Below are positions 1 to 64,000 of a DNA stretch of 64,000 bases, in pieces. The position numbers were made by a program, and so were the translations under genes. Positions within the stretch are counted from its first letter, which is position 1; every line of letters begins with the position of its first letter. The notes under the pieces were generated by a model that was not told where the DNA came from, did not search any database, and saw only the letters and a program-made list of their open reading frames with translations. Source of the stretch: Pedococcus aerophilus (lineage in GTDB: Bacteria; Actinomycetota; Actinomycetes; Actinomycetales; Dermatophilaceae); assembly GCF_039532215.1 (NCBI RefSeq), contig NZ_BAAARN010000001.1, positions 311,036-375,035 on the forward strand, in the 5' to 3' direction.

Positions 1-360
1 TCAGGCGGTGCGCTTGCGACGCGGCTTCTCACCGCGGGACTCGCGCAGGAGCGTCAGTCGCTCCTCGAGGAGCTCCTCGAGCTCGGGGATGGAGCGACGC
101 TCGAGCAGCATGTCCCAGTGGGTGCGGACGTGCTTGACCTGCTTGGCCTCGGGCTCGGGTCCGTCGACGAGACGGGCCTCCTCGCCGCAACGGCACTCCC
201 AGGTCGGCGGGATCTCCGCCTCGATCGAGAACGGCAGCTCGGTCCGGTGCCCCTGCGGGCACACGTATGCCGTGATCTGACGCTCGCTCGGGACGACGTG
301 GTCGTCGGTCTCGAGGCTGTGTGAAACCATTCGGCTACCGCGGAGGGTGCGCTCTGCCAT
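1..360 (-). CDS. rbpA: RNA polymerase-binding protein RbpA
   Basis: A 119-residue protein that, in this family, binds RNA polymerase holoenzyme and the principal sigma factor and stabilises the open promoter complex. The N-terminal core carries the four zinc ligands at the positions known for the Streptomyces protein: C34, H38, C56 and C58. The C-terminal sigma-binding part has the family signature THWDMLLERRS followed by a basic tail. The ATG at 358-360 is chosen because GGGAG lies about 9 bases upstream; an in-frame TTG five codons earlier would overlap that ribosome site. The stop codon is at the very edge of the window, so the gene is complete. It is preceded by a sigma-R-like promoter, as for rbpA in Streptomyces. 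Confidence 0.95.
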   Translation of the reverse strand: MAERTLRGSRMVSHSLETDDHVVPSERQITAYVCPQGHRTELPFSIEAEIPPTWECRCGEEARLVDGPEPEAKQVKHVRTHWDMLLERRSIPELEELLEERLTLLRESRGEKPRRKRTA

Positions 361-426
361 GGTGGGTTCTCCCAACGTGCGTGGTTCCCAGCCCGCTCTG
401 TCGGGGGCTCGGGATTCGTCAGGGAT

Positions 427-452
427 AACGACATCGACCCCTGCAATGTTCC
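427..452 (-). promoter_or_regulatory. Sigma-R (SigR/SigH)-type promoter of rbpA
   Basis: On the minus strand the sequence reads GGAAC, exactly 18 bases, then GTT. This matches the GGAAT-N18-GTT consensus of thiol-stress sigma factors of the SigR/SigH group. It lies about 70 bases upstream of the rbpA ATG. In Streptomyces coelicolor rbpA is a known SigR target, so both element and gene fit. Confidence 0.65.
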
Positions 453-480
453 GACGCCCCGGCGCGTCGCACGGTTGGCG

Positions 481-502
481 TGCTGTGACTCAGGTCACAG
501 CA
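481..502. promoter_or_regulatory. Perfect inverted repeat TGCTGTGAC-N4-GTCACAGCA (CRP-like site or terminator)
   Basis: Two perfect 9-base arms are separated by TCAG. The centre fits TGTGA-N6-TCACA, the consensus of CRP/GlxR-type cAMP regulators. It sits 18 bases beyond the stop of the transporter gene and about 30 bases upstream of the rbpA sigma-R-like promoter. It could instead be the transporter's terminator hairpin, but no T-run follows it on the minus strand. Confidence 0.5.
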
Positions 503-519
503 CGGGTGGTCGCCGCAGG

Positions 520-1905
520 TCAGACGACCTCCGGCACCTCGTTGCCCGCGTCGAGGATGCCCTGCCTCATGTCGACCCGGGACAGCAGCACACCGCCGAT
601 GAGGAAGAACACCACGAGCGCCACGATGGCCGGGCGGTAGGAGTCGGTGAGCTGGTAGACGATGCCGAAGGTGAGCGTCCCGAACCAGCTCGTCCCACGC
701 TCCATGGCCTGGTAGAGGCTGAAGAACTCCGCCTCACGGTTCTTGGGGACCAGCTGGCTGTAGAGCGAGCGGCTCAGCGCCTGGGTGCCGCCGAGGACGA
801 GGCCGATCGCGACCCCGAGGGCGAACAACGGGGGGAGGGTCTCCTCGGGGAGGAAGAAGGCGAACACGACCACACCGCTCCACAGCACCAGGCCACCCAG
901 GACGCAGCGCCACGCACCGAACCGACGAGCCAGGAGGCCGAACAGCAGGGCGCCACCGATGCCGACGAACTGCACCATGAGGAACAGCGTGAGCATCGTG
1001 GTCTCGGGGAAGCCGAGCTCCCGCTGCCCGTAGAGGCTGGACTGGCCGATGACCGTCTGGATGCCGTCGTTGAAGAACAGGTAGGCCACGAGGAACAACA
1101 TCGTCTGGGGGAGCAGCCGCAGCTCGCGGAACGTCGAGGCCAGCTGACGCAGGCTGCCGCCGACGATCCCCGCAGTCCGGGCGACCTCGGGGCGTTCGAC
1201 CCCCCGCAACCGCCACATGCCGATGACCGGGACGAGGGTGAACGCCGCCCACCACAGGCCGGCCATGAGCATGCTCACCCGCACCGCGCCGCCGCGGTCC
1301 AGCCCCAGCCGCTCGGGGTTGCTCAGCATGAGGAAGTTCACGGCGAGCAGCAGCCCACCACCGAGGTAGCCCAGCGCCCATCCCCGCGAGGAGACCTTGT
1401 CGCGGTCGTCGGGACTGGCGATCCGGCACAAGATCGCGTCGTAGACGACCAGTGAGGCTCCCAGGCTCAGGGTGGCCACGATGAGCAGGACGACTCCGAG
1501 CTGCCAGTTGGTCCCCCGGACCAGGGACATCAGGCAGGCCGCCAGCGCGCCCACCCCGGCGAAGGCACCCAGGAGGCGGGCGGGGCGGGGGGAGCGGTCC
1601 GCGATGGCTCCCACGAAGATCAGCGCGATCGCCGAGACGATGGTGGCCACCGTGACGGTGAACGGGGCGAGCGAGCCGGGAGAGATGCCGATCCCCAGGA
1701 CCTGGAGGTTGGTGCGGCACACCTCCCCGTCGGCGAGGTCGGGGCAGGCGGCACTCTCGGCCACGGCCGTGAGGTATGGCGTGAAGAGGACGGTCGCGGT
1801 GGTGGTGACGTAGGCGGAGTTCGCCCAGTCGTACCAGTACCAGGACTTGCGGTAGTGCTCGTTCCCCACCCAGGTCGGCTGCTGCTCGACCGCCGCTGTT
1901 GTCAT
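520..1905 (-). CDS. MFS transporter, Atg22/UMF1-like
   Basis: A 461-residue integral membrane protein with about 12 hydrophobic segments. The N-terminal motif YDWANSAY just before the first membrane helix is typical of the Atg22-like (UMF1) group of the major facilitator superfamily, whose yeast member exports amino acids from the vacuole. The bacterial substrates are largely unknown, so none is assigned. Length is normal for the group. It starts at an ATG with no clear Shine-Dalgarno sequence and stands alone, with the M15 peptidase gene 85 bases upstream on the same strand. Confidence 0.8.
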   Translation of the reverse strand: MTTAAVEQQPTWVGNEHYRKSWYWYDWANSAYVTTTATVLFTPYLTAVAESAACPDLADGEVCRTNLQVLGIGISPGSLAPFTVTVATIVSAIALIFVGAIADRSPRPARLLGAFAGVGALAACLMSLVRGTNWQLGVVLLIVATLSLGASLVVYDAILCRIASPDDRDKVSSRGWALGYLGGGLLLAVNFLMLSNPERLGLDRGGAVRVSMLMAGLWWAAFTLVPVIGMWRLRGVERPEVARTAGIVGGSLRQLASTFRELRLLPQTMLFLVAYLFFNDGIQTVIGQSSLYGQRELGFPETTMLTLFLMVQFVGIGGALLFGLLARRFGAWRCVLGGLVLWSGVVVFAFFLPEETLPPLFALGVAIGLVLGGTQALSRSLYSQLVPKNREAEFFSLYQAMERGTSWFGTLTFGIVYQLTDSYRPAIVALVVFFLIGGVLLSRVDMRQGILDAGNEVPEVV

Positions 1906-1990
1906 GCGTGAAGGGTGGCACAGCGACGTGCGTCACAGATGCGTATTGCTACCCAGAGCGGGCCGCGAGTCGGCCCCGGCGGGGAGCGGA

Positions 1991-3397
1991 CTAGCCCGCG
2001 TACTCCCAGTGCCACGGCTCGGGCAGGGAACCGTCCGGCTCGGCCCAGGACGGGTGGAACCACCCGTAGAGCGGCGCGTTCTGCTTCATCCACAGGTGCG
2101 CCGATGAGCCGAAGCTCTGGATGCCGCCGCACAGGTCGACCGCACGTCCGAGCCCGTGCTCGCTCGTGCCGGGGGTGGCTGCCCACTTGCCCCGGTCGGC
2201 CTTGACCGAGACCTGCTCGGCGTACGACCGGTAGGAGTCGGTGATGCAGATCGGCGACCCGGTGTCCTTCTCGTAGGCGATGCTCATCGCGTTGAAGGCT
2301 GCGGCCGCACCGGGGCGCAGGCTCTCGGTCGGGTCGGCGTAGAGCGGGCACAGTCCGGCGACGGGGATGGTGCCGTTGGGGTAGGCCTGCTCGTTGGTGC
2401 TGCAGGCCTTGACCGAGCCGTCGGCCTTGACGCCGGGGATCACCATGGCCTTGCGGAGCCGGGCGGTGGCGGCCTTGCCTGCTTCGGTCTCGCTGCCGAG
2501 CAGCAGGCCGGCGATGGGACCGATCTTGCTGACCTGGGCAGCGTGCAGCGCGCGGGTGGCCTCGAGCTGCGACTTCTGCTCGGCGATGGCGGCATCGAGC
2601 TTCTTCTTGGCCGCGGCGGCAGTCGTGGAGGCCTCCTGCGCCCGTGAGCGCGCCTCGACGGCCTGGACCGCTGCTGCCTGCTGGAGCGCCGTGTGGTCCT
2701 CGACCTTGGTGAAGGCCCAGGTCCGCTGGTCACTCAGGTAGGACAGCTGGGCGGCGGCATCGCTGGCCTCGCTGGCGTCCTTCCCGAGGGCCTCGAACAG
2801 GAGGCTGACGTCACCCAGGGATCCACCGCCACCGGCGTACGCCTGGTAGGCCCACTGACCCAGGGCCTTGCGGTCCTCGCCCAGCTTGGTGCTCAGGCTC
2901 TGGTAGAGCGCGACGTTGCGGTTGGCCTCGGCGACGGCGGTCTGCTCCGCCGTACGGGCCTCGGAGTACTGCTGCAGGAGGGTGTTGGCCTGCTTGGCGT
3001 ATCGGTCGAGCTTGGTCGCCGACGCGGCGATGGCGGCATTGGACCGGGTCAGGTCAGCGGCGAGGGCATCGGCCTGTGCGACCTGCGCGGCCACCTGGGC
3101 CGGGCTGAGGGTCTTCTCGGCAGCCTTGGCCGCCTTGTCCTTGGCCGCCTTGGCCTTGTCCTTGGTGGCCTCGGCCTGACCGGCTTTGTCCTTCGCGGCT
3201 GCGGCACTACCGGTGACGACGACGGAACCCGTGGTCGGTGTCGACGACGGGGGCGTCGTTCCCGACGCCTGAGCCGAGGTCCCACCAGCCATCACCACGA
3301 CCGCCAGTGCGGTCCCGGTGAGTCCGGCGCGCATGCCGAGCCCAACCACGATCTGTCCCAACTCTCGTCCTCGCGCGGCCGAGGTCAGGCGCGCCAA
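1991..3397 (-). CDS. Secreted M15B (VanY-type) D,D-carboxypeptidase with N-terminal coiled coil
   Basis: A 468-residue exported peptidase. A basic N-terminus and a hydrophobic stretch (about residues 22-44) ending near SAQA look like a signal peptide. Residues about 60-90 are Lys/Ala/Asp-rich with repeated KDKA units, and about 95-290 form an Ala/Glu-rich coiled coil. The C-terminal 170 residues hold the M15 metal-site motif SEHGLGRAVD (H414, D421) and the final WHWEY (H463). The family removes terminal D-Ala from peptidoglycan stem peptides. The start is a TTG with GAGGA a few bases upstream; the next candidate is an ATG 21 codons in. The coiled coil resembles those of cell-wall hydrolases regulated at the envelope. 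Confidence 0.8.
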   Translation of the reverse strand: MARLTSAARGRELGQIVVGLGMRAGLTGTALAVVVMAGGTSAQASGTTPPSSTPTTGSVVVTGSAAAAKDKAGQAEATKDKAKAAKDKAAKAAEKTLSPAQVAAQVAQADALAADLTRSNAAIAASATKLDRYAKQANTLLQQYSEARTAEQTAVAEANRNVALYQSLSTKLGEDRKALGQWAYQAYAGGGGSLGDVSLLFEALGKDASEASDAAAQLSYLSDQRTWAFTKVEDHTALQQAAAVQAVEARSRAQEASTTAAAAKKKLDAAIAEQKSQLEATRALHAAQVSKIGPIAGLLLGSETEAGKAATARLRKAMVIPGVKADGSVKACSTNEQAYPNGTIPVAGLCPLYADPTESLRPGAAAAFNAMSIAYEKDTGSPICITDSYRSYAEQVSVKADRGKWAATPGTSEHGLGRAVDLCGGIQSFGSSAHLWMKQNAPLYGWFHPSWAEPDGSLPEPWHWEYAG

Positions 3398-3459
3398 TCT
3401 TCCTCAACGACCCTAACCACCAGGTCGTCCCCGCCGCCTCGGTCGTTCTGTCGAGAAGA

Positions 3460-3960
3460 TCAACCGTTCGACCGAGTCCCTCGCTCCATGAGGCTGACGA
3501 CGTGTCCGGTTGCCCCCAGTTGGTGCACCTCGCGGTAGCCCCGCCCGTGGTGGAACGCCAGCGACGGCTCGTTCGGCGGGTCGATGTTCACCTCGAGCAC
3601 CAGCCGACCCCGTGGGGCGGAGGCAGCCTCCACCGCGTCGTAGACGGCCGACGCCAGTCCGCGTCGTCGGAAGGCGTCGTCGAGCACGATGCGGTCGAGG
3701 TAGTCGAAGTCCTCGCCGTACTCCCGGGCGAACCAGCGGTAGTTCTCGGAGTCGTAGTCGCTGCCGGGAGAGAAGACGAGGACGAATCCTGCGACCTGGC
3801 CGTCGCACAGGATGACGTCGGCCCGGGACGCCCACCCGCGCAGGAGCTCGAGGCGGTCGGCGTCCAACGGAGACAAGAGCTGCACGTGCCGCTGGTTCAG
3901 GTCCAGGACAGCCGGGACGTCCGCGTCGGCGATGGGTCGGAGCAGGGCGGAGCGGTCCAT
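3460..3960 (-). CDS. GNAT family N-acetyltransferase
   Basis: A 166-residue acetyl-CoA-dependent acyltransferase of the GNAT fold. The core reads YLDRIVLDDAFRRRGLAS, where the R/Q-x-x-G-x-A/G acetyl-CoA pyrophosphate loop appears as RRRGLAS, followed by a later EVNIDPPNEPSLAFHHGRGY segment typical of the superfamily's C-terminus. The acceptor is unknown. The ATG at 3958-3960 is used because the longer frame upstream has no family similarity. It is divergent from the secreted double phosphatase gene; a 20-base palindrome lies between them. Confidence 0.75.
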   Translation of the reverse strand: MDRSALLRPIADADVPAVLDLNQRHVQLLSPLDADRLELLRGWASRADVILCDGQVAGFVLVFSPGSDYDSENYRWFAREYGEDFDYLDRIVLDDAFRRRGLASAVYDAVEAASAPRGRLVLEVNIDPPNEPSLAFHHGRGYREVHQLGATGHVVSLMERGTRSNG

Positions 3961-3978
3961 GACCGTTGAGTCTGCCAC

Positions 3979-3998
3979 CCCGTGACATCTGTCACGGG
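3979..3998. promoter_or_regulatory. 20-bp palindrome in the GNAT/phosphatase divergent region
   Basis: CCCGTGACA and TGTCACGGG are perfect 9-base arms around a TC centre. It lies 18 bases upstream of the acetyltransferase ATG and 110 bases upstream of the phosphatase ATG, a position suited to an operator. No regulator gene is adjacent. Confidence 0.45.
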
Positions 3999-4108
3999 TC
4001 CGGTGCCGCGGTCCTGCATACCGTGCGGCGGTCAGGGTCCCGCCCCATCCGGCGCGCCGGCCCTGGTCCGTCCACCTCCCCGCTCCCACCACCCCCTGGA
4101 GTGTTCGT

Positions 4109-5833
4109 ATGCGCCGTTCCGCCCACCCGACCAGCCCTGCACTGCCCGCGCGGGCCGGCCGCGCCCGACGCATGGCGGTGGGGGCAGGCGCCGCGTTGGT
4201 CGCCGTCGTCGTCGTCACCGCCGACGGGACCACCGCGGCCAGCGCGCACGGGGCGCACCGACACCACGATGGCCACGCCTCCTCGGAGCACTCCTCCGAC
4301 CGGCGGCTGACCCCCCGCACCCACTTCACGATGAAGGACGACGGGTCCAGCGGTGCGACGCAGGGTGGCGAGGGGATCCCGAACATCGACTCGGTGAAGA
4401 AGACGATCTACACGTACTACGGCGACCCGAACGGCACCGGGGACGCGAACCCGACCTCCTCGCCCTACGTCTCCGAGATGTCCTCGATCCTGCGCACGCA
4501 GCGCCGCCAGCTGCCCCGCCTGCTCGCCGATGCACAGCGCCACCACACCAAGCCGGCCATCGTCTTCGACGCCGACGACACCACCCTGTGGACGTACCAG
4601 ATGGAGGTGGGCGCGATGAAGTTCGTGTTCACCCCCGCCGCCCAGGGGCCGTTCGTCGACGGTGAGAAGTTCCCCGCCGTGCCCGGGATGGTCGACTTCG
4701 TCAACGACGCCGAGAAGATGGGCTTCACCGTGTTCGGCCTCACCGGCCGTGGTGACAGCCAGAAGGCCCACACGGTGTCCAACCTGGCCAAGGTCGGCTA
4801 CACCGCGTTCCCCGCGAACCGTTTCTTCACCAAGTACGACTCCGGCACCACCCCGCCGTCCTACCTGCCCCCCTCGTGGTGCACCGCCTACCCCAAGTGC
4901 ACGACCGTGGAGTACAAGGCCGGGACTCGCCGCCACATCGAACGGGACCTCGGCTACGACATCGTGCTGAACGTCGGCGACCAGTTCTCCGACCTGCAGG
5001 GCGGGTATGCCGAGCACTCGCTCAAGCTGCCCAACCCGACGTACTACCTCCCGTCGCCGAACCTGCCCGGGGTCTCCGAGCCCCGGCTGGCGCCCCGCAC
5101 ACGGTTCACCATGTCCGCCGACGGCTCCAGCGGTGCGACCCAGGGTGGCGAAGGCATACCCAACATCGACGTCGTCAAGAAGACCATCGCTGTCTACTAC
5201 GGCGACACGGGCACCGGCACCTCGGACAAGGCGTCCTCCCCGTACATCAGCGAGATGCGAGCCCTGGTCGCCCGCCGCAGCCGCACCCTGCTCCAGCAGT
5301 GCGCCACCGGCGCACGCCGAGGAACGCACCCGGCGATCGTCCTCGACGCCGACGACACGACCTTGTGGACCTACGACATGGAGGTTGCGGCGATGCACTT
5401 CGTCTTCGACCCGGTGGTCCAGGACCAGCAGTGGGTCCAGCCGCAGCGGTTCCCGGCGACCCCGGCCATGGTCTCGTTCGCGAACGCCGCGTCCGACGCC
5501 GGCTGCACCATCGTGGGCCTGACGGGCCGCAACAGCACCCAGCGGGACGCCACCCTCGGCAACCTCGCCAAGGTCGGCTACACCGGTTTCACGGCGGCCA
5601 ACTACTACACGAAGTGGACGAGCAGCGAGCAGCCCCCGGCCTACATCACCCCGGCGGACTGCTTGGCCTGGCCCAAGTGCACGACGATCGAGTACAAGTC
5701 CACCACCCGACGCCACGTCGTCGACCAGGGCTACGACGTCATCGCCAACTTCGGCGACCAGTACAGCGACCTCATCGGCGGCAGCGCCGACCGGGCGGTC
5801 AAGCTCCCCAACCCGACGTACTACCTGCCGTAG
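4109..5833 (+). CDS. Secreted acid phosphatase with two tandem HAD (class IIIB) domains
   Basis: A 574-residue protein of two homologous halves. Each half starts with a conserved block (RLTPRTHFTM / RLAPRTRFTM, then SSGATQGGEGIPNID) and carries a full HAD phosphatase set: FDADDTTLW with D154/D156 and LDADDTTLW with D413/D415; GLTGR; and NVGDQFSDL (D291, D295) and NFGDQYSDL (D550). Both halves therefore look catalytically intact. The N-terminus has RARR followed by a hydrophobic stretch ending near TAASA, so it is exported, possibly by Tat. HAD IIIB members are usually single-domain acid phosphatases of about 220-260 residues. GGAG lies 7 bases before the ATG. A strong hairpin follows the gene. 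Confidence 0.85.
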   Translation: MRRSAHPTSPALPARAGRARRMAVGAGAALVAVVVVTADGTTAASAHGAHRHHDGHASSEHSSDRRLTPRTHFTMKDDGSSGATQGGEGIPNIDSVKKTIYTYYGDPNGTGDANPTSSPYVSEMSSILRTQRRQLPRLLADAQRHHTKPAIVFDADDTTLWTYQMEVGAMKFVFTPAAQGPFVDGEKFPAVPGMVDFVNDAEKMGFTVFGLTGRGDSQKAHTVSNLAKVGYTAFPANRFFTKYDSGTTPPSYLPPSWCTAYPKCTTVEYKAGTRRHIERDLGYDIVLNVGDQFSDLQGGYAEHSLKLPNPTYYLPSPNLPGVSEPRLAPRTRFTMSADGSSGATQGGEGIPNIDVVKKTIAVYYGDTGTGTSDKASSPYISEMRALVARRSRTLLQQCATGARRGTHPAIVLDADDTTLWTYDMEVAAMHFVFDPVVQDQQWVQPQRFPATPAMVSFANAASDAGCTIVGLTGRNSTQRDATLGNLAKVGYTGFTAANYYTKWTSSEQPPAYITPADCLAWPKCTTIEYKSTTRRHVVDQGYDVIANFGDQYSDLIGGSADRAVKLPNPTYYLP

Positions 5834-5866
5834 GCCGCAGGTCCCCGCCGCGGCGGGGGAGCGCTC

Positions 5867-5898
5867 GCGAGGCGCAGCCCCACCCGGCTGCGCCTCGC
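5867..5898 (+). terminator. Hairpin terminator after the double HAD phosphatase
   Basis: A perfect 13-base stem, GCGAGGCGCAGCC with its complement, closes a 6-base loop 34 bases after the stop codon. There is no T-run, as is usual for GC-rich actinobacterial terminators. Confidence 0.65.
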
Positions 5899-6017
5899 CG
5901 TCCGGGGCAGACCGGTTCGCGCCGGTCGTGTCCACAACGACGAGGTGCGGCGGCGGCTGTCCACAGGTCCGGCCGCCGCGGGGTCCGCAGACAGGCCGGC
6001 CCGGCCATCCTCGGGAC

Positions 6018-6386
6018 ATGGAAGACATCGCAGGCATGGCAGGCACGGAGGAGTGGGTCAACGAGGTCCGCCTCGTCGGACGGGTGAGCGGGGCAGGCGA
6101 GGAGCGCGAGCTGCCCAGCGGCGACGTGGTGGTCCAGCTGCGCGTGGTCGTGCCCCGGGCGGGGACCGACCACGGCTCCGGGCGGGTGGACACCATCGAC
6201 GTGGCCTGCTGGACGGCTCGCTCCAGGCGCAGCGCGATGCGGCTCGCGCCCGACTCGGTGGTGGAGGTCGACGGCGCCCTACGGCGCCGCTTCTTCCGGG
6301 CCGGGGCAGCGACGGTGAGCAGGTACGAGGTGGAGGCCCGCCGCGTGGCCGTGGTCCGCAAGCCGAGCCTGGCCCGGGTGAGGTGA
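6018..6386 (+). CDS. Small single-stranded DNA-binding protein-like (OB-fold) protein
   Basis: A 122-residue protein resembling the OB-fold half of bacterial SSB: NEVRLVGRVSG near the N-terminus, then VVVQLRVVVPR, DVACWTARS and VVEVDGALRRRFF. It lacks the Gly/Pro-rich linker and the acidic C-terminal DDDIPF-like tip that recruits partners in housekeeping SSB, so it is probably an accessory paralog. The ATG at 6018 follows GGGA; a second ATG six codons downstream is possible. It is convergent with helR, with 47 bases between the stops. Confidence 0.65.
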   Translation: MEDIAGMAGTEEWVNEVRLVGRVSGAGEERELPSGDVVVQLRVVVPRAGTDHGSGRVDTIDVACWTARSRRSAMRLAPDSVVEVDGALRRRFFRAGAATVSRYEVEARRVAVVRKPSLARVR

Positions 6387-6433
6387 GCTGAGGTGAACCG
6401 CCGCGTCCTGGACGCGCCGCTGAGGGCTCGCGC

Positions 6434-8698
6434 TCACGGACGCTCCAGGACCACGAGCTGCTGCGTCGCCCGGGTCATCGCGACGTAGCGGTCCACCGCC
6501 CCCGTGGTGCCCACCCCGAGCGCGGCGGGGTCGACGAGGACGACGAGGTCGAACTCCAGCCCCTTGGCGAGCTCGGGCGACAACCACTGCACCCGCGCCG
6601 CGTCGTCGGACGTCGGGGTCGCCGCCGCTCGCAGCTCCGGGAGGGTCAGCGCTGCTGCGATGACGCAGGCGACACCCTCGCGATGGTCGCCGAGCCAGGT
6701 GCCGAGCACCACGCCGAGGTCTGGCAGCAGACCACGCTGCACCGGGATCCCGCTGCTGCGGACGGAGGTGGGGACGTTGGCGTCGGGCAGCGCCGCCCGG
6801 ATCACGGGTTCTGCCTCGGCCATGACCTCGGCCGGCGTGCGGTAGTTGATCCGCAGCGAGGCCACGTCGTTGCGGTCCAGTCCCACCCGTGCGAGGCGCT
6901 CCTGCCACGACTCGGCGAACCCCCGCCGGGCCTGAGCCCGGTCGCCGACGATGGTGAAGCTCCGTGACGGGCAGCGCTGGACCAGCATCTGCCACTGCGC
7001 GTCGGTCAGCTCCTGCGCCTCGTCCACCACGATGTGGGCGAAGGGCCCGGCCAGGAGGTCCGGAACAGGACGAGGCGCCGCCGCCTCGTCGACGAAGTTC
7101 TCCCGCAGGTCCGGGTGACGCAGCATCGTCACCAGCCCCTCGGAGTCGTCGTCCGCGGCGATGAGGTCGTCGATCACCCTGCCCATCTGGTCGCGCTCGG
7201 CCGCCGCGGCGGCCTCCTGCTGCCTCCTGCGCCGCGCGGCTCCCGGATCACCCAGGCGCCGTCGGGCGACATCGAGGAAGGGGAGGTCGGACTCGGTCCA
7301 GGCGCGCGGATCCTGCCGCTGCAACGCCCGGACGTCCTCGGGGGCGAGCCACGGTGCGCACAGCCGCAGGTACGCAGGCACCGACCAGAGGTCTCGCACC
7401 AGGTCCTCGGGCTCGATCAGCGGCCAGGCGGTGTTGAGCGACGCCAGCAGGTCTCGGTTGTGCTGCAACGACTTTCGCACCAGCGCGGGGGAGAGGTCAC
7501 CACCCTCGTCCTCGTCCCGGAACCCGTCCGTGAGCTGGTCCGTGAGGATCGTCAGCAGCTCGTCGAGCACCTGCTCGCGGGCCTCGTTGTGCGGCGTCCC
7601 GGGATCGGGCGCGGCGAAGGCAGCCTCCCAGTCGGCCCGGCCCAGCGTCAGGTCGGACCACGGTGTGGGGATGGTGGACCGGCCTGCGGGCAGGTCCTCG
7701 TAGAACCTGACCGCCGCGTCGACCACGGTGACGACGTCGGCCGAGGCCTTGAGCTGAGCCACCCGGGGGTCACGCTCGGGAGGCGCCCCGGCTCCCTCGG
7801 GCACGAGGTCGCGCACGGTGCAGGTCTGCACCCCTTCCTCGCCGAGGCTCGGCAGGACGTCGGAGACGTAGGCCAGGTAGGGCTCATGGGGGCCGACGAA
7901 CAGCACGCCGCCCCTGCGGTGCCCGAGGCGGGGATCGGCGTGGAGCAGGTACGCCGTGCGGTGCAGGGCAACGACGGTCTTGCCCGTCCCGGGACCACCG
8001 TCGACCACCAGGGCCCCGCGGGACCCCGCTCGGATGATGGCGTCCTGGTCAGCGGCGATCGTGCCCAGGACGTCGCGCATCCGGGCCGAGCGGTCGACGC
8101 CCAGGCTGGCGATGAACGCCGACTGGTCGTCGAGGGCTGTTCGCCCCTGGAGCACGTCGGGGGAGAACACCTCGTCCCAGTAGTCCGTGATGCGCCCTCG
8201 GGACCAGCGGTAGCGCCGCCGGCTCACCAGCCCCATCGGATCGGCGTGGGTGGCGCCGAAGAACGGTTCGGCGGCGGGGGAGCGCCAGTCCACCAGGATC
8301 CGCCGCCCCTCGTCGTCGGTGAGGCCCAGCCGTCCCACGTAGACGACGTCGCCGTCGGCCCCGACCATGTGGCCCAGGCACAGGTCAGCTCCGAAGCGCC
8401 GCAGCGCACGCAGACGCGCCGTCAGTCGGTGCACCTCTAGATCACGCTCGAGCGCGTGGGTGCCGCCACCTCCCGGAGCCCGTCTCGCTTCGTCGAGCCG
8501 TCCGGACAGCTCGGCGACCGTCGTCGCGAGGCTCGCGGTCAGCTCTGCGAAGTGCCGCTCGTCGCCGGCGACCAGGGCCGGGTCGGCCTTGGCGGCGAGG
8601 CGGTCCGGGAGGTCGAACACACCGGTCCCGTTCGTGCCGCTGTCGTCGCCCTCCTCGTCCCGGCTCGTCCGCGCCCCGCGCCTCGCCACTGCACCCAT
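6434..8698 (-). CDS. helR: HelD/HelR-type RNA polymerase recycling ATPase
   Basis: A 754-residue UvrD/Rep-like superfamily 1 ATPase of the HelD/HelR group, which inserts arms into RNA polymerase and strips stalled polymerase from DNA. HelR members also protect polymerase from rifamycins. Visible features: the N-terminal VFDLPDRLAAKADP block, a long coiled arm (Walker A GGPGTGKT follows it), a large variable insertion, the DEAQ box in HIVVDEAQELTD, the late motif SLRINYRTPAEVM and the C-terminal YVAMTRATQQL. The ATG at 8698 is chosen because a GGGGG/AGGA stretch precedes it; a GTG at 8755 would abut the upstream palindrome with no ribosome site, and an ATG at 8731 is also possible. A RAE-like palindrome 59 bases upstream suggests rifamycin-responsive expression. 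Confidence 0.85.
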   Translation of the reverse strand: MGAVARRGARTSRDEEGDDSGTNGTGVFDLPDRLAAKADPALVAGDERHFAELTASLATTVAELSGRLDEARRAPGGGGTHALERDLEVHRLTARLRALRRFGADLCLGHMVGADGDVVYVGRLGLTDDEGRRILVDWRSPAAEPFFGATHADPMGLVSRRRYRWSRGRITDYWDEVFSPDVLQGRTALDDQSAFIASLGVDRSARMRDVLGTIAADQDAIIRAGSRGALVVDGGPGTGKTVVALHRTAYLLHADPRLGHRRGGVLFVGPHEPYLAYVSDVLPSLGEEGVQTCTVRDLVPEGAGAPPERDPRVAQLKASADVVTVVDAAVRFYEDLPAGRSTIPTPWSDLTLGRADWEAAFAAPDPGTPHNEAREQVLDELLTILTDQLTDGFRDEDEGGDLSPALVRKSLQHNRDLLASLNTAWPLIEPEDLVRDLWSVPAYLRLCAPWLAPEDVRALQRQDPRAWTESDLPFLDVARRRLGDPGAARRRRQQEAAAAAERDQMGRVIDDLIAADDDSEGLVTMLRHPDLRENFVDEAAAPRPVPDLLAGPFAHIVVDEAQELTDAQWQMLVQRCPSRSFTIVGDRAQARRGFAESWQERLARVGLDRNDVASLRINYRTPAEVMAEAEPVIRAALPDANVPTSVRSSGIPVQRGLLPDLGVVLGTWLGDHREGVACVIAAALTLPELRAAATPTSDDAARVQWLSPELAKGLEFDLVVLVDPAALGVGTTGAVDRYVAMTRATQQLVVLERP

Positions 8699-8756
8699 TC
8701 CTGCCCCCGTCGTCGCTGGTCGCCGTCCCATCGACCGGGAAGTCTGGGGTACCACC

Positions 8757-8777
8757 GGGGTCTTGCCGCAAGGCCCC
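8757..8777 (-). promoter_or_regulatory. Rifamycin-associated element (RAE)-like palindrome upstream of helR
   Basis: On the minus strand the 21-base element reads GGGG, C, CTTGC, G, GCAAG, A, CCCC, a near-perfect palindrome around CTTGCGGCAAG. It closely resembles the RAE motif described in front of rifamycin-inactivation genes and helR in Streptomyces, as I recall that motif. A possible -10 (GTATAG, around 8783-8788 on the minus strand) lies just upstream, which would place the RAE at the transcription start. Confidence 0.65.
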
Positions 8778-9077
8778 CTGTGCGCTATACGTTGGACACG
8801 GAAGGACGCGGAACGTCGCAGTGCTCGACAGATTCCCCCTCAGCCCACTGCCACGCACGACACACGCTGGTGCGCAGGACCGGTCGCGACACGGCAGACA
8901 GAGTAGGACCGCAGCCCGCGGTCCCGGCGACCATCGGTAATAACGCCGATAATCGACATTATGTCACTCTAACGATTTCCAGAGAGCAGTCGCCCTCCCC
9001 TCGACGACCGGCCTGACGACAAGCAGTCACGTCACGCCGGCACTGCGACGGCGCCGGTCACTGCGACAGCGCCGTGG
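8778..9077. other. Intergenic region with an AT-rich island
   Basis: These 300 bases hold no convincing gene. They contain the probable helR promoter side and, at about 8935-8990, an AT-rich stretch with a small inverted repeat ATAAT-CGAC-ATTAT (8949-8962) that stands out from the roughly 70% GC surroundings. No tRNA or known RNA motif was recognised. Confidence 0.5.
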
Positions 9078-9632
9078 TCAACGGGCGAACTCGACCTCGG
9101 CCGACTGCAGGACGGCAGCGGTGCGTCCCGGTGCCGACTGGTGCTGCCAGTACAGGTTCGTGTGCGCGACGACCTGCTCGGGCGCTGGTGCACCCCAGTC
9201 CGTCAGGTCCTCGGTCGTGTGGGCGTCTGCGACCAGCGTGACGTCATACCCGCGGACGAAGGCCCCGTGGATCGTCGACCGGATGCACGCGTCGGTCTGG
9301 GCGCCGGTCACGACGAGGCTCCCGACACCGGCGGCGGCCAGGACGGACTCGAGGTCGGTGTCCTCGAAGGAGTCGCCGAACCGCTTGTGCACCAACGGTT
9401 CCGACGATTCGGGCGCGAGCTCGGCGACGTACTCCCACTCGGCACTCCCCCGCGCCAGGTGCTCGCTCGAGTGCTGGACCCACACGACCGGCGTTCCGGC
9501 CGTCCGAGCCCGGTCGACCAGGGACACGATGTTCGCGACGACCTCGTCGCGACGGTGGGCGCCGGCGACGACACCCTTCTGGACGTCGATGACGACGAGA
9601 GCGGTGGCGCTGCGGTCGGTGAAGGTGCTCAT
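9078..9632 (-). CDS. Isochorismatase-family cysteine hydrolase
   Basis: A 184-residue cysteine hydrolase of the isochorismatase/nicotinamidase fold. The catalytic triad is visible: Asp in VVIDVQKG, Lys in LVHKRFGDSF, and Cys in QTDACIRSTIHGA. The substrate cannot be assigned; relatives hydrolyse nicotinamide, isochorismate, carbamoyl-sarcosine or related amides. The ATG at 9632 is used; a -10-like TAGCGT ends 7 bases before it with no Shine-Dalgarno sequence, so the transcript is probably leaderless. Confidence 0.85.
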   Translation of the reverse strand: MSTFTDRSATALVVIDVQKGVVAGAHRRDEVVANIVSLVDRARTAGTPVVWVQHSSEHLARGSAEWEYVAELAPESSEPLVHKRFGDSFEDTDLESVLAAAGVGSLVVTGAQTDACIRSTIHGAFVRGYDVTLVADAHTTEDLTDWGAPAPEQVVAHTNLYWQHQSAPGRTAAVLQSAEVEFAR

Positions 9633-9739
9633 GTCGGCGACGCTACGACCACCCACCGACAGCCCGAGGCCTCCACTCCCCCGGCCGACTCGCCGGAAGC
9701 CGTGGCTCCCCCGTCCGCGCCCCCTCGTCGCGGACACGA

Positions 9740-9770
9740 CGAGACCCCGTCCGCGTCGGACAGGGTCTCG
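9740..9770 (-). terminator. Hairpin downstream of whiB
   Basis: CGAGACCC-C-GTCC pairs with GGAC-A-GGGTCTCG around a short loop, one mismatch in a 12-base-pair stem. It lies 84 bases downstream of the whiB stop on the minus strand and would separate whiB from the hydrolase gene. Confidence 0.55.
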
Positions 9771-9853
9771 GGGGTCCTCCACGCAGGGAGGTGGTGCGAA
9801 CTACCGGTGGGGCGAGCGCCTACGCCATGGCGCCGGTCGGTCCGACCAGCAGG

Positions 9854-10135
9854 TCAGACGGCCACGCCGCGCTGCATCGCGAGGCGCTCCTCGGGGGTGG
9901 TGCCACCCCACACGCCATACGGCTCACGCACGGCCATCGCGTGCTCGAAGCACTGCTGGATGACCGGGCAGGTGGCGCACAGGGCCTTGGCGCGCTGCTC
10001 ACGGTTGAGGCGGCGGTTGCCGCGCTCGGCGTCGTGGGGGAAGAACTCGTCGGGGTCGGTGGTCCTGCAGGCCCCGTCGGTCTGCCACTCGTAGGAGCTC
10101 AGCAACGGTCGGGGAAGGCGCTTGATGCTGCTCAT
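9854..10135 (-). CDS. WhiB-family iron-sulfur transcriptional regulator (WhiB3/WhiD-like)
   Basis: A 93-residue WhiB-like protein with the four cluster-binding cysteines C23, C53, C56 and C62 (the last three as CXXCXXXXXC) and the G74-V-W-G-G turn. The spacing from C23 to C53, the HDAERGNRR-type insert and the segment EPYGVWGG are most like the WhiB3/WhiD group, which senses redox/NO and pairs with the principal sigma factor. GAGGAAAGAG before the ATG is a strong ribosome site. It is divergent from the CarH-like regulator gene. Confidence 0.85.
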   Translation of the reverse strand: MSSIKRLPRPLLSSYEWQTDGACRTTDPDEFFPHDAERGNRRLNREQRAKALCATCPVIQQCFEHAMAVREPYGVWGGTTPEERLAMQRGVAV

Positions 10136-10175
10136 GGGGGTCTCTTTCCTCGAGGCGCGTACCGAAGTGGTTCAC

Positions 10176-10204
10176 AACCTATGCAGAACTTGTTCATCGC
10201 GCAA
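10176..10204 (-). promoter_or_regulatory. Probable whiB promoter
   Basis: On the minus strand TTGCGC (10204-10199) and TAGGTT (10181-10176) are separated by 17 bases, a plausible vegetative -35/-10 pair, about 40 bases before the ATG. TTGTTCAT occurs twice on the plus strand (10190 and 10227) around the -35 region and could be a regulator site. Confidence 0.45.
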
Positions 10205-10314
10205 CATTCCTGAAGAAGTTCTATAGTTGTTCATGCCCGGGCAGGGGTCGACGGCGGAGAACCTCCACCCGTCGTCGAGCCAACGGGCACCAACGTGATA
10301 GGAACCGTGAGGTC

Positions 10315-11319
10315 ATGGACAGCGAATCCGGTACGCGGCGCGCCTTTGGCGACCCCGCGGAGGGGTCCGACGACACGCTCTCCGAGGCCTCGGACACCGA
10401 GCGCACCACCGTCGAGTGGGCGGTGGGCTCGGTGTCGGAACGGCTCGGCGTGGCCCCGGCGACGCTGCGCACCTGGGACCGGCGCTACGGCATCGGCCCG
10501 TCGCAGCGCACCGAGGGTGGCCACCGCCGCTACACCGAGGAGGACATCCGCCGGGTCCGCGTGATGGCCCGCTTCACCGCACGAGGTGTCCCCGCCCAGA
10601 GCGCCGCCCGCGTCGCCCTGTCGATGGACTCCGAGCGCCTGATGATCGAGACGGGCTCCGAGACAGAGGTGTCCCCGCCGCTCGGTGACGACCACGGCAC
10701 CGTCTCGGCCGTCGTGTCCGCCGCGCTGTCCCTCGACCCCGGCGCCCTCTCCCGGATCTACCAGCGGACCCTGCGCGAGCGGGACCTGGTCAGCGCGTGG
10801 AACGACGTCTTCGCGCCCTCGCTGCGCAGCATCGGTGAGCAGTGGGGCAAGGGCGCCCTCGGTGTGGAGTCCGAGCACCTCGCCAGCGAGGTGCTCGTCA
10901 CCGAGCTCCGCGCGGTCATCCGCGGAAACCGCCCCCGCACGGTCGACCCCGACGTCATCCTGGCCAGCGCCGACGAGGAGCAGCACTACCTCCCGCTGCT
11001 CGCCCTCGAGGCCGAGCTGGCCCGCCACGGGCTCGGCGCGATCTGCCTCGGTGCGCGTGTGCCGACCACGGCCCTGTCCGACCTGCTGATGTCGCGCCAC
11101 CCGAGCCGGCTGTTCCTGTGGGCCTCGATCCAGCGCAACGCCGACGAGGCGCTCTGGACCGTCCTGGCCGGGGTCCACTGGCCCCTGACCGTGGTCCTGG
11201 GTGGGCCCGGCTGGCCCGAGAAGCTCCCGGCCGCCGGTCGTTCCGTCACCGTCACCCGCGCCCACGACCTCGCCAGCGCCGCCCATGCCGTGCTGGCCCC
11301 GGTGGGCGACGGGAGCTGA
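10315..11319 (+). CDS. MerR-type regulator with B12-binding domain (CarH/LitR-like)
   Basis: A 334-residue regulator. Residues about 34-105 form a MerR-type winged helix (VSERLGVAPATLRTWDRRYG, then EGGHRRYTEEDI). The rest is the cobalamin-binding module of CarH/LitR photoreceptors: the W-x9-EH cap motif is present (W177, E187, H188) and H224 in the EQHYLPL segment sits where the lower axial His lies in CarH, though the usual ExHxxG is ExHxxP. In known members adenosylcobalamin promotes DNA binding in the dark and light breaks it, releasing carotenoid and other genes. No carotenoid or photolyase genes are nearby; the divergent neighbour is whiB. Many actinobacterial relatives have lost these residues, this one has not. 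Confidence 0.75.
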   Translation: MDSESGTRRAFGDPAEGSDDTLSEASDTERTTVEWAVGSVSERLGVAPATLRTWDRRYGIGPSQRTEGGHRRYTEEDIRRVRVMARFTARGVPAQSAARVALSMDSERLMIETGSETEVSPPLGDDHGTVSAVVSAALSLDPGALSRIYQRTLRERDLVSAWNDVFAPSLRSIGEQWGKGALGVESEHLASEVLVTELRAVIRGNRPRTVDPDVILASADEEQHYLPLLALEAELARHGLGAICLGARVPTTALSDLLMSRHPSRLFLWASIQRNADEALWTVLAGVHWPLTVVLGGPGWPEKLPAAGRSVTVTRAHDLASAAHAVLAPVGDGS

Positions 11320-11362
11320 GTCGCCCCGGGCCGCTCATCCCGGCCCCGGCTACGGTGGAGGC

Positions 11363-12205
11363 ATGTCGAGCACCCCCACCACCCTGACCCTCAACGACGG
11401 CACGACCGTCCCCGCGATCGGCTTCGGCACGTACCCGCTCAAGGGCGAGGACGGTATCGAGGCGATGGTCGGCGCCCTCGAGAACGGCTACCGCCACCTC
11501 GACACCGCGGTGAACTACGAGAACGAGACCGAGGTCGGGGAAGCCCTGCGCCGCAGCGGGATCCCGCGCGAAGAGGTCGTCGTCGCCACGAAGATCCCCG
11601 GGCGGTTCCACGAGCTGGACCTGGCCCTGCAGTCGCTGCGCGACTCGGCCGCCCGGCTCGGCCTGGAGCAGCTCGACCTGGCGCTCATCCACTGGCCCAA
11701 CCCGAGCCGCGACCTCTACCCGCAGGCCTGGCAGGCGTTGGTGCAGGCGCAGCAGGAGGGCCTCGTGCGCTCCATCGGCGTCAGCAACTTCACCGAGGCC
11801 CACCTCGCGAGGATCATCGACGAGTCCGGGGTGACGCCCGCAGTCAACCAGGTCGAGCTGCACCCCTACTTCCCGCAGGAGCAGATGCGGACCGTGCACG
11901 CCGAGCTGGGCATCCTCACCCAGGCGTGGAGCCCGATGGGCAAGCGGAACGCCCCGTTCGCGGAGCCCCCGGTGGCCGATGCCGCCGCCACCCATGGCGT
12001 CACCCCCGGCCAGGTCATCCTGCGCTGGCACCTCCAGCTCGGCGCGATGCCGTTGCCCAAGTCCGCGACGGCAAGCCGTCAGCGGGACAACCTCGACGTC
12101 TTCGGGTTCGAGCTCACCGACGACGAGGTGGCGGCCATCACCGCCCTCGGACGCCCCGACGGTCGGCTGTTCGACGGTGACCCCGACACCCACGAGGAGA
12201 TGTAG
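11363..12205 (+). CDS. Aldo/keto reductase
   Basis: A 280-residue NADPH-dependent oxidoreductase of the AKR superfamily, akin to 2,5-diketo-D-gluconate reductases. The tetrad is visible: Asp and Tyr in GYRHLDTAVNYENE, Lys in VVATKIPG and His in LALIHWPN; SIGVSNF and PLPKSATASR-like cofactor-binding segments follow. The substrate is unknown. TACGGT ends six bases before the ATG; the intervening GGAGG is too close to act well as a ribosome site, so a leaderless transcript is likely. Confidence 0.85.
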   Translation: MSSTPTTLTLNDGTTVPAIGFGTYPLKGEDGIEAMVGALENGYRHLDTAVNYENETEVGEALRRSGIPREEVVVATKIPGRFHELDLALQSLRDSAARLGLEQLDLALIHWPNPSRDLYPQAWQALVQAQQEGLVRSIGVSNFTEAHLARIIDESGVTPAVNQVELHPYFPQEQMRTVHAELGILTQAWSPMGKRNAPFAEPPVADAAATHGVTPGQVILRWHLQLGAMPLPKSATASRQRDNLDVFGFELTDDEVAAITALGRPDGRLFDGDPDTHEEM

Positions 12206-12217
12206 GGCAAACCCCAC

Positions 12218-12838
12218 TCACTCGAACGGCGAGGGGTCCCCGGCACCGACACGCACGACCTCGGGCGCCCCGTCGGAGAAGTCCACGACGGTGGTGGGCT
12301 CGGTGCCACACTCCCCCGTGTCGATCACCGCGTCGACCTGGTGGTCGAGCTCCTCCTTGACGAGCCAGCCCTCGGTCATCGGGTCGGTCTCGTCGGGCAG
12401 GATCAGCGTGCTCGACAACATCGGTTCGCCGAGCTCGGCGAGCAGCGCCTGCACGAGCCGGTTGTCGGGGATGCGGACGCCGACGGTCTTCTTCTTGGGG
12501 TGCAGGAGACGACGGGGCACCTCCTTGGTGCCGGGCAGGATGAACGTGTAGCTGCCGGGTGTCGCCGCCTTGATGGCCCGGAACACCGAGTTGTCGATGT
12601 GCACGAGCTGCCCGAGCTGCGCGAAGTCGGCGCACACCAGCGTGAAGTGGTGCTTGTCGTTCAGGTGCCGGATCCGGACGATGCGGTCCTTGCCCTCCTG
12701 GTTGCCCAGCGCGCACCCGAGCGCGTACCCCGAGTCGGTCGGGTAGGCCACCAACCCACCGTCGCGGATCAGCTGCACCGCCTGCGTGATCGCCCGGGGT
12801 TGGGGGTCCACCGGGTGCACGTCCAGATACCTCGCCAT
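12218..12838 (-). CDS. yciO: YciO/Sua5/YrdC-family protein
   Basis: A 206-residue YrdC-fold protein, the same length as E. coli YciO. It starts MARYLDVHPV and has LIRDGGLVAYPTDSGYALG, the ATP/threonine-binding loop segment, and later GVRIPDN. Sua5/YrdC enzymes make threonylcarbamoyl-AMP for tRNA t6A; YciO paralogs are shorter than Sua5 and their role is less certain, so this may not be the cell's t6A enzyme. It is divergent from tdh. TACAGT lies 6 bases before the ATG, so it is probably leaderless. Confidence 0.8.
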   Translation of the reverse strand: MARYLDVHPVDPQPRAITQAVQLIRDGGLVAYPTDSGYALGCALGNQEGKDRIVRIRHLNDKHHFTLVCADFAQLGQLVHIDNSVFRAIKAATPGSYTFILPGTKEVPRRLLHPKKKTVGVRIPDNRLVQALLAELGEPMLSSTLILPDETDPMTEGWLVKEELDHQVDAVIDTGECGTEPTTVVDFSDGAPEVVRVGAGDPSPFE

Positions 12839-12847
12839 GCGTTGACT

Positions 12848-12879
12848 GTATGCCGCGCGGCCCGGACCGCGCGGCATAC
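12848..12879. repeat. 32-bp perfect palindrome between yciO and tdh
   Basis: GTATGCCGCGCGG and CCGCGCGGCATAC are perfect 13-base arms around CCCGGA. The element fills much of the 71-base divergent region, begins inside the yciO -10 box and ends 18 bases before the tdh -10. Each arm carries one copy of the dispersed octamer GTATGNCG. It could be an operator shared by both promoters. Confidence 0.6.
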
Positions 12880-12909
12880 CCCGTCCTCGCAGCCCGGTAG
12901 GTTGGCCCG

Positions 12910-13947
12910 GTGCGCGCACTCGTGAAGACCACTGCCGGTCCGGGGCTGGAGCTCATGGACGTCCCCGAGCCCGTCACCGGCCCCACCGACGTGAAGATCC
13001 GGGTGCTGCGGGCGGGCCTGTGCGGCACCGACCTGCACCTCGAGCAGTGGGACGACTGGGCCGCGTCGACCGTGGCCCCGCCCATGACGATCGGCCACGA
13101 GTTCTACGGCGAGGTCGTCGAGGTCGGTGAGGACGTCACCAACATCCGCGTGGGCCAGCGGGCGTCCGGTGAGGGACACATCGTGTGCGGCACCTGTCGC
13201 AACTGCCGTGCAGGTCGCCGCCACATGTGCATCCACACCAAGGGGATCGGCGTGAACCGCGACGGGGCGTTCGCCGACTTCGTCGTCATCCCCGCCACCA
13301 ACGTCTGGGTGCAGCCCGACGACCTCGACCCCGACCTGGCCGCCGTCTTCGACCCCCTGGGCAACGCCACCCACACCGCCCTGTCCTTCCCCATGGCCGG
13401 CGAGGACGTCGTCATCACCGGCGCCGGGCCGATCGGGGTCATGGCCGCGGCCCTGGCGCGCCACGTCGGCGCCCGCCACGTGGTCGTCACCGACATCAGC
13501 GACTACCGCCTCGAGCTGGCGAAGAACGCCGGGGCCGACCTCGTCGTCAACGCCGCGACCTCGAACCTGCGCGCGGCGATGGACGAGCTGGGCATGAAGG
13601 AGGGCTTCGACGTGGGCCTGGAGATGTCGGGGGTGCCGAGCGCCGTCGAGGACATGCTCGCCCACATGAACCACGGTGGCCGCGTCGCGATGCTGGGCCT
13701 GCCCAAGGACCGGTTCGCCATCGACTGGGGCCGAGTCATCACCCACATGATCACCATCAAGGGGATCTACGGCCGCGAGATGTACGACACCTGGTACGCG
13801 ATGAGCTCGATGCTCGGCGCCTCTCCCCTCCTCCAGGAGCGCATCTCCTCGGTCATCACCCACCGCTTCCCCGCGGAGCAGTGGCAGGACGCGTTCGCCG
13901 CGGCCCGGTCGGGTCAGTGCGGCAAAGTCATCATGGATTGGAGCTGA
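12910..13947 (+). CDS. tdh: L-threonine 3-dehydrogenase
   Basis: A 345-residue zinc-dependent medium-chain dehydrogenase that oxidises L-threonine to 2-amino-3-ketobutyrate with NAD+. Visible: the catalytic zinc Cys in AGLCGTDLH and His/Glu in GHEFYG; the structural zinc cluster CGTCRNCRAGRRHMC; and the Rossmann loop GAGPIGVMAA. Length matches E. coli Tdh. The next gene, three bases downstream, is kbl, the second enzyme of the pathway. The start is a GTG six bases after TAGGTT, so leaderless expression is likely. Confidence 0.95.
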   Translation: MRALVKTTAGPGLELMDVPEPVTGPTDVKIRVLRAGLCGTDLHLEQWDDWAASTVAPPMTIGHEFYGEVVEVGEDVTNIRVGQRASGEGHIVCGTCRNCRAGRRHMCIHTKGIGVNRDGAFADFVVIPATNVWVQPDDLDPDLAAVFDPLGNATHTALSFPMAGEDVVITGAGPIGVMAAALARHVGARHVVVTDISDYRLELAKNAGADLVVNAATSNLRAAMDELGMKEGFDVGLEMSGVPSAVEDMLAHMNHGGRVAMLGLPKDRFAIDWGRVITHMITIKGIYGREMYDTWYAMSSMLGASPLLQERISSVITHRFPAEQWQDAFAAARSGQCGKVIMDWS

Positions 13948-13950
13948 CCG

Positions 13951-15144
<1,194 letters not shown>

Positions 15145-15192
15145 GGCGGACCGCCGCTCGCGGCACCGCCCGTTCCCGGGCGCTGCGGCCGG

Positions 15193-15639
15193 CTACGCCT
15201 CGGCGACACCGCTGTCGATGGGGCTCCCTAGCACCACGGTGCGGCTGACGGTGCACAACCGGTCGTGCGACATCGCGATGGCCTTCGGCAGCATCTCGCG
15301 GGCCTTGTCGCCCGCCTCCCCCTCGGGGAAGGTCACCGAGAAGCGGACCTGCAGCCCGTCCATGTGGTTGCCGTCGTCGTCACGCACCTTGTCCCCCGAT
15401 GCCTCCACGACGAACGACTCGGGCTCCGCGCGCTTCACCGTGATGAAGTCGACGTCGACCGCGCTGCACCCGGCGATCGCGGTGAGGAGCAGCTCGACCG
15501 GCGTGAAGTCGGCGCTGTCCCCTCCCCCGATGCGCATCGTGCCGCCGCGGACGTTCGTCACCTCGAAGACACCCTTCTCGACCCGCTCCATGCTGATCGA
15601 GCGGTGCCCCAGTCCGGTGCCGCCGGTCTCCTGCGCCAT
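15193..15639 (-). CDS. OsmC-family protein
   Basis: A 148-residue OsmC/Ohr-fold protein. Both conserved cysteines are present, in AIAGCSAVDVDF and DRLCTVSRTV, so a thiol-dependent peroxide-reducing activity is possible; the sequence resembles the YhfA-like branch rather than Ohr. The ATG at 15639 overlaps the stop of the DUF1697 gene (TGATG), which suggests translational coupling; an ATG four codons earlier is the alternative. It is the last gene of a four-gene operon and is convergent with kbl. Confidence 0.8.
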   Translation of the reverse strand: MAQETGGTGLGHRSISMERVEKGVFEVTNVRGGTMRIGGGDSADFTPVELLLTAIAGCSAVDVDFITVKRAEPESFVVEASGDKVRDDDGNHMDGLQVRFSVTFPEGEAGDKAREMLPKAIAMSHDRLCTVSRTVVLGSPIDSGVAEA

Positions 15640-16178
15640 CACGTACCCCATTTCTGCGCCAGTGCGCGCACGACGGTCATGTTGCGAGCCGTCCCCGGCA
15701 CACCGAGGACCTTCTCGATCCGGGGTCCGGTGAGCTTGGCCGTGTGGAACGCCAGCGCGAACTCCAGGAGGACATCCTTACCCATCACGAGGGCCCGTTC
15801 CCCCGGGGTGTCCCACGCCTCGAGCTCAGCAGCGCGCGCAGCCGTCGGTGCCTTCGTGCAGAAGCTCACGTAGCGCGACTGCTCGCCCTCGAGCGACACC
15901 GGCACGGCGTCGACGGTCTCGACGAGCGAGGTCAGGTCCCCGGGGCTGCGGGCGATCGCGACGATGTCGTACCCGGCGTGCTCACCGAGGACCTCCCCCA
16001 CCACCTGCTCCACCTTCGCGCTGGTGCGCATCGGCGAGACCACGAGGAAGTTGCCGGTCTGGATGTGTGACTCCACCTCACTGAAGCCGTTGTCCTCCAA
16101 CACCTTTCGCGCATCGGCCATGGTCAGCTTGCGACCGCCGACGTTCACCGCCCTCAGGAAGACCACGTGCCTGGGCAT
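15639..16178 (-). CDS. DUF1697 domain protein
   Basis: A 179-residue cytosolic protein that begins RHVVFLRAVNVGGRKLTMADAR and continues VESHIQTGNFLVVSP, the hallmarks of DUF1697. The function of the family is unknown. Its ATG lies two bases after the stop of the serine hydrolase gene, so it is cotranscribed with phzF and the hydrolase. Confidence 0.85.
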   Translation of the reverse strand: MPRHVVFLRAVNVGGRKLTMADARKVLEDNGFSEVESHIQTGNFLVVSPMRTSAKVEQVVGEVLGEHAGYDIVAIARSPGDLTSLVETVDAVPVSLEGEQSRYVSFCTKAPTAARAAELEAWDTPGERALVMGKDVLLEFALAFHTAKLTGPRIEKVLGVPGTARNMTVVRALAQKWGT

Positions 16179-16180
16179 GC

Positions 16181-17092
16181 TCAACCACCTTCCACGACGC
16201 GCCGCAGGGCGGTACCGACGTGCGCCATGCCGGCCAGCGCAATCTCTCGGGCTGCTGGTGACGTGCGGTCGTCCCACTCGGCAAGGACGGCATAGGCGAC
16301 GCACCCCCTGGGCCCGGTCACGACGCCCGTGTCACCGCGGACGTCGGCGATCGTGCCCGTCTTGTTCCACAGGCGCACCCCACGGTCGGGGTCGCCGTGG
16401 CACAGCGGGTCCAGGCCGAACGCGGAGGCCACCATCGACAGGTCGGCGTTGAGCGAGAGCCAGCCCACCACCTGCTCGGACACCGCCCGGGAGACCACCT
16501 CGCCGCGGTGCAGGCGACCGACCAGGGTGGCGAGCCCTGCGGCGCTGGCCGTCGACAGGGTGGGCGGGTCTTCCGGACCCCGGTGGTCGAGCACCGGACC
16601 GTGCAGGGCGACCGCGTCGATGCCGGCAGCCGCAGCGGCGGCGGCGACCGCGTGCGCCCCACCGACGCGGTGGAGCAGGACGTTGGTCGCGAGGTTGTCG
16701 CTGAACGCGCCCACCAGGGCGGCGCAGTCGAGGACCTCCAGCGACGCGGTGGCCAGGTGGCGCCAGAGGCCTGAGTCGGCGACGAGGTCCTCGGCGCGGG
16801 GTACGAGCTGCTGGCTGCCGTCGAGCTCACCGGAGTGCAGCAGCCGGGCGACCTCGATGAGCAGCAGCACCTTGCCGAGGCTCGCGGTGCGCTGGACACG
16901 GTCGGCGTCGACGCTGGCCAGGATGTCTCCGGTCCCGGGGTCGACGACGTGCACCGCCCAGCGCACCGCACCGCCCGCGTGGGCGGGGTCGTCCGTGTGC
17001 TCGTGCGCACCGTCGCCGACGCGGTCGTCCATGGTGCCGGCCGCCAGTTCGTCCACGGCGTCGCGGACCGTGGTCGACACCGACGTGCTCAC
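16181..17092 (-). CDS. Class A beta-lactamase-fold serine hydrolase
   Basis: A 303-residue protein with the three penicillin-recognising motifs in order: S-x-x-K in TASLGKVLLL, S-D-N in AFSDNLATN, and K-T-G in NKTGTIADVRGD. No signal peptide is seen, so it is probably cytoplasmic and may not be a resistance beta-lactamase. The GTG start overlaps the phzF stop by four bases (GTGA). Lacking export and with a non-resistance operon, an esterase or amidase role is as likely as lactamase. Confidence 0.75.
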   Translation of the reverse strand: MSTSVSTTVRDAVDELAAGTMDDRVGDGAHEHTDDPAHAGGAVRWAVHVVDPGTGDILASVDADRVQRTASLGKVLLLIEVARLLHSGELDGSQQLVPRAEDLVADSGLWRHLATASLEVLDCAALVGAFSDNLATNVLLHRVGGAHAVAAAAAAAGIDAVALHGPVLDHRGPEDPPTLSTASAAGLATLVGRLHRGEVVSRAVSEQVVGWLSLNADLSMVASAFGLDPLCHGDPDRGVRLWNKTGTIADVRGDTGVVTGPRGCVAYAVLAEWDDRTSPAAREIALAGMAHVGTALRRVVEGG

Positions 17093-17967
17093 AGCTCGAC
17101 GGTCCCCTCGCCCAGGGCATGGACGAGCCCACCGACCCGGACGGTGCCGTCGTCGACGGACAGCAGCAGCGTCGAGGGCCGGCCGGCCTGGGCGCCCTGG
17201 CTCACCACCCAGGTGCCGGAGCGGCCCTTGTCGGCCAGCCAGGCACCGAGGTTGGAACATGCCGACCCTGTGGCCGGGTCCTCGATCGCGGCCGAGCCCT
17301 GGGTGAACAGCGCCCGCGCCTCGATCTCACCGGCCCCGGTCTCGCACCAGAGGTAGACCAGCGTCTCGCCGCCGCGCGTCCCCATCCCGGCGAACTGGCG
17401 CATCAGGGCGGCGTCACCGACGGCACGTCGCACCGCGTCCACCGAGCTCGCCTGGGCGATCACCTGGGCGCTGCCGGTGCTGACCTGCTGCACGGGACCG
17501 ACGAGGTCCTGGGGGCCGAGCCCGACGCACGACGCGATCTCGTCCACCTGGTACTCGGCGTGCACCACCCCGGGGTTGGCCGTCAGCGTCCAGGTGTCTC
17601 TCTCCGCGGAGACGGGGATGGTGCCGGCGGGCATCGACAGCGAGAGGGTGTCCCCACCGAGCCCCAGCGAGCGGACGACGTGCGCGGTGCCGAGGGTGGG
17701 GTGTCCGGCGAACGCCATCTCGTAGTTCGGGGTGAAGATGCGCACCCCGGCGTCCGGCCTTGAGTCGGTTCTGGAGTCGGTTCCGGAGTCGGTTCCGTCA
17801 GCGGCCGGCACGAGGAAGGTCGTCTCGGACAGGTTGAACTGCCTTGCCAGGCCTTGCATCTGGTCGTCGGTGAGGTCCTGAGCCTCTTCGACGACACAGA
17901 GCGGGTTGCCCGAGAACGGGTCCCCGGCGCGGGCGAAGACGTTGAGCAACCGGTAGGTCAGGCGCAT
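17089..17967 (-). CDS. PhzF-family epimerase/isomerase-like protein
   Basis: A 292-residue member of the PhzF/YddE family (diaminopimelate-epimerase fold). Visible: NPLCVVEEAQDLTDDQMQ, the catalytic Glu in NLSETTFLV, GHPTLGTAHVV, and ATGSACSNLGAWLADKG. Family members isomerise dihydro-hydroxyanthranilate in phenazine synthesis, but stand-alone genomic copies like this have no known substrate and there is no phenazine cluster. It heads a phzF-hydrolase-DUF1697-osmC operon. A short in-frame 12-base repeat adds GTDSGTDSRTDS after about residue 58. Confidence 0.8.
   Translation of the reverse strand: MRLTYRLLNVFARAGDPFSGNPLCVVEEAQDLTDDQMQGLARQFNLSETTFLVPAADGTDSGTDSRTDSRPDAGVRIFTPNYEMAFAGHPTLGTAHVVRSLGLGGDTLSLSMPAGTIPVSAERDTWTLTANPGVVHAEYQVDEIASCVGLGPQDLVGPVQQVSTGSAQVIAQASSVDAVRRAVGDAALMRQFAGMGTRGGETLVYLWCETGAGEIEARALFTQGSAAIEDPATGSACSNLGAWLADKGRSGTWVVSQGAQAGRPSTLLLSVDDGTVRVGGLVHALGEGTVEL
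17762..17797. repeat. 12-bp tandem repeat in phzF
   Basis: GAGTCGGTTCTG/GAGTCGGTTCCG occurs three times in a row. It encodes TDS-containing repeats in a surface loop and should vary in copy number between strains. Confidence 0.7.
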
Positions 17968-17992
17968 GCGACCACTCTGTCATGCTGGCCCG

Positions 17993-18640
17993 GTGTCGAG
18001 CAGCGTTGCGAACCCGCCCAGCCCACCCTCCGGACGACTCGTCCTCCTGCGCCACGGGGAGACCGAGTGGTCGCTCTCGGGGCAGCACACCGGTCGCACC
18101 GACATCCCGCTCACGGCCCACGGCGAGGAGCTGGCCCGCGCCGCCGGCGAGCTCCTCCAGGGGCGGGAGTTCTCGCTCGTGCTCGCCTCGCCGATGCAGC
18201 GCGCCCTGCGGACCGCAGAGCTGGCCGGTCTAGAGCCCGAGGTCACCGACGACCTGATGGAGTGGGACTACGGCGCCTACGAGGGCCTGACCACACCCGA
18301 GATCCGCGAGCAGGTGGGCTACGACTGGACCGTCTTCGAGCACGGCGTCCCGTCCGGCGACACTCCCGGGGAGACCGTCGAGGAGGTCGCCGCCCGCGCG
18401 TCACGGGTGGTGCAGCGCGCCGTCGCAGCGATGGCGCACGGCGACGTCGCCCTCGTCGGCCACGGCCACTACCTGCGCGTGCTCGCGTCGGTGTTCCTGC
18501 GTCGGGAACCCCGGCTGGGCGCGCAGCTGCTGCTCGACGCCGGTTCCGTCAGCGTCCTGCAGTACGAACGCGAGCGCCCCGCCATCCGCGTGTGGAACCA
18601 CGGCCCGGCCGTCGCGAAGACCCCGGGTCAGCCCGCCTGA
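17993..18640 (+). CDS. Histidine phosphatase (phosphoglycerate mutase-like)
   Basis: A 215-residue histidine phosphatase. The catalytic RHG motif is LVLLRHGETEW, the acid is in LMEWDYGAYEG, and the second His is in LVGHGHYLRVL. The substrate is not known; similar actinobacterial proteins include acid phosphatases and fructose-bisphosphatase-like enzymes. The GTG at 17993 is chosen since upstream codons add no family similarity. It is divergent from phzF with only 25 bases between starts. Confidence 0.8.
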   Translation: MSSSVANPPSPPSGRLVLLRHGETEWSLSGQHTGRTDIPLTAHGEELARAAGELLQGREFSLVLASPMQRALRTAELAGLEPEVTDDLMEWDYGAYEGLTTPEIREQVGYDWTVFEHGVPSGDTPGETVEEVAARASRVVQRAVAAMAHGDVALVGHGHYLRVLASVFLRREPRLGAQLLLDAGSVSVLQYERERPAIRVWNHGPAVAKTPGQPA

Positions 18641-18712
18641 GGCTTTCCGCTCCGGCGGTATGGCGCGTCGCCGGTCCGACGGCGCAGGTCCAGGTCCGCG
18701 GAGGTCAGGCGC

Positions 18713-18822
18713 GCGGCCTCGACCGAGGGTCCGGGACCGAGGGTTCAGGACCGGGGGACGCGGGTCCGCGGCCTCGACCGAGGGTCCGGGACCGAGGGTT
18801 CAGGACCGGGGGACGCGGGTCC
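18713..18822. repeat. Two tandem copies of a 55-bp direct repeat
   Basis: The unit begins GCGGCCTCGACCGAGGGTCC and repeats with a period of exactly 55 bases, without a mismatch by eye; a third copy starts but diverges after five bases. The unit itself contains two GACCGAGGGT words. The second copy runs into the RES gene and provides its stop codon (18800-18802) and its last codons. Confidence 0.8.
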
Positions 18823-19435
18823 GCGGCGGACGCACGACGGTGAGGTCACGGCGCCGGGGCGTCGGGAGGACGGCCGGCGCCCCGGGAGCGGTGGCGGCCC
18901 GCACCGGCTCCGGGTCCGCCGGCCACGCCTTGGCGCCCTCGTCGTCGAACAGCGCCACCGCGCTGCGCTCCCCCGGTGTGAACCGCGGCCCGTACCTCAC
19001 GCCGGCGTGCCCCGCGCGGTCGAACGCCTGCGCCCACACCTGGGGCACGGCATACGGGACCATCGTCTCGAGCTCACGCGTCACGCCGTGGTCCCCTGCA
19101 GCAGATGACTGCAGGTCGGCGACGACGCGTCCCTCGGGCAGCCGCAACCGTGACACCACGACGTCCTCGAGGAGGCTCTCCGGCACGGCGGCAGCGCCGC
19201 CGAGGACCGGTCCCACGCGTTCGCGCACCGCGCTGCCCGGGTCGAGCGCCGTGTAGCAGGTGCCCCGGGGAGAAGGGAGGTCGAAGCGTCCGCCGCCCTC
19301 GTTGCCGAACCACCAGGGCCCGAAGGCTGCGGCATGGGCCCGGAAGAGGTCGGTGGTGGGCGCGACCACGTGGGTCGGGAAGCCTTCGAGCGAGGTGCTG
19401 GGCGGTCCCTGCGCCACCTGTTCCCGGTCGCTCAT
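18800..19435 (-). CDS. RES-domain toxin (NAD+ phosphorylase family)
   Basis: A 211-residue RES-domain protein. In this toxin family the domain degrades NAD+. The visible active-site elements are Arg in LFRAHAAAFG, GGGRF, Tyr in GTCYTALD and Glu in AVRERVG. The usual Ser near the domain end (in Y-x-S-R) appears as Y-G-P-R, so the third RES residue may be missing. The ATG overlaps the antitoxin stop by four bases (ATGA). The last codons lie in the 55-bp repeat, so the C-terminal tail (RTRVPRS) is probably recent. Toxin identity is by domain and operon, not by experiment. Confidence 0.7.
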   Translation of the reverse strand: MSDREQVAQGPPSTSLEGFPTHVVAPTTDLFRAHAAAFGPWWFGNEGGGRFDLPSPRGTCYTALDPGSAVRERVGPVLGGAAAVPESLLEDVVVSRLRLPEGRVVADLQSSAAGDHGVTRELETMVPYAVPQVWAQAFDRAGHAGVRYGPRFTPGERSAVALFDDEGAKAWPADPEPVRAATAPGAPAVLPTPRRRDLTVVRPPRTRVPRS

Positions 19436-19977
19436 GCAGCCCAGGCTGCGGCGTCGGACGCAGCGCGGTCGGCGACCGCGCGGACCGCAGCAGCGGACGA
19501 GCGGTGGAGCACGAGGTGGTCGATCGCGCTCTGCCCCCCGAACACCGGCGTCGGGGTCGTCAGCCACGCGCCGATGGACCACCCGTCGACACCTCTCCGG
19601 GTGAACGCACCGACGGCCTCCACCACGCCGGGCCGCACGGCCCCGTTGCGGCCGAACTGCAGGGACGGGTAGACGAGGTGGCCGTCGGCGGTGCGGCAGG
19701 CCAGCACGGTCCCCCGCCGGACGCGGTCGAACAACGCCTGGCGCGAGATGCCCAGCCAGGAGACCAGGCCGGCCGTGTCGTAGAAGGGACCCAGCGGCTG
19801 GTCGAGCGGGTGCACGGTCGGCAGCGCCGCCATCATCCGCTCGGCGAGCTCCTCGACGTCGCCGAGGTCGAGGGTGCGGCCCTGGGCCCGCAGGTCCTCC
19901 ACGCGGGCGTCGATCCGCTCACGCAGCGCCTCGGTGAGCGCGTCCACCGGTGTCGTGGTGCGGGTGCGGGGTGTCAT
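19432..19977 (-). CDS. Xre/MbcA/ParS-type antitoxin
   Basis: A 181-residue protein. The middle part (about 70-110) has a helix-turn-helix-like segment, LVSWLGISRQALFDRVRRGT, and the C-terminal part carries GWSIGAWLTTPTPVFGGQSAIDHL, like the toxin-binding DUF2384 domain of RES antitoxins. It is the upstream gene of the pair, with GGAGG eight bases before its ATG. As in other RES-Xre systems it is expected to bind its own promoter; three GTCAA words lie just upstream. Confidence 0.7.
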   Translation of the reverse strand: MTPRTRTTTPVDALTEALRERIDARVEDLRAQGRTLDLGDVEELAERMMAALPTVHPLDQPLGPFYDTAGLVSWLGISRQALFDRVRRGTVLACRTADGHLVYPSLQFGRNGAVRPGVVEAVGAFTRRGVDGWSIGAWLTTPTPVFGGQSAIDHLVLHRSSAAAVRAVADRAASDAAAWAA

Positions 19978-20002
19978 GGCAGTGGCCTCCGGAGCCTCGG
20001 GA

Positions 20003-20026
20003 TGACGTCAAGGGCGTCAAGGTCAA
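20003..20026 (-). promoter_or_regulatory. Candidate autoregulatory site of the RES/Xre operon
   Basis: TTGAC occurs three times in 20 bases on the minus strand, at 20026, 20020 and 20011, and the last is part of the palindrome TGACGTCA (20003-20010). It is about 30-50 bases before the antitoxin ATG. Confidence 0.4.
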
Positions 20027-20099
20027 TGATGCCACCCTAGGCTCCGGGTCCGACACCGTCCGGACATCGATCCAGGAGCGCCGACCCAAGAGCGCCGAC

Positions 20100-20819
20100 T
20101 CAGGTGCGCCGACGCGCGCGGAGCACCACGTCCTGGGTGTGGTGCGTGCCGCCACCGCTGAGGGGCACCTCGCGGGGTCTGGTGGCATCCTCCTCGACCT
20201 CCCAGTCCTCGCCGAGCACCGCGGCCACGTCGGCAGGGAAGACGAACTCGTCCGGGTTCCACCCCTGCTCGCGGGCATGGGCCATGTCCGCCGCGGAGTG
20301 GTGCACGACCAGCAGGGTGCCCCCGGGAGCGACGAGGTCCTGGAGCACCTGCTCGGCCCGGTGGTCGGACGTCCGGGCCAGCACGGGGTACTGGGCGCTC
20401 ACGAGGTCGAACGACCCCGCTGCCAGCCCGGCCTCGACCAGTCCGTCGTGCACCCACGCGACCTCCACCCCGGCGTCGTTCGCGTGCCTGGCTGCCCGCG
20501 CCAGCGCGACACCGGAGACGTCCAGCGCCGTCACGTCCCAGCCGGCCTTCGCCAACCAGACGGCATCCGCGCCCTCGCCGCACCCGACGTCGAGCGCCCG
20601 TCCCGGGGCCAGGTGGGTCACGCCGGCCACGAGGGCACCGTTGGGCTGACCGCTCCAGATCTGCTCGGACGCGCTGTACCGCTCGTCCCAGTCGTCGTTG
20701 CCGGGCCCGAGTCCCTGGGGCATCCCCTGGGGGAGGTCGTGGCCGTGCTGGTGGTCGTGCGCGTGGCCCTGCGAGTGGCCGTGGTCGTGGGAATGGCCGT
20801 GGTCGGCTGCGGTCGTCAT
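20100..20819 (-). CDS. SAM-dependent methyltransferase with His-rich N-terminus
   Basis: A 239-residue class I methyltransferase of the TehB/Methyltransf_25 type. Motif I is ALDVGCGEGADAVWLA, followed by VTALDVSG and LVAPGGTLLVVHH. The first 30 residues contain ten or more histidines in HGHSHDHGHSQ and HAHDHQHGHD runs, a metal-binding-like extension unlike the rest of the protein. Similar His-tailed methyltransferases are often next to metal-responsive genes; here none is seen. GGGGAGG precedes the ATG by nine bases. The target of methylation is unknown. Confidence 0.75.
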   Translation of the reverse strand: MTTAADHGHSHDHGHSQGHAHDHQHGHDLPQGMPQGLGPGNDDWDERYSASEQIWSGQPNGALVAGVTHLAPGRALDVGCGEGADAVWLAKAGWDVTALDVSGVALARAARHANDAGVEVAWVHDGLVEAGLAAGSFDLVSAQYPVLARTSDHRAEQVLQDLVAPGGTLLVVHHSAADMAHAREQGWNPDEFVFPADVAAVLGEDWEVEEDATRPREVPLSGGGTHHTQDVVLRARRRT

Positions 20820-20860
20820 GGCTTCAGCCTCCCCGGGGGTCCCCCAGGGGGCAAGGAAAC

Positions 20861-20875
20861 TTGCCGTTCCGGCAA
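20861..20875 (-). terminator. Short hairpin after the glutamate-cysteine ligase gene
   Basis: TTGCCG and CGGCAA flank a three-base loop, followed on the minus strand by GTTTCCTT. It lies 40 bases beyond the gshA-like stop and upstream of the methyltransferase ribosome site. Confidence 0.45.
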
Positions 20876-20915
20876 AGGTGGGCCCGCGGCATACTCCATC
20901 GACCCACGGGGACCA

Positions 20916-22397
20916 CTAGGGCAGGGGCCACGTGTGCACGGGCTCGTTGCTGTGCATGTTGGTGACGTAGTGCTCGAGCATCTTCGCGAGGGCGCTCTGG
21001 CGGTCCAGCCCGCCCTCCTGGAGCCTCGCGACGGCATCGGTCTGCCACGTGGCGCCGTTGGTTCCGGTCGTCGCACGACCCTCGATCACGGACAGGAACC
21101 GGTCACGCACGGCGGAGGAGACCCCCCAGTCGGCGAGCCCCTCGTGCGCCATCGGCAGGAGGTGGCGCAGCACCAGCTCCTCGGCGCTGACCTCACCGAA
21201 GCCCGGCCAGTAGAGCCGGGACTCGATGCCGTCACGCGCGGCGTTGTGGAAGTTCTGCTCCGCGGCGGCGAAGCTCATCTTGCTCCAGATCGGCCGGTCG
21301 TCCGAGGCGAGCTTGCGGATGACGCCGTAGTAGAACGCCGCGTTGGCCATGACGTCGATGAGGGTCGGGCCGGCCGGGAGGACACGGTTCTCCACCCGCA
21401 GGTGCGGGGTGCCGCCGACGATGTCGTAGATGGGCCGGTTCCAGCGGTAGACCGTGCCGTTGTGCAGCCGCAGCTCGGACAGCGACGGCGCCTCACCGGC
21501 TTCCAGCTTGGCCACGGGGTCCTCGTCGCTCACCTCGGCGAGCAGGGCAGGGAAGTAGCGGACGTTCTCCTCGAACAGGTCGAAGATCGAGGTGATCCAG
21601 CGCTCGCCGAAGAAGACGCGGGGTCGGACACCCTGGTTCTTCAGCTCGATGCTGCGCGTGTCAGTGGCCTGGCTGAACAGCTCGATGCGGGTCTCGGCGT
21701 GCAGCCGCTGCCCGAAGAAGAACGGAGAGTTCGCCGCGAGCGCGATCTGCGGGGCGACGAGGGCCTGGGCGGCGTTCCAGTGGGCCGCGAAGTCCTGCGG
21801 GGCGACCTGGAGGTGGAGCTGGACGCTGGTGCAGGCCGACTCGGGGGCGATGGAGTTGCAGTAGGTGGCGACCCGCTCCCCCGTCGGTCCCTCGATGTCG
21901 AGGTAGATGTCCTCGCCGCGGGCGTAGAAGATCGAGTCGTTGAGGGCGGTGTAGCGGTTGTTGGCGCTGATCCACTCCCCCTCGAAGTGCTGCGGCATGA
22001 TCGTCGGGAGGATGCCGACGGCGACGATGTGCGCGCCCCGCTTGTCGGCGGCCGAGGACGCGGCGTTGAGCGAGGTCCGCATCTCGTCCTCGAGCTCGAT
22101 GGCCGAGTCACCCGGCAGCGGACGCGGGGGCACGTTGAGCTCGATGTTGTACTGCGCCAGCTCGGTCTGGTACCCCGGGTCGGCGATCGCCTCGAGCACC
22201 TCCGCGTTGGCGAACTTGGGCTGGTAGGCGTCGTCCACGAGGTTGAGCTCGATCTCCATGCCGGTCATCGGCCGGTCGAACTCGAACACGCTCTGGGCCA
22301 GCATCCGCTCGAACACGTCGAGGTTCTGACGAACCTTCTCGCGGTACTGCTGGCGCTGCTCGCGCGTGTAGCTCTGCGCGGTGACTTCCTCCCCCAC
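20916..22397 (-). CDS. Glutamate-cysteine ligase family protein (GCS2)
   Basis: A 493-residue ATP-grasp-like ligase of the GCS2 group. Characteristic segments are TGMEIELNLVDD (metal/substrate binding), ELAQYNIELNVPPRPL, APESACTSVQLHLQV and SFAAAEQNFHNAARDGIE. The family joins Glu to Cys, or in related enzymes makes other gamma-glutamyl compounds. Most actinobacteria make mycothiol, not glutathione, and no glutathione synthetase is nearby, so the product is uncertain. The GTG start is supported by AAGGGAGG six bases upstream; a longer frame from an ATG eight codons earlier would overlap that site. Confidence 0.8.
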   Translation of the reverse strand: MGEEVTAQSYTREQRQQYREKVRQNLDVFERMLAQSVFEFDRPMTGMEIELNLVDDAYQPKFANAEVLEAIADPGYQTELAQYNIELNVPPRPLPGDSAIELEDEMRTSLNAASSAADKRGAHIVAVGILPTIMPQHFEGEWISANNRYTALNDSIFYARGEDIYLDIEGPTGERVATYCNSIAPESACTSVQLHLQVAPQDFAAHWNAAQALVAPQIALAANSPFFFGQRLHAETRIELFSQATDTRSIELKNQGVRPRVFFGERWITSIFDLFEENVRYFPALLAEVSDEDPVAKLEAGEAPSLSELRLHNGTVYRWNRPIYDIVGGTPHLRVENRVLPAGPTLIDVMANAAFYYGVIRKLASDDRPIWSKMSFAAAEQNFHNAARDGIESRLYWPGFGEVSAEELVLRHLLPMAHEGLADWGVSSAVRDRFLSVIEGRATTGTNGATWQTDAVARLQEGGLDRQSALAKMLEHYVTNMHSNEPVHTWPLP

Positions 22398-22541
22398 GGG
22401 GGACCTCCCTTGACGGTGCATCCGGTATGCCGGTGGGCCACCTCGTGTGCGGACGCCGTGACGACATGACGCCGTGATGACCTAACCATGCGCAGGGCGC
22501 GCCTGCCAACGGCTGTCAGCCCCCGCTCGTAGCCTGCAGGG

Positions 22542-23720
22542 GTGCGCCTGCTCCACACCTCCGACTGGCACCTGGGACGCTCGTTCCACCAGGTGGGGCT
22601 GCTCGACGCCCAGGCGCAGTACCTCGACCACCTCGTGGAGACCGTGCGGAGCGAGTCGGTCGACGCCGTCCTCGTCTCGGGCGACGTCTACGACCGGGCG
22701 ATGCCCGCCCCCGACACCGTCGCGCTGCTCTCGGAGACGGTCACCCGTCTGGTCGCCGCGGGCACCGTCGTCGTGCTCTCCAGCGGCAACCACGACTCGG
22801 CCATCCGCCTCGGGTTCGCCAGCGAGCTGCTCGCGAGGACCGGCCTGCACATCCGTTCCTCCCTCGACTCGATCGGCACCCCGGTCATGGTCGGCGACGT
22901 CGCCGTCCACCCGCTGCCCTACCTCGAGCCGGCTGTCGCCGCCGACCCCCTCGGCACCACCGAGCGCACCCATGCAGGCGTCCTCGGCGCAGCCATGGCC
23001 CGGGTCAACGCCGACCGGGTCGCGCGCGGTGGCCGCTCGGTCGTCATGGGCCACGCCTTCGTCACCGGTGGCGCGACGAGCGACTCCGAGCGCGACATCT
23101 CCGTCGGCGGTGTGGGAGCGGTCCACCCGCGCACGTTCGCCGGGCACGACTACGTCGCCCTCGGCCACCTGCACGGCCGCCAGCAGGTCAGCGACACGGT
23201 CCGCTACAGCGGCTCGCCGGTGCCCCTGTCGTTCAGCGAGCACCGGCAGACCAAGGGCGCCTGGCTGGTCGACCTCGACGACACCGGTGTCCACGTCGAG
23301 GCGGTCGACGCCCCCGTCGGGCGGCCCCTGGCCGTCCTCCGCGGCGACCTCGAGGACCTGCTCGCCGACCCTCGCCACGCCCACGCCGAGGGCGCCTGGT
23401 GCCAGGTGACCCTGACCGACGCCGTGCGACCCGCTGCCGCGATGGAACAGCTGCGACGCCGGTTCCCGCACACGCTGGTCCTCCAGTTCGACCCGCAGGG
23501 GGCCCCCGTCCCGGTCCGGTCGTACGCGCAGCGCGCCACCGCGGAGCAGCCGCTCGACGTCTGCTGCAACTTCCTCGACCACGTGCGTGGGGGGCAGGCT
23601 CCCACCGACGCGGAGCGGGCCGTCCTCGCGACGGCTGTCGAGTCCGTGCGCACCGGCCACGCGACCCGCGACGACGAGGGACAGCTCGCGGCCACCCGTC
23701 GGCGGGTGGGGGCGGCGTGA
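22542..23720 (+). CDS. sbcD: Exonuclease subunit SbcD
   Basis: A 392-residue calcineurin-like nuclease subunit. The metallophosphoesterase motifs are HTSDWHLG, SGDVYDRA, SSGNHDS, GHAFVTGG and GHLHG. With SbcC it forms the Mre11-Rad50-like complex that trims hairpins and blocked DNA ends. The start is GTG, six bases after TAGCCT with no ribosome site, suggesting a leaderless transcript. The stop overlaps the sbcC start by four bases (GTGA). Confidence 0.93.
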   Translation: MRLLHTSDWHLGRSFHQVGLLDAQAQYLDHLVETVRSESVDAVLVSGDVYDRAMPAPDTVALLSETVTRLVAAGTVVVLSSGNHDSAIRLGFASELLARTGLHIRSSLDSIGTPVMVGDVAVHPLPYLEPAVAADPLGTTERTHAGVLGAAMARVNADRVARGGRSVVMGHAFVTGGATSDSERDISVGGVGAVHPRTFAGHDYVALGHLHGRQQVSDTVRYSGSPVPLSFSEHRQTKGAWLVDLDDTGVHVEAVDAPVGRPLAVLRGDLEDLLADPRHAHAEGAWCQVTLTDAVRPAAAMEQLRRRFPHTLVLQFDPQGAPVPVRSYAQRATAEQPLDVCCNFLDHVRGGQAPTDAERAVLATAVESVRTGHATRDDEGQLAATRRRVGAA

Positions 23721-26700
23721 GGCTGCACCACCTCACGGTCACCGCGTTCGGTCCGTTCGCCGGCAGCGTCGAGGTCGACCTCGACGAGGTCGCGGCCGGC
23801 GGCCTGTTCCTCATCCGTGGGGCCACCGGAGCCGGCAAGACCAGCCTGCTCGACGCCATCGCCTTCGCCCTGTATGCCGACGTGCCAGGCTCCCGATCGA
23901 AGAAGGGCCTGCACAGCGACCACGCCGACCGGGGGTCCGTCCCGACGGTGACGCTCGAGTTCACCGCCGTGGGACGGCGGTTCCGGATCGAGCGCTCACC
24001 CGAGTTCTTCCGACCCAAGTCCCGCGGCACCGGGGAGACCAAGGTCCAGGCCAAGGCGGTCCTGTGGGAGCAGCGCGCATCGGGATGGGAGGCCCTGAGC
24101 ACCCGCCACGACGAGATCGCCGATGTCGTCAAGGACGTCCTGGGGATGGGACTGGAGCAGTTCAACAAGGTCGTGCTGCTCCCCCAGGGTGACTTCGCCG
24201 CCTTCCTGCGCGCCACCCCCGAGGAGCGACGAGGCCTGCTCGAGAAGCTGTTCGACGTGTCGACGTACGCCGGCGTCGAGGAGTGGTTCGCCACGCAGCG
24301 CAAGGAGTCGACGGCCCGCGTCGAGGCGCACCACGCCGCGCTGCGGTCCGACCTGGCGGTGCTCGCAGACGTCTTGGCCGATGCCCCGGCCGGGCTGGTC
24401 GCCGCCGCGCTGGGCACCACCGAGACCCCAGAAACCCCAGACACCCTCGAGGACCTTGCGGCCCACGACTGGTCGGCCCTGCCGCTCGACCAGCTCCCCG
24501 CGGCCCTCGACGCCATCGTGGCGGGTCTGGAGGCCGCCTCCGTCCAGGCCCTCGCGGCCGTCGACGCCGCGAGGTCAGCCGACTCGATCGCTGCCACCGC
24601 CCTGCACGGCGCCCGCGAGGTCAGCGCCAGGCGCGAGCGGGGCACCCGGGCCACCGAGTCCCTAGCTCGACTCGCGGGCGAGCAGCAGGCCGTCGACGAC
24701 GCGGCGGCACGGATCGATGCAGCGGTCCGCGCCCGATCGGTCTCGGGCGACCTCGCGGCCCTGAGCCGTGCGGACGACGCGGTCGCCCGGGCGCAGGAGC
24801 GGCTCGCCGTCACCTCCTCGCGGGTGGATTGGCCCGGTGTCGGTCGCGAGGACAGCAGCCAGGATGACACCGGGCACGACACCGGCGACGGGGCCCGCGC
24901 CCATCTCCACGAGCTCGTCGACCGCATGAGCGAGGCCACCGCTGTCCTCGACGACGCCGAGCGGCACCGACGGACCTGGCACGAACGCACGCGCGAGCAC
25001 GCGGTGCTGGCCGAGCAGTCGCGACAGGTGCAGGTCGCCCGGGCCCAGGTCGAGGCCCGGATGGCTGCTCGCCGTGATGCCGCCGTCGCAGCCCAGCGCG
25101 AGCTCGCCGAAACCACGCAGGCCGCCGGTGCCGTCGACGTGGCCGCCGCCCGGGTGAAGGAGCTCGTCAGCCTGCACCAGACGCGTGTTGCGGTGGAGAC
25201 CGGTGACCTCGAGCTGGCCGCTGCCGACGTGGCGGTGGCGCAGTGCCGCACCGCAGCCCAGGACCTGCGCGACGCCTACCAGGACCTGCGTCAGTCGCGG
25301 CTCGATGGCATGGCGGCCGAGCTCGCCGCCCAGCTCGACGACGACCACCCGTGCCCGGTCTGCGGATCCCCCGACCACCCCGTCCCGGCGACGAGCGGGG
25401 GCGCCGCCACGCCGGAGGCGGTCGAGGCGGCAGAGCGTCGGTGGCAGGCTGCGTCGGCCCGGCTGTCGGCCGCCCAGACCCGGCACGCCTCGCTCCAGGC
25501 CGCCCGAGCCGAGCGACTCGCCCAGCTCGGCGAGGAGCAGCGCGACGCCGACGCGCTGGCCGAGGCCGTCTCCGAGGCGCGGTCCGCCCACGCCGACCTC
25601 GTGCAGCGGGCAGCCTCGCTCGAGCGCGCCCGCACCCTCGTGGAGACAGCCGAGGCGGAGATCGCATCCCTCGCGGAGCAGGCTGCCGACCTGCGCGACG
25701 GCCTGACCGCAGCACGCACCACGCTGGGCGCGCTGGAGTCCGACCTGGCCGGCGATGCTGCGACGGTGCGCGAGGACCTCGACCGACATGCACGGGCCTG
25801 CCCCTGTGCACCCGGTGCGCCCTTGGCGGCGAGCAGCCCGGACGACACGGCCGGGCTGCTCGACTCCCTGGCCGCGGTGCGCCGTCACCACGACGCCGCG
25901 GCCCAGTCACTCGAGCAGCACCATGCGGCCATGCTCGACCTGGAGGCGGCTCGGACGACGCGGGTCGAGGTGCTGACCCTGACGCAAGCGGCCCTGGCTG
26001 AAGCGGGCTTCGGCGACGCTCACACGGCCCGCACCGCGGTGCTCGCGCCGGCGCAGGTCGCCGCGCTGCAGGCCACCGTCAGCACGCACGAGACGGCGCT
26101 GGTGCAGGCGACGACCGTGCTGGAGGACCCGGAGGTGGTGGCCGCCCTCGAGGGCGTCGCCCCCGACCTCGAGACCCTGACGACGGCCTCGGACGCTGCC
26201 CGCCAGGCGTACACCGCAGCCCTGGCCACCGACACCCTCGTCCGGCGCACCCACGCCGGGGTCGAGCGGGTCCGTGCCAGCGTCGCCGATCGCGGCCACG
26301 CCCTGACGACCGCCGCAGCGCACCACGAGGTGCTGCGCGAGCTGGCCGACGCCGTCGCAGGCACCTCGGCCTCCAACACCTTGCGGATGCGGCTGTCCGC
26401 CTTCGTCCTCGCCGCCCGCCTGGAGAAGGTCGCGACCCTGGCGAACGAGCGGCTCGCGACGATGGGTGAGGGCAGGTACCAGCTGCGCCACACCGACGGA
26501 CTGGCAGCACGGGGAGCACGCAGCGGCCTGGGACTCGAGGTGCTCGACCTCTGGACCGGTCAGGCCCGGGACACCAGCTCGTTGTCCGGTGGCGAGTCGT
26601 TCATGGCCTCGCTCGCCCTGGCCCTCGGCCTCGCCGATGCGGTGCGAGAGGAGTCCGGGGGCTTCGACCTGCAGACGCTGTTCGTCGACGAGGGTTTCGG

Positions 26701-26896
26701 CACGCTCGACGACGAGAGCCTCGAGCAGGTGATGGCGGTGCTCGACGACCTGCGCGAGGGCGGCCGCGCCGTCGGGGTGGTGAGCCACGTCGCCGAGCTG
26801 CGCACCCGCATCTCGAGCCAGGTGGTCGTCATCAAGACCGAGCGCGGCTCGACGGTCCGCACCGGCATCGCCACCGACGCGGCCCCTGCAGCCTGA
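23717..26896 (+). CDS. sbcC: Exonuclease subunit SbcC
   Basis: A 1059-residue SMC/Rad50-like ATPase. The Walker A motif G35-A-T-G-A-G-K-T-S is at residues 35-43; two long Ala/Arg/Glu-rich coiled arms flank the zinc hook C546-P-V-C549; the C-terminus has the signature SLSGGESFMASLALALG and Walker B LFVDEGFGTLDD. It works with SbcD in end processing and repair. The GTG start is within the sbcD stop, so the two are coupled. A frame running upstream of this GTG is just overlap. Confidence 0.93.
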   Translation: MRLHHLTVTAFGPFAGSVEVDLDEVAAGGLFLIRGATGAGKTSLLDAIAFALYADVPGSRSKKGLHSDHADRGSVPTVTLEFTAVGRRFRIERSPEFFRPKSRGTGETKVQAKAVLWEQRASGWEALSTRHDEIADVVKDVLGMGLEQFNKVVLLPQGDFAAFLRATPEERRGLLEKLFDVSTYAGVEEWFATQRKESTARVEAHHAALRSDLAVLADVLADAPAGLVAAALGTTETPETPDTLEDLAAHDWSALPLDQLPAALDAIVAGLEAASVQALAAVDAARSADSIAATALHGAREVSARRERGTRATESLARLAGEQQAVDDAAARIDAAVRARSVSGDLAALSRADDAVARAQERLAVTSSRVDWPGVGREDSSQDDTGHDTGDGARAHLHELVDRMSEATAVLDDAERHRRTWHERTREHAVLAEQSRQVQVARAQVEARMAARRDAAVAAQRELAETTQAAGAVDVAAARVKELVSLHQTRVAVETGDLELAAADVAVAQCRTAAQDLRDAYQDLRQSRLDGMAAELAAQLDDDHPCPVCGSPDHPVPATSGGAATPEAVEAAERRWQAASARLSAAQTRHASLQAARAERLAQLGEEQRDADALAEAVSEARSAHADLVQRAASLERARTLVETAEAEIASLAEQAADLRDGLTAARTTLGALESDLAGDAATVREDLDRHARACPCAPGAPLAASSPDDTAGLLDSLAAVRRHHDAAAQSLEQHHAAMLDLEAARTTRVEVLTLTQAALAEAGFGDAHTARTAVLAPAQVAALQATVSTHETALVQATTVLEDPEVVAALEGVAPDLETLTTASDAARQAYTAALATDTLVRRTHAGVERVRASVADRGHALTTAAAHHEVLRELADAVAGTSASNTLRMRLSAFVLAARLEKVATLANERLATMGEGRYQLRHTDGLAARGARSGLGLEVLDLWTGQARDTSSLSGGESFMASLALALGLADAVREESGGFDLQTLFVDEGFGTLDDESLEQVMAVLDDLREGGRAVGVVSHVAELRTRISSQVVVIKTERGSTVRTGIATDAAPAA

Positions 26897-26960
26897 GCGG
26901 GTCGGGTACCTCGCCCGGGCCAGGACGACTCGGGTCACCCGTGGGGGGCGCGGAGACGTG

Positions 26961-26994
26961 CCACGGTGCGCGTAGTCGACTCCGCGCACCGTGG
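26961..26994. terminator. Bidirectional terminator between sbcC and gcvP
   Basis: CCACGGTGCGCG and CGCGCACCGTGG form a perfect 12-base stem around TAGTCGACTC. It lies between two convergent genes, 64 bases after sbcC and eight bases from the gcvP stop, and can serve both. Confidence 0.75.
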
Positions 26995-27002
26995 AGGGTC
27001 GG

Positions 27003-29936
<2,934 letters not shown>

Positions 29937-29993
29937 GAGGCTCCTGAACGTCGGACTGCTCGGATCGCCTCCCCATCTGTCACGGCTTGACCG

Positions 29994-30113
29994 CTCCAGA
30001 GGTGCCTGTCCCATGCAGTCCTGGCGCCTGAGAGGTTCCGGGGAGTTTGCCCCTTCGGCGCCCCGCCGTGGACCTCGCCGTCGTTCTCACGGGGCCAACG
30101 CGGGGACTCTCCC
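29994..30113 (-). promoter_or_regulatory. Glycine riboswitch upstream of gcvP
   Basis: On the minus strand the leader contains the conserved glycine aptamer blocks in order: GGGAGAG, then CGCCGAAGGGGCAAACTCCCC, split as CGCCGAAGGGGC and AAACTCCCC, then ACCTCTCAGGCGCC, GGACTGCATGGGACAGGC and CTCTGGAG. One aptamer is seen, with an extended P3 stem. It ends 57 bases before the gcvP ATG. Glycine riboswitches of this kind usually activate gcv genes. A -10-like TAGATT (30142-30137) lies just upstream. Confidence 0.9.
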
Positions 30114-30144
30114 GCACGGGATGTTCAGCGCGGCCCAATCTACA

Positions 30145-30182
30145 GCACGGGCCGCCGCTCCCGAAGGAGCGACGGCCCGTGC
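30145..30182 (-). terminator. Terminator after the Rv1830-like MerR gene
   Basis: GCACGGGCCG-C-CGCTCC pairs with GGAGCG-A-CGGCCCGTGC around CGAA: sixteen pairs with one mismatch. It lies 21 bases past the MerR stop on the minus strand and is overlapped by the likely gcvP leader promoter. Confidence 0.75.
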
Positions 30183-30203
30183 CGGACAGTCGGTGGTGGC
30201 AGG

Positions 30204-30794
30204 TCAGGCGAGACGGGCCTGACGGCGCACGCGCAGCTCGTCGCCGGGGTGGTCGGCGGGCGCCTCGTCGTCGGTGCGCTCGCTGGGCAGCTCGGCGAGC
30301 TCACCCTCGACCTCGCGCCAGACCCGGCCGACGGCGATGCCGAAGACTCCCTGGCCACCCTGCACGAGGTCGATGACCTCGTCTGCGGACGTGCACTCGT
30401 AGACCGAGGCGCCGTCGCTCATCAGCGTGATCTGGGCGAGGTCCTCGACCCCGCGCTCACGCAGGTGGGTGATCGCGACCCGGATCTGCTGGAGGGACAC
30501 CCCGGTGTCCAGGAGCCGCTTGACGACCTTGAGGACGAGGATGTCGCGGAAGCCGTAGAGGCGCTGCGTGCCCGAGCCCGTGGCGCCGCGCACCGAGGGC
30601 TCGACGAGCCCGGTCCGGGCCCAGTAGTCGAGCTGGCGGTAGGTGATCCCGGCTGCCTTGCAGGCCGTCGGGCCGCGGTAGCCGATGTCCTCGCTCAGCT
30701 CGGGGAGGTCGTCCGTGAACAAAAGCCCCTGTGCCGCACTGGGCACACTCGTGTGGCCGTGGCCAGCCTCACTGCTCGTGTTCACGACGCTCAC
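30204..30794 (-). CDS. MerR-family regulator (Rv1830-like)
   Basis: A 196-residue MerR protein. The winged helix reads YRGPTACKAAGITYRQLDYWARTGLVEPSVRG, then TGSGTQRLYGFRDILVLKVVKRLLDTGVSLQQI. It lacks a cysteine-type metal site at the C-terminus, so it is not a metal or redox sensor. Its place, between gcvP and the bifunctional-nuclease-family gene, matches mycobacterial Rv1830, implicated in growth and division control. The untranslated leader carries three GAACTAC repeats. Confidence 0.8.
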   Translation of the reverse strand: MSVVNTSSEAGHGHTSVPSAAQGLLFTDDLPELSEDIGYRGPTACKAAGITYRQLDYWARTGLVEPSVRGATGSGTQRLYGFRDILVLKVVKRLLDTGVSLQQIRVAITHLRERGVEDLAQITLMSDGASVYECTSADEVIDLVQGGQGVFGIAVGRVWREVEGELAELPSERTDDEAPADHPGDELRVRRQARLA

Positions 30795-30803
30795 CTCCTG
30801 GTC

Positions 30804-30835
30804 GAACTACCGGGTCGAACTACATGGGGAACTAC
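30804..30835 (-). repeat. Triplicated GAACTAC in the MerR leader
   Basis: GAACTAC starts at 30804, 30817 and 30829, i.e. every 12-13 bases; on the coding strand it reads GTAGTTC three times immediately upstream of the AGGAGG ribosome site. A helical-repeat spacing near 12 suits a protein-binding array or autoregulation. A promoter TTGACG-N18-TACGGT lies just upstream. Confidence 0.55.
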
Positions 30836-30898
30836 ATGGATCGTATTCGTGGTCTGGGCTGACCGTACGGCCGCACAGAATGCAACGTCAACAACCAC

Positions 30899-30938
30899 TC
30901 GACCTCGGGGTTTCGGCGTGTCGCGCCGTCGAGGTCGA
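30899..30938 (-). terminator. Hairpin between the BFN-family gene and the MerR gene
   Basis: TCGACCTCG and CGAGGTCGA form the outer stem, with an inner CGGCG/CGCCG stem, about 55 bases past the BFN-family stop. The rest of the gap holds the MerR promoter and leader. Confidence 0.5.
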
Positions 30939-30991
30939 CTCTCGATGTTGAGTTGAGATTGAGGGTCTGAGCACGCGGAGTGGCCGGGAGG

Positions 30992-31489
30992 TCAGGCCTG
31001 GGGTCCGGTTTCGCCCGGTTTGGTCTCAAAGTCCTCGGCAGACACGTGGTCGAGGAACTCGCGGAAACGCTCGACCTCGTCGTCCTTGTCCTCCTCGCCG
31101 CTCATCGCGACGCCGGCCTCCTCGAGGAGCGCCTCCCCCGCGACGATCGTGGTCCCGGTGCGCAGCGCGAGGGCGATCGCGTCGGAGGACCGCGAGGAGA
31201 TCTCGGTGGTGCCGTCGAGGACGAGGGCGGCGTGGAAGACCCCGTCCCTCAGCTCGACGATGCGGACCTCGGTGAGGGTGTGACCGAGGCCCTCGATGAC
31301 GTTCTTCATCAGGTCGTGGGTCAACGGCCGGGGCGGCTCGATGCCCTGCTGGGCGTACGCGATGGCCGTGGCCTCGGCCGCGCCGATCCAGATCGGCAGG
31401 TAGCGGTCGCCGTCACGCTCCCGCAGCAGCACGATGGGGTGGTTGGTGGGCATCTCCACCCGGACGCCGAGAACCTCGAGCTCCTTCAC
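30992..31489 (-). CDS. Bifunctional nuclease family protein (DUF151)
   Basis: A 165-residue member of the bifunctional nuclease family. It begins KELEVLGVRVEMP and has YLPIWIGAAEATAIAYAQQG, PRPLTHDLM and EISSRSSDAIALALRTG, as in Rv1829. A DNase/RNase activity is known for a plant relative; the bacterial role is unclear. The GTG start is six bases after TACGGT with GGAGGT in between but too close, which is best explained as a leaderless transcript. It follows ftsR by 19 bases. Confidence 0.8.
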   Translation of the reverse strand: MKELEVLGVRVEMPTNHPIVLLRERDGDRYLPIWIGAAEATAIAYAQQGIEPPRPLTHDLMKNVIEGLGHTLTEVRIVELRDGVFHAALVLDGTTEISSRSSDAIALALRTGTTIVAGEALLEEAGVAMSGEEDKDDEVERFREFLDHVSAEDFETKPGETGPQA

Positions 31490-31508
31490 ACCTCCACCGT
31501 ACCCCGGT

Positions 31509-32240
31509 TCAGCCGCGGTGCAGTCCGTCCTTGACGAGGGCGGTGTGCAGGGCGACGCAGAGGCGCAGCACGTCTCCTGTCGGGTCCGTGGCAGCACCGC
31601 CACGACCGGTCCGCCCGGAGGCTGCCCGCAACGGGGTGACGACCTGCTGGACCAGCCCGATCTCTCGGTCGGCGGCGGTCCGGAACGGGCGCAGGTGACG
31701 CGGCTCGACCCCGTATGCAGCGAGGGCGCCGGCGGTGTGGGCGATGCTCAGCGCCGCGTCGCCGTAGTGCCCACCGGCGTCCGGGCGCACCAGCCCGAAG
31801 GTCTCCAGCGCGTCCATCGTGGCGGGGTCCAGGCCTGCTGCTGCTGCGAGCTCGTCCCGGGTCAGTCGCAGGGTGCCCTGCTCCGTGAGGGCGTCGGCGG
31901 CGGGCACGTCGGGGTCGGTGACCGGCGCGGGGACCGAAGGCCGCGGCATACCGGAGGACGAGCCGCGCTCCGGGGTCAGGCCGCGGTCGAGGGCGTCGAG
32001 GGCGTCGCGGATGACCTTGAGCGGCCAGAAGTGGTCGCGCTGGGCGGTGAGGACGTACCGGAGCCGGTCCACGTCGGCAGCGGTGTAGGTGCGGTAGCCG
32101 GAGCCGGTCCGTGCCGGGGTGACCAGACCCTCCGCCTCGAGGAAGCGGATCTTGGAGATGGTGACGTCCGGGAAGTCCTCACGCAACGCCGCGAGGACCG
32201 CCCCGATCGCCATGGACTGCCGAGGGGTGCGAGCGGTCAC
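31509..32240 (-). CDS. ftsR: MerR-family regulator, FtsR-like (Rv1828 type)
   Basis: A 243-residue MerR regulator: MAIGAVLAALREDFPDVTISKIRFLEAEGLV, then TGSGYRTYTAADVDRLRYVLTAQRDHFWPLKVIRDALDALDRGL. Its position next to garA corresponds to FtsR of Corynebacterium glutamicum (activator of ftsZ) and Rv1828. There is a poorly conserved linker (about 90-130) and a C-terminal sensory-looking domain. GTG start; the upstream garA gene ends 11 bases before it. Confidence 0.8.
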   Translation of the reverse strand: MTARTPRQSMAIGAVLAALREDFPDVTISKIRFLEAEGLVTPARTGSGYRTYTAADVDRLRYVLTAQRDHFWPLKVIRDALDALDRGLTPERGSSSGMPRPSVPAPVTDPDVPAADALTEQGTLRLTRDELAAAAGLDPATMDALETFGLVRPDAGGHYGDAALSIAHTAGALAAYGVEPRHLRPFRTAADREIGLVQQVVTPLRAASGRTGRGGAATDPTGDVLRLCVALHTALVKDGLHRG

Positions 32241-32251
32241 AGGTGCCTTGG

Positions 32252-32707
32252 TCAGGCCCTGCCGGCGTAGAACACCAGGCGGAACTTGCCGATCTGGACC
32301 TCGTCACCGGTGTGCAGGGTGACCTCGTCGATCCGCTCACGGTTGACGTAGGTGCCGTTGAGGGAGCCCACGTCGCGGACGACGAACGTCTCGCCCTCGC
32401 GCCGGAAGTTGGCGTGCTTGCGCGAGACGGTGACGTCGTCGAGGAAGATGTCGCTGTCGGGGTGACGGCCGGAGTTGACCTCGTCGTCGTCCAGCAGGAA
32501 CCGCGCACCGGTGTTGGGACCGCGCAGCACGACGAGCAGGGCGGTGCCGGGACGCAGCGCGTCGACGGTGGCCTGGTCGGCCTTGCTGAGCGAGACCTCG
32601 GTCTCGGCCGACGTGTCGACCTGCTCGAGGCCCGAGATGCCGGGGAGACGCATGGTCGTCGGCTCGTGCGGGTGCGAGGCCTGCTCGTCCATCTCGCTGC
32701 CGTTCAT
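32252..32707 (-). CDS. garA: FHA-domain regulator GarA/OdhI
   Basis: A 151-residue forkhead-associated protein. The FHA core reads LLDDDEVNSGRHPDSDIF, then DDVTVSRKHANF and DVGSLNGTYVNRERI. GarA/OdhI binds and inhibits the E1 of 2-oxoglutarate dehydrogenase and adjusts glutamate metabolism; Ser/Thr kinases switch it off by phosphorylating an N-terminal ETTSVF. That exact motif is not present here: the N-terminus has EPTTMRLPG (T17, T18) and a shorter linker, so the phosphosite may be shifted. It is cotranscribed with ftsR and gcvH. Confidence 0.9.
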   Translation of the reverse strand: MNGSEMDEQASHPHEPTTMRLPGISGLEQVDTSAETEVSLSKADQATVDALRPGTALLVVLRGPNTGARFLLDDDEVNSGRHPDSDIFLDDVTVSRKHANFRREGETFVVRDVGSLNGTYVNRERIDEVTLHTGDEVQIGKFRLVFYAGRA

Positions 32708-32837
32708 CGGTGCTGCGCTCCTCTGTTGTCGTCAAGCCCCTCTAGCAAAGCACACACCCTAGGTGACGCCGCTGACAGTGCGCAGCGGATTCCGGCGGGG
32801 TGCCGGGCGCGTGTCGGGCGCCCCGTCGAGCAGGTGG

Positions 32838-33227
32838 TCAGCCGAGCTGGCCCTGGTATGCCGCGGGGTCCAGGAGGGCGTCGACGGCGGCTGCGTCCGA
32901 GGGACGGATCTCGTACATCCAGCCCTCGCCGTAGGGGTCGGTGTTGACGAGCTCGGGCGTGGCGTCGAGGGACTCGTTCACCGCGGTGATCTCGCCGGCC
33001 AGCGGGGCGTAGAGGTCGCTGACGGACTTGGTCGACTCGACCTCGCCGCAGGCGTCACCTGTGGCGACGGTGTCGCCGACGCTCGGGAGGCTGACGTAGA
33101 CGACGTCGCCGAGGGCGTCCTGGGCGAAGGAGGTGATCCCGATGCGCACGGTGCCGTCATCGCCGGAGCGCACCCACTCGTGCTCGGCGGTGTAACGCAG
33201 GTCCTGGGGGTACTCCAGCTCGCTCAT
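32838..33227 (-). CDS. gcvH: Glycine cleavage system H protein
   Basis: A 129-residue lipoyl-carrier protein. It starts SELEYPQDLRYTAEHEWV and the lipoyl lysine is K67 in GEVESTKSVSD; the tail GWMYEIRPSD is standard. It shuttles the aminomethyl group from GcvP to GcvT. GAGGAG precedes the ATG. It lies between DUF881 and garA rather than next to gcvP, as in mycobacteria. Confidence 0.96.
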   Translation of the reverse strand: MSELEYPQDLRYTAEHEWVRSGDDGTVRIGITSFAQDALGDVVYVSLPSVGDTVATGDACGEVESTKSVSDLYAPLAGEITAVNESLDATPELVNTDPYGEGWMYEIRPSDAAAVDALLDPAAYQGQLG

Positions 33228-33266
33228 GCTGCTCCTCTGGCGCGTGACTGACGGTGGGGCTGAACG

Positions 33267-33280
33267 CTGTCGGCCGACAG
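33267..33280. promoter_or_regulatory. 14-bp palindrome upstream of gcvH
   Basis: CTGTCGGCCGACAG is a perfect palindrome 40 bases before the gcvH ATG, in the 125-base gap after the DUF881 gene. It could be an operator or the tip of a hairpin ending the upstream transcript. Confidence 0.4.
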
Positions 33281-33352
33281 TGTGTCCGACCGGGGTGGGA
33301 CGTCGACCGGCGGGGGTGGTGGTGCGGTCCGGCGGGTGCTGCGGTCCCCCGG

Positions 33353-34165
33353 CTACTTCGACGGCGCCGGGACGGGCCGAGCGTAACGAGGGTCCTGAAG
33401 GGAGTGCAATGCGGTGATCTCGATCGAGTCGGCCTGGCGCACGGTCGACGTCGCACCGTCGCCACGCACCGACTCCGAGACGCCGCCGGGGATGTCCATC
33501 GCCGAGGCCATGGTGGCCGGGTCCCCGATCGCCTTGATGGAGTACGGCGGGTCGACCCGCCGTCCGCTGATCTCCACCCCGCCGTTGGCGTCGGCGAACC
33601 AGGTGTTCGCGACGACCCGGACGTCGCCGATCTGCACGGCCTCGGCACCTGCGTCGCGCAGCTCCTGGAGGGCGTCGAGGAGGCGTGCGGCACTGACCTT
33701 GCGGTCGGGGTCGTTGATGGTGATGACGACACCGGGGCCGGTGGCCGGCGCGGTGCCGCTGAGGATGCCCAGCGTGTCGAGCCGTTCCTGGGCCGACTTC
33801 AGCGCCTCGGCGCTCGAGTCGACGCCGGAGAGCAGGGTGTCGCGGCTGCTCTCGAGCTCGCGGGTGTCGCTGGCGAGCCTGCCCTGCTCCTGGCTGACGT
33901 CGTCGAGGATGCGGACGAGCTCGTCCTCGCGCAGCTGCTCCAGCCCGCTCTGGTCGGTCTGCTGGACCTGCGTGGCGATGGCGAACCCCAGGGCGATGGC
34001 CAGCAGCGCGGCGAAGGCGTTCGCGCGGGTGGCGCGCGGACGCGCCATACGCAGCAGCGTGACCCACGCGTTGGAGGAGGCGTCGTTCCTGGCGGCCGCA
34101 CGAGGGGTCGGCGACGACCCCGAGGGCTTCTCCTCGGGACCGGGGGCGGACGACGTCGAGGTCAT
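33353..34165 (-). CDS. DUF881 membrane-anchored protein
   Basis: A 270-residue bitopic protein: a short cytoplasmic N-terminus, one membrane helix (about 49-66, LLAIALGFAIATQV), a coiled coil and a DUF881 domain (GPGVVITINDPD, then NTWFADANGG and PYSIKAIGDP). DUF881 proteins occur with the small basic protein in Gram-positive bacteria and are suspected to act in cell envelope or division; their function is unproved. The ATG overlaps the small basic protein stop (ATGA). Confidence 0.8.
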   Translation of the reverse strand: MTSTSSAPGPEEKPSGSSPTPRAAARNDASSNAWVTLLRMARPRATRANAFAALLAIALGFAIATQVQQTDQSGLEQLREDELVRILDDVSQEQGRLASDTRELESSRDTLLSGVDSSAEALKSAQERLDTLGILSGTAPATGPGVVITINDPDRKVSAARLLDALQELRDAGAEAVQIGDVRVVANTWFADANGGVEISGRRVDPPYSIKAIGDPATMASAMDIPGGVSESVRGDGATSTVRQADSIEITALHSLQDPRYARPVPAPSK

Positions 34166-34494
34166 GCCTTGAACAGGTGCCGGCGGATGGAGGCGACGTT
34201 GGAGAAGATCCGGACCCCGAGGACGACCACGACACCGGTGCTCAGCTGCGAACCGACCCCGAGCTGGTCCCCCAGGAAGACGATGAAGGCAGCGACCACG
34301 ACGTTCGCGAGGAACGACACGACGAAGACCTTGTCGTTGAAGATCCCGTCGAGCACGGCCCGGACGGCCCCGAAGACCGCGTCGAGGGCAGCGATGACGG
34401 CGATCGGGAGGTAGGGCTGCAGCACGAGTGGCACCTCGGGACCCCAGAGGAGCCCGATGAGCACTCCGCCGACGAGGCCGAGCAGGGGTATCAC
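34162..34494 (-). CDS. Small basic family protein (DUF1290)
   Basis: A 110-residue membrane protein with about three hydrophobic helices, LLGLVGGVLIGLLWG, then YLPIAVIAALDAVFGAVRA and VVVAAFIVFLGDQLG, ending in a basic tail RRHLFKA. DUF1290 members accompany DUF881 and CDP-alcohol phosphotransferases. The GTG overlaps the upstream stop (GTGA), so it is tightly coupled on both sides. Confidence 0.85.
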   Translation of the reverse strand: MIPLLGLVGGVLIGLLWGPEVPLVLQPYLPIAVIAALDAVFGAVRAVLDGIFNDKVFVVSFLANVVVAAFIVFLGDQLGVGSQLSTGVVVVLGVRIFSNVASIRRHLFKA

Positions 34495-35486
34495 GGTGAG
34501 TTCTCCGAGGTGGGTTCGGGACTGGTGGAGTCGGTGCTGGTCGCGGTGCTGCTGTTCGCGCTGCTGCTGGTCGAGGGGGTCGGTGCGCTGGACGCCGGAG
34601 CCGGGACGGTGGCCTCCCGCACGGTGAGCGAGGTGGCGGCCGGGACGGTGAGGTCGTCGCGGGCGTCCATGGAAACACGGATGCCGTAGTTGTCCTTGAG
34701 GGCGCGCGCGTACGCACCGCCGGCGGTCTCCGCGAACTCGACCTGCAGCCCGTCCGGGTCGCCGAGCACGGTGATCGTGTACGGCCGCGCCAGCGGACGG
34801 TAGTTGACGAGGATCGCGTCACCCGCGAAGCGGATCGCCGAGCGCGAGGTCAGCCGTTGGCCGTTGACGGAGATCGCCTCTGCGCCGGCCTCCCACAACC
34901 CGTTGACGACGACCTGCATGTCCCGCGAGTACAGGATCCCGTCGGAGTCCTCGCTCGACGTGCGGGGGTTGCCGTCGGCGCTGGTGCCGTCGGCTCCCGG
35001 TGCGTTGTCGAGGACGACGACGAGGCCCTTGCCCTGCATGGACTGGGCGCCCGAGGCGACGTCCAGGGCCGCCAGCCGGGTCTGCAGCGACGAGGACGTC
35101 TGGCCCAGCGCCCGGCCGCGCAGCTGGTCGACCTGCTCCTGCAGGGTGCGCAGGTTGGCCTCCTGCCGCTCCACGGCCGATCGCCGGCTCTCCACCTGGG
35201 ACACGAGCTGGACCTTGGCCTCGGCGGCCGACGTCGACGGCGCCCGCAGGGCGACCGCGCCGAGCGTGAGCAGCAGTCCGGTCACGACCGCAGCGACCGC
35301 CACCGTGGCCGTCCTGGTGCCTGTGCTCGAGGGCAGTCCCTCGGCGACCCGCCGCTCGGCCGCTGCCGCGTACCCGGGGTCGAGGGGCCGTTCCATCATC
35401 GAGGTGAGCAACGTCATCGACTCGTCGGGACGCCGTCCCGACGGGGTCGGGTTCGGGGTGGCCGTGCGGTGCGAGGTGGGTCCCAT
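34491..35486 (-). CDS. DUF881 membrane-anchored protein, second paralog
   Basis: A 331-residue protein: membrane helix about 62-82, a coiled coil, the DUF881 domain (SMQGKGLVVVLDNAPG, ILVNYRPLARPYTITVLGDP) and an acidic/Ser-Thr-Pro-rich tail of about 45 residues that is probably disordered. It is a paralog of the DUF881 protein on the other side of the small basic protein and is the first of the three-gene DUF881 cluster. Confidence 0.8.
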   Translation of the reverse strand: MGPTSHRTATPNPTPSGRRPDESMTLLTSMMERPLDPGYAAAAERRVAEGLPSSTGTRTATVAVAAVVTGLLLTLGAVALRAPSTSAAEAKVQLVSQVESRRSAVERQEANLRTLQEQVDQLRGRALGQTSSSLQTRLAALDVASGAQSMQGKGLVVVLDNAPGADGTSADGNPRTSSEDSDGILYSRDMQVVVNGLWEAGAEAISVNGQRLTSRSAIRFAGDAILVNYRPLARPYTITVLGDPDGLQVEFAETAGGAYARALKDNYGIRVSMDARDDLTVPAATSLTVREATVPAPASSAPTPSTSSSANSSTATSTDSTSPEPTSENSP

Positions 35487-35494
35487 GGGTCGCC

Positions 35495-36109
35495 TCAGCG
35501 GGTGGCGGCCACGTCAGCGGCCACCACCTGGCGGGCCTGGACGATGTACATGACGCCGGCGATCCAGTACAGGGCCGTGCCCCACCAAGCGAAGGCCCAG
35601 CCGATGGGCAGGGCCCAGGCGGCGAAGGAGCTGTCGCCCTGCCCCAGCAGGAGGAGCGGGAAGGCGTAGAGGAGGTTGAAGGTCGCGGCCTTGCCGACGA
35701 AGTGCACGGGCAGACCGGTCTGGCCGTGCCGCTTCACCCACCACAGGACACCGGCCAGGAGCACCTCGCGCGCCACGAGCGCCCACACCAGCCACCACGG
35801 GATGACGTCGCGCACCGCCAGGCCGAACAGGGTCGTGGCGATGTAGAGGCGGTCGGCGAAGGGGTCGAGCAGCTGGCCGAGCCGGGACTCCAGCCCGTAG
35901 CGCCGGGCGATCTTGCCATCGAGGTAGTCGCTGAGCCCGGACAGCGTCAGCGTGATCAGCGCGATGGCGTCGTGCTCGGTCAGGATCGCCCACAGGAACA
36001 CGGGCACGCCGAGCAGCCGCAGCAGCGACAGGACGTTCGGGAGGGTCAGCACACGGTCGGACACCGGGGCCACCCCTGCCCCCGTCCCCCGACCACCCTC
36101 AGCTGCCAC
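35495..36109 (-). CDS. pgsA: CDP-alcohol phosphatidyltransferase (PgsA-like)
   Basis: A 204-residue membrane enzyme with the CDP-alcohol phosphotransferase motif DG-x2-AR-x8-G-x3-D-x3-D: LDGKIARRYGLESR, then LGQLLDPFADR. Several membrane helices surround it. The family makes phosphatidylglycerol phosphate, cardiolipin or related lipids; the location matches mycobacterial pgsA2 (Rv1822). The GTG start is six bases after TAGGCT and has no ribosome site. It appears to head the transcription unit down to garA. Confidence 0.85.
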   Translation of the reverse strand: MAAEGGRGTGAGVAPVSDRVLTLPNVLSLLRLLGVPVFLWAILTEHDAIALITLTLSGLSDYLDGKIARRYGLESRLGQLLDPFADRLYIATTLFGLAVRDVIPWWLVWALVAREVLLAGVLWWVKRHGQTGLPVHFVGKAATFNLLYAFPLLLLGQGDSSFAAWALPIGWAFAWWGTALYWIAGVMYIVQARQVVAADVAATR

Positions 36110-36200
36110 GCCCGCAGCCTAACGGGCTGCCTCCACCCGCCGACCGCAGGCATGGCCGTCGGACGACCAGGGAGATGACGGGCTGCCGGCGTCCGCCGTG

Positions 36201-36644
36201 CTAATCCTCGCCGCGCAGGGCCGCCAACGTCTTCTCGACCCGCCGCGCGCGGGTCTCTGCGGCCTTGGCACCCTCGATGGCCAGGGCGTGCTGACGCTGG
36301 TGGGAGTAGGAGAGCCGTGCCCAGGCCGACGTCGCGTCAGGGTCGTCGGCCAGGGCCTTCGCGAGCTCGGCCGGGACCTCGACGACACGCGGCGCGGTGT
36401 CCAGCTCGAGGTCCACGTCATACGTCCGGCCCCCGGTGGTGCCGGTGAGCCCGCGGTTCTCCGCGCTCACCCCGACCCAGGATCTGCCCCCCATCGGCGC
36501 GATGCTGCCGCGGTAGGTCACGCCGTTGACGGTCACCGTGACCTTCGGGCGCCTGCCACCACCGAGGGCGTCGACCACCTCCTGCGGCACCTCGAACCCC
36601 GTGGTCGTCCCACCCGTCTGCTGGAGCTCGGCCGTGAACCTCAT
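36201..36644 (-). CDS. YdeI/DUF1905 family protein
   Basis: A 147-residue protein with an N-terminal DUF1905 beta domain (MRFTAELQQTGGTTTGFEVP) and a C-terminal YdeI-like helical tail (AWARLSYSHQRQHALAIEGAK). The function of the family is unknown; E. coli YdeI is linked to stress tolerance. The ATG at 36644 is chosen because the upstream codons show no similarity. It is divergent from the DUF2461 gene, 61 bases apart. Confidence 0.8.
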   Translation of the reverse strand: MRFTAELQQTGGTTTGFEVPQEVVDALGGGRRPKVTVTVNGVTYRGSIAPMGGRSWVGVSAENRGLTGTTGGRTYDVDLELDTAPRVVEVPAELAKALADDPDATSAWARLSYSHQRQHALAIEGAKAAETRARRVEKTLAALRGED

Positions 36645-36705
36645 GCGGAGAGTATGCAGCGCAGCCGGGCCCCGTGGGCCCGTGGGCCCGTGGCACAGTG
36701 GCCGG

Positions 36706-37356
36706 ATGGCTGACAACGGTGCCTTCGCAGGCTTTCCGCACTGGGGCGTGGAGTTCTACCAGGACCTCGAGGAGGACAACACCCGCGAGTTCTGGACGGC
36801 CCACAAGCCGCGCTGGCAGCAGGACGTCCGCGACCCGATGCGTGCCCTCGCCGACGAGCTCGAGGACGAGTTCGGCCCGGCCAAGCTGTTCCGGCCCAAC
36901 CGGAACCTGCGCTTCAGCGCCGACAAGTCGCCGTACAAGACCCATCAGGCGGCACTGGCAGGGCGGGAGAAGGGCGCCGGCTGGTACGTCCAGCTCGGCG
37001 GTGACGGCCTGGTCGTCGGCGGCGGATTCCGGGCCCACTCCCCCGCCGACACCGCGCGATTTCGCGCCGCCGTGGACGCGCCGTCGTCCGGGCTGCTCCT
37101 CGAGCGCCTCGTCGCAGAGCTGGCGGGCTCGGGGTTCACCCTCGAGGGCGACTCCCTGAAGACGCGACCGAAGGGGTACGACGCCGACCATCCACGGCTT
37201 GAGCTGTTGCGGCGCAAGGAGATCATGGCCCTGCGTCGCTTCGGGGCGCCCGACTGGTTGGCCACCCCACAGGCCCTTGACGAGGTCCGTGCGGCCTGGC
37301 GCGAGCTGCGTCCGCTGACCGAGTGGGTCCTCGAGCACGTGGCCGTCGAGGACTAG
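36706..37356 (+). CDS. DUF2461 domain protein
   Basis: A 216-residue protein of the DUF2461 family (FPHWGVEFYQDLEEDNTREFW, then RPNRNLRFSADKSPYKTHQAA and GGGFRAHSPADTAR). The role is unknown. Three GTGGGCCC-like repeats (36668-36692) precede the ATG. It is followed by a methyltransferase gene in the same direction, with 47 bases between. Confidence 0.8.
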   Translation: MADNGAFAGFPHWGVEFYQDLEEDNTREFWTAHKPRWQQDVRDPMRALADELEDEFGPAKLFRPNRNLRFSADKSPYKTHQAALAGREKGAGWYVQLGGDGLVVGGGFRAHSPADTARFRAAVDAPSSGLLLERLVAELAGSGFTLEGDSLKTRPKGYDADHPRLELLRRKEIMALRRFGAPDWLATPQALDEVRAAWRELRPLTEWVLEHVAVED

Positions 37357-37403
37357 GCCCGCGGCCCCTGTCGCGTCGCTCGTGGCAGGCCTACAGTCCG
37401 AGC

Positions 37404-38201
37404 ATGAGCTTCCTCGTCCCGGCCCAGGCGTACGGCAGGTTCATGGGACGGTTCTCCGAACCCCTGGCAGAGCAGTTCCTGGGGGTGGCCGGGCTGGAAC
37501 CGGGCCAGCGAGCGCTCGACGTCGGCTGCGGCCCGGGAGCTCTCACGACACGGCTCGTCGAGGTCCTGGGACCTGCGGCCGTCAGCGCCGTGGACCCGTC
37601 GGAGACCTTCGTGGCGGCGGCCCGGGAAGCCCTGCCGGGGGTCGACGTGCAGCAGGGGCGTGCCGAGTCCCTCGCGTTCGCCGACGACACCTTCGATGCA
37701 ACGCTCGCGTCGCTGGTCGTGCACTTCATGACCGACCCCGTCGCGGGCCTCACCGAGATGGCGCGGGTCACCCGGGCGGGCGGAGTCGTGGGCGCGACGG
37801 TCTGGAACCACGCCTCGGGGTCGGGTCCGCTGTCGTTGTTCTGGGAGGCGGTCCGCGCCGTCGACCCCCAGGAGGAGGGTGAGGACGACTACGCCGGTGT
37901 CCACGAGGGCGACCTCGCGGCGTTGTTCCGCGGCGCCGGCCTGCCGGACCTGTCCGAGTCGGTCCTGACCGTCCACGTGCCGTTCGACTCGTTCGAGCAG
38001 TGGTGGGAGCCGTACACGCTCGGCGTGGGACCGGCCGGGCAGTACGTCGCCGGTCTCGGCCCGGAAGCCCGCGAGCGCCTCGAGCAGGCCTGCCGCGAGA
38101 CCGTGCCCACGGCCCCGTTCACGGTGGCGGCGCAGTCGTGGTGCGTGTGCGCCCGGGTGCCGAGCCGACCGGCCGCGACCGGCCGACCCGACCCGAGCTG
38201 A
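37404..38201 (+). CDS. SAM-dependent methyltransferase
   Basis: A 265-residue class I methyltransferase: motif I ALDVGCGPGALTTRLVEV, then AESLAFADDTFDATLASLVVHFM and ARVTRAGGVVGATVWN. No target is known. TACAGT ends six bases before the ATG, so it is probably leaderless. The C-terminal codons and the next 40 bases contain imperfect repeats of GACCCGA (38186-38237). Confidence 0.75.
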   Translation: MSFLVPAQAYGRFMGRFSEPLAEQFLGVAGLEPGQRALDVGCGPGALTTRLVEVLGPAAVSAVDPSETFVAAAREALPGVDVQQGRAESLAFADDTFDATLASLVVHFMTDPVAGLTEMARVTRAGGVVGATVWNHASGSGPLSLFWEAVRAVDPQEEGEDDYAGVHEGDLAALFRGAGLPDLSESVLTVHVPFDSFEQWWEPYTLGVGPAGQYVAGLGPEARERLEQACRETVPTAPFTVAAQSWCVCARVPSRPAATGRPDPS

Positions 38202-38253
38202 CCGACCCGAAGAGACCCGACCCGAACAGACCCGACGGGGCCGGACGACGGGC

Positions 38254-38769
38254 TCAGCCCTCGATCGCGACGCCGGCGATGGGGGTGCCCGGCGGCAGGT
38301 CCAGCACCTGCTGGTGGATCTGGCCAGCGATGTTCGTCGCCACGACGAAGTCCTGCACCTCGAGGTTGTCCACGGTCAGTGCGCCGCCGAGGACCGGCGG
38401 GTGGGTGAAGCTCAGCACCTGCTCGGGTCCGGGGACGATGCCCTGCTCCGCTGCCGCGAGCGCGAGCTCACCCATGAGGTAGCGGTCCTGGCCGTCCTGG
38501 GTCTGGAGCGAGACCTCGACCGAATCGCGGTCGGGCCAGGCGACCGTGAGGGCGCCCTCCACCGTGTCGAGGAAGGCGAACCCCTGAGGCACCTGCAGGA
38601 TGATGTCGCCGAACAGCGTGGCCAGCACCGGCACCGCGCCGGTGAGGTCGAGCCAGTCCCACGACTCGAGCGCGCCGGCGTACTCGTCGGCGCTGAACTC
38701 CTTGGTCAGGTCCACGCCGAGATTGAACCACGCAGCAGGGCCGGTGGACCCGCGATGCGGCAACGACAC
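38254..38769 (-). CDS. DUF1851 (Tdi1 C-terminal) family protein
   Basis: A 171-residue protein with the DUF1851 pattern: FGDIILQVPQGFAFLDTVEGALTVAW, then SFTHPPVLGGALTVDNLE and QIHQQVLDLPPGTPIAG. Tdi1-type proteins are immunity proteins against T6SS effectors in some proteobacteria; in actinobacteria the role is unknown. The GTG at 38769 is picked so as not to overlap the upstream gene, which ends at 38831; the ribosome site is weak, so the start is uncertain. Confidence 0.65.
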   Translation of the reverse strand: MSLPHRGSTGPAAWFNLGVDLTKEFSADEYAGALESWDWLDLTGAVPVLATLFGDIILQVPQGFAFLDTVEGALTVAWPDRDSVEVSLQTQDGQDRYLMGELALAAAEQGIVPGPEQVLSFTHPPVLGGALTVDNLEVQDFVVATNIAGQIHQQVLDLPPGTPIAGVAIEG

Positions 38770-38830
38770 GGTCCAGCCGACATCTGTGGGCTCCTGTGGC
38801 GACGGGCGAAGGGCAACAGTGCAGGTGGGG

Positions 38831-39451
38831 TCAGCGTGCCGACTCCATGGCTGCGGCGACGGCGGCACCTCCGGCAGTGCCCTCGGCGCGCAGACCGGTC
38901 ACGACGCCCTCGCGGTCGGCATCGGAACGGTTCTGGCTCAGCTTGGCCTTCCCCTGGGCACGCTCCACCCTCACCTCGATGCCGACGATGGCCCGGAGCT
39001 GGCCGTCGACGTACTTCGGCGGTGCGTCCGCACTGCTCCACGGTGCCGGCCGGTGTGCCTCGTGCCGGTGCACCAGGGCGTCGACGGCAGTGCGCAGCCA
39101 GGCTGGGTCGTCGTGCACGTGGGCACGACCGGCGAGCTCGACCGCCGAGTAGTTCCAGGTCGGCACCACCCGACCGTGCTCGGCCTTGCTCGCGTACCAG
39201 GACGGCGAGACGTAGGCGTCGGCCCCGGTGACGACCACGAGCGCCGGGGCCCCGTCCCGGATCTGCTGCCAGTGCGGGTTGGCCCGCGCCATGTGGGCGA
39301 CGACCGTGTCACCTTCCCAGAGGATGGGCAGGAGGGTCGCGACGGGGAAGCCGTCGGCGCCCACCGTGACGAGCTGGCCGGTGGCCACCTCATGGACGAG
39401 GCCTCGCAGCTGGGCCTCGTCGGACATGGCGTTGAAGTGCGGCACGTACAT
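38831..39451 (-). CDS. PaiB-type FMN-binding protein
   Basis: A 206-residue split-barrel flavin-binding protein of the PaiB family. It begins MYVPHFNAMSDEAQLRGLV, has GFPVATLLPILWEGDTVVAHMARANPHWQ and VVPTWNYSAVELAGRAHVHDD, and LSQNRSDADREGVVTGL near the end. PaiB is a negative regulator of sporulation/protease genes in Bacillus, but the wider family is poorly known. The ATG at 39451 lies 10 bases after AGGAG; an ATG at 39460 is the alternative. Confidence 0.8.
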   Translation of the reverse strand: MYVPHFNAMSDEAQLRGLVHEVATGQLVTVGADGFPVATLLPILWEGDTVVAHMARANPHWQQIRDGAPALVVVTGADAYVSPSWYASKAEHGRVVPTWNYSAVELAGRAHVHDDPAWLRTAVDALVHRHEAHRPAPWSSADAPPKYVDGQLRAIVGIEVRVERAQGKAKLSQNRSDADREGVVTGLRAEGTAGGAAVAAAMESAR

Positions 39452-39474
39452 GGACCCCATACTCCTCGATCTGC

Positions 39475-40365
39475 TCAGCGCGCTCGTCTGGCCAGGCGCG
39501 ACCGGAGGGCTGAGGCGGCGCAGAGGATGACGACCAGACCACCGAGGACGGTGCCCGGGGTGAGGTGCTCCCCGAGCAGCAGACCGGCCCAGGCGATGGA
39601 CAGCACCGGCTGCACGAGCTGCACCTGGCTCACCCGGGACATGGGCCCGATCGCCAGCCCGCGGTACCAGGCGAAGAAGCCGAGGAACATGCTGACGACA
39701 CCGAGGTAGCCGAAGGCCGCCCACTGCTCCAGCGAGGCCTGCGGTGGGTTCGCGAGGACCGATCGGGCCGTGAGCAGGACCATTAACGGGGCGAAGAGGA
39801 CCAGCGCCCACGAGACGGTCTGCCAGGCACCGATCTCCCGCGCGAGCAGTCCTCCCTCGGCATACCCGACCGCCGCGGCCACCACGGCACCGAAGAGCAG
39901 CAGGTCCGCCCGGTGCAGCTCGCCGAAGCCACCCCACTGCGCCGAGGCGAAGCCCACCGCCGCCACGGCGCCGATCCCTGCCGCCACCCAGAACCGCGTC
40001 GGCGGCCGCTCGCGACCACGCAGGACGGACATCGCCGCCGTCGCCGCAGGGAGTAGCGCGATCACGACGGCACCGTGGCTCGCCGGGGCCGTGGTGAGGG
40101 CGTACGACGTCAGGAGCGGGAACCCCACCACGACGCCGGCACCGACGACGGCGAGTCGCGCCCACTGCCGACGTCGCGGAGGTCGTTGGCGGGTCAGGAC
40201 CAGGGAGAAGCCGGCAAGCACCGCGGCGATGACCGCTCGGCCGGACCCGATGAACAGCGGCGACAGACCGTCGACCGCCACGCGGGTGAAGGGGACCGTG
40301 AACGAGAACGCCACGACTCCCAGCAGTCCCCAGCCGACGCCACCGCTCGGGTGGCTGGTGGTCAT
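39475..40365 (-). CDS. EamA-family (DMT) transporter
   Basis: A 296-residue membrane protein with two EamA repeats, about ten helices. It begins GVGWGLLGVVAFSFTVPFTRVAVDG and ends with HLTPGTVLGGLVVILCAASALR. The ATG at 40365 fits the family length of about 300; a longer frame reaches an ATG that overlaps the divergent MocR start. Pairing with a MocR regulator suggests control by, and export or uptake of, an amino-acid or vitamin-B6-related compound. Confidence 0.8.
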   Translation of the reverse strand: MTTSHPSGGVGWGLLGVVAFSFTVPFTRVAVDGLSPLFIGSGRAVIAAVLAGFSLVLTRQRPPRRRQWARLAVVGAGVVVGFPLLTSYALTTAPASHGAVVIALLPAATAAMSVLRGRERPPTRFWVAAGIGAVAAVGFASAQWGGFGELHRADLLLFGAVVAAAVGYAEGGLLAREIGAWQTVSWALVLFAPLMVLLTARSVLANPPQASLEQWAAFGYLGVVSMFLGFFAWYRGLAIGPMSRVSQVQLVQPVLSIAWAGLLLGEHLTPGTVLGGLVVILCAASALRSRLARRAR

Positions 40366-40422
40366 CCCCGAACCATCGTGTCCAGCGACCGCGATCGGCG
40401 GTACCACCGGGCGCAGAGGCAG

Positions 40423-40434
40423 AGTAGCGCTACT
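40423..40434. promoter_or_regulatory. 12-bp perfect palindrome AGTAGCGCTACT (candidate MocR operator)
   Basis: The palindrome lies in the 79-base gap between the EamA and MocR starts and overlaps the MocR -10 box TACTGT (40431-40436), which ends eight bases before the MocR ATG. Binding here would block MocR transcription. Confidence 0.45.
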
Positions 40435-40444
40435 GTCCTGTGTC

Positions 40445-41848
40445 ATGAATGACGATAGCAGTTCGCGGATCGCCACGGCGCTGCGGGCCTGGATCGCGGA
40501 CGCTCCCCCGGGCGCGCGACTGCCGTCCTCCCGCTCGCTGGTGTCCGAGCACCGAGCCAGCCCGGTGACGGTGCAGCGGGCCCTGCACGAGCTCACCCGA
40601 GCCGGTCTGGTCGAGATCAGGCCGGGCGTGGGCACCTTCGTCCGCTCGGTGCGGACGACCCGGCCTGCGGACTACGGCTGGCAGAGCGCCGCTCTCGGCG
40701 CGCCCGAGGCACCGGGTCGGGGTGTCTCGACCGCCCTCCGCACGGCCCCGAACGACGCCATCGCGCTGCACTCGGGGTACCCGGACCGTGAGCTGCTCCC
40801 CCAGCGCCTCGTCCGCGCTGCGCTCGGACGCGCCACCCGCGCGGACGCGGCGCTCACCCGCCCGCCCGTGGCCGGACTGCCCGAGCTGCAGGCGTGGTTC
40901 GCCCACGAGCTCGGGGCGCTGTGCCCCGCGGGCGTCAGCACCCCAGGCGCGAGCGACGTGATCGTCCTGCCGGGCAGCCAGAGCGGCCTGAGCACCCTGT
41001 TCCGCGTGCTGGCCACGCGCGGGGGACCTGTGCTCATGGAGTCCCCGACGTACTGGGGAGCCATCAGCGCCGCCGCGCAGGCCGGCGTCCGCGCCATACC
41101 CGTGCCGTCAGGCCCCGACGGACCCGACCCCGAGGAGCTCGACCGCGCCTTCGCCGACAGCGGCGCCCGCGTGTTCTACGCCCAACCCACCTACGCGAAC
41201 CCCACCGGGACCCAGTGGTCGCCCGAGCGCGCCGCCGCGGTGCTGGACGTGGTCCGCTCGCGCGGTGCGTTCCTGGTGGAGGACGACTGGGCGCACGACT
41301 TCGGCATCACGACGCAGCCACGCCCCGTCGCCGCCCTCGACGACTCCGGGCACGTGGTCTACCTGCGCTCGTTGACCAAGAGCGTCTCCCCCGCCCTGCG
41401 GGTCGCGGCAGTCGTGGCACGGGGTCCGGCACGCGAACGCATCCTCGCCGACCGCAGCGCCGAGTCCATGTACGTCAGCGGGCTGCTCCAGACGGCCACC
41501 CTCGACGTCGTCACCCAGCCGTCGTGGCAGTCGCACCTCAAGGGGGTCCGTGAGCAGCTCCGCGCCCGACGCGACCTGATGCTCGACAGCCTGCTGGAGC
41601 ACGCCCCGTCGGCGCACGTCGAGCACGTGCCACCCGGGGGGCTGAACCTCTGGGCCCGGCTCCCCGACGGGACCGACCTCGCCCGCCTCGTCCAGGACTG
41701 CGAACGTCGCGGCCTGGTCGTCGCACCCGGCGACGAGTGGTTCCCGGCGGAGCCGACCGGCCCGTTCCTGCGGCTCAACTACTCGGGTCCCGATCCCTCA
41801 CGGTTCGCTGCCGGAGCCCGGATCCTGGGCGAGGCGCTCAGCGCCTGA
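40445..41848 (+). CDS. MocR-type PLP-dependent transcriptional regulator
   Basis: A 467-residue fusion of a GntR winged helix (residues about 5-70: RIATALRAWIADAPPGARLPSSR, then GLVEIRPGVGTFV) and an aminotransferase class I fold (about 100-465) with the PLP lysine in LRSLTKSVSPALRVA. MocR proteins use PLP and an amino acid ligand to control B6, GABA, ectoine or transporter genes. The divergent EamA transporter is the likely target. TACTGT lies eight bases before the ATG, so it is probably leaderless. Confidence 0.88.
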   Translation: MNDDSSSRIATALRAWIADAPPGARLPSSRSLVSEHRASPVTVQRALHELTRAGLVEIRPGVGTFVRSVRTTRPADYGWQSAALGAPEAPGRGVSTALRTAPNDAIALHSGYPDRELLPQRLVRAALGRATRADAALTRPPVAGLPELQAWFAHELGALCPAGVSTPGASDVIVLPGSQSGLSTLFRVLATRGGPVLMESPTYWGAISAAAQAGVRAIPVPSGPDGPDPEELDRAFADSGARVFYAQPTYANPTGTQWSPERAAAVLDVVRSRGAFLVEDDWAHDFGITTQPRPVAALDDSGHVVYLRSLTKSVSPALRVAAVVARGPARERILADRSAESMYVSGLLQTATLDVVTQPSWQSHLKGVREQLRARRDLMLDSLLEHAPSAHVEHVPPGGLNLWARLPDGTDLARLVQDCERRGLVVAPGDEWFPAEPTGPFLRLNYSGPDPSRFAAGARILGEALSA

Positions 41849-41967
41849 GCGCATCCAGCGCGAGCTCGCACCGACGCAGCACGGGGCATGGCGCAAAGGT
41901 CGAGCGCGTCGTCACCTCCGCACGACAACGGGGCCCGACCTGCCGAAGCAGATCGGACCCCGATCGG

Positions 41968-42041
<74 letters not shown>

Positions 42042-42107
42042 TTGTTGAGTTGTCGCCCATGCGAAATCCAGCCGAAGCAGGACCGCGGGAGCGAACGAAA
42101 CACTAGC

Positions 42108-42144
42108 GCACGGCACACCGCTGCTTGAAATCGGTATGCCGTGC
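42108..42144 (-). terminator. Hairpin between der and tRNA-Pro
   Basis: GCACGGCA-C-ACC pairs with GGT-A-TGCCGTGC around GCTGCTTGAAATC. It lies 41 bases beyond the der stop on the minus strand and contains one GTATGNCG octamer. Confidence 0.6.
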
Positions 42145-42184
42145 GGCCGGCGCCGCGCGACACCTGCGCCGCACGACGCGACGG

Positions 42185-43642
42185 CTACTTGCGCTTGCGC
42201 TTCTCGCGGACGCGGACCGAGACCTCGATCGGCGTGCCCTCGAAGCCGAACTCCTCGCGCAGACGACGCTCGAGGAAGCGGCGGTAGCCGGCCTCGAGGA
42301 AGCCGGAGGCGAAGATGACGAACCGCGGCGGGCGCGTCGAGGCCTGGGTGGCGAACAGGATGCGCGGCTGCTTGCCGCCACGGACCGGGTGCGGGTTGGA
42401 GGCGACGATCTCGCCGAAGAACGCGTTCAGGCGACCCGTCGGCACGCGGAAGTCCCACGAGTCCAACGCCTTCTCGAGCGCGGGCACGAGCTTCTCGACC
42501 GAGCGACCGGTCTTGGCGGAGATGTTGACGCGCGGCGCCCACGGGATCTGCACGAGCTCGCGCTCGATCTCGCGCTCGAGGTAGTAGCGGCGCTCCTCGT
42601 CGAGGGTGTCCCACTTGTTGTAGGCGACGACGAGCGAACGGCCGGCGTCGATGACCTGCTGCACGACACGGATGTCCTGCTCGGCGATCTGCTGCTCGGC
42701 GTCGATGAGGACGACGGCGACCTCGGCCTTCTCGAGCGCGGTCTGGGTGCGCAGCGAGGCGTAGAAGTCGGCGCCGCGCGTCTGGTGCACGCGACGGCGG
42801 ATGCCCGCGGTGTCGACGAAGCGCCAGGTCTTGCCGCCGAGCTCGATGAACTCGTCCACCGGGTCACGGGTGGTGCCGGCGACGTTGTCGACGACGACGC
42901 GGTCCTCACCGGCGAGCTTGTTGAGCAGCGAGGACTTGCCGACGTTGGGGCGTCCGATGAGCGCCACGCGGCGCGGGCCCCCGCGCTGGTACGCGTCGGA
43001 GTTGGCGGCGACCGACGGCAGCACGGCGAGGACGGCGTCGAGGACGTCGCCGCTGCCACGACCGTGCAGCGCCGAGACGGGCCACGGCTGACCGAGGCCG
43101 AGGTTCCACAGGGCGGCGGCGTCGGCCTCGGTGCGCTGGTCGTCGACCTTGTTGGCGACGAGCACGACGGGCTTGCCGGAGCGGCGCAGCAGCTTGACGA
43201 CGGCCTCGTCGTCGTCGGTGGCGCCGACGGTGGCGTCCACGACGAACATGACGACGTCGGCAAGGTCGACAGCCACCTCGGCCTGCTCGGCCACGCGCAG
43301 GTGGATGCCGGTGGCGTCGATCTCCCAGCCGCCGGTGTCGACGAGGGTGAACCGGCGACCGGCCCAGTCGGCGTCGTAGGCGACGCGGTCACGGGTCACG
43401 CCGGGCACGTCCTCGACGACGGCCTCACGGCGGCCGAGGATGCGGTTGACCAGGGTCGACTTGCCGACGTTCGGGCGGCCGACGACGGCCACGACGGGCA
43501 GCGGCCCGCTGCCGACGACGAAGCCGTCCTCGTCGACCTCACCGTCGATGAGGGAACGGTCCTCCTCGGTGAGGTCGAAGTCCTCCAACCCCACGCGCAG
43601 GGCGCGCTCGACAGTCGAGTCGTCGGTCAGGTGCTCACTCAC
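42185..43642 (-). CDS. der: Ribosome biogenesis GTPase Der (EngA)
   Basis: A 485-residue protein with two GTPase domains and a C-terminal KH-like domain. G1 motifs are GRPNVGKST and [10 protein letters not shown]3 are DTGG and DTAG; G4 are NKVD and NKWD. It acts in 50S assembly. An acidic N-terminal extension of about 50 residues is common in actinobacteria. The GTG start has AAGGA upstream. Confidence 0.96.
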
Positions 43643-43747
43643 GGGAAATCCTTGCGTTGGTCTGTGTTCGGGCCACGGCGCGCGGTATGGCGCGGGGCCG
43701 CCCCACATTGTCGCGCACTTTTCGGTGCGGCCGGGACACCAGCCCCG

Positions 43748-44452
43748 TCAGGCGTCGACCTTGGCCGGCGCCTCGCGTCGCACGACGTCGATGACGGCGG
43801 CGATGCTCTGCTCGAAGTCGAGGTCGGAGGTGTCGACGAGGTGCACGCCGTCCGCGGCCTCGGTGAACTCCGAGACGGTCGAGTCGTCGGCGTCCCGGCG
43901 GACGATCTGGTCGCGCGTCGCCTCGACCGCGTGGTCGGCCGCGTGCCCGTGCAGCTCGGTGGACCGGCGACGCAGCCGCGCCTCCACGCTGGCCGTCAGC
44001 AGCACCCGGACGTCGGCGTCGGGGGCGACCACGGTGGTGATGTCGCGGCCCTCGGCCACGACTCCCCCGGTCTGCGTGGCGACCTGGTCGATGAGGTCGC
44101 GCTGGAACTGCTGGAGGACGGGCCGGACACCGGTGTTGGTCGCCACCTTGGACACGACCTCGCTGACCCGGGTGGTGCGGATGTCGTCCTCGATCTCGCG
44201 GCCGCTGACCTGGACGCTCGCGCGGCTGGGGTCGGTGCCCATCACCAGTGGGATCTCGCGCGCGGCCTGCTCGACCGCAGCGGCGTCCGCGAGGTCGACG
44301 CCCTCCTCCAGGCACCACCAGGTGACGGCGCGGTACATCGCCCCCGTGTCGAGGTAGCCGATGCCCAGCTCCCGGGCGACGGCGCGGGAGACGCTGGACT
44401 TGCCGGACCCGGAGGGCCCGTCGATCGCGACGACGAGGTGCTGGCTGCTCAT
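43748..44452 (-). CDS. cmk: Cytidylate kinase
   Basis: A 234-residue P-loop kinase phosphorylating CMP/dCMP. P-loop GPSGSGKSS, GYLDTGAMYRAVTWW, and VAEGRDITTVV are diagnostic. TAGGCT ends eight bases before the ATG, so a leaderless transcript is likely. It lies between tyrA and der, as in other actinobacteria. Confidence 0.95.
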   Translation of the reverse strand: MSSQHLVVAIDGPSGSGKSSVSRAVARELGIGYLDTGAMYRAVTWWCLEEGVDLADAAAVEQAAREIPLVMGTDPSRASVQVSGREIEDDIRTTRVSEVVSKVATNTGVRPVLQQFQRDLIDQVATQTGGVVAEGRDITTVVAPDADVRVLLTASVEARLRRRSTELHGHAADHAVEATRDQIVRRDADDSTVSEFTEAADGVHLVDTSDLDFEQSIAAVIDVVRREAPAKVDA

Positions 44453-44546
44453 GGGCGACAAGCCTATGGGCAGCGCCGACACCGCCGCGACGCCTGTCCG
44501 TGGTGGTGGCGCAGGCCCGGCTGGCCCGGGCTGCACGGCAAGGCCG

Positions 44547-45629
44547 TCAGCCGTGCAGGCGCCAGCCCCGGGCGACGAGCTCGTCACCGAGCCGCTCGGC
44601 GACCGCCGGCAGCACCGACACCTCCGCCAGCCCGAAGGGCTGCCCGAGGCCGTGCTCGAGGTGCAGGTCCTCGAGGTTGACGCCGGCGTCACCCACGTCG
44701 TGCAGCAGCCGCGCCAGCTCGCCCGGTTCGTCCGGGACGAGCACCGTGACGACCGCGTATGCCGTCGGCGCGGCACCGTGCTTGCCAGGGATCCGTGCGT
44801 GGCCGGCGTTGCCCTGGGCCACGATCCGGGCCAGCACCTCGCGCGCGCCGACCCCGTCACCCTCGGCCAGGGAGTCCAGGGCGGAGATGACCTCGCCGAG
44901 CTCGGTGTGGACGTGCGCCAGGACGTCGCGGACCGCTGTGGCGTTGCCGGCCAGGATCTGGGTCCACAGCTGCGGGTCGCTCGCGGCGACCCGGGTGACG
45001 TCGCGGATGCCCTGCCCGGACAGGGCCACCGCAGGGTCGGAGAGGTCCCGCAGTCGTCCGGCCACCAGGGAGGACGCGAGCTGCGGGACGTGCGAGACGG
45101 CGGCGACGGCGGCGTCGTGGTCGGTGGGACTCATCGTGCTGACGGTGCCCCCCGCCGCGGCGGCCATCGCACGCACGGACTCCACGGCCGACGGTGACGA
45201 CTCGGGGCCTGGCACGACGACCCAGGCCCGGCCGTCGAAGAGGTCGCCACGCGCGGCCACCGCGCCGGAGCGCTCGCGCCCGGCCATGGGGTGGGACCCC
45301 ACGTACCGCGCGAGGTCGCCCCCGAGGGCGCGGACGTGGTCGAGCACGGCGACCTTGACGGACGCGACGTCGGTGACGACTGCCGTCGGCCACTGCGTGA
45401 GCTCGTGCGCCACGACCTGCCCGGCGACATCGGGGGGCGCAGCCACGACCACGAGGTCCGGCGCCGGATCGCCCTGCGCCGCAAGCGAACCCGCGCCGAG
45501 ATCGCGCGCCAGCGCGGCGGCGGTCGGCGAGGGGTCGCTGAGCACGACGGCATACCCGGCACGGCTCAGGGCGATGCCCAGGCTCGTGCCGATGAGGCCG
45601 GTGCCGACGATCCTGACGCGTGGGGTCAC
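44547..45629 (-). CDS. tyrA: Prephenate dehydrogenase with C-terminal ACT domain
   Basis: A 360-residue NAD-dependent dehydrogenase of tyrosine biosynthesis. N-terminal Rossmann loop GTGLIGTSLGIALSRAG, HPMAGRERSG (substrate binding), then a helical dimerisation part and a C-terminal ACT-like domain (VVTVLVPDEPGELARLLHDVG) suited to tyrosine feedback. GTG start seven bases after TAGCCT, probably leaderless. Confidence 0.9.
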   Translation of the reverse strand: MTPRVRIVGTGLIGTSLGIALSRAGYAVVLSDPSPTAAALARDLGAGSLAAQGDPAPDLVVVAAPPDVAGQVVAHELTQWPTAVVTDVASVKVAVLDHVRALGGDLARYVGSHPMAGRERSGAVAARGDLFDGRAWVVVPGPESSPSAVESVRAMAAAAGGTVSTMSPTDHDAAVAAVSHVPQLASSLVAGRLRDLSDPAVALSGQGIRDVTRVAASDPQLWTQILAGNATAVRDVLAHVHTELGEVISALDSLAEGDGVGAREVLARIVAQGNAGHARIPGKHGAAPTAYAVVTVLVPDEPGELARLLHDVGDAGVNLEDLHLEHGLGQPFGLAEVSVLPAVAERLGDELVARGWRLHG

Positions 45630-45665
45630 GACGCGAAGGCTACCGACGCGCCGTGAGCCACGTGG

Positions 45666-46694
45666 TCAGAGTCCAGCAGCGGTGTACAGCTTGCCGACCT
45701 CGTCCTTGGTGAGCTTGCGCATCTTGCCGGGCTTGGTGTCGCCCAGGTGGATCGGGCCCACCTGCACGCGCACGAGGCTGAGCACCGGGTGGCCGACGGC
45801 GTCGAGCAGGCGACGCACGATGTGCTTGCGCCCCTCGTGCAGGACCACCTCGACGAGGGCCTTGCCGGGCTGGGAGTCGACCACGCGGAACGAGTCGACC
45901 GAGGCCAGTCCGTCCTCGAGCTGCACGCCCTCGCGCAGCTGCTTGCCCATGTCGCGCGGCACCGGGCCACGGATCTGGGCGAGGTAGGTCTTGAGGACGC
46001 CGTACTGCGGGTGCTGGAGGCGGTGCGCGAGCTCGCCGTCGTTGGTGAGCAGCAGCAGGCCCTCGGTGTCGGCGTCGAGGCGACCGACGTGGAACAACCG
46101 GTCCGTGCGGTCCTTCACGTAGTCGCCGATGTTGATCCGGCCGAGCTCGTCGTTCATCGTGGTGACGACGTTGAGCGGCTTGTTGAACGCGAAGTACACG
46201 CGGCTCTCGTCGAGCTGGACCTTCACGCCGTCGACGTGGACCGTCTGATCGGGACGGATGCGGACGCCGAGCTCGCGCACGATGTGGCCGTCCACCTCGA
46301 CCCGGCCGTCGGAGATGAGGTTCTCGCACACCCGCCGCGAACCGACGCCGGCGGCGGCCAGCAGCTTCTGCAGCCGGATGCCGTCGGGGTCGTGCATGTC
46401 GACGTCGGGCTCGTTCCGTTCTCGCGGGACGCGGGTCGGCTGGCTCTTCTTCGTCGTGCCCGAGCTGCCGCGCTGCGGACGCTCCGGGCGCTCGGGTCGA
46501 CCACCTGCCGCGCCACCGCGCGGACCGGGGCGACCACCCTGGCCGCCACCGGACGAACCGCGACCGGACCCGCCGTAGCCGCGCCCTCCGGACGCGCCCG
46601 ATCCGCCCTGTCCGGCACCGCCCCTGCCGCCGGCGGGGCGACCGCCGCCTCGTCCTGCTCCGGCTGAGCCGTCTCTGCTGCGTGGGGGTGTCAT
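45666..46694 (-). CDS. rluB: 23S rRNA pseudouridine synthase RluB-like
   Basis: A 342-residue pseudouridine synthase. Residues 1-95 are a Gly/Arg/Ser-rich disordered tail; an S4 RNA-binding domain (RLQKLLAAAGVGSRRVCE) and the catalytic GRLDADTEGLLLLTNDG follow. The Asp in GRLDADT is the nucleophile. The ATG overlaps the scpB stop (ATGA). Confidence 0.92.
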   Translation of the reverse strand: MTPPRSRDGSAGAGRGGGRPAGGRGGAGQGGSGASGGRGYGGSGRGSSGGGQGGRPGPRGGAAGGRPERPERPQRGSSGTTKKSQPTRVPRERNEPDVDMHDPDGIRLQKLLAAAGVGSRRVCENLISDGRVEVDGHIVRELGVRIRPDQTVHVDGVKVQLDESRVYFAFNKPLNVVTTMNDELGRINIGDYVKDRTDRLFHVGRLDADTEGLLLLTNDGELAHRLQHPQYGVLKTYLAQIRGPVPRDMGKQLREGVQLEDGLASVDSFRVVDSQPGKALVEVVLHEGRKHIVRRLLDAVGHPVLSLVRVQVGPIHLGDTKPGKMRKLTKDEVGKLYTAAGL

Positions 46695-47362
46695 CCGCGT
46701 CCCTGTTCTGCTATCTCGTCGAGCACATCTATTTCGGGCAGGTACGGCGCGAGCGCCGGGAGGTCGTCCAGGCTGCCCAGGCCCAGACGTTGGAGGAAGT
46801 AGGTGGTGGTGCCGTAGAGGACGGCCCCGCTCTCGGTCTCGGCGCCCAGCTCCTCGATCAGCCCACGGTTGAGCAGCGTGCGGACCACGCCGTCGACGTT
46901 GACGCCACGCACGGCCGACACCCGCGAGCGCGAGATCGGCTGGCGGTAGGCGATCACGGCGAGCGTCTCGAGGGACGCCTGGGTGAGCTTGGCCTGCTGG
47001 CCGTCGAGGAGGAACTTCTCGACGACGGGCGCGTAGTCGGAGCGGCTGTAGACCCGCCAGCCGCCGGCGACCGAACGCAGGGTGAAACCGCGCTGCTGGT
47101 CGGCGTACTCCTGCTCCAGCTCCTCGAGGTGGGCACGCACGTCGTCGACGGGCATCTCGAGCGCCGACGCCAAGGCCATCTCGGTGATGGGTTCGTCGAC
47201 GACCATGAGGACGGCCTCGATGGCGCTGCGTGCCCCGCCGGGGAAGTCGTTCACGTCGAAGGCGAACTGCTCCTCCTCGACGACCGCCTCGGCGGCGTCC
47301 ACCACGTCCACCGCGTCCACCGAGTCGACCGCGACCGGAGCCTCCTGCTCGGTGTCACTCAT
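46691..47362 (-). CDS. scpB: Segregation and condensation protein ScpB
   Basis: A 223-residue winged-helix kleisin-associated subunit of the SMC complex. After an acidic N-terminus it has AIEAVLMVVDEPITEMALA, YSRSDYAPVVEKFLLDGQQ and the helical LETLAVIAYRQPISRSRVSAVRGV. The ATG at 47362 overlaps the scpA stop; a GTG two codons earlier with GAGGAG before it is an equal alternative. Confidence 0.93.
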   Translation of the reverse strand: MSDTEQEAPVAVDSVDAVDVVDAAEAVVEEEQFAFDVNDFPGGARSAIEAVLMVVDEPITEMALASALEMPVDDVRAHLEELEQEYADQQRGFTLRSVAGGWRVYSRSDYAPVVEKFLLDGQQAKLTQASLETLAVIAYRQPISRSRVSAVRGVNVDGVVRTLLNRGLIEELGAETESGAVLYGTTTYFLQRLGLGSLDDLPALAPYLPEIDVLDEIAEQGRG

Positions 47363-48416
47363 CGGCACTGCGCTCCTCGTTCGTCATGGGGTTCGGCACC
47401 GCGTCGGGCACCGCGTTCGCGACAGGGGTCGGCGCCTCGCCGGTGCCGTCGTCCCCATCGTCCTCGGTCTGGTCCGCGTCGTCGAACTCGTCGAACTCGT
47501 CACTGACCCTGATGTCGCCGTCGTCGGTCCCCGTCCAGCGCACCGTGAGCTCTCCCAGGGCCTCGGCCTGCTCGAAGGCGATGGCCGCCTCGCGAAACAG
47601 CTCGAGCAGGGCGAGGAACCTCGCCACGATGACCAGCGTGGAGTCGGCGTCCGCCACCAGCGACCGGAAGGAGCAGACCCGCTCCGCGCGCAGGCGCACC
47701 CCGATGATCCCGGCCTGCTCGCGGACGCTGACCTGCGGCGCGTGCAGGTGCTCCAGGCCCACGGTGGGGGCGATCTTCGGCGTCATGGCACGGGCGGCGA
47801 TCATGGCGAGCTGCTCGGGGGTGATGCCCATGACGAGCTCCGGCAGCAGCTTGGCGAACTGCGGCTCGATCCCGGCCTGGCGCGGCGTCATCCGTCCCGC
47901 GGTGGCCATTCGCTCGGCGAAGGTGAACGCGATGTCCTTGAACGCGCGGTACTGCAGCAGGCGTGCGAACAGCAGGTCCCGGGCCTCGATGAGGGCGAGG
48001 TCCTCCTCGTCCTGAGGGCCGCTCTGCGGCAGCAGGCGCGCCGACTTGAGGTCGAGCAGCGTCGCGGCGATGAGCAGGAACTCCGAGGCCTGCCCCAGGT
48101 CCCACTCGACGTCGGTCCTGCGGGCGGCCTTGATGTGCTCGATGAACTCGTCGGTGACCTTGGCCAGCGCGATCTCGGTGATGTCGAGCTTGTGCTTGCT
48201 GATCAGCCCCAGCAGCAGGTCGAACGGCCCGGAGAACACGTCGAGGTGCACCTCGAACGGCACGCCACCACGGCGGGTGATGACACCACCGGGGGTCGCC
48301 CGGTCGGGGTTCGCCGGCTCGGGGGTGCTGATCGGGAGCGTGGCATCGGCGGGGGCCTTGGTGAGCGACTCGGTGACGGGCTCATCCACGGACTCGGTGA
48401 CGGCCTCCTGCGTCAC
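47355..48416 (-). CDS. scpA: Segregation and condensation protein ScpA
   Basis: A 353-residue kleisin. The core begins FEVHLDVFSGPFDLLLGLISKHKLDI and continues EFLLIAATLLDLKSARLLP; the C-terminal winged helix is VIVARFLALLELFREAAIAF. A Ser/Thr/Pro-rich N-terminus of about 40 residues and an acidic tail are variable. The start is uncertain: GTG 48416 follows the parA stop by four bases, and a GTG at 48437 overlaps it. Confidence 0.92.
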   Translation of the reverse strand: MTQEAVTESVDEPVTESLTKAPADATLPISTPEPANPDRATPGGVITRRGGVPFEVHLDVFSGPFDLLLGLISKHKLDITEIALAKVTDEFIEHIKAARRTDVEWDLGQASEFLLIAATLLDLKSARLLPQSGPQDEEDLALIEARDLLFARLLQYRAFKDIAFTFAERMATAGRMTPRQAGIEPQFAKLLPELVMGITPEQLAMIAARAMTPKIAPTVGLEHLHAPQVSVREQAGIIGVRLRAERVCSFRSLVADADSTLVIVARFLALLELFREAAIAFEQAEALGELTVRWTGTDDGDIRVSDEFDEFDDADQTEDDGDDGTGEAPTPVANAVPDAVPNPMTNEERSADE

Positions 48417-48420
48417 CGCG

Positions 48421-49380
48421 TCAGGCCGCCCCACCACGGGCGATCAGCTCGCGGGCCAGCTGGCGGTAGGCCGCGGCGGCACCGTGCGTCGAGGCGTACG
48501 TCGTGATCGGCTCGGCCGCCAGCGTCGCGTCCGGGAACTTCACGGTGCGGCTGATCACCGTGTGGAAGACCTGGTCGTCGAAGTGGTCGACGACGCTGCG
48601 GACGACCTCCTTGCTGTGCAGGGTGCGCGAGTCGAACATCGTCGCGAGGATGCCGTCCACCTGCAGGCGCGGGTTGAGCCGGTCGGTGATCTTGTCGATC
48701 GTCTCCACGAGCAGGGCGACGCCGCGCATCGCGAAGAACTCGCACTCGAGCGGGATGACCACGCCGTGCGCGGCGGTGAGGGCGTTGACGGTCAGCAGCC
48801 CGAGCGAGGGCTGGCAGTCGATCATGATGACGTCGTAGTCGTCCATGACGGGGCGCAGCACCCGGGCCAAGATCTGCTCGCGGGCCACCTCACCGACGAG
48901 CTGGACCTCGGCGGCCGACAGGTCGATGTTGGCGGGGATCACGTCGAGGTTGGGGGTCGCCGTAGTCTGGATGACGTCCCGCACGTCGTGGCCGCGCTCG
49001 ACGAGCAGGTTGTAGATCGTGACGTCGAGCTCGTTGGCCCGGACGCCCAGGCCCACGGACAGCGCGCCCTGCGGGTCGAAGTCGACTAGCAGCACCTTGC
49101 GGCCGACCTCGGCGAGCGCGGCACCGAGGTTGATGGTCGTCGTGGTCTTGCCGACGCCACCCTTCTGGTTGCACATCGCGATGATGCGCGCCGGGCCGTG
49201 GCTGGTGAGCGGGGCGGGCTCGGGGAAGTCCGGCATGGGGCGTCCGGTCGGACCGACCAGGCCGGCACCCACCGCCTCCGTGCCCGGGAGCCGCGCGTGG
49301 TGGCGCTCGGTGGTGTTCTCGGACGGCTCCGGGGTGCGCTGGTCGGATGGTTGCGACTGCGTGGTCACCTCAGGTTCCAC
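48421..49380 (-). CDS. parA: ParA-family ATPase
   Basis: A 319-residue deviant-Walker ATPase: KGGVGKTTTTINLG, VDFDPQG, IDCQPSLGLLT. Residues 1-60 are a poorly conserved Pro/Glu-rich extension. No parB is adjacent; this copy is the ScpA-linked ParA seen across actinobacteria rather than the origin-proximal Soj. Confidence 0.9.
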   Translation of the reverse strand: MEPEVTTQSQPSDQRTPEPSENTTERHHARLPGTEAVGAGLVGPTGRPMPDFPEPAPLTSHGPARIIAMCNQKGGVGKTTTTINLGAALAEVGRKVLLVDFDPQGALSVGLGVRANELDVTIYNLLVERGHDVRDVIQTTATPNLDVIPANIDLSAAEVQLVGEVAREQILARVLRPVMDDYDVIMIDCQPSLGLLTVNALTAAHGVVIPLECEFFAMRGVALLVETIDKITDRLNPRLQVDGILATMFDSRTLHSKEVVRSVVDHFDDQVFHTVISRTVKFPDATLAAEPITTYASTHGAAAAYRQLARELIARGGAA

Positions 49381-49444
49381 AGGCGTTTCACTCCCGGTGC
49401 GTTGGCGTACGGCGGTCAGCCTCTCGCTGATCGGGACGACCCTA

Positions 49445-50374
49445 TCAGCGGGCGCGGGGGTGGCTCTGTGCGTACACCTCGCGCAGCCGCTGCACCGTCA
49501 CCAGCGTGTAGATCTGGGTCGTCGTCACCGAGGCGTGGCCGAGCAGCTCCTGGACGACGCGGACGTCCGCCCCGCCGTCGAGCAGGTGCGTGGCGAAGGA
49601 GTGCCGCAGGGTGTGGGGTGAGACGTGACCCGAGAGCCGGGCCCGCTCGGCCGCGGCCCGCAGCACCGCCCACGCCGACTGGCGGGAGAGCCGCCCGCCG
49701 CGCTGGTTGAGGAAGACCGCGGGGGTCCCCCGCCCCTTGCCGGCGAACGCCGGGCGCCCGCGGACGAGGTACGCGCCGAGTGCCTCGGCCGCGTACGAGC
49801 CCAGCGGGACGAGCCGCTCTTTGCTGCCCTTGCCGAAGAGCCGGACCACACCCTCCTGCGTGTCGATGTCGTCGAGGTCGAGGCCCACTGCCTCCGAGAT
49901 CCGGGCGCCGGCGCCGTACAGCACCTCGAGCAGCGCCCGGTCACGCAGGGAGGCCGGCGTGTCCCCCACGCTCGCGGCCTCGAGCAGCCGCTCCACCTCA
50001 TCGACGGCGATCGCCTTGGGCAGCCGCGTCGGCGGCTTCGGCGGACTCACCGCACCGGCGGGGTCGGTCTCCACCTCGCCCTCGAGCGCGAGGAACTTGT
50101 GGAAGCCGCGCACCGCGACCAAGGTGCGCGCCGCCGACGAGGCCGCCAGCGGCGGGTGGTCGGCGCTGCCCTCGCGCAGGGTGGCGAGGAAGTCGGTGAC
50201 GTGGGCCTCGGTCACCTCCGCGGGCTCCCGGACCCCGTGGGCGTCGAGGTATGCGGTGTAGCGGTCGAGGTCACGGCGGTAGGACTTCAGCGTGTTGGTC
50301 GCCATCCCCCGCTCGACGTCGAGGTGGCCCAGCCAGCTGCGGACCGCGCGGTCCATCGCGCTGGGGGTGGGCAC
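49445..50374 (-). CDS. xerD: Site-specific tyrosine recombinase XerD
   Basis: A 309-residue chromosome-dimer-resolving recombinase. The catalytic residues are Arg in GARISEA, His and Arg in [10 protein letters not shown], His in [11 protein letters not shown] and the nucleophile Tyr in IYTLV. TACACT lies seven bases before the GTG start, so a leaderless transcript is likely. Length and position mark it as the housekeeping XerD, not a mobile-element integrase. Confidence 0.93.
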
Positions 50375-50448
50375 GCACGCGAGTGTAGGCGGCGCCTGAC
50401 CGAGGTGGCCCCGCCTGTAGGCGATGCGGCGTGTCCGCTCCGGAAGGT

Positions 50449-51696
50449 CTAGCGGGCCACCCGGCCCGAGGCCTGAGTGAGGGCGCGCAGCCGGGCGGCG
50501 TGCTCGGACGTCAGGGCTCCGGGCTCCATCTGCCAGGACCAGCCGCCCTCGATGCCCGGGGCGTTCATCCGGGCGGACGCCCCCAGGCCCAGGACGTCCT
50601 GGGCCTGCATCATGGCCAGCCCGCACGGGGTCGCGAGGGCGAGCTCGATCATCGCCCAGCTCGGCTCCTCGTCACCGTCGGCCCGCACGCCCTGCTCACG
50701 CCACGCGGCGCGCACGAGGTCGCGACGGTGCTCGGGCAGCTCGGCCCACCAGCCCACGACGGTGTCGTTGTCGTGGGTGCCGGTGTAGACCACCTGGTCG
50801 GCGGCGAGGTTCACGAGGTCGTGCGTGTTGTAGTCGTAGGCCGGCTCGAACCCGAACTGCAGCACCGCCATGCCGGGGAACCCGAGGGCCTTGCGCAGGT
50901 CGATGACCGGCTGGTCGATGTCGCCGAGGTCCTCGGCGAGGACCGGGAGGTCGCCGAGCGCGGCGCAGGCCGCGTCGAACACGGCCCGACCCGGACCGGT
51001 CTCCCACTGCCCGTTCAGCGCGGTCTCGTCACCGGCGGGGATGGCCCAGTACGCGGCGAAGCCGCGGAAGTGGTCGACCCGGACGAGGTCGAACAGCGCG
51101 AACGTGCGGCGCAGACGCTCGATCCACCACCGGTAGCCGTCGTCGGCGAGGACGTCCCATCGGTAGAGCGGGTTGCCCCAGAGCTGGCCGGTGGCGGCAT
51201 ACGCGTCGGGCGGGCACCCGGCCACGGCGTCGGCGCGGAAGAACTGCGGCCAGGCCCGCTCGTCGGCACCGTCGGGGGCGACGTAGATCGGGACGTCGCC
51301 GAGGATCTGGATCCCGCGCCCGCGGGCGTAGTCGCGCAGGGCCGACCACTCGCGGTCGAAGCGCACCTGGTCGGAGAGGTCGCCGCCGAAGCTCGTCCAC
51401 GACCCGACCCAGTAGGCCTCGCGCTCGGCGAAGGCGTCGAGCTCGGCCCGGCTGACCGGGGCGTCCGGCTCCTCGAGGAGGGCTGCGGAGGCGGCGAACG
51501 CGGACGGCGACTTGTACGGCGAACGGTGCTGGTCGGGCACCGAGACGGGCAGCACCTGCCAGACCGACTGCCCCGCCTCGGCGAGCCAGTCGACGAAGTC
51601 GCGTGCGGGCTGGCCGAGGCGACCGCCGGGCAGGGACGTGATGTGCAGCTGGACCCCGCTGGCGCGGGAGTCGGTCAGCGGCTGGGTCGAGTCCAT
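50449..51696 (-). CDS. malQ: 4-alpha-glucanotransferase (GH77), short form
   Basis: A 415-residue GH77 enzyme that transfers alpha-1,4-glucan segments. The catalytic residues are the nucleophile Asp in [14 protein letters not shown], the acid/base Glu in VLAEDLGDI and Asp in [12 protein letters not shown]. The family is usually 500-700 residues; the sequence starts directly at the catalytic barrel ([13 protein letters not shown]), so accessory parts are absent while the active site is complete. Confidence 0.85.
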
Positions 51697-51701
51697 GGTG
51701 G

Positions 51702-53081
51702 TCAGCTCTCTGCGCGCAGGATCTGGGGGTGCAGGTCGGCCGCGGGTGGCTGCCAGGCGCTCGCGTCGGCGTCGACCTGCTCGCCGGACCGGATGTCCTT
51801 GACCTGGTCCGAGCGCACGCCGACGGCGTTGGTGGTGTCGCGGCCGTCACCGACCTCGGCGGCCGGCTGCCCAGCGGCCGGGAACCAGACGTAGGGGATC
51901 CCCCGCCGCTCGGCGTACCGGATCTGCTTGCCGAACTTGGCCGGCTTGGGGGCCACCTCGCAGGGGATGCCGCGGGCGCGCAGCGCGGTCGCGGCCCTGG
52001 TCGAGGTGGGCCGGCTCTCCTCGTCGTTCACGGCGACGAGGACGCAGGCGGGGGTGGACCGGCTGGCGGTGAGGAGCTTCTGGCCCAGGAGCAGGCCGAG
52101 CAGGCGGGACACCCCGATCGAGATGCCGACGCCCGGGTAGGTCGTCTTCCCGTCCGAGGCGAGCGAGTCGTAGCGTCCGCCGGAGCAGAACGAGCCCCAC
52201 GACTCGTGCCCGACGAGCTGGGTCTCGTAGACGGTGCCGGTGTAGTAGTCGAGCCCTCGGGCGATCCGCAGGTCGGCGACCAGCGCGCCGGGGGCGTTCT
52301 CCATGCCGGCACGGATGACGGCCGCGAGCGCGTCGAGGCCCTCGTCGAGAGTCGGGTGGCTGACGCCGAGCGCCCGGACGCGGTCGACGAACGACAGGTC
52401 CTCGGTGCGGATGGCGGCGAGGGCCAGGCACTGGTCGGCCTGCTCGCGGGTGAGTCCTGCGTCGACGAGCAATTCGGCGACCTTCGCGGGACCGATCTTG
52501 TCGAGCTTGTCGACGATGCGCAGCGTCCCCACGACATCGCTCACGCCGATGCCGAGGTAGAAGCCCTCGGGGATCTTGCGGTTGTTGACCTGGATGACCA
52601 TCTGCCCGATCGGGAGCTTCGAGAACACCTCCGCCATGACCAGCGGGACCTCGGCCTCGAAGTGCGGGGCCAGCTCGCCGACGTCGACGACGTCGATGTC
52701 GGCCTGGGTGAACTCGCGGTAGCGACCCTCCTGGGGGCGCTCGCCGCGCCACACCTTCTGGATCTGGTGGCGACGGAACGGGAAGGCGAGGTGGCCGGCG
52801 TTCTCGAGCACGTACCGGGCGAAGGGCACGGTGAGGTCGAAGTGCAGGCCGAGCTCGGCGTCCGCGGTCTCCTCACCGGCCAGGCGGCTCACGCCGTAGA
52901 TCTCCTTGTCGGCGTCGCCGCCCTTGCCGAGCAGCCGCTCGACCGGCTCGACCGCCCGGGTCTCGATCGACCCGAACCCGTGCAGCTCGAAGGTCTCGCG
53001 GATGACGTCGAGGAAGTGCTGCTCGACGAGGCGCTCGGAGGGCAGGTACTCGGGGAATCCGCTGATCGGGGAGATCTTCAC
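51702..53081 (-). CDS. hisS: Histidyl-tRNA synthetase
   Basis: A 459-residue class II synthetase. Motif 2 is FRRHQIQKVWRGERP then GRYREFTQADIDVV; the HisRS-specific GLDYYTGTVYE and the anticodon-binding domain (VLVAVNDEE, ARGIPCEVAP) follow. The GTG overlaps the hydrolase stop (GTGA) and has AAGGA upstream. Confidence 0.95.
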   Translation of the reverse strand: MKISPISGFPEYLPSERLVEQHFLDVIRETFELHGFGSIETRAVEPVERLLGKGGDADKEIYGVSRLAGEETADAELGLHFDLTVPFARYVLENAGHLAFPFRRHQIQKVWRGERPQEGRYREFTQADIDVVDVGELAPHFEAEVPLVMAEVFSKLPIGQMVIQVNNRKIPEGFYLGIGVSDVVGTLRIVDKLDKIGPAKVAELLVDAGLTREQADQCLALAAIRTEDLSFVDRVRALGVSHPTLDEGLDALAAVIRAGMENAPGALVADLRIARGLDYYTGTVYETQLVGHESWGSFCSGGRYDSLASDGKTTYPGVGISIGVSRLLGLLLGQKLLTASRSTPACVLVAVNDEESRPTSTRAATALRARGIPCEVAPKPAKFGKQIRYAERRGIPYVWFPAAGQPAAEVGDGRDTTNAVGVRSDQVKDIRSGEQVDADASAWQPPAADLHPQILRAES

Positions 53082-53779
53082 GCGCCCAATCCTTGCAGGT
53101 GGGGGTTGGTCGCCCGCTCCCGCTCCATCGTCGAGGCGCCGTAGTGCCCCGGGAGCACGAGCGTCGTGTCCGGCAGCGGCAGGACGACGTCGCGCAGCGA
53201 GCGGTGCATGGCGGCCGCGTCGCCGCCGGGCAGGTCGGTCCGACCGATCGACCCGGCGAACAGCACGTCCCCGCTGAGCACCGTCCGGTCGACGTCGACC
53301 TGGTCGGCGATCCCGTCCGGGACGGCGTCCACGGCGAACATCACCGACCCCTCCGTGTGGCCGGGGGCGTGCAGGACGTCGAAGCCGAGCCCGGCGAGGT
53401 CGAGGTGGGTCCGGTCGCCGATCTCGACGACGTTGGACGGCTCGGTCCACGTGGCCCTGGTGCCGAACTGCTGCTCGAGCATTGCGACCAGGCCGGGGTT
53501 GGACTGCCCGAGCAGGTCCACGAGCCGATAGCGGTCGTTCGCGTGGATGTATGCCGCCGTGTCGGCGCCGCAGACCGGCGTCACCGAGTAGACGTGGTCG
53601 AGGTGCCCGTGGGTGAGCAGGACCGCGGCCGGTCGGAGCCGGTGCTCGGTGAGGACGGCCCGCAGGGTCTCCTCGATCCCGATGCCGGGGTCGACCACGA
53701 CGCACTCCTCCCCCGGCGCCGGGGCCAGGACGTAGCAGTTCGTGTCGAAGGCGGTGGCAGGAAATGCGACGGTCAGCAC
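53078..53779 (-). CDS. MBL-fold metallo-hydrolase (glyoxalase II-like)
   Basis: A 233-residue metallo-beta-lactamase-fold hydrolase: THGHLDH, APGHTEGSVMF and LSGDVLFAGSIGRTDLPGGD, the pattern of glyoxalase II-like proteins. It is cotranscribed with hisS. A -10 TAGGCT ends seven bases before the GTG, so it is probably leaderless. The substrate is unknown. Confidence 0.85.
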   Translation of the reverse strand: MLTVAFPATAFDTNCYVLAPAPGEECVVVDPGIGIEETLRAVLTEHRLRPAAVLLTHGHLDHVYSVTPVCGADTAAYIHANDRYRLVDLLGQSNPGLVAMLEQQFGTRATWTEPSNVVEIGDRTHLDLAGLGFDVLHAPGHTEGSVMFAVDAVPDGIADQVDVDRTVLSGDVLFAGSIGRTDLPGGDAAAMHRSLRDVVLPLPDTTLVLPGHYGASTMERERATNPHLQGLGA

Positions 53780-53824
53780 GGGTGGCAGCCTAACCACCGG
53801 GTCCTCCTGCCTAGACTGGCGCGC

Positions 53825-54640
53825 GTGACCAAGGAGCAGGAACGAGCCAGGGCCCATCGTCGTCAGGAGAAGCTGGACGCCAAGGCGGTCCAGCGCGAGC
53901 GTGATGCCGCGAGGAACCGTCAGGTCGCGGTGGTCGTCGCCGCCGTCCTCGTCGTCGTGGTGGCCTTCGTCGTCCTCGCCACCAAGCTCGGTGGCGACTC
54001 CACCCCGGCGGCCGCCCCCAGCGCCTCGGACACGCCCAGCGCCAGCGCCTCGACCGCTGCGGTCGAGGGCTGCGAGGCTCCCCCGGCCACCCCCACCGCG
54101 ATCAAGACCCAGGGTCTTCCCGACAAGGCGACCGCCGCGGGCAAGACCTTCACCGCCGTGGTGACGACCAACTGCGGTGACATCACGCTGCAGCTCGACG
54201 GAGCCAAGGCACCCCAGACCGTCGCGTCGTTCGTGGCGCTGTCGAAGAGCAGCTACTTCGACGGGGCCCCGTGCCACCGCCTCACCACGCAGGGCATCTT
54301 CGTGCTCCAGTGCGGCGACCCGCTCGGCGGCACCGGATCCGGCCCGGGGTACGCCTACGGCCTGGAGAACACGCCCGCCGACGGCAAGTACCCCAAGGGG
54401 ACGCTGGCCATGGCACGCACCAACGACGTCAACTCCAACGCCGACCAGTTCTTCATCGTGTACGACGACACCGACCTGAGCAGCGTGCCCGAGGGGTACT
54501 CCATCTTCGGCACGGTGACCGGTGGAATGGATATTGTCGAGAAGATCGCCGCAGCAGGTGTGAGTGGCGGGGCCACCGATGGTCCCCCGGCAGCACCCAT
54601 CAGCATCCTCAAGGTTGCTGTGACCGAGAAGAAGGCCTGA
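53825..54640 (+). CDS. Cyclophilin-type peptidyl-prolyl isomerase, membrane anchored
   Basis: A 271-residue PPIase. A charged coil (1-30) precedes one membrane helix (about 33-52, QVAVVVAAVLVVVVAFVVL), a Ser/Thr/Pro linker and a cyclophilin domain with YFDGAPCHRLTTQGIFVLQCGDP and ENTPADGKYPKGTLAMART. Several canonical cyclophilin residues are kept, but the usual FHRVI is CHRLTTQ. It acts outside the membrane. TAGACT ends seven bases before the GTG; probably leaderless. Confidence 0.85.
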   Translation: MTKEQERARAHRRQEKLDAKAVQRERDAARNRQVAVVVAAVLVVVVAFVVLATKLGGDSTPAAAPSASDTPSASASTAAVEGCEAPPATPTAIKTQGLPDKATAAGKTFTAVVTTNCGDITLQLDGAKAPQTVASFVALSKSSYFDGAPCHRLTTQGIFVLQCGDPLGGTGSGPGYAYGLENTPADGKYPKGTLAMARTNDVNSNADQFFIVYDDTDLSSVPEGYSIFGTVTGGMDIVEKIAAAGVSGGATDGPPAAPISILKVAVTEKKA

Positions 54641-54641
54641 C

Positions 54642-56354
54642 GTGACCGAGCAGACGCCCCCGGCAGCCCCCACCGAGCCGCAGGCTCACGAGGAGCAGGC
54701 CGCGGAAGAGACCGCACCCGCCAGCGCCCCCGTGACGCAAGCCCCCGAGGCCGACGCACCCGCCCCGGAGTCCGAGACCGCGGCCGAGGCACCCGCCGCA
54801 GAACCCGAGGCACCCGCCGCTGAACCCGAGGCGGCCACTGCGCCGGCTGCCGAGGCCGAGGCACCCGCCGCTGAACCCGAGGCAGCCACTGCGCCGGCTG
54901 CCGAGCCCGAGGCGCCCGCTGCCGAGCCCGAGGCAGCCACTGCGCTGGCGGCCGAGCCCGAGGCGGCTGCTGCCCCGGCTGCGCCGACCCCGGCCGCCAA
55001 GCCCCGTCCCGTCCCGAAGCCGTCGGCCGTGCCCTCGCCGGCTGCCGTCCGCAAGGTCGCGCACCCGCTCCCGACGCTGACTGCGGCGGCCCCCACTGGT
55101 CCCCCGGCCGAGACCTTCGGTCGCGTGGCCGAGGACGGCACGGTCTTCGTCCGCACCGACGACGGCGAGAAGGAGGTCGGCGCCTACCCCGGCGCGACCG
55201 CCGACGAGGCGCTGCACTACTTCGCGCGCAAGTACGACGAGCTCTTCGCCTCCGCGGACCTGCTCCAGCAGCGCGTCACCACCACCGACCTGTCGGCCAA
55301 GGACGCGGCCGAGGGCCTGACCAAGCTGCGGGAGCACGCGGCCGAGGCCGGCGTCGTCGGGGACCTCGCGGCCCTCGAGGCGAAGATCGCCGAGATCGCC
55401 GAGGCCGTCACCGCCCGGAAGAAGACCGAGACCGCGGAGCGCAACGCCGCCCGTGCCGTGGCCGCCACCGAGCGCGAGGCCATCGTGGCCGAGGCAGAGC
55501 ACATCGCCGGCCAGCCCGAGAACAAGATCCAGTGGAAGAGCAGCGGCGCCCGGATGCGCGAGCTCCTCGAGGAGTGGAAGAAGCACCAGCGTGCCGGCAC
55601 CCGCCTCGACCGGGAGACCGAGGGCGCCCTGTGGCAGCGGTTCAGCCAGGCCCGCAACTCCTTCGACAAGGCTCGTCGCATCCACTTCGCCCAGCTCGAG
55701 AGCACCCAGAGCGAGGCCAAGGCGGCCAAGCAGGACCTCGTCAAGGAGGCAGAGGCGCTGGCCACCAGCACCGACTGGGGTGCCACTGCCGGGGCGTTCA
55801 AGCGCCTGATGGACCGCTGGCGCCAGGCCGGTCGCGCCTCGCGCTCCGACGACGACGCCCTGTGGGCGCGCTTCAAGGCCGCACAGGACGCCTTCTTCAC
55901 CGCCAAGGACGCCGAGGCGGCCAAGGAGGACGAGGAGTTCCGGGGCAACCTCGCCGTCAAGGAGGAGCTGCTCAAGGAGGCCGAGGCGATCCTCCCGGTC
56001 ACCGACCTCGATGCCGCCAAGACCGCGCTGCGCAGCGTGCAGGACCGCTGGGAGGCAGCCGGCAAGGTGCCGCGAGGTGACGTGGACCGGATGGAGAAGG
56101 GGATGCGCCGCATCGAGTCGGCCGTTCGCGAGGCCGACGAGAAGCGTTGGCACAAGACCAATCCCGAGGTCGCTGCGCGCGCCCAGAGCATGGTCGACCA
56201 GCTCGAGTCCTCGGTCGCGGCCCTCAAGGCCGATGTCGAGAAGGCCCAGGCCTCCGGCAACGAGAAGAAGGTCAAGGACGCCCGGTCCAAGCTCGAGGCG
56301 CAGGAGCTGTGGCTCGCCCAGGCCCGCGGCAACCTCGACGAGTTCGGCGGCTGA
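54642..56354 (+). CDS. DUF349 domain protein
   Basis: A 570-residue protein. Residues 1-130 are Ala/Glu/Pro-rich and disordered, with three 17-residue repeats (53-103); the rest is a long helical series of DUF349 repeats, each with the W-K/R pattern (NKIQWKSSGARMRELLEEWKKHQ, then SFDKARRIHFAQLE). Function unknown. The GTG start is one base after the cyclophilin stop, so it is in the same operon. Confidence 0.85.
   Translation: MTEQTPPAAPTEPQAHEEQAAEETAPASAPVTQAPEADAPAPESETAAEAPAAEPEAPAAEPEAATAPAAEAEAPAAEPEAATAPAAEPEAPAAEPEAATALAAEPEAAAAPAAPTPAAKPRPVPKPSAVPSPAAVRKVAHPLPTLTAAAPTGPPAETFGRVAEDGTVFVRTDDGEKEVGAYPGATADEALHYFARKYDELFASADLLQQRVTTTDLSAKDAAEGLTKLREHAAEAGVVGDLAALEAKIAEIAEAVTARKKTETAERNAARAVAATEREAIVAEAEHIAGQPENKIQWKSSGARMRELLEEWKKHQRAGTRLDRETEGALWQRFSQARNSFDKARRIHFAQLESTQSEAKAAKQDLVKEAEALATSTDWGATAGAFKRLMDRWRQAGRASRSDDDALWARFKAAQDAFFTAKDAEAAKEDEEFRGNLAVKEELLKEAEAILPVTDLDAAKTALRSVQDRWEAAGKVPRGDVDRMEKGMRRIESAVREADEKRWHKTNPEVAARAQSMVDQLESSVAALKADVEKAQASGNEKKVKDARSKLEAQELWLAQARGNLDEFGG
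54798..54950. repeat. 51-bp tandem repeat in the DUF349 gene
   Basis: Three in-frame units encode a 17-residue AEPEAPAAEPEAATAPA-like unit. The third copy has one Ala-to-Leu change. Such repeats vary in number between strains. Confidence 0.75.
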
Positions 56355-56426
56355 CGTCAGCGGTGGGCCGCGTCGCGTCACCCGTGGTGACCGGCGCGCC
56401 CACCGCCGCGCGACGCCCTGGCTGAC

Positions 56427-56855
56427 GTGAGCGACTCCCCCGCCCTCGTGGCGCTCCTCGCCGCGGCGATGCTGCACCTCGGCTTCCAGCTCACCGTCAC
56501 CTGCCTCGTCTACCCCGCCCTCGCGCGCACCGACGAGACGCAGTGGTCCAGGGCGCACGACGCCCACAGTCGCGCGATCGTCCCCCTCGTCGTCCTGACG
56601 TATGGCGCCCTGCTCGCCACCCTCACCTGGTCCTGGCTCACCGCCCCGACCAGCGCGGGACTCCTCCTCGCGACGGCCGGGACGGTTCTCACCTTCGCGA
56701 CGACCGCATTCGTCGCCGCCCCGACCCACAGCCACCTGGGCCGAAACGGCAAGACCCGTAACGCGATCCACCGCCTCCTGTTCGCCGACAGGGTTCGCGC
56801 AGCCGGGGCGCTGGTGGCGGCAGTCGGCGCCGTCATCGCAGCGACGAGGCGCTAG
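56427..56855 (+). CDS. Small four-helix membrane protein
   Basis: A 142-residue protein with four hydrophobic segments (about 5-27, 51-72, 75-94 and 121-139), a YPAL motif after the first helix and a basic region before the last. It resembles DUF1772-like membrane proteins only weakly; no function is assigned. GTG start; no ribosome site seen. It is convergent with rel, the stops being adjacent. Confidence 0.6.
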   Translation: MSDSPALVALLAAAMLHLGFQLTVTCLVYPALARTDETQWSRAHDAHSRAIVPLVVLTYGALLATLTWSWLTAPTSAGLLLATAGTVLTFATTAFVAAPTHSHLGRNGKTRNAIHRLLFADRVRAAGALVAAVGAVIAATRR

Positions 56856-59165
56856 CTAGGCCTTGGCGGCCGTCGCCTTGGTGCCGGTGATCCGGTAGAC
56901 GTCGAAGACGCCGTCGATGCGACGCACCGCCTTCATCACGTGGTCGAGGTGGCTCGGATCCCCCATCTCGAACGTGAACTTCGAGATGGCCACCCGGTCT
57001 CGCGAGGTCTGCACCGAGGCCGACAAGATGTTGACGTGCTGGTCGGACAGCACGCGGGTGACATCGGAGAGCAGCCGGTTGCGGTCGAGCGCCTCGACCT
57101 GGAGCTGGACGAGGAAGACCGACGCCGACGAGGGCGCCCACTCGACCTCGATCATCCGATCTGGTTGCGACAGGAGCGATTCCGCGTTGGTGCAGTCGGT
57201 GCGGTGGACCGAGACGCCGTTGCCGCGGGTGATGAAACCCATGATTGGGTCACCGGGCACCGGGGTGCAGCACCGGGCGAGCTTGACCCACACGTCGGCG
57301 GTGCCGACGACGACCACGCCGGGGTCGCCGGACCGGCGGCGCATGGAGCGGGTCGGGGTGGTGGCCTCCGCGAGGTCCTCGGACGCACCCTCCTCGCCAC
57401 CGAGGGAGACGACGAGGCGGCCCACCACGTGCTGGGCGGACACGTGCCCCTCGCCGACGGCGGCATACAGGGCGTCGATGTCCTGGTAGCGCAGCTCGGA
57501 GGCGAGGCCCGTGAGGGTCTCCACGGTGAGCAGGCGCTGCAGCGGCAGGCCCTCCTTGCGCATCGCCTTGGCGATCGCGTCCTTGCCGGTCTCGATCGCC
57601 TCCTCACGGCGTTCCTTGGAGAACCACTGCTTGATCTTGTTGCGCGCCCGCGGTGACTTGACGAACGTCAGCCAGTCGCGCGAAGGGCCGGCGCCGTCGG
57701 CCTTGGAGGTGAGCACCTCGACGACGTCACCGTTCTCGAGGGTGGACTCCAGTGGCACGAGCCGTCCGTTGACGCGGCCGCCGATGCAGTGGTGTCCGAC
57801 CTCGGTGTGGACGGCGTAGGCGAAGTCGACCGGGGTGGCCCCGGCGGGAAGGGCCACGACCTCGCCCTTGGGCGTGAAGACGTAGACCTCGCGGGCGTTG
57901 ATCTCGAACCGCAGCGAGTCGAGGAACTCCCCCGGGTCGGCGGTCTCCTTCTGCCAGTCGAGCAGCTGGCGCAGCCACGCCATGTCGTTGATCGGGCCGG
58001 TCTCGCCGTCGCGGGTGCCTGCGGGCGGCGCGGTGCCGTCCTCCTTGTACTTCCAGTGCGCTGCGACGCCGTACTCCGCCCGGCGGTGCATGGTGTGCGT
58101 CCGGATCTGGATCTCCACGGGCTTGCCCTGCGGCCCGATGACCGTCGTGTGCAACGACTGGTACATGTTGAACTTGGGCATCGCGATGTAGTCCTTGAAC
58201 CGCCCGGGCAGGGGGTTCCAGCGGGCGTGCAGGGCACCGAGCGCGGCGTAGCAGTCGCGCACCGAGTCGACGAGGACCCGCACCGCGACGAGGTCGTAGA
58301 TGTCCTCGAAGTCGCGGCCGCGGACGATCATCTTCTGGTAGACGGAGTAGTAGTGCTTCGGGCGGCCGGTGACGGTCGCCTTGATCTTGGCGCCGCGCAG
58401 GTCCTCGCTCACCTGGTCGCGCACGCCGGAGAGGAACTCCTCGCGCGCGGGCGCCCGCTCGGCGACGAGCCGCACGATCTCGTCGTACACCTTGGGGTAG
58501 AGCGTCGCGAACGACAGGTCCTCGAGCTCCCACTTGATGGTGTTCATGCCGAGCCGGTGGGCCAGCGGCGCGTAGATCTCGAGCGTCTCGCGGGCCTTGC
58601 GCTGGGCCGACTCGACCGAGACGTAGCGCCAGGTGCGCGCGTTGTGGAGGCGGTCGGCGAGCTTGATGACCAGGACGCGGATGTCGCGAGCCATGGCCAC
58701 GACCATCTTGCGGACCGTCTCGGCCTGGGCCGCGTCGCCGTACGTCACCTTGTCGAGCTTGGTGACGCCGTCGACGAGCATCGCGACCTCGCGCCCGAAG
58801 TCCTTCTCCAGCTGGGAGAGGCTGTAGGCCGTGTCCTCCACCGTGTCGTGCAGGAGCGCCGCCGCGAGGGTGGCGGGCGTCATGCCGAGCTCGGCCAGGA
58901 TCGTCGTGACGGCCAACGGGTGGGTGATGTAGGCGTCGCCGGACTTGCGCTTCTGGCCCCGGTGGGCCTCCTCGGCGACGACGTAGGCCCGCTCGATGAC
59001 GGTCAGGTCCGCCTTGGGGTGGGTCGCCCGCACCGTCTGGAGCAGTGGTTCGAGGACCGGGTTGGTGGGCCCGCCCCGGCTGCCGAAGCGCGCCAGGCGG
59101 GCCCGTACACGGCTCGCGGACGACGCGCCGGTGGGCACCGGACCGGTGACGACGTCCTCACTCAT
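56856..59165 (-). CDS. rel: Bifunctional (p)ppGpp synthetase/hydrolase Rel
   Basis: A 769-residue RelA/SpoT homolog. The hydrolase HD site is [10 protein letters not shown], with DRLHNARTW; the synthetase region has [15 protein letters not shown] and [15 protein letters not shown]; then TGS ([16 protein letters not shown]) and a C-terminal ACT domain ([19 protein letters not shown]). Such full-length actinobacterial Rel both makes and breaks (p)ppGpp. Confidence 0.96.
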
Positions 59166-59197
59166 GGGCTGAGCCTACGTGATGCGGGAGGGCCGGA

Positions 59198-59746
59198 TCA
59201 GTCGCCTCGGACCACGAGGCTGGTGTGCACCTCGCGGCCCTGCAGCCGGTCCCGTCCGTGCAGGAACTCGAGCTCGATCGGGGCCTCGAAGGCCACCACG
59301 ACCGCACCCGCGTCCTCGAGCAGCCGGCAGGCCGCCTCGGCGGTCCCGCCCGTCGCCAGGACGTCGTCGACGACGAGCACGCGCTCCCCGCCGACGAACG
59401 AGTCCTCGTGGATCTCGATCGTGGCGCTGCCGTACTCGAGGTCGTAGGAGACCCCGACCGTCTTGCCCGGCAGCTTGCCCGCCTTGCGCACCGGCACGAA
59501 CCCGATCCCGAGCTCGTGGGCCAGGGCCGCACCGAAGATGAACCCGCGCGCCTCGATGCCGACCACGAGGTCGACGGCACCGCGGCGCCGGTCCGCCATG
59601 TCCCGGACGACGGCTCCGAAGGCCTCGGCGTCCGCGAGCAACGGCGTGACGTCCTTGAAGACCACCCCGGCGCTCGGGAAGTCCGGGATGTCGCGCAGCC
59701 GGCTCTCGATGAGCGCGACGAGCGACGCGGTGGCAGCGGTCGTCAT
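59198..59746 (-). CDS. apt: Adenine phosphoribosyltransferase
   Basis: A 182-residue type I phosphoribosyltransferase: [38 protein letters not shown] and the PRPP loop [17 protein letters not shown]. It salvages adenine. It lies between secF and rel, the usual actinobacterial order; the secF gene ends three bases before its ATG. Confidence 0.95.
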
Positions 59747-59748
59747 GG

Positions 59749-60924
59749 TCAGCGACGCGACTTCGGCGGGCGCTTGGGCTGGTTGCGCGGTCCGGTCTGG
59801 GCGTACTTGTGCGTCTCGCGCACCGCGCTCGGGGTGGCGGCGCCACGACCGCCGACGGCAGCCGTCTCGCGGTCGTCGTCAGCAGTGTCGTCGACACCGT
59901 GGTCGACCGGGGCCGCGTCGGACGCGAGGACCTTGCCACCGTGGCGCTGCTGGTAGCGCTCGGCCTTCTTCGTCAGCTCCACCATCTCCGGCTCCTTGTT
60001 GCGCATGTGCACCAGGAGCGGGGTGGCGATGAAGATCGAGGAGTAGGCACCGACGGCGATGCCGACGAACAGGGCCAGGGCGAGGTCGAGCAGGGTGCCC
60101 GGGCCGAGGAACAGGAACCCGATGACGAGGATCGCCGCGATCGGCAGCAGGGCCACGACCGTGGTGTTGATCGAGCGCACCAGGGTCTGGTTCACCGCGA
60201 GGTTGGCCGCCTGGGCGTACGACATCCGGAAGTTCCCGCGGGCCTCGGTGGTGTTCTCCCGGACCTTGTCGAAGACGACGACGGTGTCGTAGAGGGAGTA
60301 GCCGAGGATCGTCAGGAAGCCGATCATCGTCGCGGGCGACACCTCGAAGCCGGCGAGGGCGTAGATCCCGACCGTGATGAACAGGTCGTGGATCAGGGCC
60401 GCGAGGCCGGCGACGGCCATCTTCCAGGTGCGGAAGTAGATCGCCATGACGGCCGCGACCAGCGCGAGGAAGACGGCCAGCGCCTGGAGGGCCTTCTGGC
60501 TGACCGAGGCGCCCCACGACGGCCCGACGAACGACGCCGAGATGGTGTTCGCCTGCACGTCGAACGCCTTGGCCAGCGCGGCCTGGACGTCGCGGATCTC
60601 CGCGTCGTTGAGCTTCTCGGTCTGCACGCGCACCGTGCCGGAGCCGATGGTCGTGACCTCGGGCGCACCCGCGGCAGCCACGGAGGTCACCGCATCCTTG
60701 GCGGTCTGCTCGTAGGTGCTCTCGTTGACCGACACCCCGGGGACCCGGAACTCCGAGCCACCCGAGAACTCGAGGCTGAGGTTGAGGCCCTGGAAGATCA
60801 GGCCGAGGGCAGCGATGAGGACGAACACGCCCGAGAGGCCGTACCAGCGCTTGTAGCGACCGACGAAGTCGATCGAGCGCTTGCCCGTGTAGAGGTCGTT
60901 GCCGAGTGCGGCGAAGTTGATCAC
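59749..60924 (-). CDS. secF: Protein translocase subunit SecF
   Basis: A 391-residue six-helix membrane protein. The [13 protein letters not shown] motif of the periplasmic domain and [18 protein letters not shown] between helices 4 and 5 are SecF signatures. The C-terminus is a long basic, probably disordered tail. The GTG overlaps the secD stop (GTGA). Confidence 0.95.
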
Positions 60925-62723
60925 AGCGCGGTCCCGTCGCTCGTGGCCGAAGCGGTCTTGTTCATGGCGGGCATCGCGATCCGTCCTCGTCCGGCGTACC
61001 GGGGCTTGGTGGCCTTGACGCCCAGGCGCTGGGGATCCAGGCCGGACCAGCGGTGGCCGCCGCCGAAGAACTTCGTGTTCGCGAGCAGGGCCACGACCGG
61101 GTGGGTGAACATGACCACGACGAGGAGGTCGATGAGCGTGGTGAGCCCGAGGGTGAACGCGAACCCGCGCACGTTGGACGACGCCAGCAGGTAGAGGACG
61201 AAGGCGGCGAGGAAGTTGACGCCGTCGGCCGCGAGGATGGTGCGTCGTGCTCGGCGCCACCCGGTGTCGACGGCGGCGCGCAGCGGGCGGCCCTCGCGGA
61301 CCTCGTCCCGGATGCGTTCGAAGTAGACGATGAAGGAGTCCGCGGTGACACCGATGGCCACGATGAGGCCGGTGACACCGGCCATGTCGAGCCGGAAGTT
61401 CTGCGACCACCCCAGCAGCGCGATGGCCACGTAGGTGAGCAGCGCCGCGATGATGATCGACGCCACCGTGACCAGGCCCAGCGCGCGGTACTGCGCCAAG
61501 GAGTAGAGGAACACCAGTGCGAAGCCGATGATGCCGGCGACGAGTCCCATCCGCAGCTGCTCGCCACCGAGGGTCGGGCTGATCTGGTCGCGGGTCTGCA
61601 GGTCGAAGGACAGGGGCAGCGCACCGAACTTGAGCTGGTTGGCCAGGTCGCGAGCCGTGTCGATGGTGAACTGGCCGGTGATGCTGGCCTGCCCGTCGAG
61701 GATGGCGGCCTGCGCCGTCGGGGCGGTGAGCACCTGGGAGTCCAGGGTCACGGCGAAGCGGTTGCGCGGGTCCTCGAGGTTGACGAGGCGCTTGGTGACG
61801 TTGCCGAAGGCGGTGGTGCCGCTGCCGTTGAACGACAGCCGGATCTCCACGGTGCTCGACGGCTGGCCGTTGGGCAGCGGCTGGTAGCCGGCGACGGCGT
61901 CCTTGATCTGGTCGCCGCGGACCTCGACCTTGCCGAGGATGTACTTCTCGTCACCGGTGTCGGAGCAGGTGACGAGCGGCTTGTCCGGGTCGTCGACGAT
62001 GCCGTCGAGCACGCCGGGCTTGGCGCAGTCGAGGTCCTGGAACGCGGTGGTGAGCTCAGGGGTGATCTGCGCCAGGTCGCTGGCGTCCACCGGGCCTGTG
62101 GTGCTGCCCGTGGCCCCGGTCGTCGGCGTTGCACCGGTCGTCGCGCTCGGCTGCGGCGCGGTCGTGCTCTTGACGAAGGCGCCCGGGAGTCCGCTCTTGG
62201 CGGTGGTCGCGGCGCCCGTGGCCGTGGCGGCCGGCTTGGTCGTGGCCGTGCCGGTGGCGGTCCCCGTCGCCGTGCCGGTGGCGGTGCCCGTCGCGGTACC
62301 GGTTCCGGTCGGGACCGGGACGTTGGTGCCGGGGGCGGCTGCCAGGACCGGGCGGAACTGCATCTGCGAGGAACGGCGGATGGCGTCCTCGGTGGCCTTG
62401 GGCGGGGTGCCCGGCATGCTCACCACGATGTTGCGGCCACCGCTGGTGGTGACCTCGGCGCCGGCGACACCGTTGGAGTCGACGCGCTGCACGATGATGT
62501 CGCGAGCCTGGTTGAGCTGCTCGGTGGTCGGCTGGGTGTTGCCGACGAGGCGCGGGGCCAGGATCAGCTGCGTGCCGCCGGCGAGGTCGAGGCCGAGCTT
62601 GGGCGAGAACTGCGCCTCACCCCAGGTCGCGGCGGCGAAGAGCAGGCCGTAGAGGCCGATCGTGATCGCCGCCAGCGCCGACAGGACCTTCAGCGGCTTG
62701 CGGTGGTACGGGTTGATTGCCAC
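60921..62723 (-). CDS. secD: Protein translocase subunit SecD
   Basis: A 600-residue membrane protein: N-terminal helix, P1 domain with [14 protein letters not shown], and six helices with [26 protein letters not shown]. Between about residues 135 and 215 it carries a Thr/Gly/Ala/Pro-rich insertion with TATG repeats, longer than usual in SecD. With SecF it uses the proton gradient to help export. GTG start. Confidence 0.95.
   Translation of the reverse strand: [600 protein letters not shown]
62241..62316. repeat. GC-rich 12-bp repeat in secD
   Basis: The minus strand has repeats of ACCGGCACSGCSACS encoding TGTA/TATG. It makes the flexible insertion in the P1 domain and should be polymorphic. 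Confidence 0.7.
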
Positions 62724-62735
62724 GGGTGGTGACCT

Positions 62736-63047
62736 CTACTCGGTGGTGCCGGGGGTGCCCGGCTGCTCGGACGCCGCGGTGACGGGGGCCTTGAGGCCGA
62801 TGGCCCGACGGTCGAACTTCAGGACGACGCCGGGGGCCACCTCGAGGGTGACCACGGAGTCCTCGAGGGAGCGGACCGTGCCGAACAGACCCGAGGTCGT
62901 GCAGACCTCGTCACCCACCGCCAGACCGGCCTGGAGGGACTGGACCTCGCGCTGACGCCGCCGCTGGCTGAACACCATGAAGATGATGAGGAGCACGGGC
63001 AGGGCGAAGATCAGCAGGCTGGCTATGGGCGAGCCGCCATTCGACAT
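62736..63047 (-). CDS. yajC: Preprotein translocase subunit YajC
   Basis: A 103-residue protein with one membrane helix (about 8-26) and the basic FSQRRRQREVQ just after it, then a small soluble domain (VGDEVCTTSGLFGTVRSLED). It accompanies SecDF. The ATG at 63047 is chosen by family length. A promoter lies about 90 bases upstream. Confidence 0.93.
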   Translation of the reverse strand: MSNGGSPIASLLIFALPVLLIIFMVFSQRRRQREVQSLQAGLAVGDEVCTTSGLFGTVRSLEDSVVTLEVAPGVVLKFDRRAIGLKAPVTAASEQPGTPGTTE

Positions 63048-63135
63048 GGAGGATCCCTTCACGGTTGGCTGGTGGTGCGCGCAGCCGGATCGTCGGGCAC
63101 GCACGAGTCCCCGGCACTGGCCGGGTGACCGCCCG

Positions 63136-63165
63136 AGTGTAGGTGACGCACGGCATACCGACCAA
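63136..63165 (-). promoter_or_regulatory. Probable yajC-secDF-apt-rel promoter
   Basis: On the minus strand TTGGTC (63165-63160) and TACACT (63141-63136) are 18 bases apart, a reasonable vegetative promoter, leaving a leader of about 80 bases before yajC. One GTATGNCG octamer lies between the two boxes. Confidence 0.5.
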
Positions 63166-63276
63166 CGTGCCCCACCGTGGTCGCGTTCCAATTGTGACCA
63201 TTTCGCGAGCCGTCCCAGCAGCGCGGCGACCACCGCCGCCACCCGTATGGCGCGTGCTCACCGCCGCGCGCGGGCG

Positions 63277-64000
63277 TCAGGAGCCGAAGCGTCCCTCGCC
63301 GGTGTCGAGCGGCAGGGCGGGCTGGCGGTCCACCCCGGCCGGAGCTGCGAGACCGAGGTGGTCCCACGCGAGCGACGACGCCGCCCGGCCCCGTGGGGTC
63401 CGGGTGATGAACCCCTCGCGGACGAGGAAGGGCTCGGCCACGGTCTCGACGGTGTCGGCCTCCTCGCCGACGGCGACCGCGAGGGTCGACAGGCCCACGG
63501 GTCCCCCGCCGAAGCGGCGGCACAGGGCGTCGAGGACGGCGCGGTCGAGACGGTCCAGGCCGCGGTCGTCCACGTCGAACAGCGCCAGCGCCGCGTGGGC
63601 GGCCTCCTCGTCGACGACGTCCTGCCCGTGCACCTGGGCCCAGTCGCGCACCCGACGGAGGAGCCGGTTGGCGATCCGGGGCGTACCGCGGGACCGGCGG
63701 GCGATCTCCTCGATCCCTCGCGCGTCGGCAGACACCTCGAGCAGCCTGGCCGAGCGGTGCAGGATCGCCTCGAGGTCGTCGGTGGCGTAGAAGTCGAGGT
63801 GGCCGGTGAAGCCGAACCGGTCGCGCAGCGGCGCCGGGAGCAGGCCGGCACGGGTCGTCGCCCCCACCACGGTGAACGGCGGCAGCTCGAGCGGGATCGC
63901 CGTGGCCCCGGGGCCCTTGCCGACGATGACGTCGACACGGAAGTCCTCCATCGCGAGGTAGAGCATCTCCTCGGCCGACCGGGACATCCGGTGGATCTCG
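63277..64000 (-). CDS. ruvB: Holliday junction ATP-dependent helicase RuvB (5' part outside the window)
   Basis: The C-terminal 240 or so residues of Ruv[21 protein letters not shown], the sensor [21 protein letters not shown], the winged helix with [20 protein letters not shown] and the end [22 protein letters not shown]. Its start and Walker motifs lie beyond base 64000. It is followed by yajC, as in most actinobacteria. Confidence 0.95.

Follow-up and report, generated by a model that had tools for sequence, protein, structure and literature searches.

The window, the whole stretch of 64,000 nt of Pedococcus aerophilus DNA that was analysed, holds 29 sites of the octamer GTATGNCG, 14 forward and 15 reverse. 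The base at N is C in 18 of them, G in eight, A in three and T in none. A recount returned all 29 start positions and the orientation split given by the sequence-only reading, as well as its figure of about 36 GTATG/CATAC words (exactly 36, 18 per strand). The sites are listed here, with G numbers standing for the genomes compared.

265..272, forward: GTATGCCG site
1774..1781, forward: GTATGGCG site
5005..5012, forward: GTATGCCG site; GTACGCCG in G115
9242..9249, reverse: GTATGACG, a spelling unenriched in 464 kb of the home genome
9913..9920, reverse: GTATGGCG site
12848..12879, both strands: GTATGCCG inverted pair (12848 forward, 12872 reverse) with a 13-bp perfect stem
18658..18665, forward: GTATGGCG site
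19048..19055, reverse: GTATGCCG site; GTACGCCG in G115
20887..20894, reverse: GTATGCCG site
22425..22432, forward: GTATGCCG site
23872..23879, forward: GTATGCCG site; GTACGCCG in G115
28196..28203, reverse: GTATGACG, unenriched in the same 464 kb
31944..31951, reverse: GTATGCCG site, conserved in four same-genus species
32856..32863, forward: GTATGCCG site; GTACGCCG in G115
34043..34050, reverse: GTATGGCG site, missing from the four same-genus species
36416..36423, reverse: GTATGACG, unenriched in the same 464 kb
39858..39865, reverse: GTATGCCG site
41092..41099, reverse: GTATGGCG site
42134..42141, forward: GTATGCCG site
43685..43692, forward: GTATGGCG site; GTATGCCG in G032
44757..44764, forward: GTATGCCG site; GTACGCCG in G115
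45548..45555, reverse: GTATGCCG site, conserved in four same-genus species
51195..51202, reverse: GTATGCCG site, conserved in four same-genus species
53549..53556, forward: GTATGCCG site; GTACGCCG in G115
56600..56607, forward: GTATGGCG site; GTATGCCG in G098, GTACGGCG in G115
57461..57468, reverse: GTATGCCG site, conserved in four same-genus species and in G042
63151..63158, reverse: GTATGCCG site
63245..63252, forward: GTATGGCG site; GTATGCCG in G098

The inverted pair at 12848..12879 lies 9 and 42 bp from genes that are called divergent, and G098, G072 and G032 keep both of its sites. The site at 42134..42141 seems, from shared inner sequence, to correspond to one arm of an inverted pair that G098, G072, G042 and G115 carry. 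With the window genes taken from the output of a simple gene caller, 12 of the 29 sites read xxG-TAT-GSC-Gxx, five read xCG-GCA-TAC, two fall in other frames and ten are intergenic or on gene edges. The sites had been described as using several reading frames, but the frames are not arbitrary, coding sites falling mostly in one frame per orientation. The phosphatase example once offered at 5153 falls away, since it is GTATGCCT on the other strand and not among the sites.

In Markov models of orders 1-3 fitted to the window, 0.5-1.3 copies are expected per octamer and 2.4-4.7 for the four octamers together, compared to the 29 found; the excess seen earlier is real, although the estimate of about six expected sites was too high. 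The top over-represented 8-mer of the window is GTATGCCG, with 18 copies against 1.0 expected (order 3, z 13.8). In the home genome (4.02 Mb), GTATGCCG occurs 1192 times (574 on one strand and 618 on the other) and the same word read backwards 64 times (29 and 35), while GTATGGCG has 293 and 322 copies compared to 52 and 53 for its reversed control. This control runs too high wherever part of it recurs in the flank, as in GCCGTATGCCG of G007; the fold values obtained from it are therefore probably low. GTATGCCG is more than ten-fold above the Markov expectation both in the window (orders 1-3) and in 464 kb of the home genome (orders 2-3), so counts at that expectation, which the sequence-only reading had named as speaking against its motif, did not appear.

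The spelling of the word is narrower than the window suggests. In the 464 kb, GTATGACG is unenriched (6 copies compared to 3.7 expected at order 2 and 11.8 at order 3), as is GTATGTCG (1 compared to 3.6), and the home-genome word is therefore GTATG[C/G]CG; the wider rule of C, G or A at N describes the window counts but fails for A at this scale. A weaker excess is seen for GTATGCAG (14 compared to 2.2) and GTATGCGG (12 compared to 4.3). GTATGCCG occurs once per 3.4 kb of the home genome, and GTATG[C/G]CG once per 2.4 kb of the 464 kb. The word is non-palindromic and equal in both orientations: across twenty 20-kb blocks of one contig, 87 sites point forward and 83 the other way, and no strand trend appears. 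Its spacing in the home genome is even, with a Fano factor of 0.67 in 3-kb bins that none of 760 control 8-mers undercuts. G007 differs, its site-to-site gaps being no more regular than chance would give (CV 1.02). Among the matches listed in a search for GTATGCCG as a known word of the literature, there was no sign of relevance.

Within the sampled order, the word belongs to one actinobacterial family. With 100 copies per Mb as the cut-off, 63 of the 119 genomes of the host family bear GTATGCCG, with a maximum of 4724 copies (in 4.2 Mb), and ten others (G102, G040, G069, G107, G048, G081, G023, G077, G054 and G024) carry the one-base dialect GTACGNCG, with up to 8819 copies. None of the 119 meets both dialect thresholds. 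The densest relatives have one copy per 0.5-0.9 kb. None of the 273 genomes sampled from 19 other families of the order exceeds 177 copies of GTATGCCG; outside the family, a ratio of about four to its control is reached only at fewer than 50 copies, and genomes of 8-9 Mb that hold 110-131 copies show ratios of 2.4-2.9. The comparison with related genera that had been proposed thus favours a taxon-specific iterated motif, and that description is borne out genome-wide and across the family. GTACGNCG was rejected as an order-wide word because no other family is as clear. Its ratio to the reversed control peaks at 5.7 in G156 and 4.1 in G171, both f5 genomes, and individual genomes of families f5, f9, f14 and f16 reach about 3.3-3.5.

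The dialects differ in sharpness as well as in spelling. GTATGCCG alone is the spelling in G032 and G072, and GTATG[C/G]CG is that of the home genome, G098 and genus g28, being weak in G115. In 11 pooled word-carrying genomes, GTATGCCG is found 790 times against 24 expected, and GTATGGCG stands at 0.97 of expectation in nine of the 11 (all except the home genome and G098). G007 has 158 copies of the word compared to 3.1 expected, and no one-base neighbour there exceeds twice the order-2 expectation. GTACGNCG is not as sharply defined; G102 and G040 restrict the base at N, and by order 2 some other octamers outrank it in G069. A one-base switch of dialect occurs within genera g1 and g26, and sister genera are at background counts. 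Two GTACG-class genomes keep a residual excess of GTATGCCG (G048, 202 compared to 45; G081, 189 compared to 41), so the dialects are not wholly exclusive, but they overlap hardly at all.

Silent codon positions show the word as well. Tyrosine is spelled TAT at 100 of 160 positions in the home genome where the word is possible compared to 2.2% of 2383 elsewhere, at 68 of 77 compared to 8.7% of 606 in G007, and at 38 of 50 compared to 0.9% of 646 in G032; overall, the TAT share is 62-88% of word-permitting positions and 1-9% of the rest. In G069 and G037, TAT is used in none of 329 and none of 203 tyrosine codons. A selected or mutationally driven DNA word, as proposed from the window, is borne out both here and genome-wide. 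Where a site is absent from a species of the same genus, the orthologous place differs from the word by 1-3 bases, and the flanks of the sites are not conserved as they would be in a dispersed repeat. These alignments show sites that arise and vanish by point mutation, often silent, and not by insertion. In G115, GTACGCCG stands in place of GTATGCCG at several orthologous places, and this genome is losing the word, though its com and tad genes appear intact where compared. In G042, of another genus, three of 14 aligned window sites are kept, which is no better than control octamers (36%). A C-to-T change of GTACGCCG was rejected as the sole source of the word, since GTACGCCG is not depleted; the observed/expected ratios in the 11 pooled genomes are 1.15 for GTACGCCG, 0.84 for GTGTGCCG, 0.58 for GCATGCCG and 0.54 for GTCTGCCG.

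Inverted pairs are a further trait of the GTATG word. In 14 genomes, intergenic sites with a neighbour at 8-45 bp form 23 inverted and four direct pairs (binomial p 0.0003). Some GTATG[C/G]CG pairs adjoin gene ends, and the pair of the window lies between genes called divergent. For GTACGNCG, three inverted and seven direct intergenic pairs were counted in 480 kb, and this word is sparser between genes than inside them. One mobile element, in G069, carries the dialect word at background level, with seven copies of GTACGNCG in 36.9 kb compared to 9.8 expected from its own composition; its flank has 194 in 81.9 kb compared to 53.6 expected. In two word-bearing genomes, G069 and G048, foreign DNA lies in or next to tadC, which is interrupted or shortened there; in G026 the gene is truncated. 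Competence genes are known insertion targets of mobile elements, as PMC4774983 describes.

The home genome has comEA-comEC and two Tad-type loci, L138 and L158. In an actinobacterium, Micrococcus luteus, tad genes are needed for transformation according to PMC4322843. No gene tested (ComEA, ComEC, Tad) tracks the word cleanly, and comEA/comEC and tad are also present in genomes without either word. ComEC was rejected as the determinant because 115 of the 119 family genomes have it, with or without the word; comEA adjoins comEC in the loci read. Among genomes of at least 90% completeness, a tadB ortholog is found in 58 of 61 word-bearing and 29 of 40 other genomes (Fisher p 0.002, ignoring phylogeny). 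Tad locus L158 is associated with the word, but three genomes (G017, G092 and G047) bear it without a close tadB ortholog, so L158 was set aside as well. The VWA-type Flp/Tad locus L138 was likewise rejected: the word-less genus g2 (G001, G053, G083 and G106) also matches it clearly, and in many word-bearing genomes, for example G003, G004, G011 and G022, the matches are only weak. A type IVa pilus does not serve as a general reader, as TIGR01420 (PilT) is above cut-off in two of the 119 genomes. Comparison of three loci revealed no com or tad gene loss in G115, where some of the other genes around comEC are absent. Pilin-like genes adjoin tadC, at 10297-11935 of L158.

By analogy, the GTATG word behaves like the DNA uptake sequences reported in two Gram-negative families. 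PMC3630211 gives 943-5918 copies of the main DUS dialect per neisserial genome and describes terminator-associated inverted pairs as a feature of DUS; strong word preference in uptake is reported for two families only, according to PMC7811141. GTATG[C/G]CG is probably a DNA uptake sequence, a mark of self DNA. From the genomes, we infer cells that take up DNA, a word that raises uptake and a Tad pilin that reads it. The surface DNA receptor of the competence machinery would read the word, perhaps as a minor Tad-type pilin feeding ComEA and ComEC, and fragments that carry the word would preferentially be taken up and recombined. A point mutation that creates a word would then tend to spread by transformation, and words would come to fill tolerant silent positions and intergenic gaps.

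Uptake fits better than the nucleoid, repair or modification site that had been suggested for this selected, taxon-specific word, because the dialects hardly overlap, inverted pairs between genes can form hairpins, home-genome spacing is even and a mobile element is word-less. The strongest rival, itself unlikely, is a word driven by methylation or repair like cyanobacterial HIP, in which a methyltransferase would act with a linked repair bias and a change of enzyme would change the dialect. HIP words are iterated and lineage-specific, with alternate words alongside another methyltransferase (PMC4390886), and creation by point mutation with filling of silent sites would fit. However, the words here are not palindromic, the likely precursors are not strongly depleted by the ratios given above, the bias of HIP1 deviations to outer positions described in that paper is not seen, and intergenic inverted pairs have no evident place in such a model. 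An origin of the word in base composition, codon use or a dispersed repeat is refuted by the family word counts, the 464-kb Markov test and the codon test; the coding sites do use mostly one frame per orientation, but the genes that hold them seldom use TAT at other positions, the flanks are unlike those of a repeat, and family genomes of similar GC are word-less (G026, 0.70; G117, 0.72).

Selection could also have spread the binding site of a nucleoid or chromosome-organising protein, which even spacing in the home genome and the two orientations of the sampled genome would suit. This is improbable, as dialect changes within g1 and g26 and sister genera at background would be unusual for a chromosome protein, and TAT at so large a share of allowed tyrosines implies a force on each site that could hardly be structural. 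Slightly less probable still is a Chi-like recombination signal, which halts the degradation of self DNA by the double-strand-break machinery. The word is 8 bp long and non-palindromic, and Chi has a similar density in E. coli to that of GTATGCCG in the home genome. Against this stand the lack of a visible orientation bias in the twenty blocks of that one contig, the far greater density in the densest relatives and the inverted pairs.

With uptake as the preferred reading, its fuller form has a little better than an even chance: this would be the first DNA uptake sequence outside two Gram-negative families, in which GTATG[C/G]CG or GTACGNCG labels the self DNA of a Gram-positive, high-GC actinobacterial family, a Tad-type competence pilus reads the mark, single-base changes separate sister species, and mobile elements, some inside tadC, lack the word. 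If so, an independent case with a different word, envelope and probably pilus would mean that the marking of self DNA evolves repeatedly, and how uptake bias originates could be tested over some fifty genera, two dialects and many word-less lineages. A literature search of one paper library found no report of natural transformation in Janibacter or Intrasporangiaceae; transformation would be predicted in the group, with a practical rule for introducing DNA.

Several known systems bear comparison. M. luteus is likewise an actinobacterium, and its two tad loci are both needed for transformation; unlike here, "uptake sequence" and "sequence-specific" are absent from the searched text of PMC4322843. 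Cyanobacterial HIP1 and alternate HIP words are also iterated, lineage-specific and replaced in some lineages (PMC4390886), but HIP words are palindromic GC-rich octamers, paired with methyltransferases. The CTG core of DUS dialects (PMC3630211) is absent from GTATGCCG/CGGCATAC and GTACGNCG/CGNCGTAC. The DUS of Neisseriaceae differ in their word and hosts; the hosts here are high-GC Gram-positive, the uptake role is putative, and PilT is rare as noted. The USS of Pasteurellaceae have other hosts and are denser than the word in the home genome; they resemble it in evolving by point mutation, at a spacing of about 1000 bp (PMC7811141). The likeness to DUS, as PMC3630211 describes them, extends to a short word present in thousands of copies, dialects that follow species and differ by one or a few bases, inverted pairs (associated with terminators in DUS, and in excess here for the GTATG word), and genera of the same family without an obvious DUS.

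The 29 sites of a dispersed octamer that the sequence-only reading listed in the window are all present, 14 as GTATGNCG and 15 as CGNCATAC, and its statement that the variable base is never T holds (C 18, G 8, A 3, T 0). Its example from a duplicated phosphatase, at 5153, spells GTATGCCT and is not among the sites. By Markov models (order 1-3) of the window sequence, each octamer should occur 0.5-1.3 times, and the highest-ranked window 8-mer is GTATGCCG, the T word, with 18 copies versus 1.0 expected at order 3; no repeat-like flank conservation is seen around the window sites. The genome-wide count proposed as a check bears out the excess: the home genome (4.02 Mb in 10 contigs) has 574+618 copies of GTATGCCG versus 29+35 of the reversed control (the word read backwards), and 293+322 of GTATGGCG versus 52+53. 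The home word is GTATG[C/G]CG, since in 464 kb of this genome GTATGCCG (136 versus 5.6 expected at order 2) and GTATGGCG (60 versus 5.4) are far above expectation and GTATGACG (6 versus 3.7) and GTATGTCG (1 versus 3.6) are not. Also over-represented are CGGGGGAG in the same 464 kb (118 versus 31) and the palindrome ATCGCGAT in the window (5 places, or 10 counting both strands, versus 1.2).

Within genes, the word fills silent sites. Tyrosine codons of the home genome are TAT in 2.2% of the 2383 cases without a following alanine and in 100 of the 160 with a G before and alanine plus G after, falling to 6 of 66 when the preceding base is not G. The corresponding background, word-allowing and non-G figures are 8.7% of 606, 68/77 and 4/16 in G007 and 0.9% of 646, 38/50 and 1/24 in G032, both T-word genomes; no TAT occurs among the tyrosine codons of two genomes that lack the T word (0/329 in G069, 0/203 in G037). 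On the other strand, the alanine before tyrosine is GCA in 34/83 cases after xCG versus 5/286 otherwise in the home genome, 44/61 versus 2/69 in G007, and 25/37 versus 3/71 in G032. The T word may reach into protein sequence, because Tyr-Ala-G.. contexts are commoner in T-word genomes (226 in 149,538 codons at home, 93 in 38,980 in G007, 74 in 40,254 in G032) than in those lacking it (18 in 19,536 in G069, 12 in 11,575 in G037).

The word occurs in dialects. Within the home genus, G032 and G072 allow only C at position 6, but the home genome and G098 use either C or G, as G115 does weakly; genus g28 also has C or G, with GTATGGCG at 0.67-0.90x the frequency of GTATGCCG. In G007, GTATGCCG is found 158 times versus 3.1 expected, with every one-base neighbour at no more than 2x expectation; in a pool of 11 genomes it stands at 33x, and its neighbours at no more than 2.4x once the home genome and G098 are excluded. 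In several family genomes, the one-base variant GTACGNCG, the C word, replaces it, with 8819 copies in G102, 8704 in G040, 8164 in G069, 7097 in G107, 6705 in G048, 6125 in G081, 6107 in G023, 6062 in G077, 4637 in G054, and 3371 in G024, which is 3.8 to 12x the reversed control in these 10. With thresholds chosen after the counts were seen, the 119 family genomes fall into T (63), C (10) and neither (46), and none meets both thresholds. The split is incomplete, as GTATGCCG stands at 202 versus 45 and 189 versus 41 in the C-class genomes G048 and G081, a slight GTATGCCG excess under the threshold is present in part of the 46, and genus g26 is mixed (T word in G025 and G096, C word in G069). 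Over 480 kb, GTACGNCG reaches 3.1-4.8x the order-2 expectation in four C-class genomes but only 0.6-1.3x in the home genome, G037, G001 and G007. Octamers one base away from it lie at 0.1-2.4x in C-class genomes, its N is biased to C and A in G102 and G040, and some other octamers outrank it in G069 (order 2). Codons shift with this dialect too: ahead of Tyr-GNN-G, G is the last base of 70% of 158 four-fold codons in G069 (versus 28% of 433), of 57% in G023 (versus 25%), 77% in G040 (versus 43%), and 64% in G102 (versus 38%). The rise is smaller in the home genome (38% of 280 versus 22% of 1165) and absent from G037, G001 and G007; the other-strand shift is present in G069, G023 and G102 and absent in G040.

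When the window is aligned with its orthologous regions in four species of the genus (81-86% identity), sites are seen to be gained and lost by point mutation. At positions with a site in at least 2 other species, the home genome retains 14/26, G098 21/25, G072 19/25, G032 16/24 and G115 10/28; private sites number 3, 4, 6, 6 and 1, respectively. Window sites are retained above control octamers in G098 (19/25 versus 48%), G072 (13/20 versus 41%) and G032 (11/20 versus 36%), and not in G115 (7/19 versus 50%) or in G042 of another genus (3/14 versus 36%). The G115 lineage thus seems, from these alignments, to have dropped the force that maintains the word: 11 of its 18 missing sites differ solely by a T-to-C change at position 4, and T-word decay would account for its excess of GTACG[C/G]CG (118 versus 50 expected in 280 kb; GTACGACG and GTACGTCG match expectation). 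Its com and tad genes appear whole while GTATGCCG is being lost (L182-L185, L198, L201, L204 and other loci).

With genes called by our own simple gene caller, 157 of 196 GTATG[C/G]CG sites in the 464 kb are genic (95 read xxG-TAT-GSC-Gxx and 38 xCG-GCA-TAC) and 39 are intergenic or at gene edges, at densities of 0.39/kb genic and 0.66/kb intergenic. Intergenic density is the higher in 14/14 T-word genomes examined, the decaying G115 included and G097 barely. Inverted pairs of the T word are also found: close intergenic neighbours (8-45 bp) in these 14 genomes comprise 17 in + - order, 6 in - + and 4 direct, and the 23:4 inverted-to-direct ratio has a binomial p of 0.0003, the pairs of related species not being fully independent; coding regions hold 7 inverted and 2 direct. 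Several of the inverted pairs form stems of 9-18 bp that lie 6-30 bp off a gene end, and the window's inverted pair at 12848-12879 need not be a terminator, because it lies between genes called divergent. Two - + pairs (G032, G007) have CATACAAATAG in common, and pairs of four species, apparently at the place of window site 42134, have GATTTCAAGC or its near complement between the arms; possibly these are regulatory elements that recruited the word. The C dialect contrasts, with 3 inverted and 7 direct intergenic pairs and a lower intergenic than genic density. Home-genome sites are spaced more evenly than chance (Fano 0.67, 0.68 and 0.59 in 3-, 5- and 10-kb bins; 0/760, 4/756 and 6/756 control 8-mers lower), even spacing does not appear in G007 (gap CV 1.02), and no strand trend is seen across twenty 20-kb blocks of the home genome (87 forward, 83 reverse).

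Copies of GTATGCCG range from 7 to 4724 per family genome. In an order sample of 297 genomes (24 of the host family, 273 of 19 other families), the word is family-specific, and patchy inside the family, since none of the 273 exceeds 177 copies, the top one (G328) has 177 versus 135 reversed control, and ratios to control peak at about 4, solely below 50 copies. Four genomes of sister family f5 (G122, G140, G156, G171) have GTACGNCG at 3 to 6 times the reversed control, which may be a weaker form of this dialect or an effect of codon use. Named relatives of the window protein 27003-30014 (best 80 of 591) include Janibacter, Phycicoccus, Ornithinibacter, Tetrasphaera, Ornithinimicrobium, Kytococcus and Austwickia, which makes a host of the Dermatophilaceae/Intrasporangiaceae group probable.

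GTAYGNCG versus reversed control in 8 named genomes
Austwickia sp. TVS 96-490-7B: 5193 versus 1074; matches listed mostly GTACGNCG
Tetrasphaera MAG: 3323 versus 1379
Ornithinibacter MAG: 2463 versus 831; many GTATGCCG among the matches listed
Phycicoccus MAG: 1971 versus 622
Ornithinimicrobium laminariae: 1295 versus 839
Janibacter corallicola: 862 versus 644
J. indicus: 720 versus 808
Kytococcus aerolatus: 567 versus 565

A different word, CCCCTTCG, is over-represented in genomes without GTATGCCG: G037 (L148, L157; 24 versus 4.1 in 40 kb) and two Janibacter loci (L010, L078; 14 versus 1.8 and 15 versus 2.3).

Genes for competence and pilus machinery are present. comEC is found in 115/119 family genomes, the 4 lacking it being drafts of 58-95% completeness, and comEA adjoins it in the home genome and the loci compared. 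The home locus L158 reads tadA-tadB-tadC-flp-like-tadE, and a second Flp/Tad locus, L138, adjoins a comF-like gene (flp and comF labels are our own sequence reading). At 90% completeness or more, an L158-type tadB ortholog occurs in 58/61 word-bearing genomes versus 29/40 others (Fisher p 0.002) and, by genus, in 31/31 versus 11/17 (p 0.001), statistics not corrected for phylogeny. The word-bearing genomes without it are G017, G092 and G047, the last of which, by our reading, has a tad locus (L146) that is diverged but similarly ordered. In Micrococcus luteus, also an actinobacterium, transformation needs both tad clusters (PMC4322843).

Foreign or missing DNA lies at tadC in 3 of the 25 tad loci read (22 + 3; one, G027, stops at a contig edge), in three genera:
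G069 locus, C1:271,400-309,500 (L233-L237, L159): an element splits tadC into two parts about 37 kb apart
G048 insert (L238-L239, L169): about 11 kb between the tadC end and the flp-like gene
G026 locus (L240-L241, L168): partly deleted; tadC homology ends at residue 257

The G069 element carries a type I restriction system and, adjoining the far tadC part, a serine recombinase; GTACGNCG is at background level in it (7 in 36,948 bases versus 9.8 predicted from its own composition), versus 194 in 81,900 bases of its flanks (53.6 predicted). The G048 insert is phage-like, with terminase and capsid genes. Both genomes have the C word despite the foreign DNA. G026 carries neither word, and no flp-like, tadE or tadF gene was seen in the 60 kb examined; at L168:4597-5658 it encodes a predicted 353-residue protein that, over the stretch inspected, is a tandem 13-residue repeat (DWQRQLFQKPLVP). 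The insertions fit, without proving, a competence role of the tad locus, because prophages and other elements insert into competence genes elsewhere (PMC4774983); tadC, a putative competence-pilus gene, may be a hotspot of integration.

Taken together, the excess, the dialects, turnover by point mutation, the filled silent sites, the inverted pairs of the T word, the one mobile element at background level and the machinery genes agree with an uptake sequence that transformation maintains, a reading that we rate as rather probable. The cells would be competent, DNA that bears the word would be taken up preferentially, and a Tad-linked receptor would read it. Chief among the rivals is a word tied to methylation, as in cyanobacteria (PMC4390886), which would predict a methyltransferase and modified sites. 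A Chi-like role and a nucleoid role fit the evidence worse than an uptake sequence does.

Literature on uptake sequences in Actinobacteria, judged by listing and with most subscription journals outside its scope, yielded no such word. Strong uptake preferences are named for two families, Pasteurellaceae and Neisseriaceae (PMC7811141). Identity with the neisserial DNA uptake sequence (DUS) is rejected by sequence, because the DUS has a CTG core, which both GTATG[C/G]CG and GTACGNCG lack.
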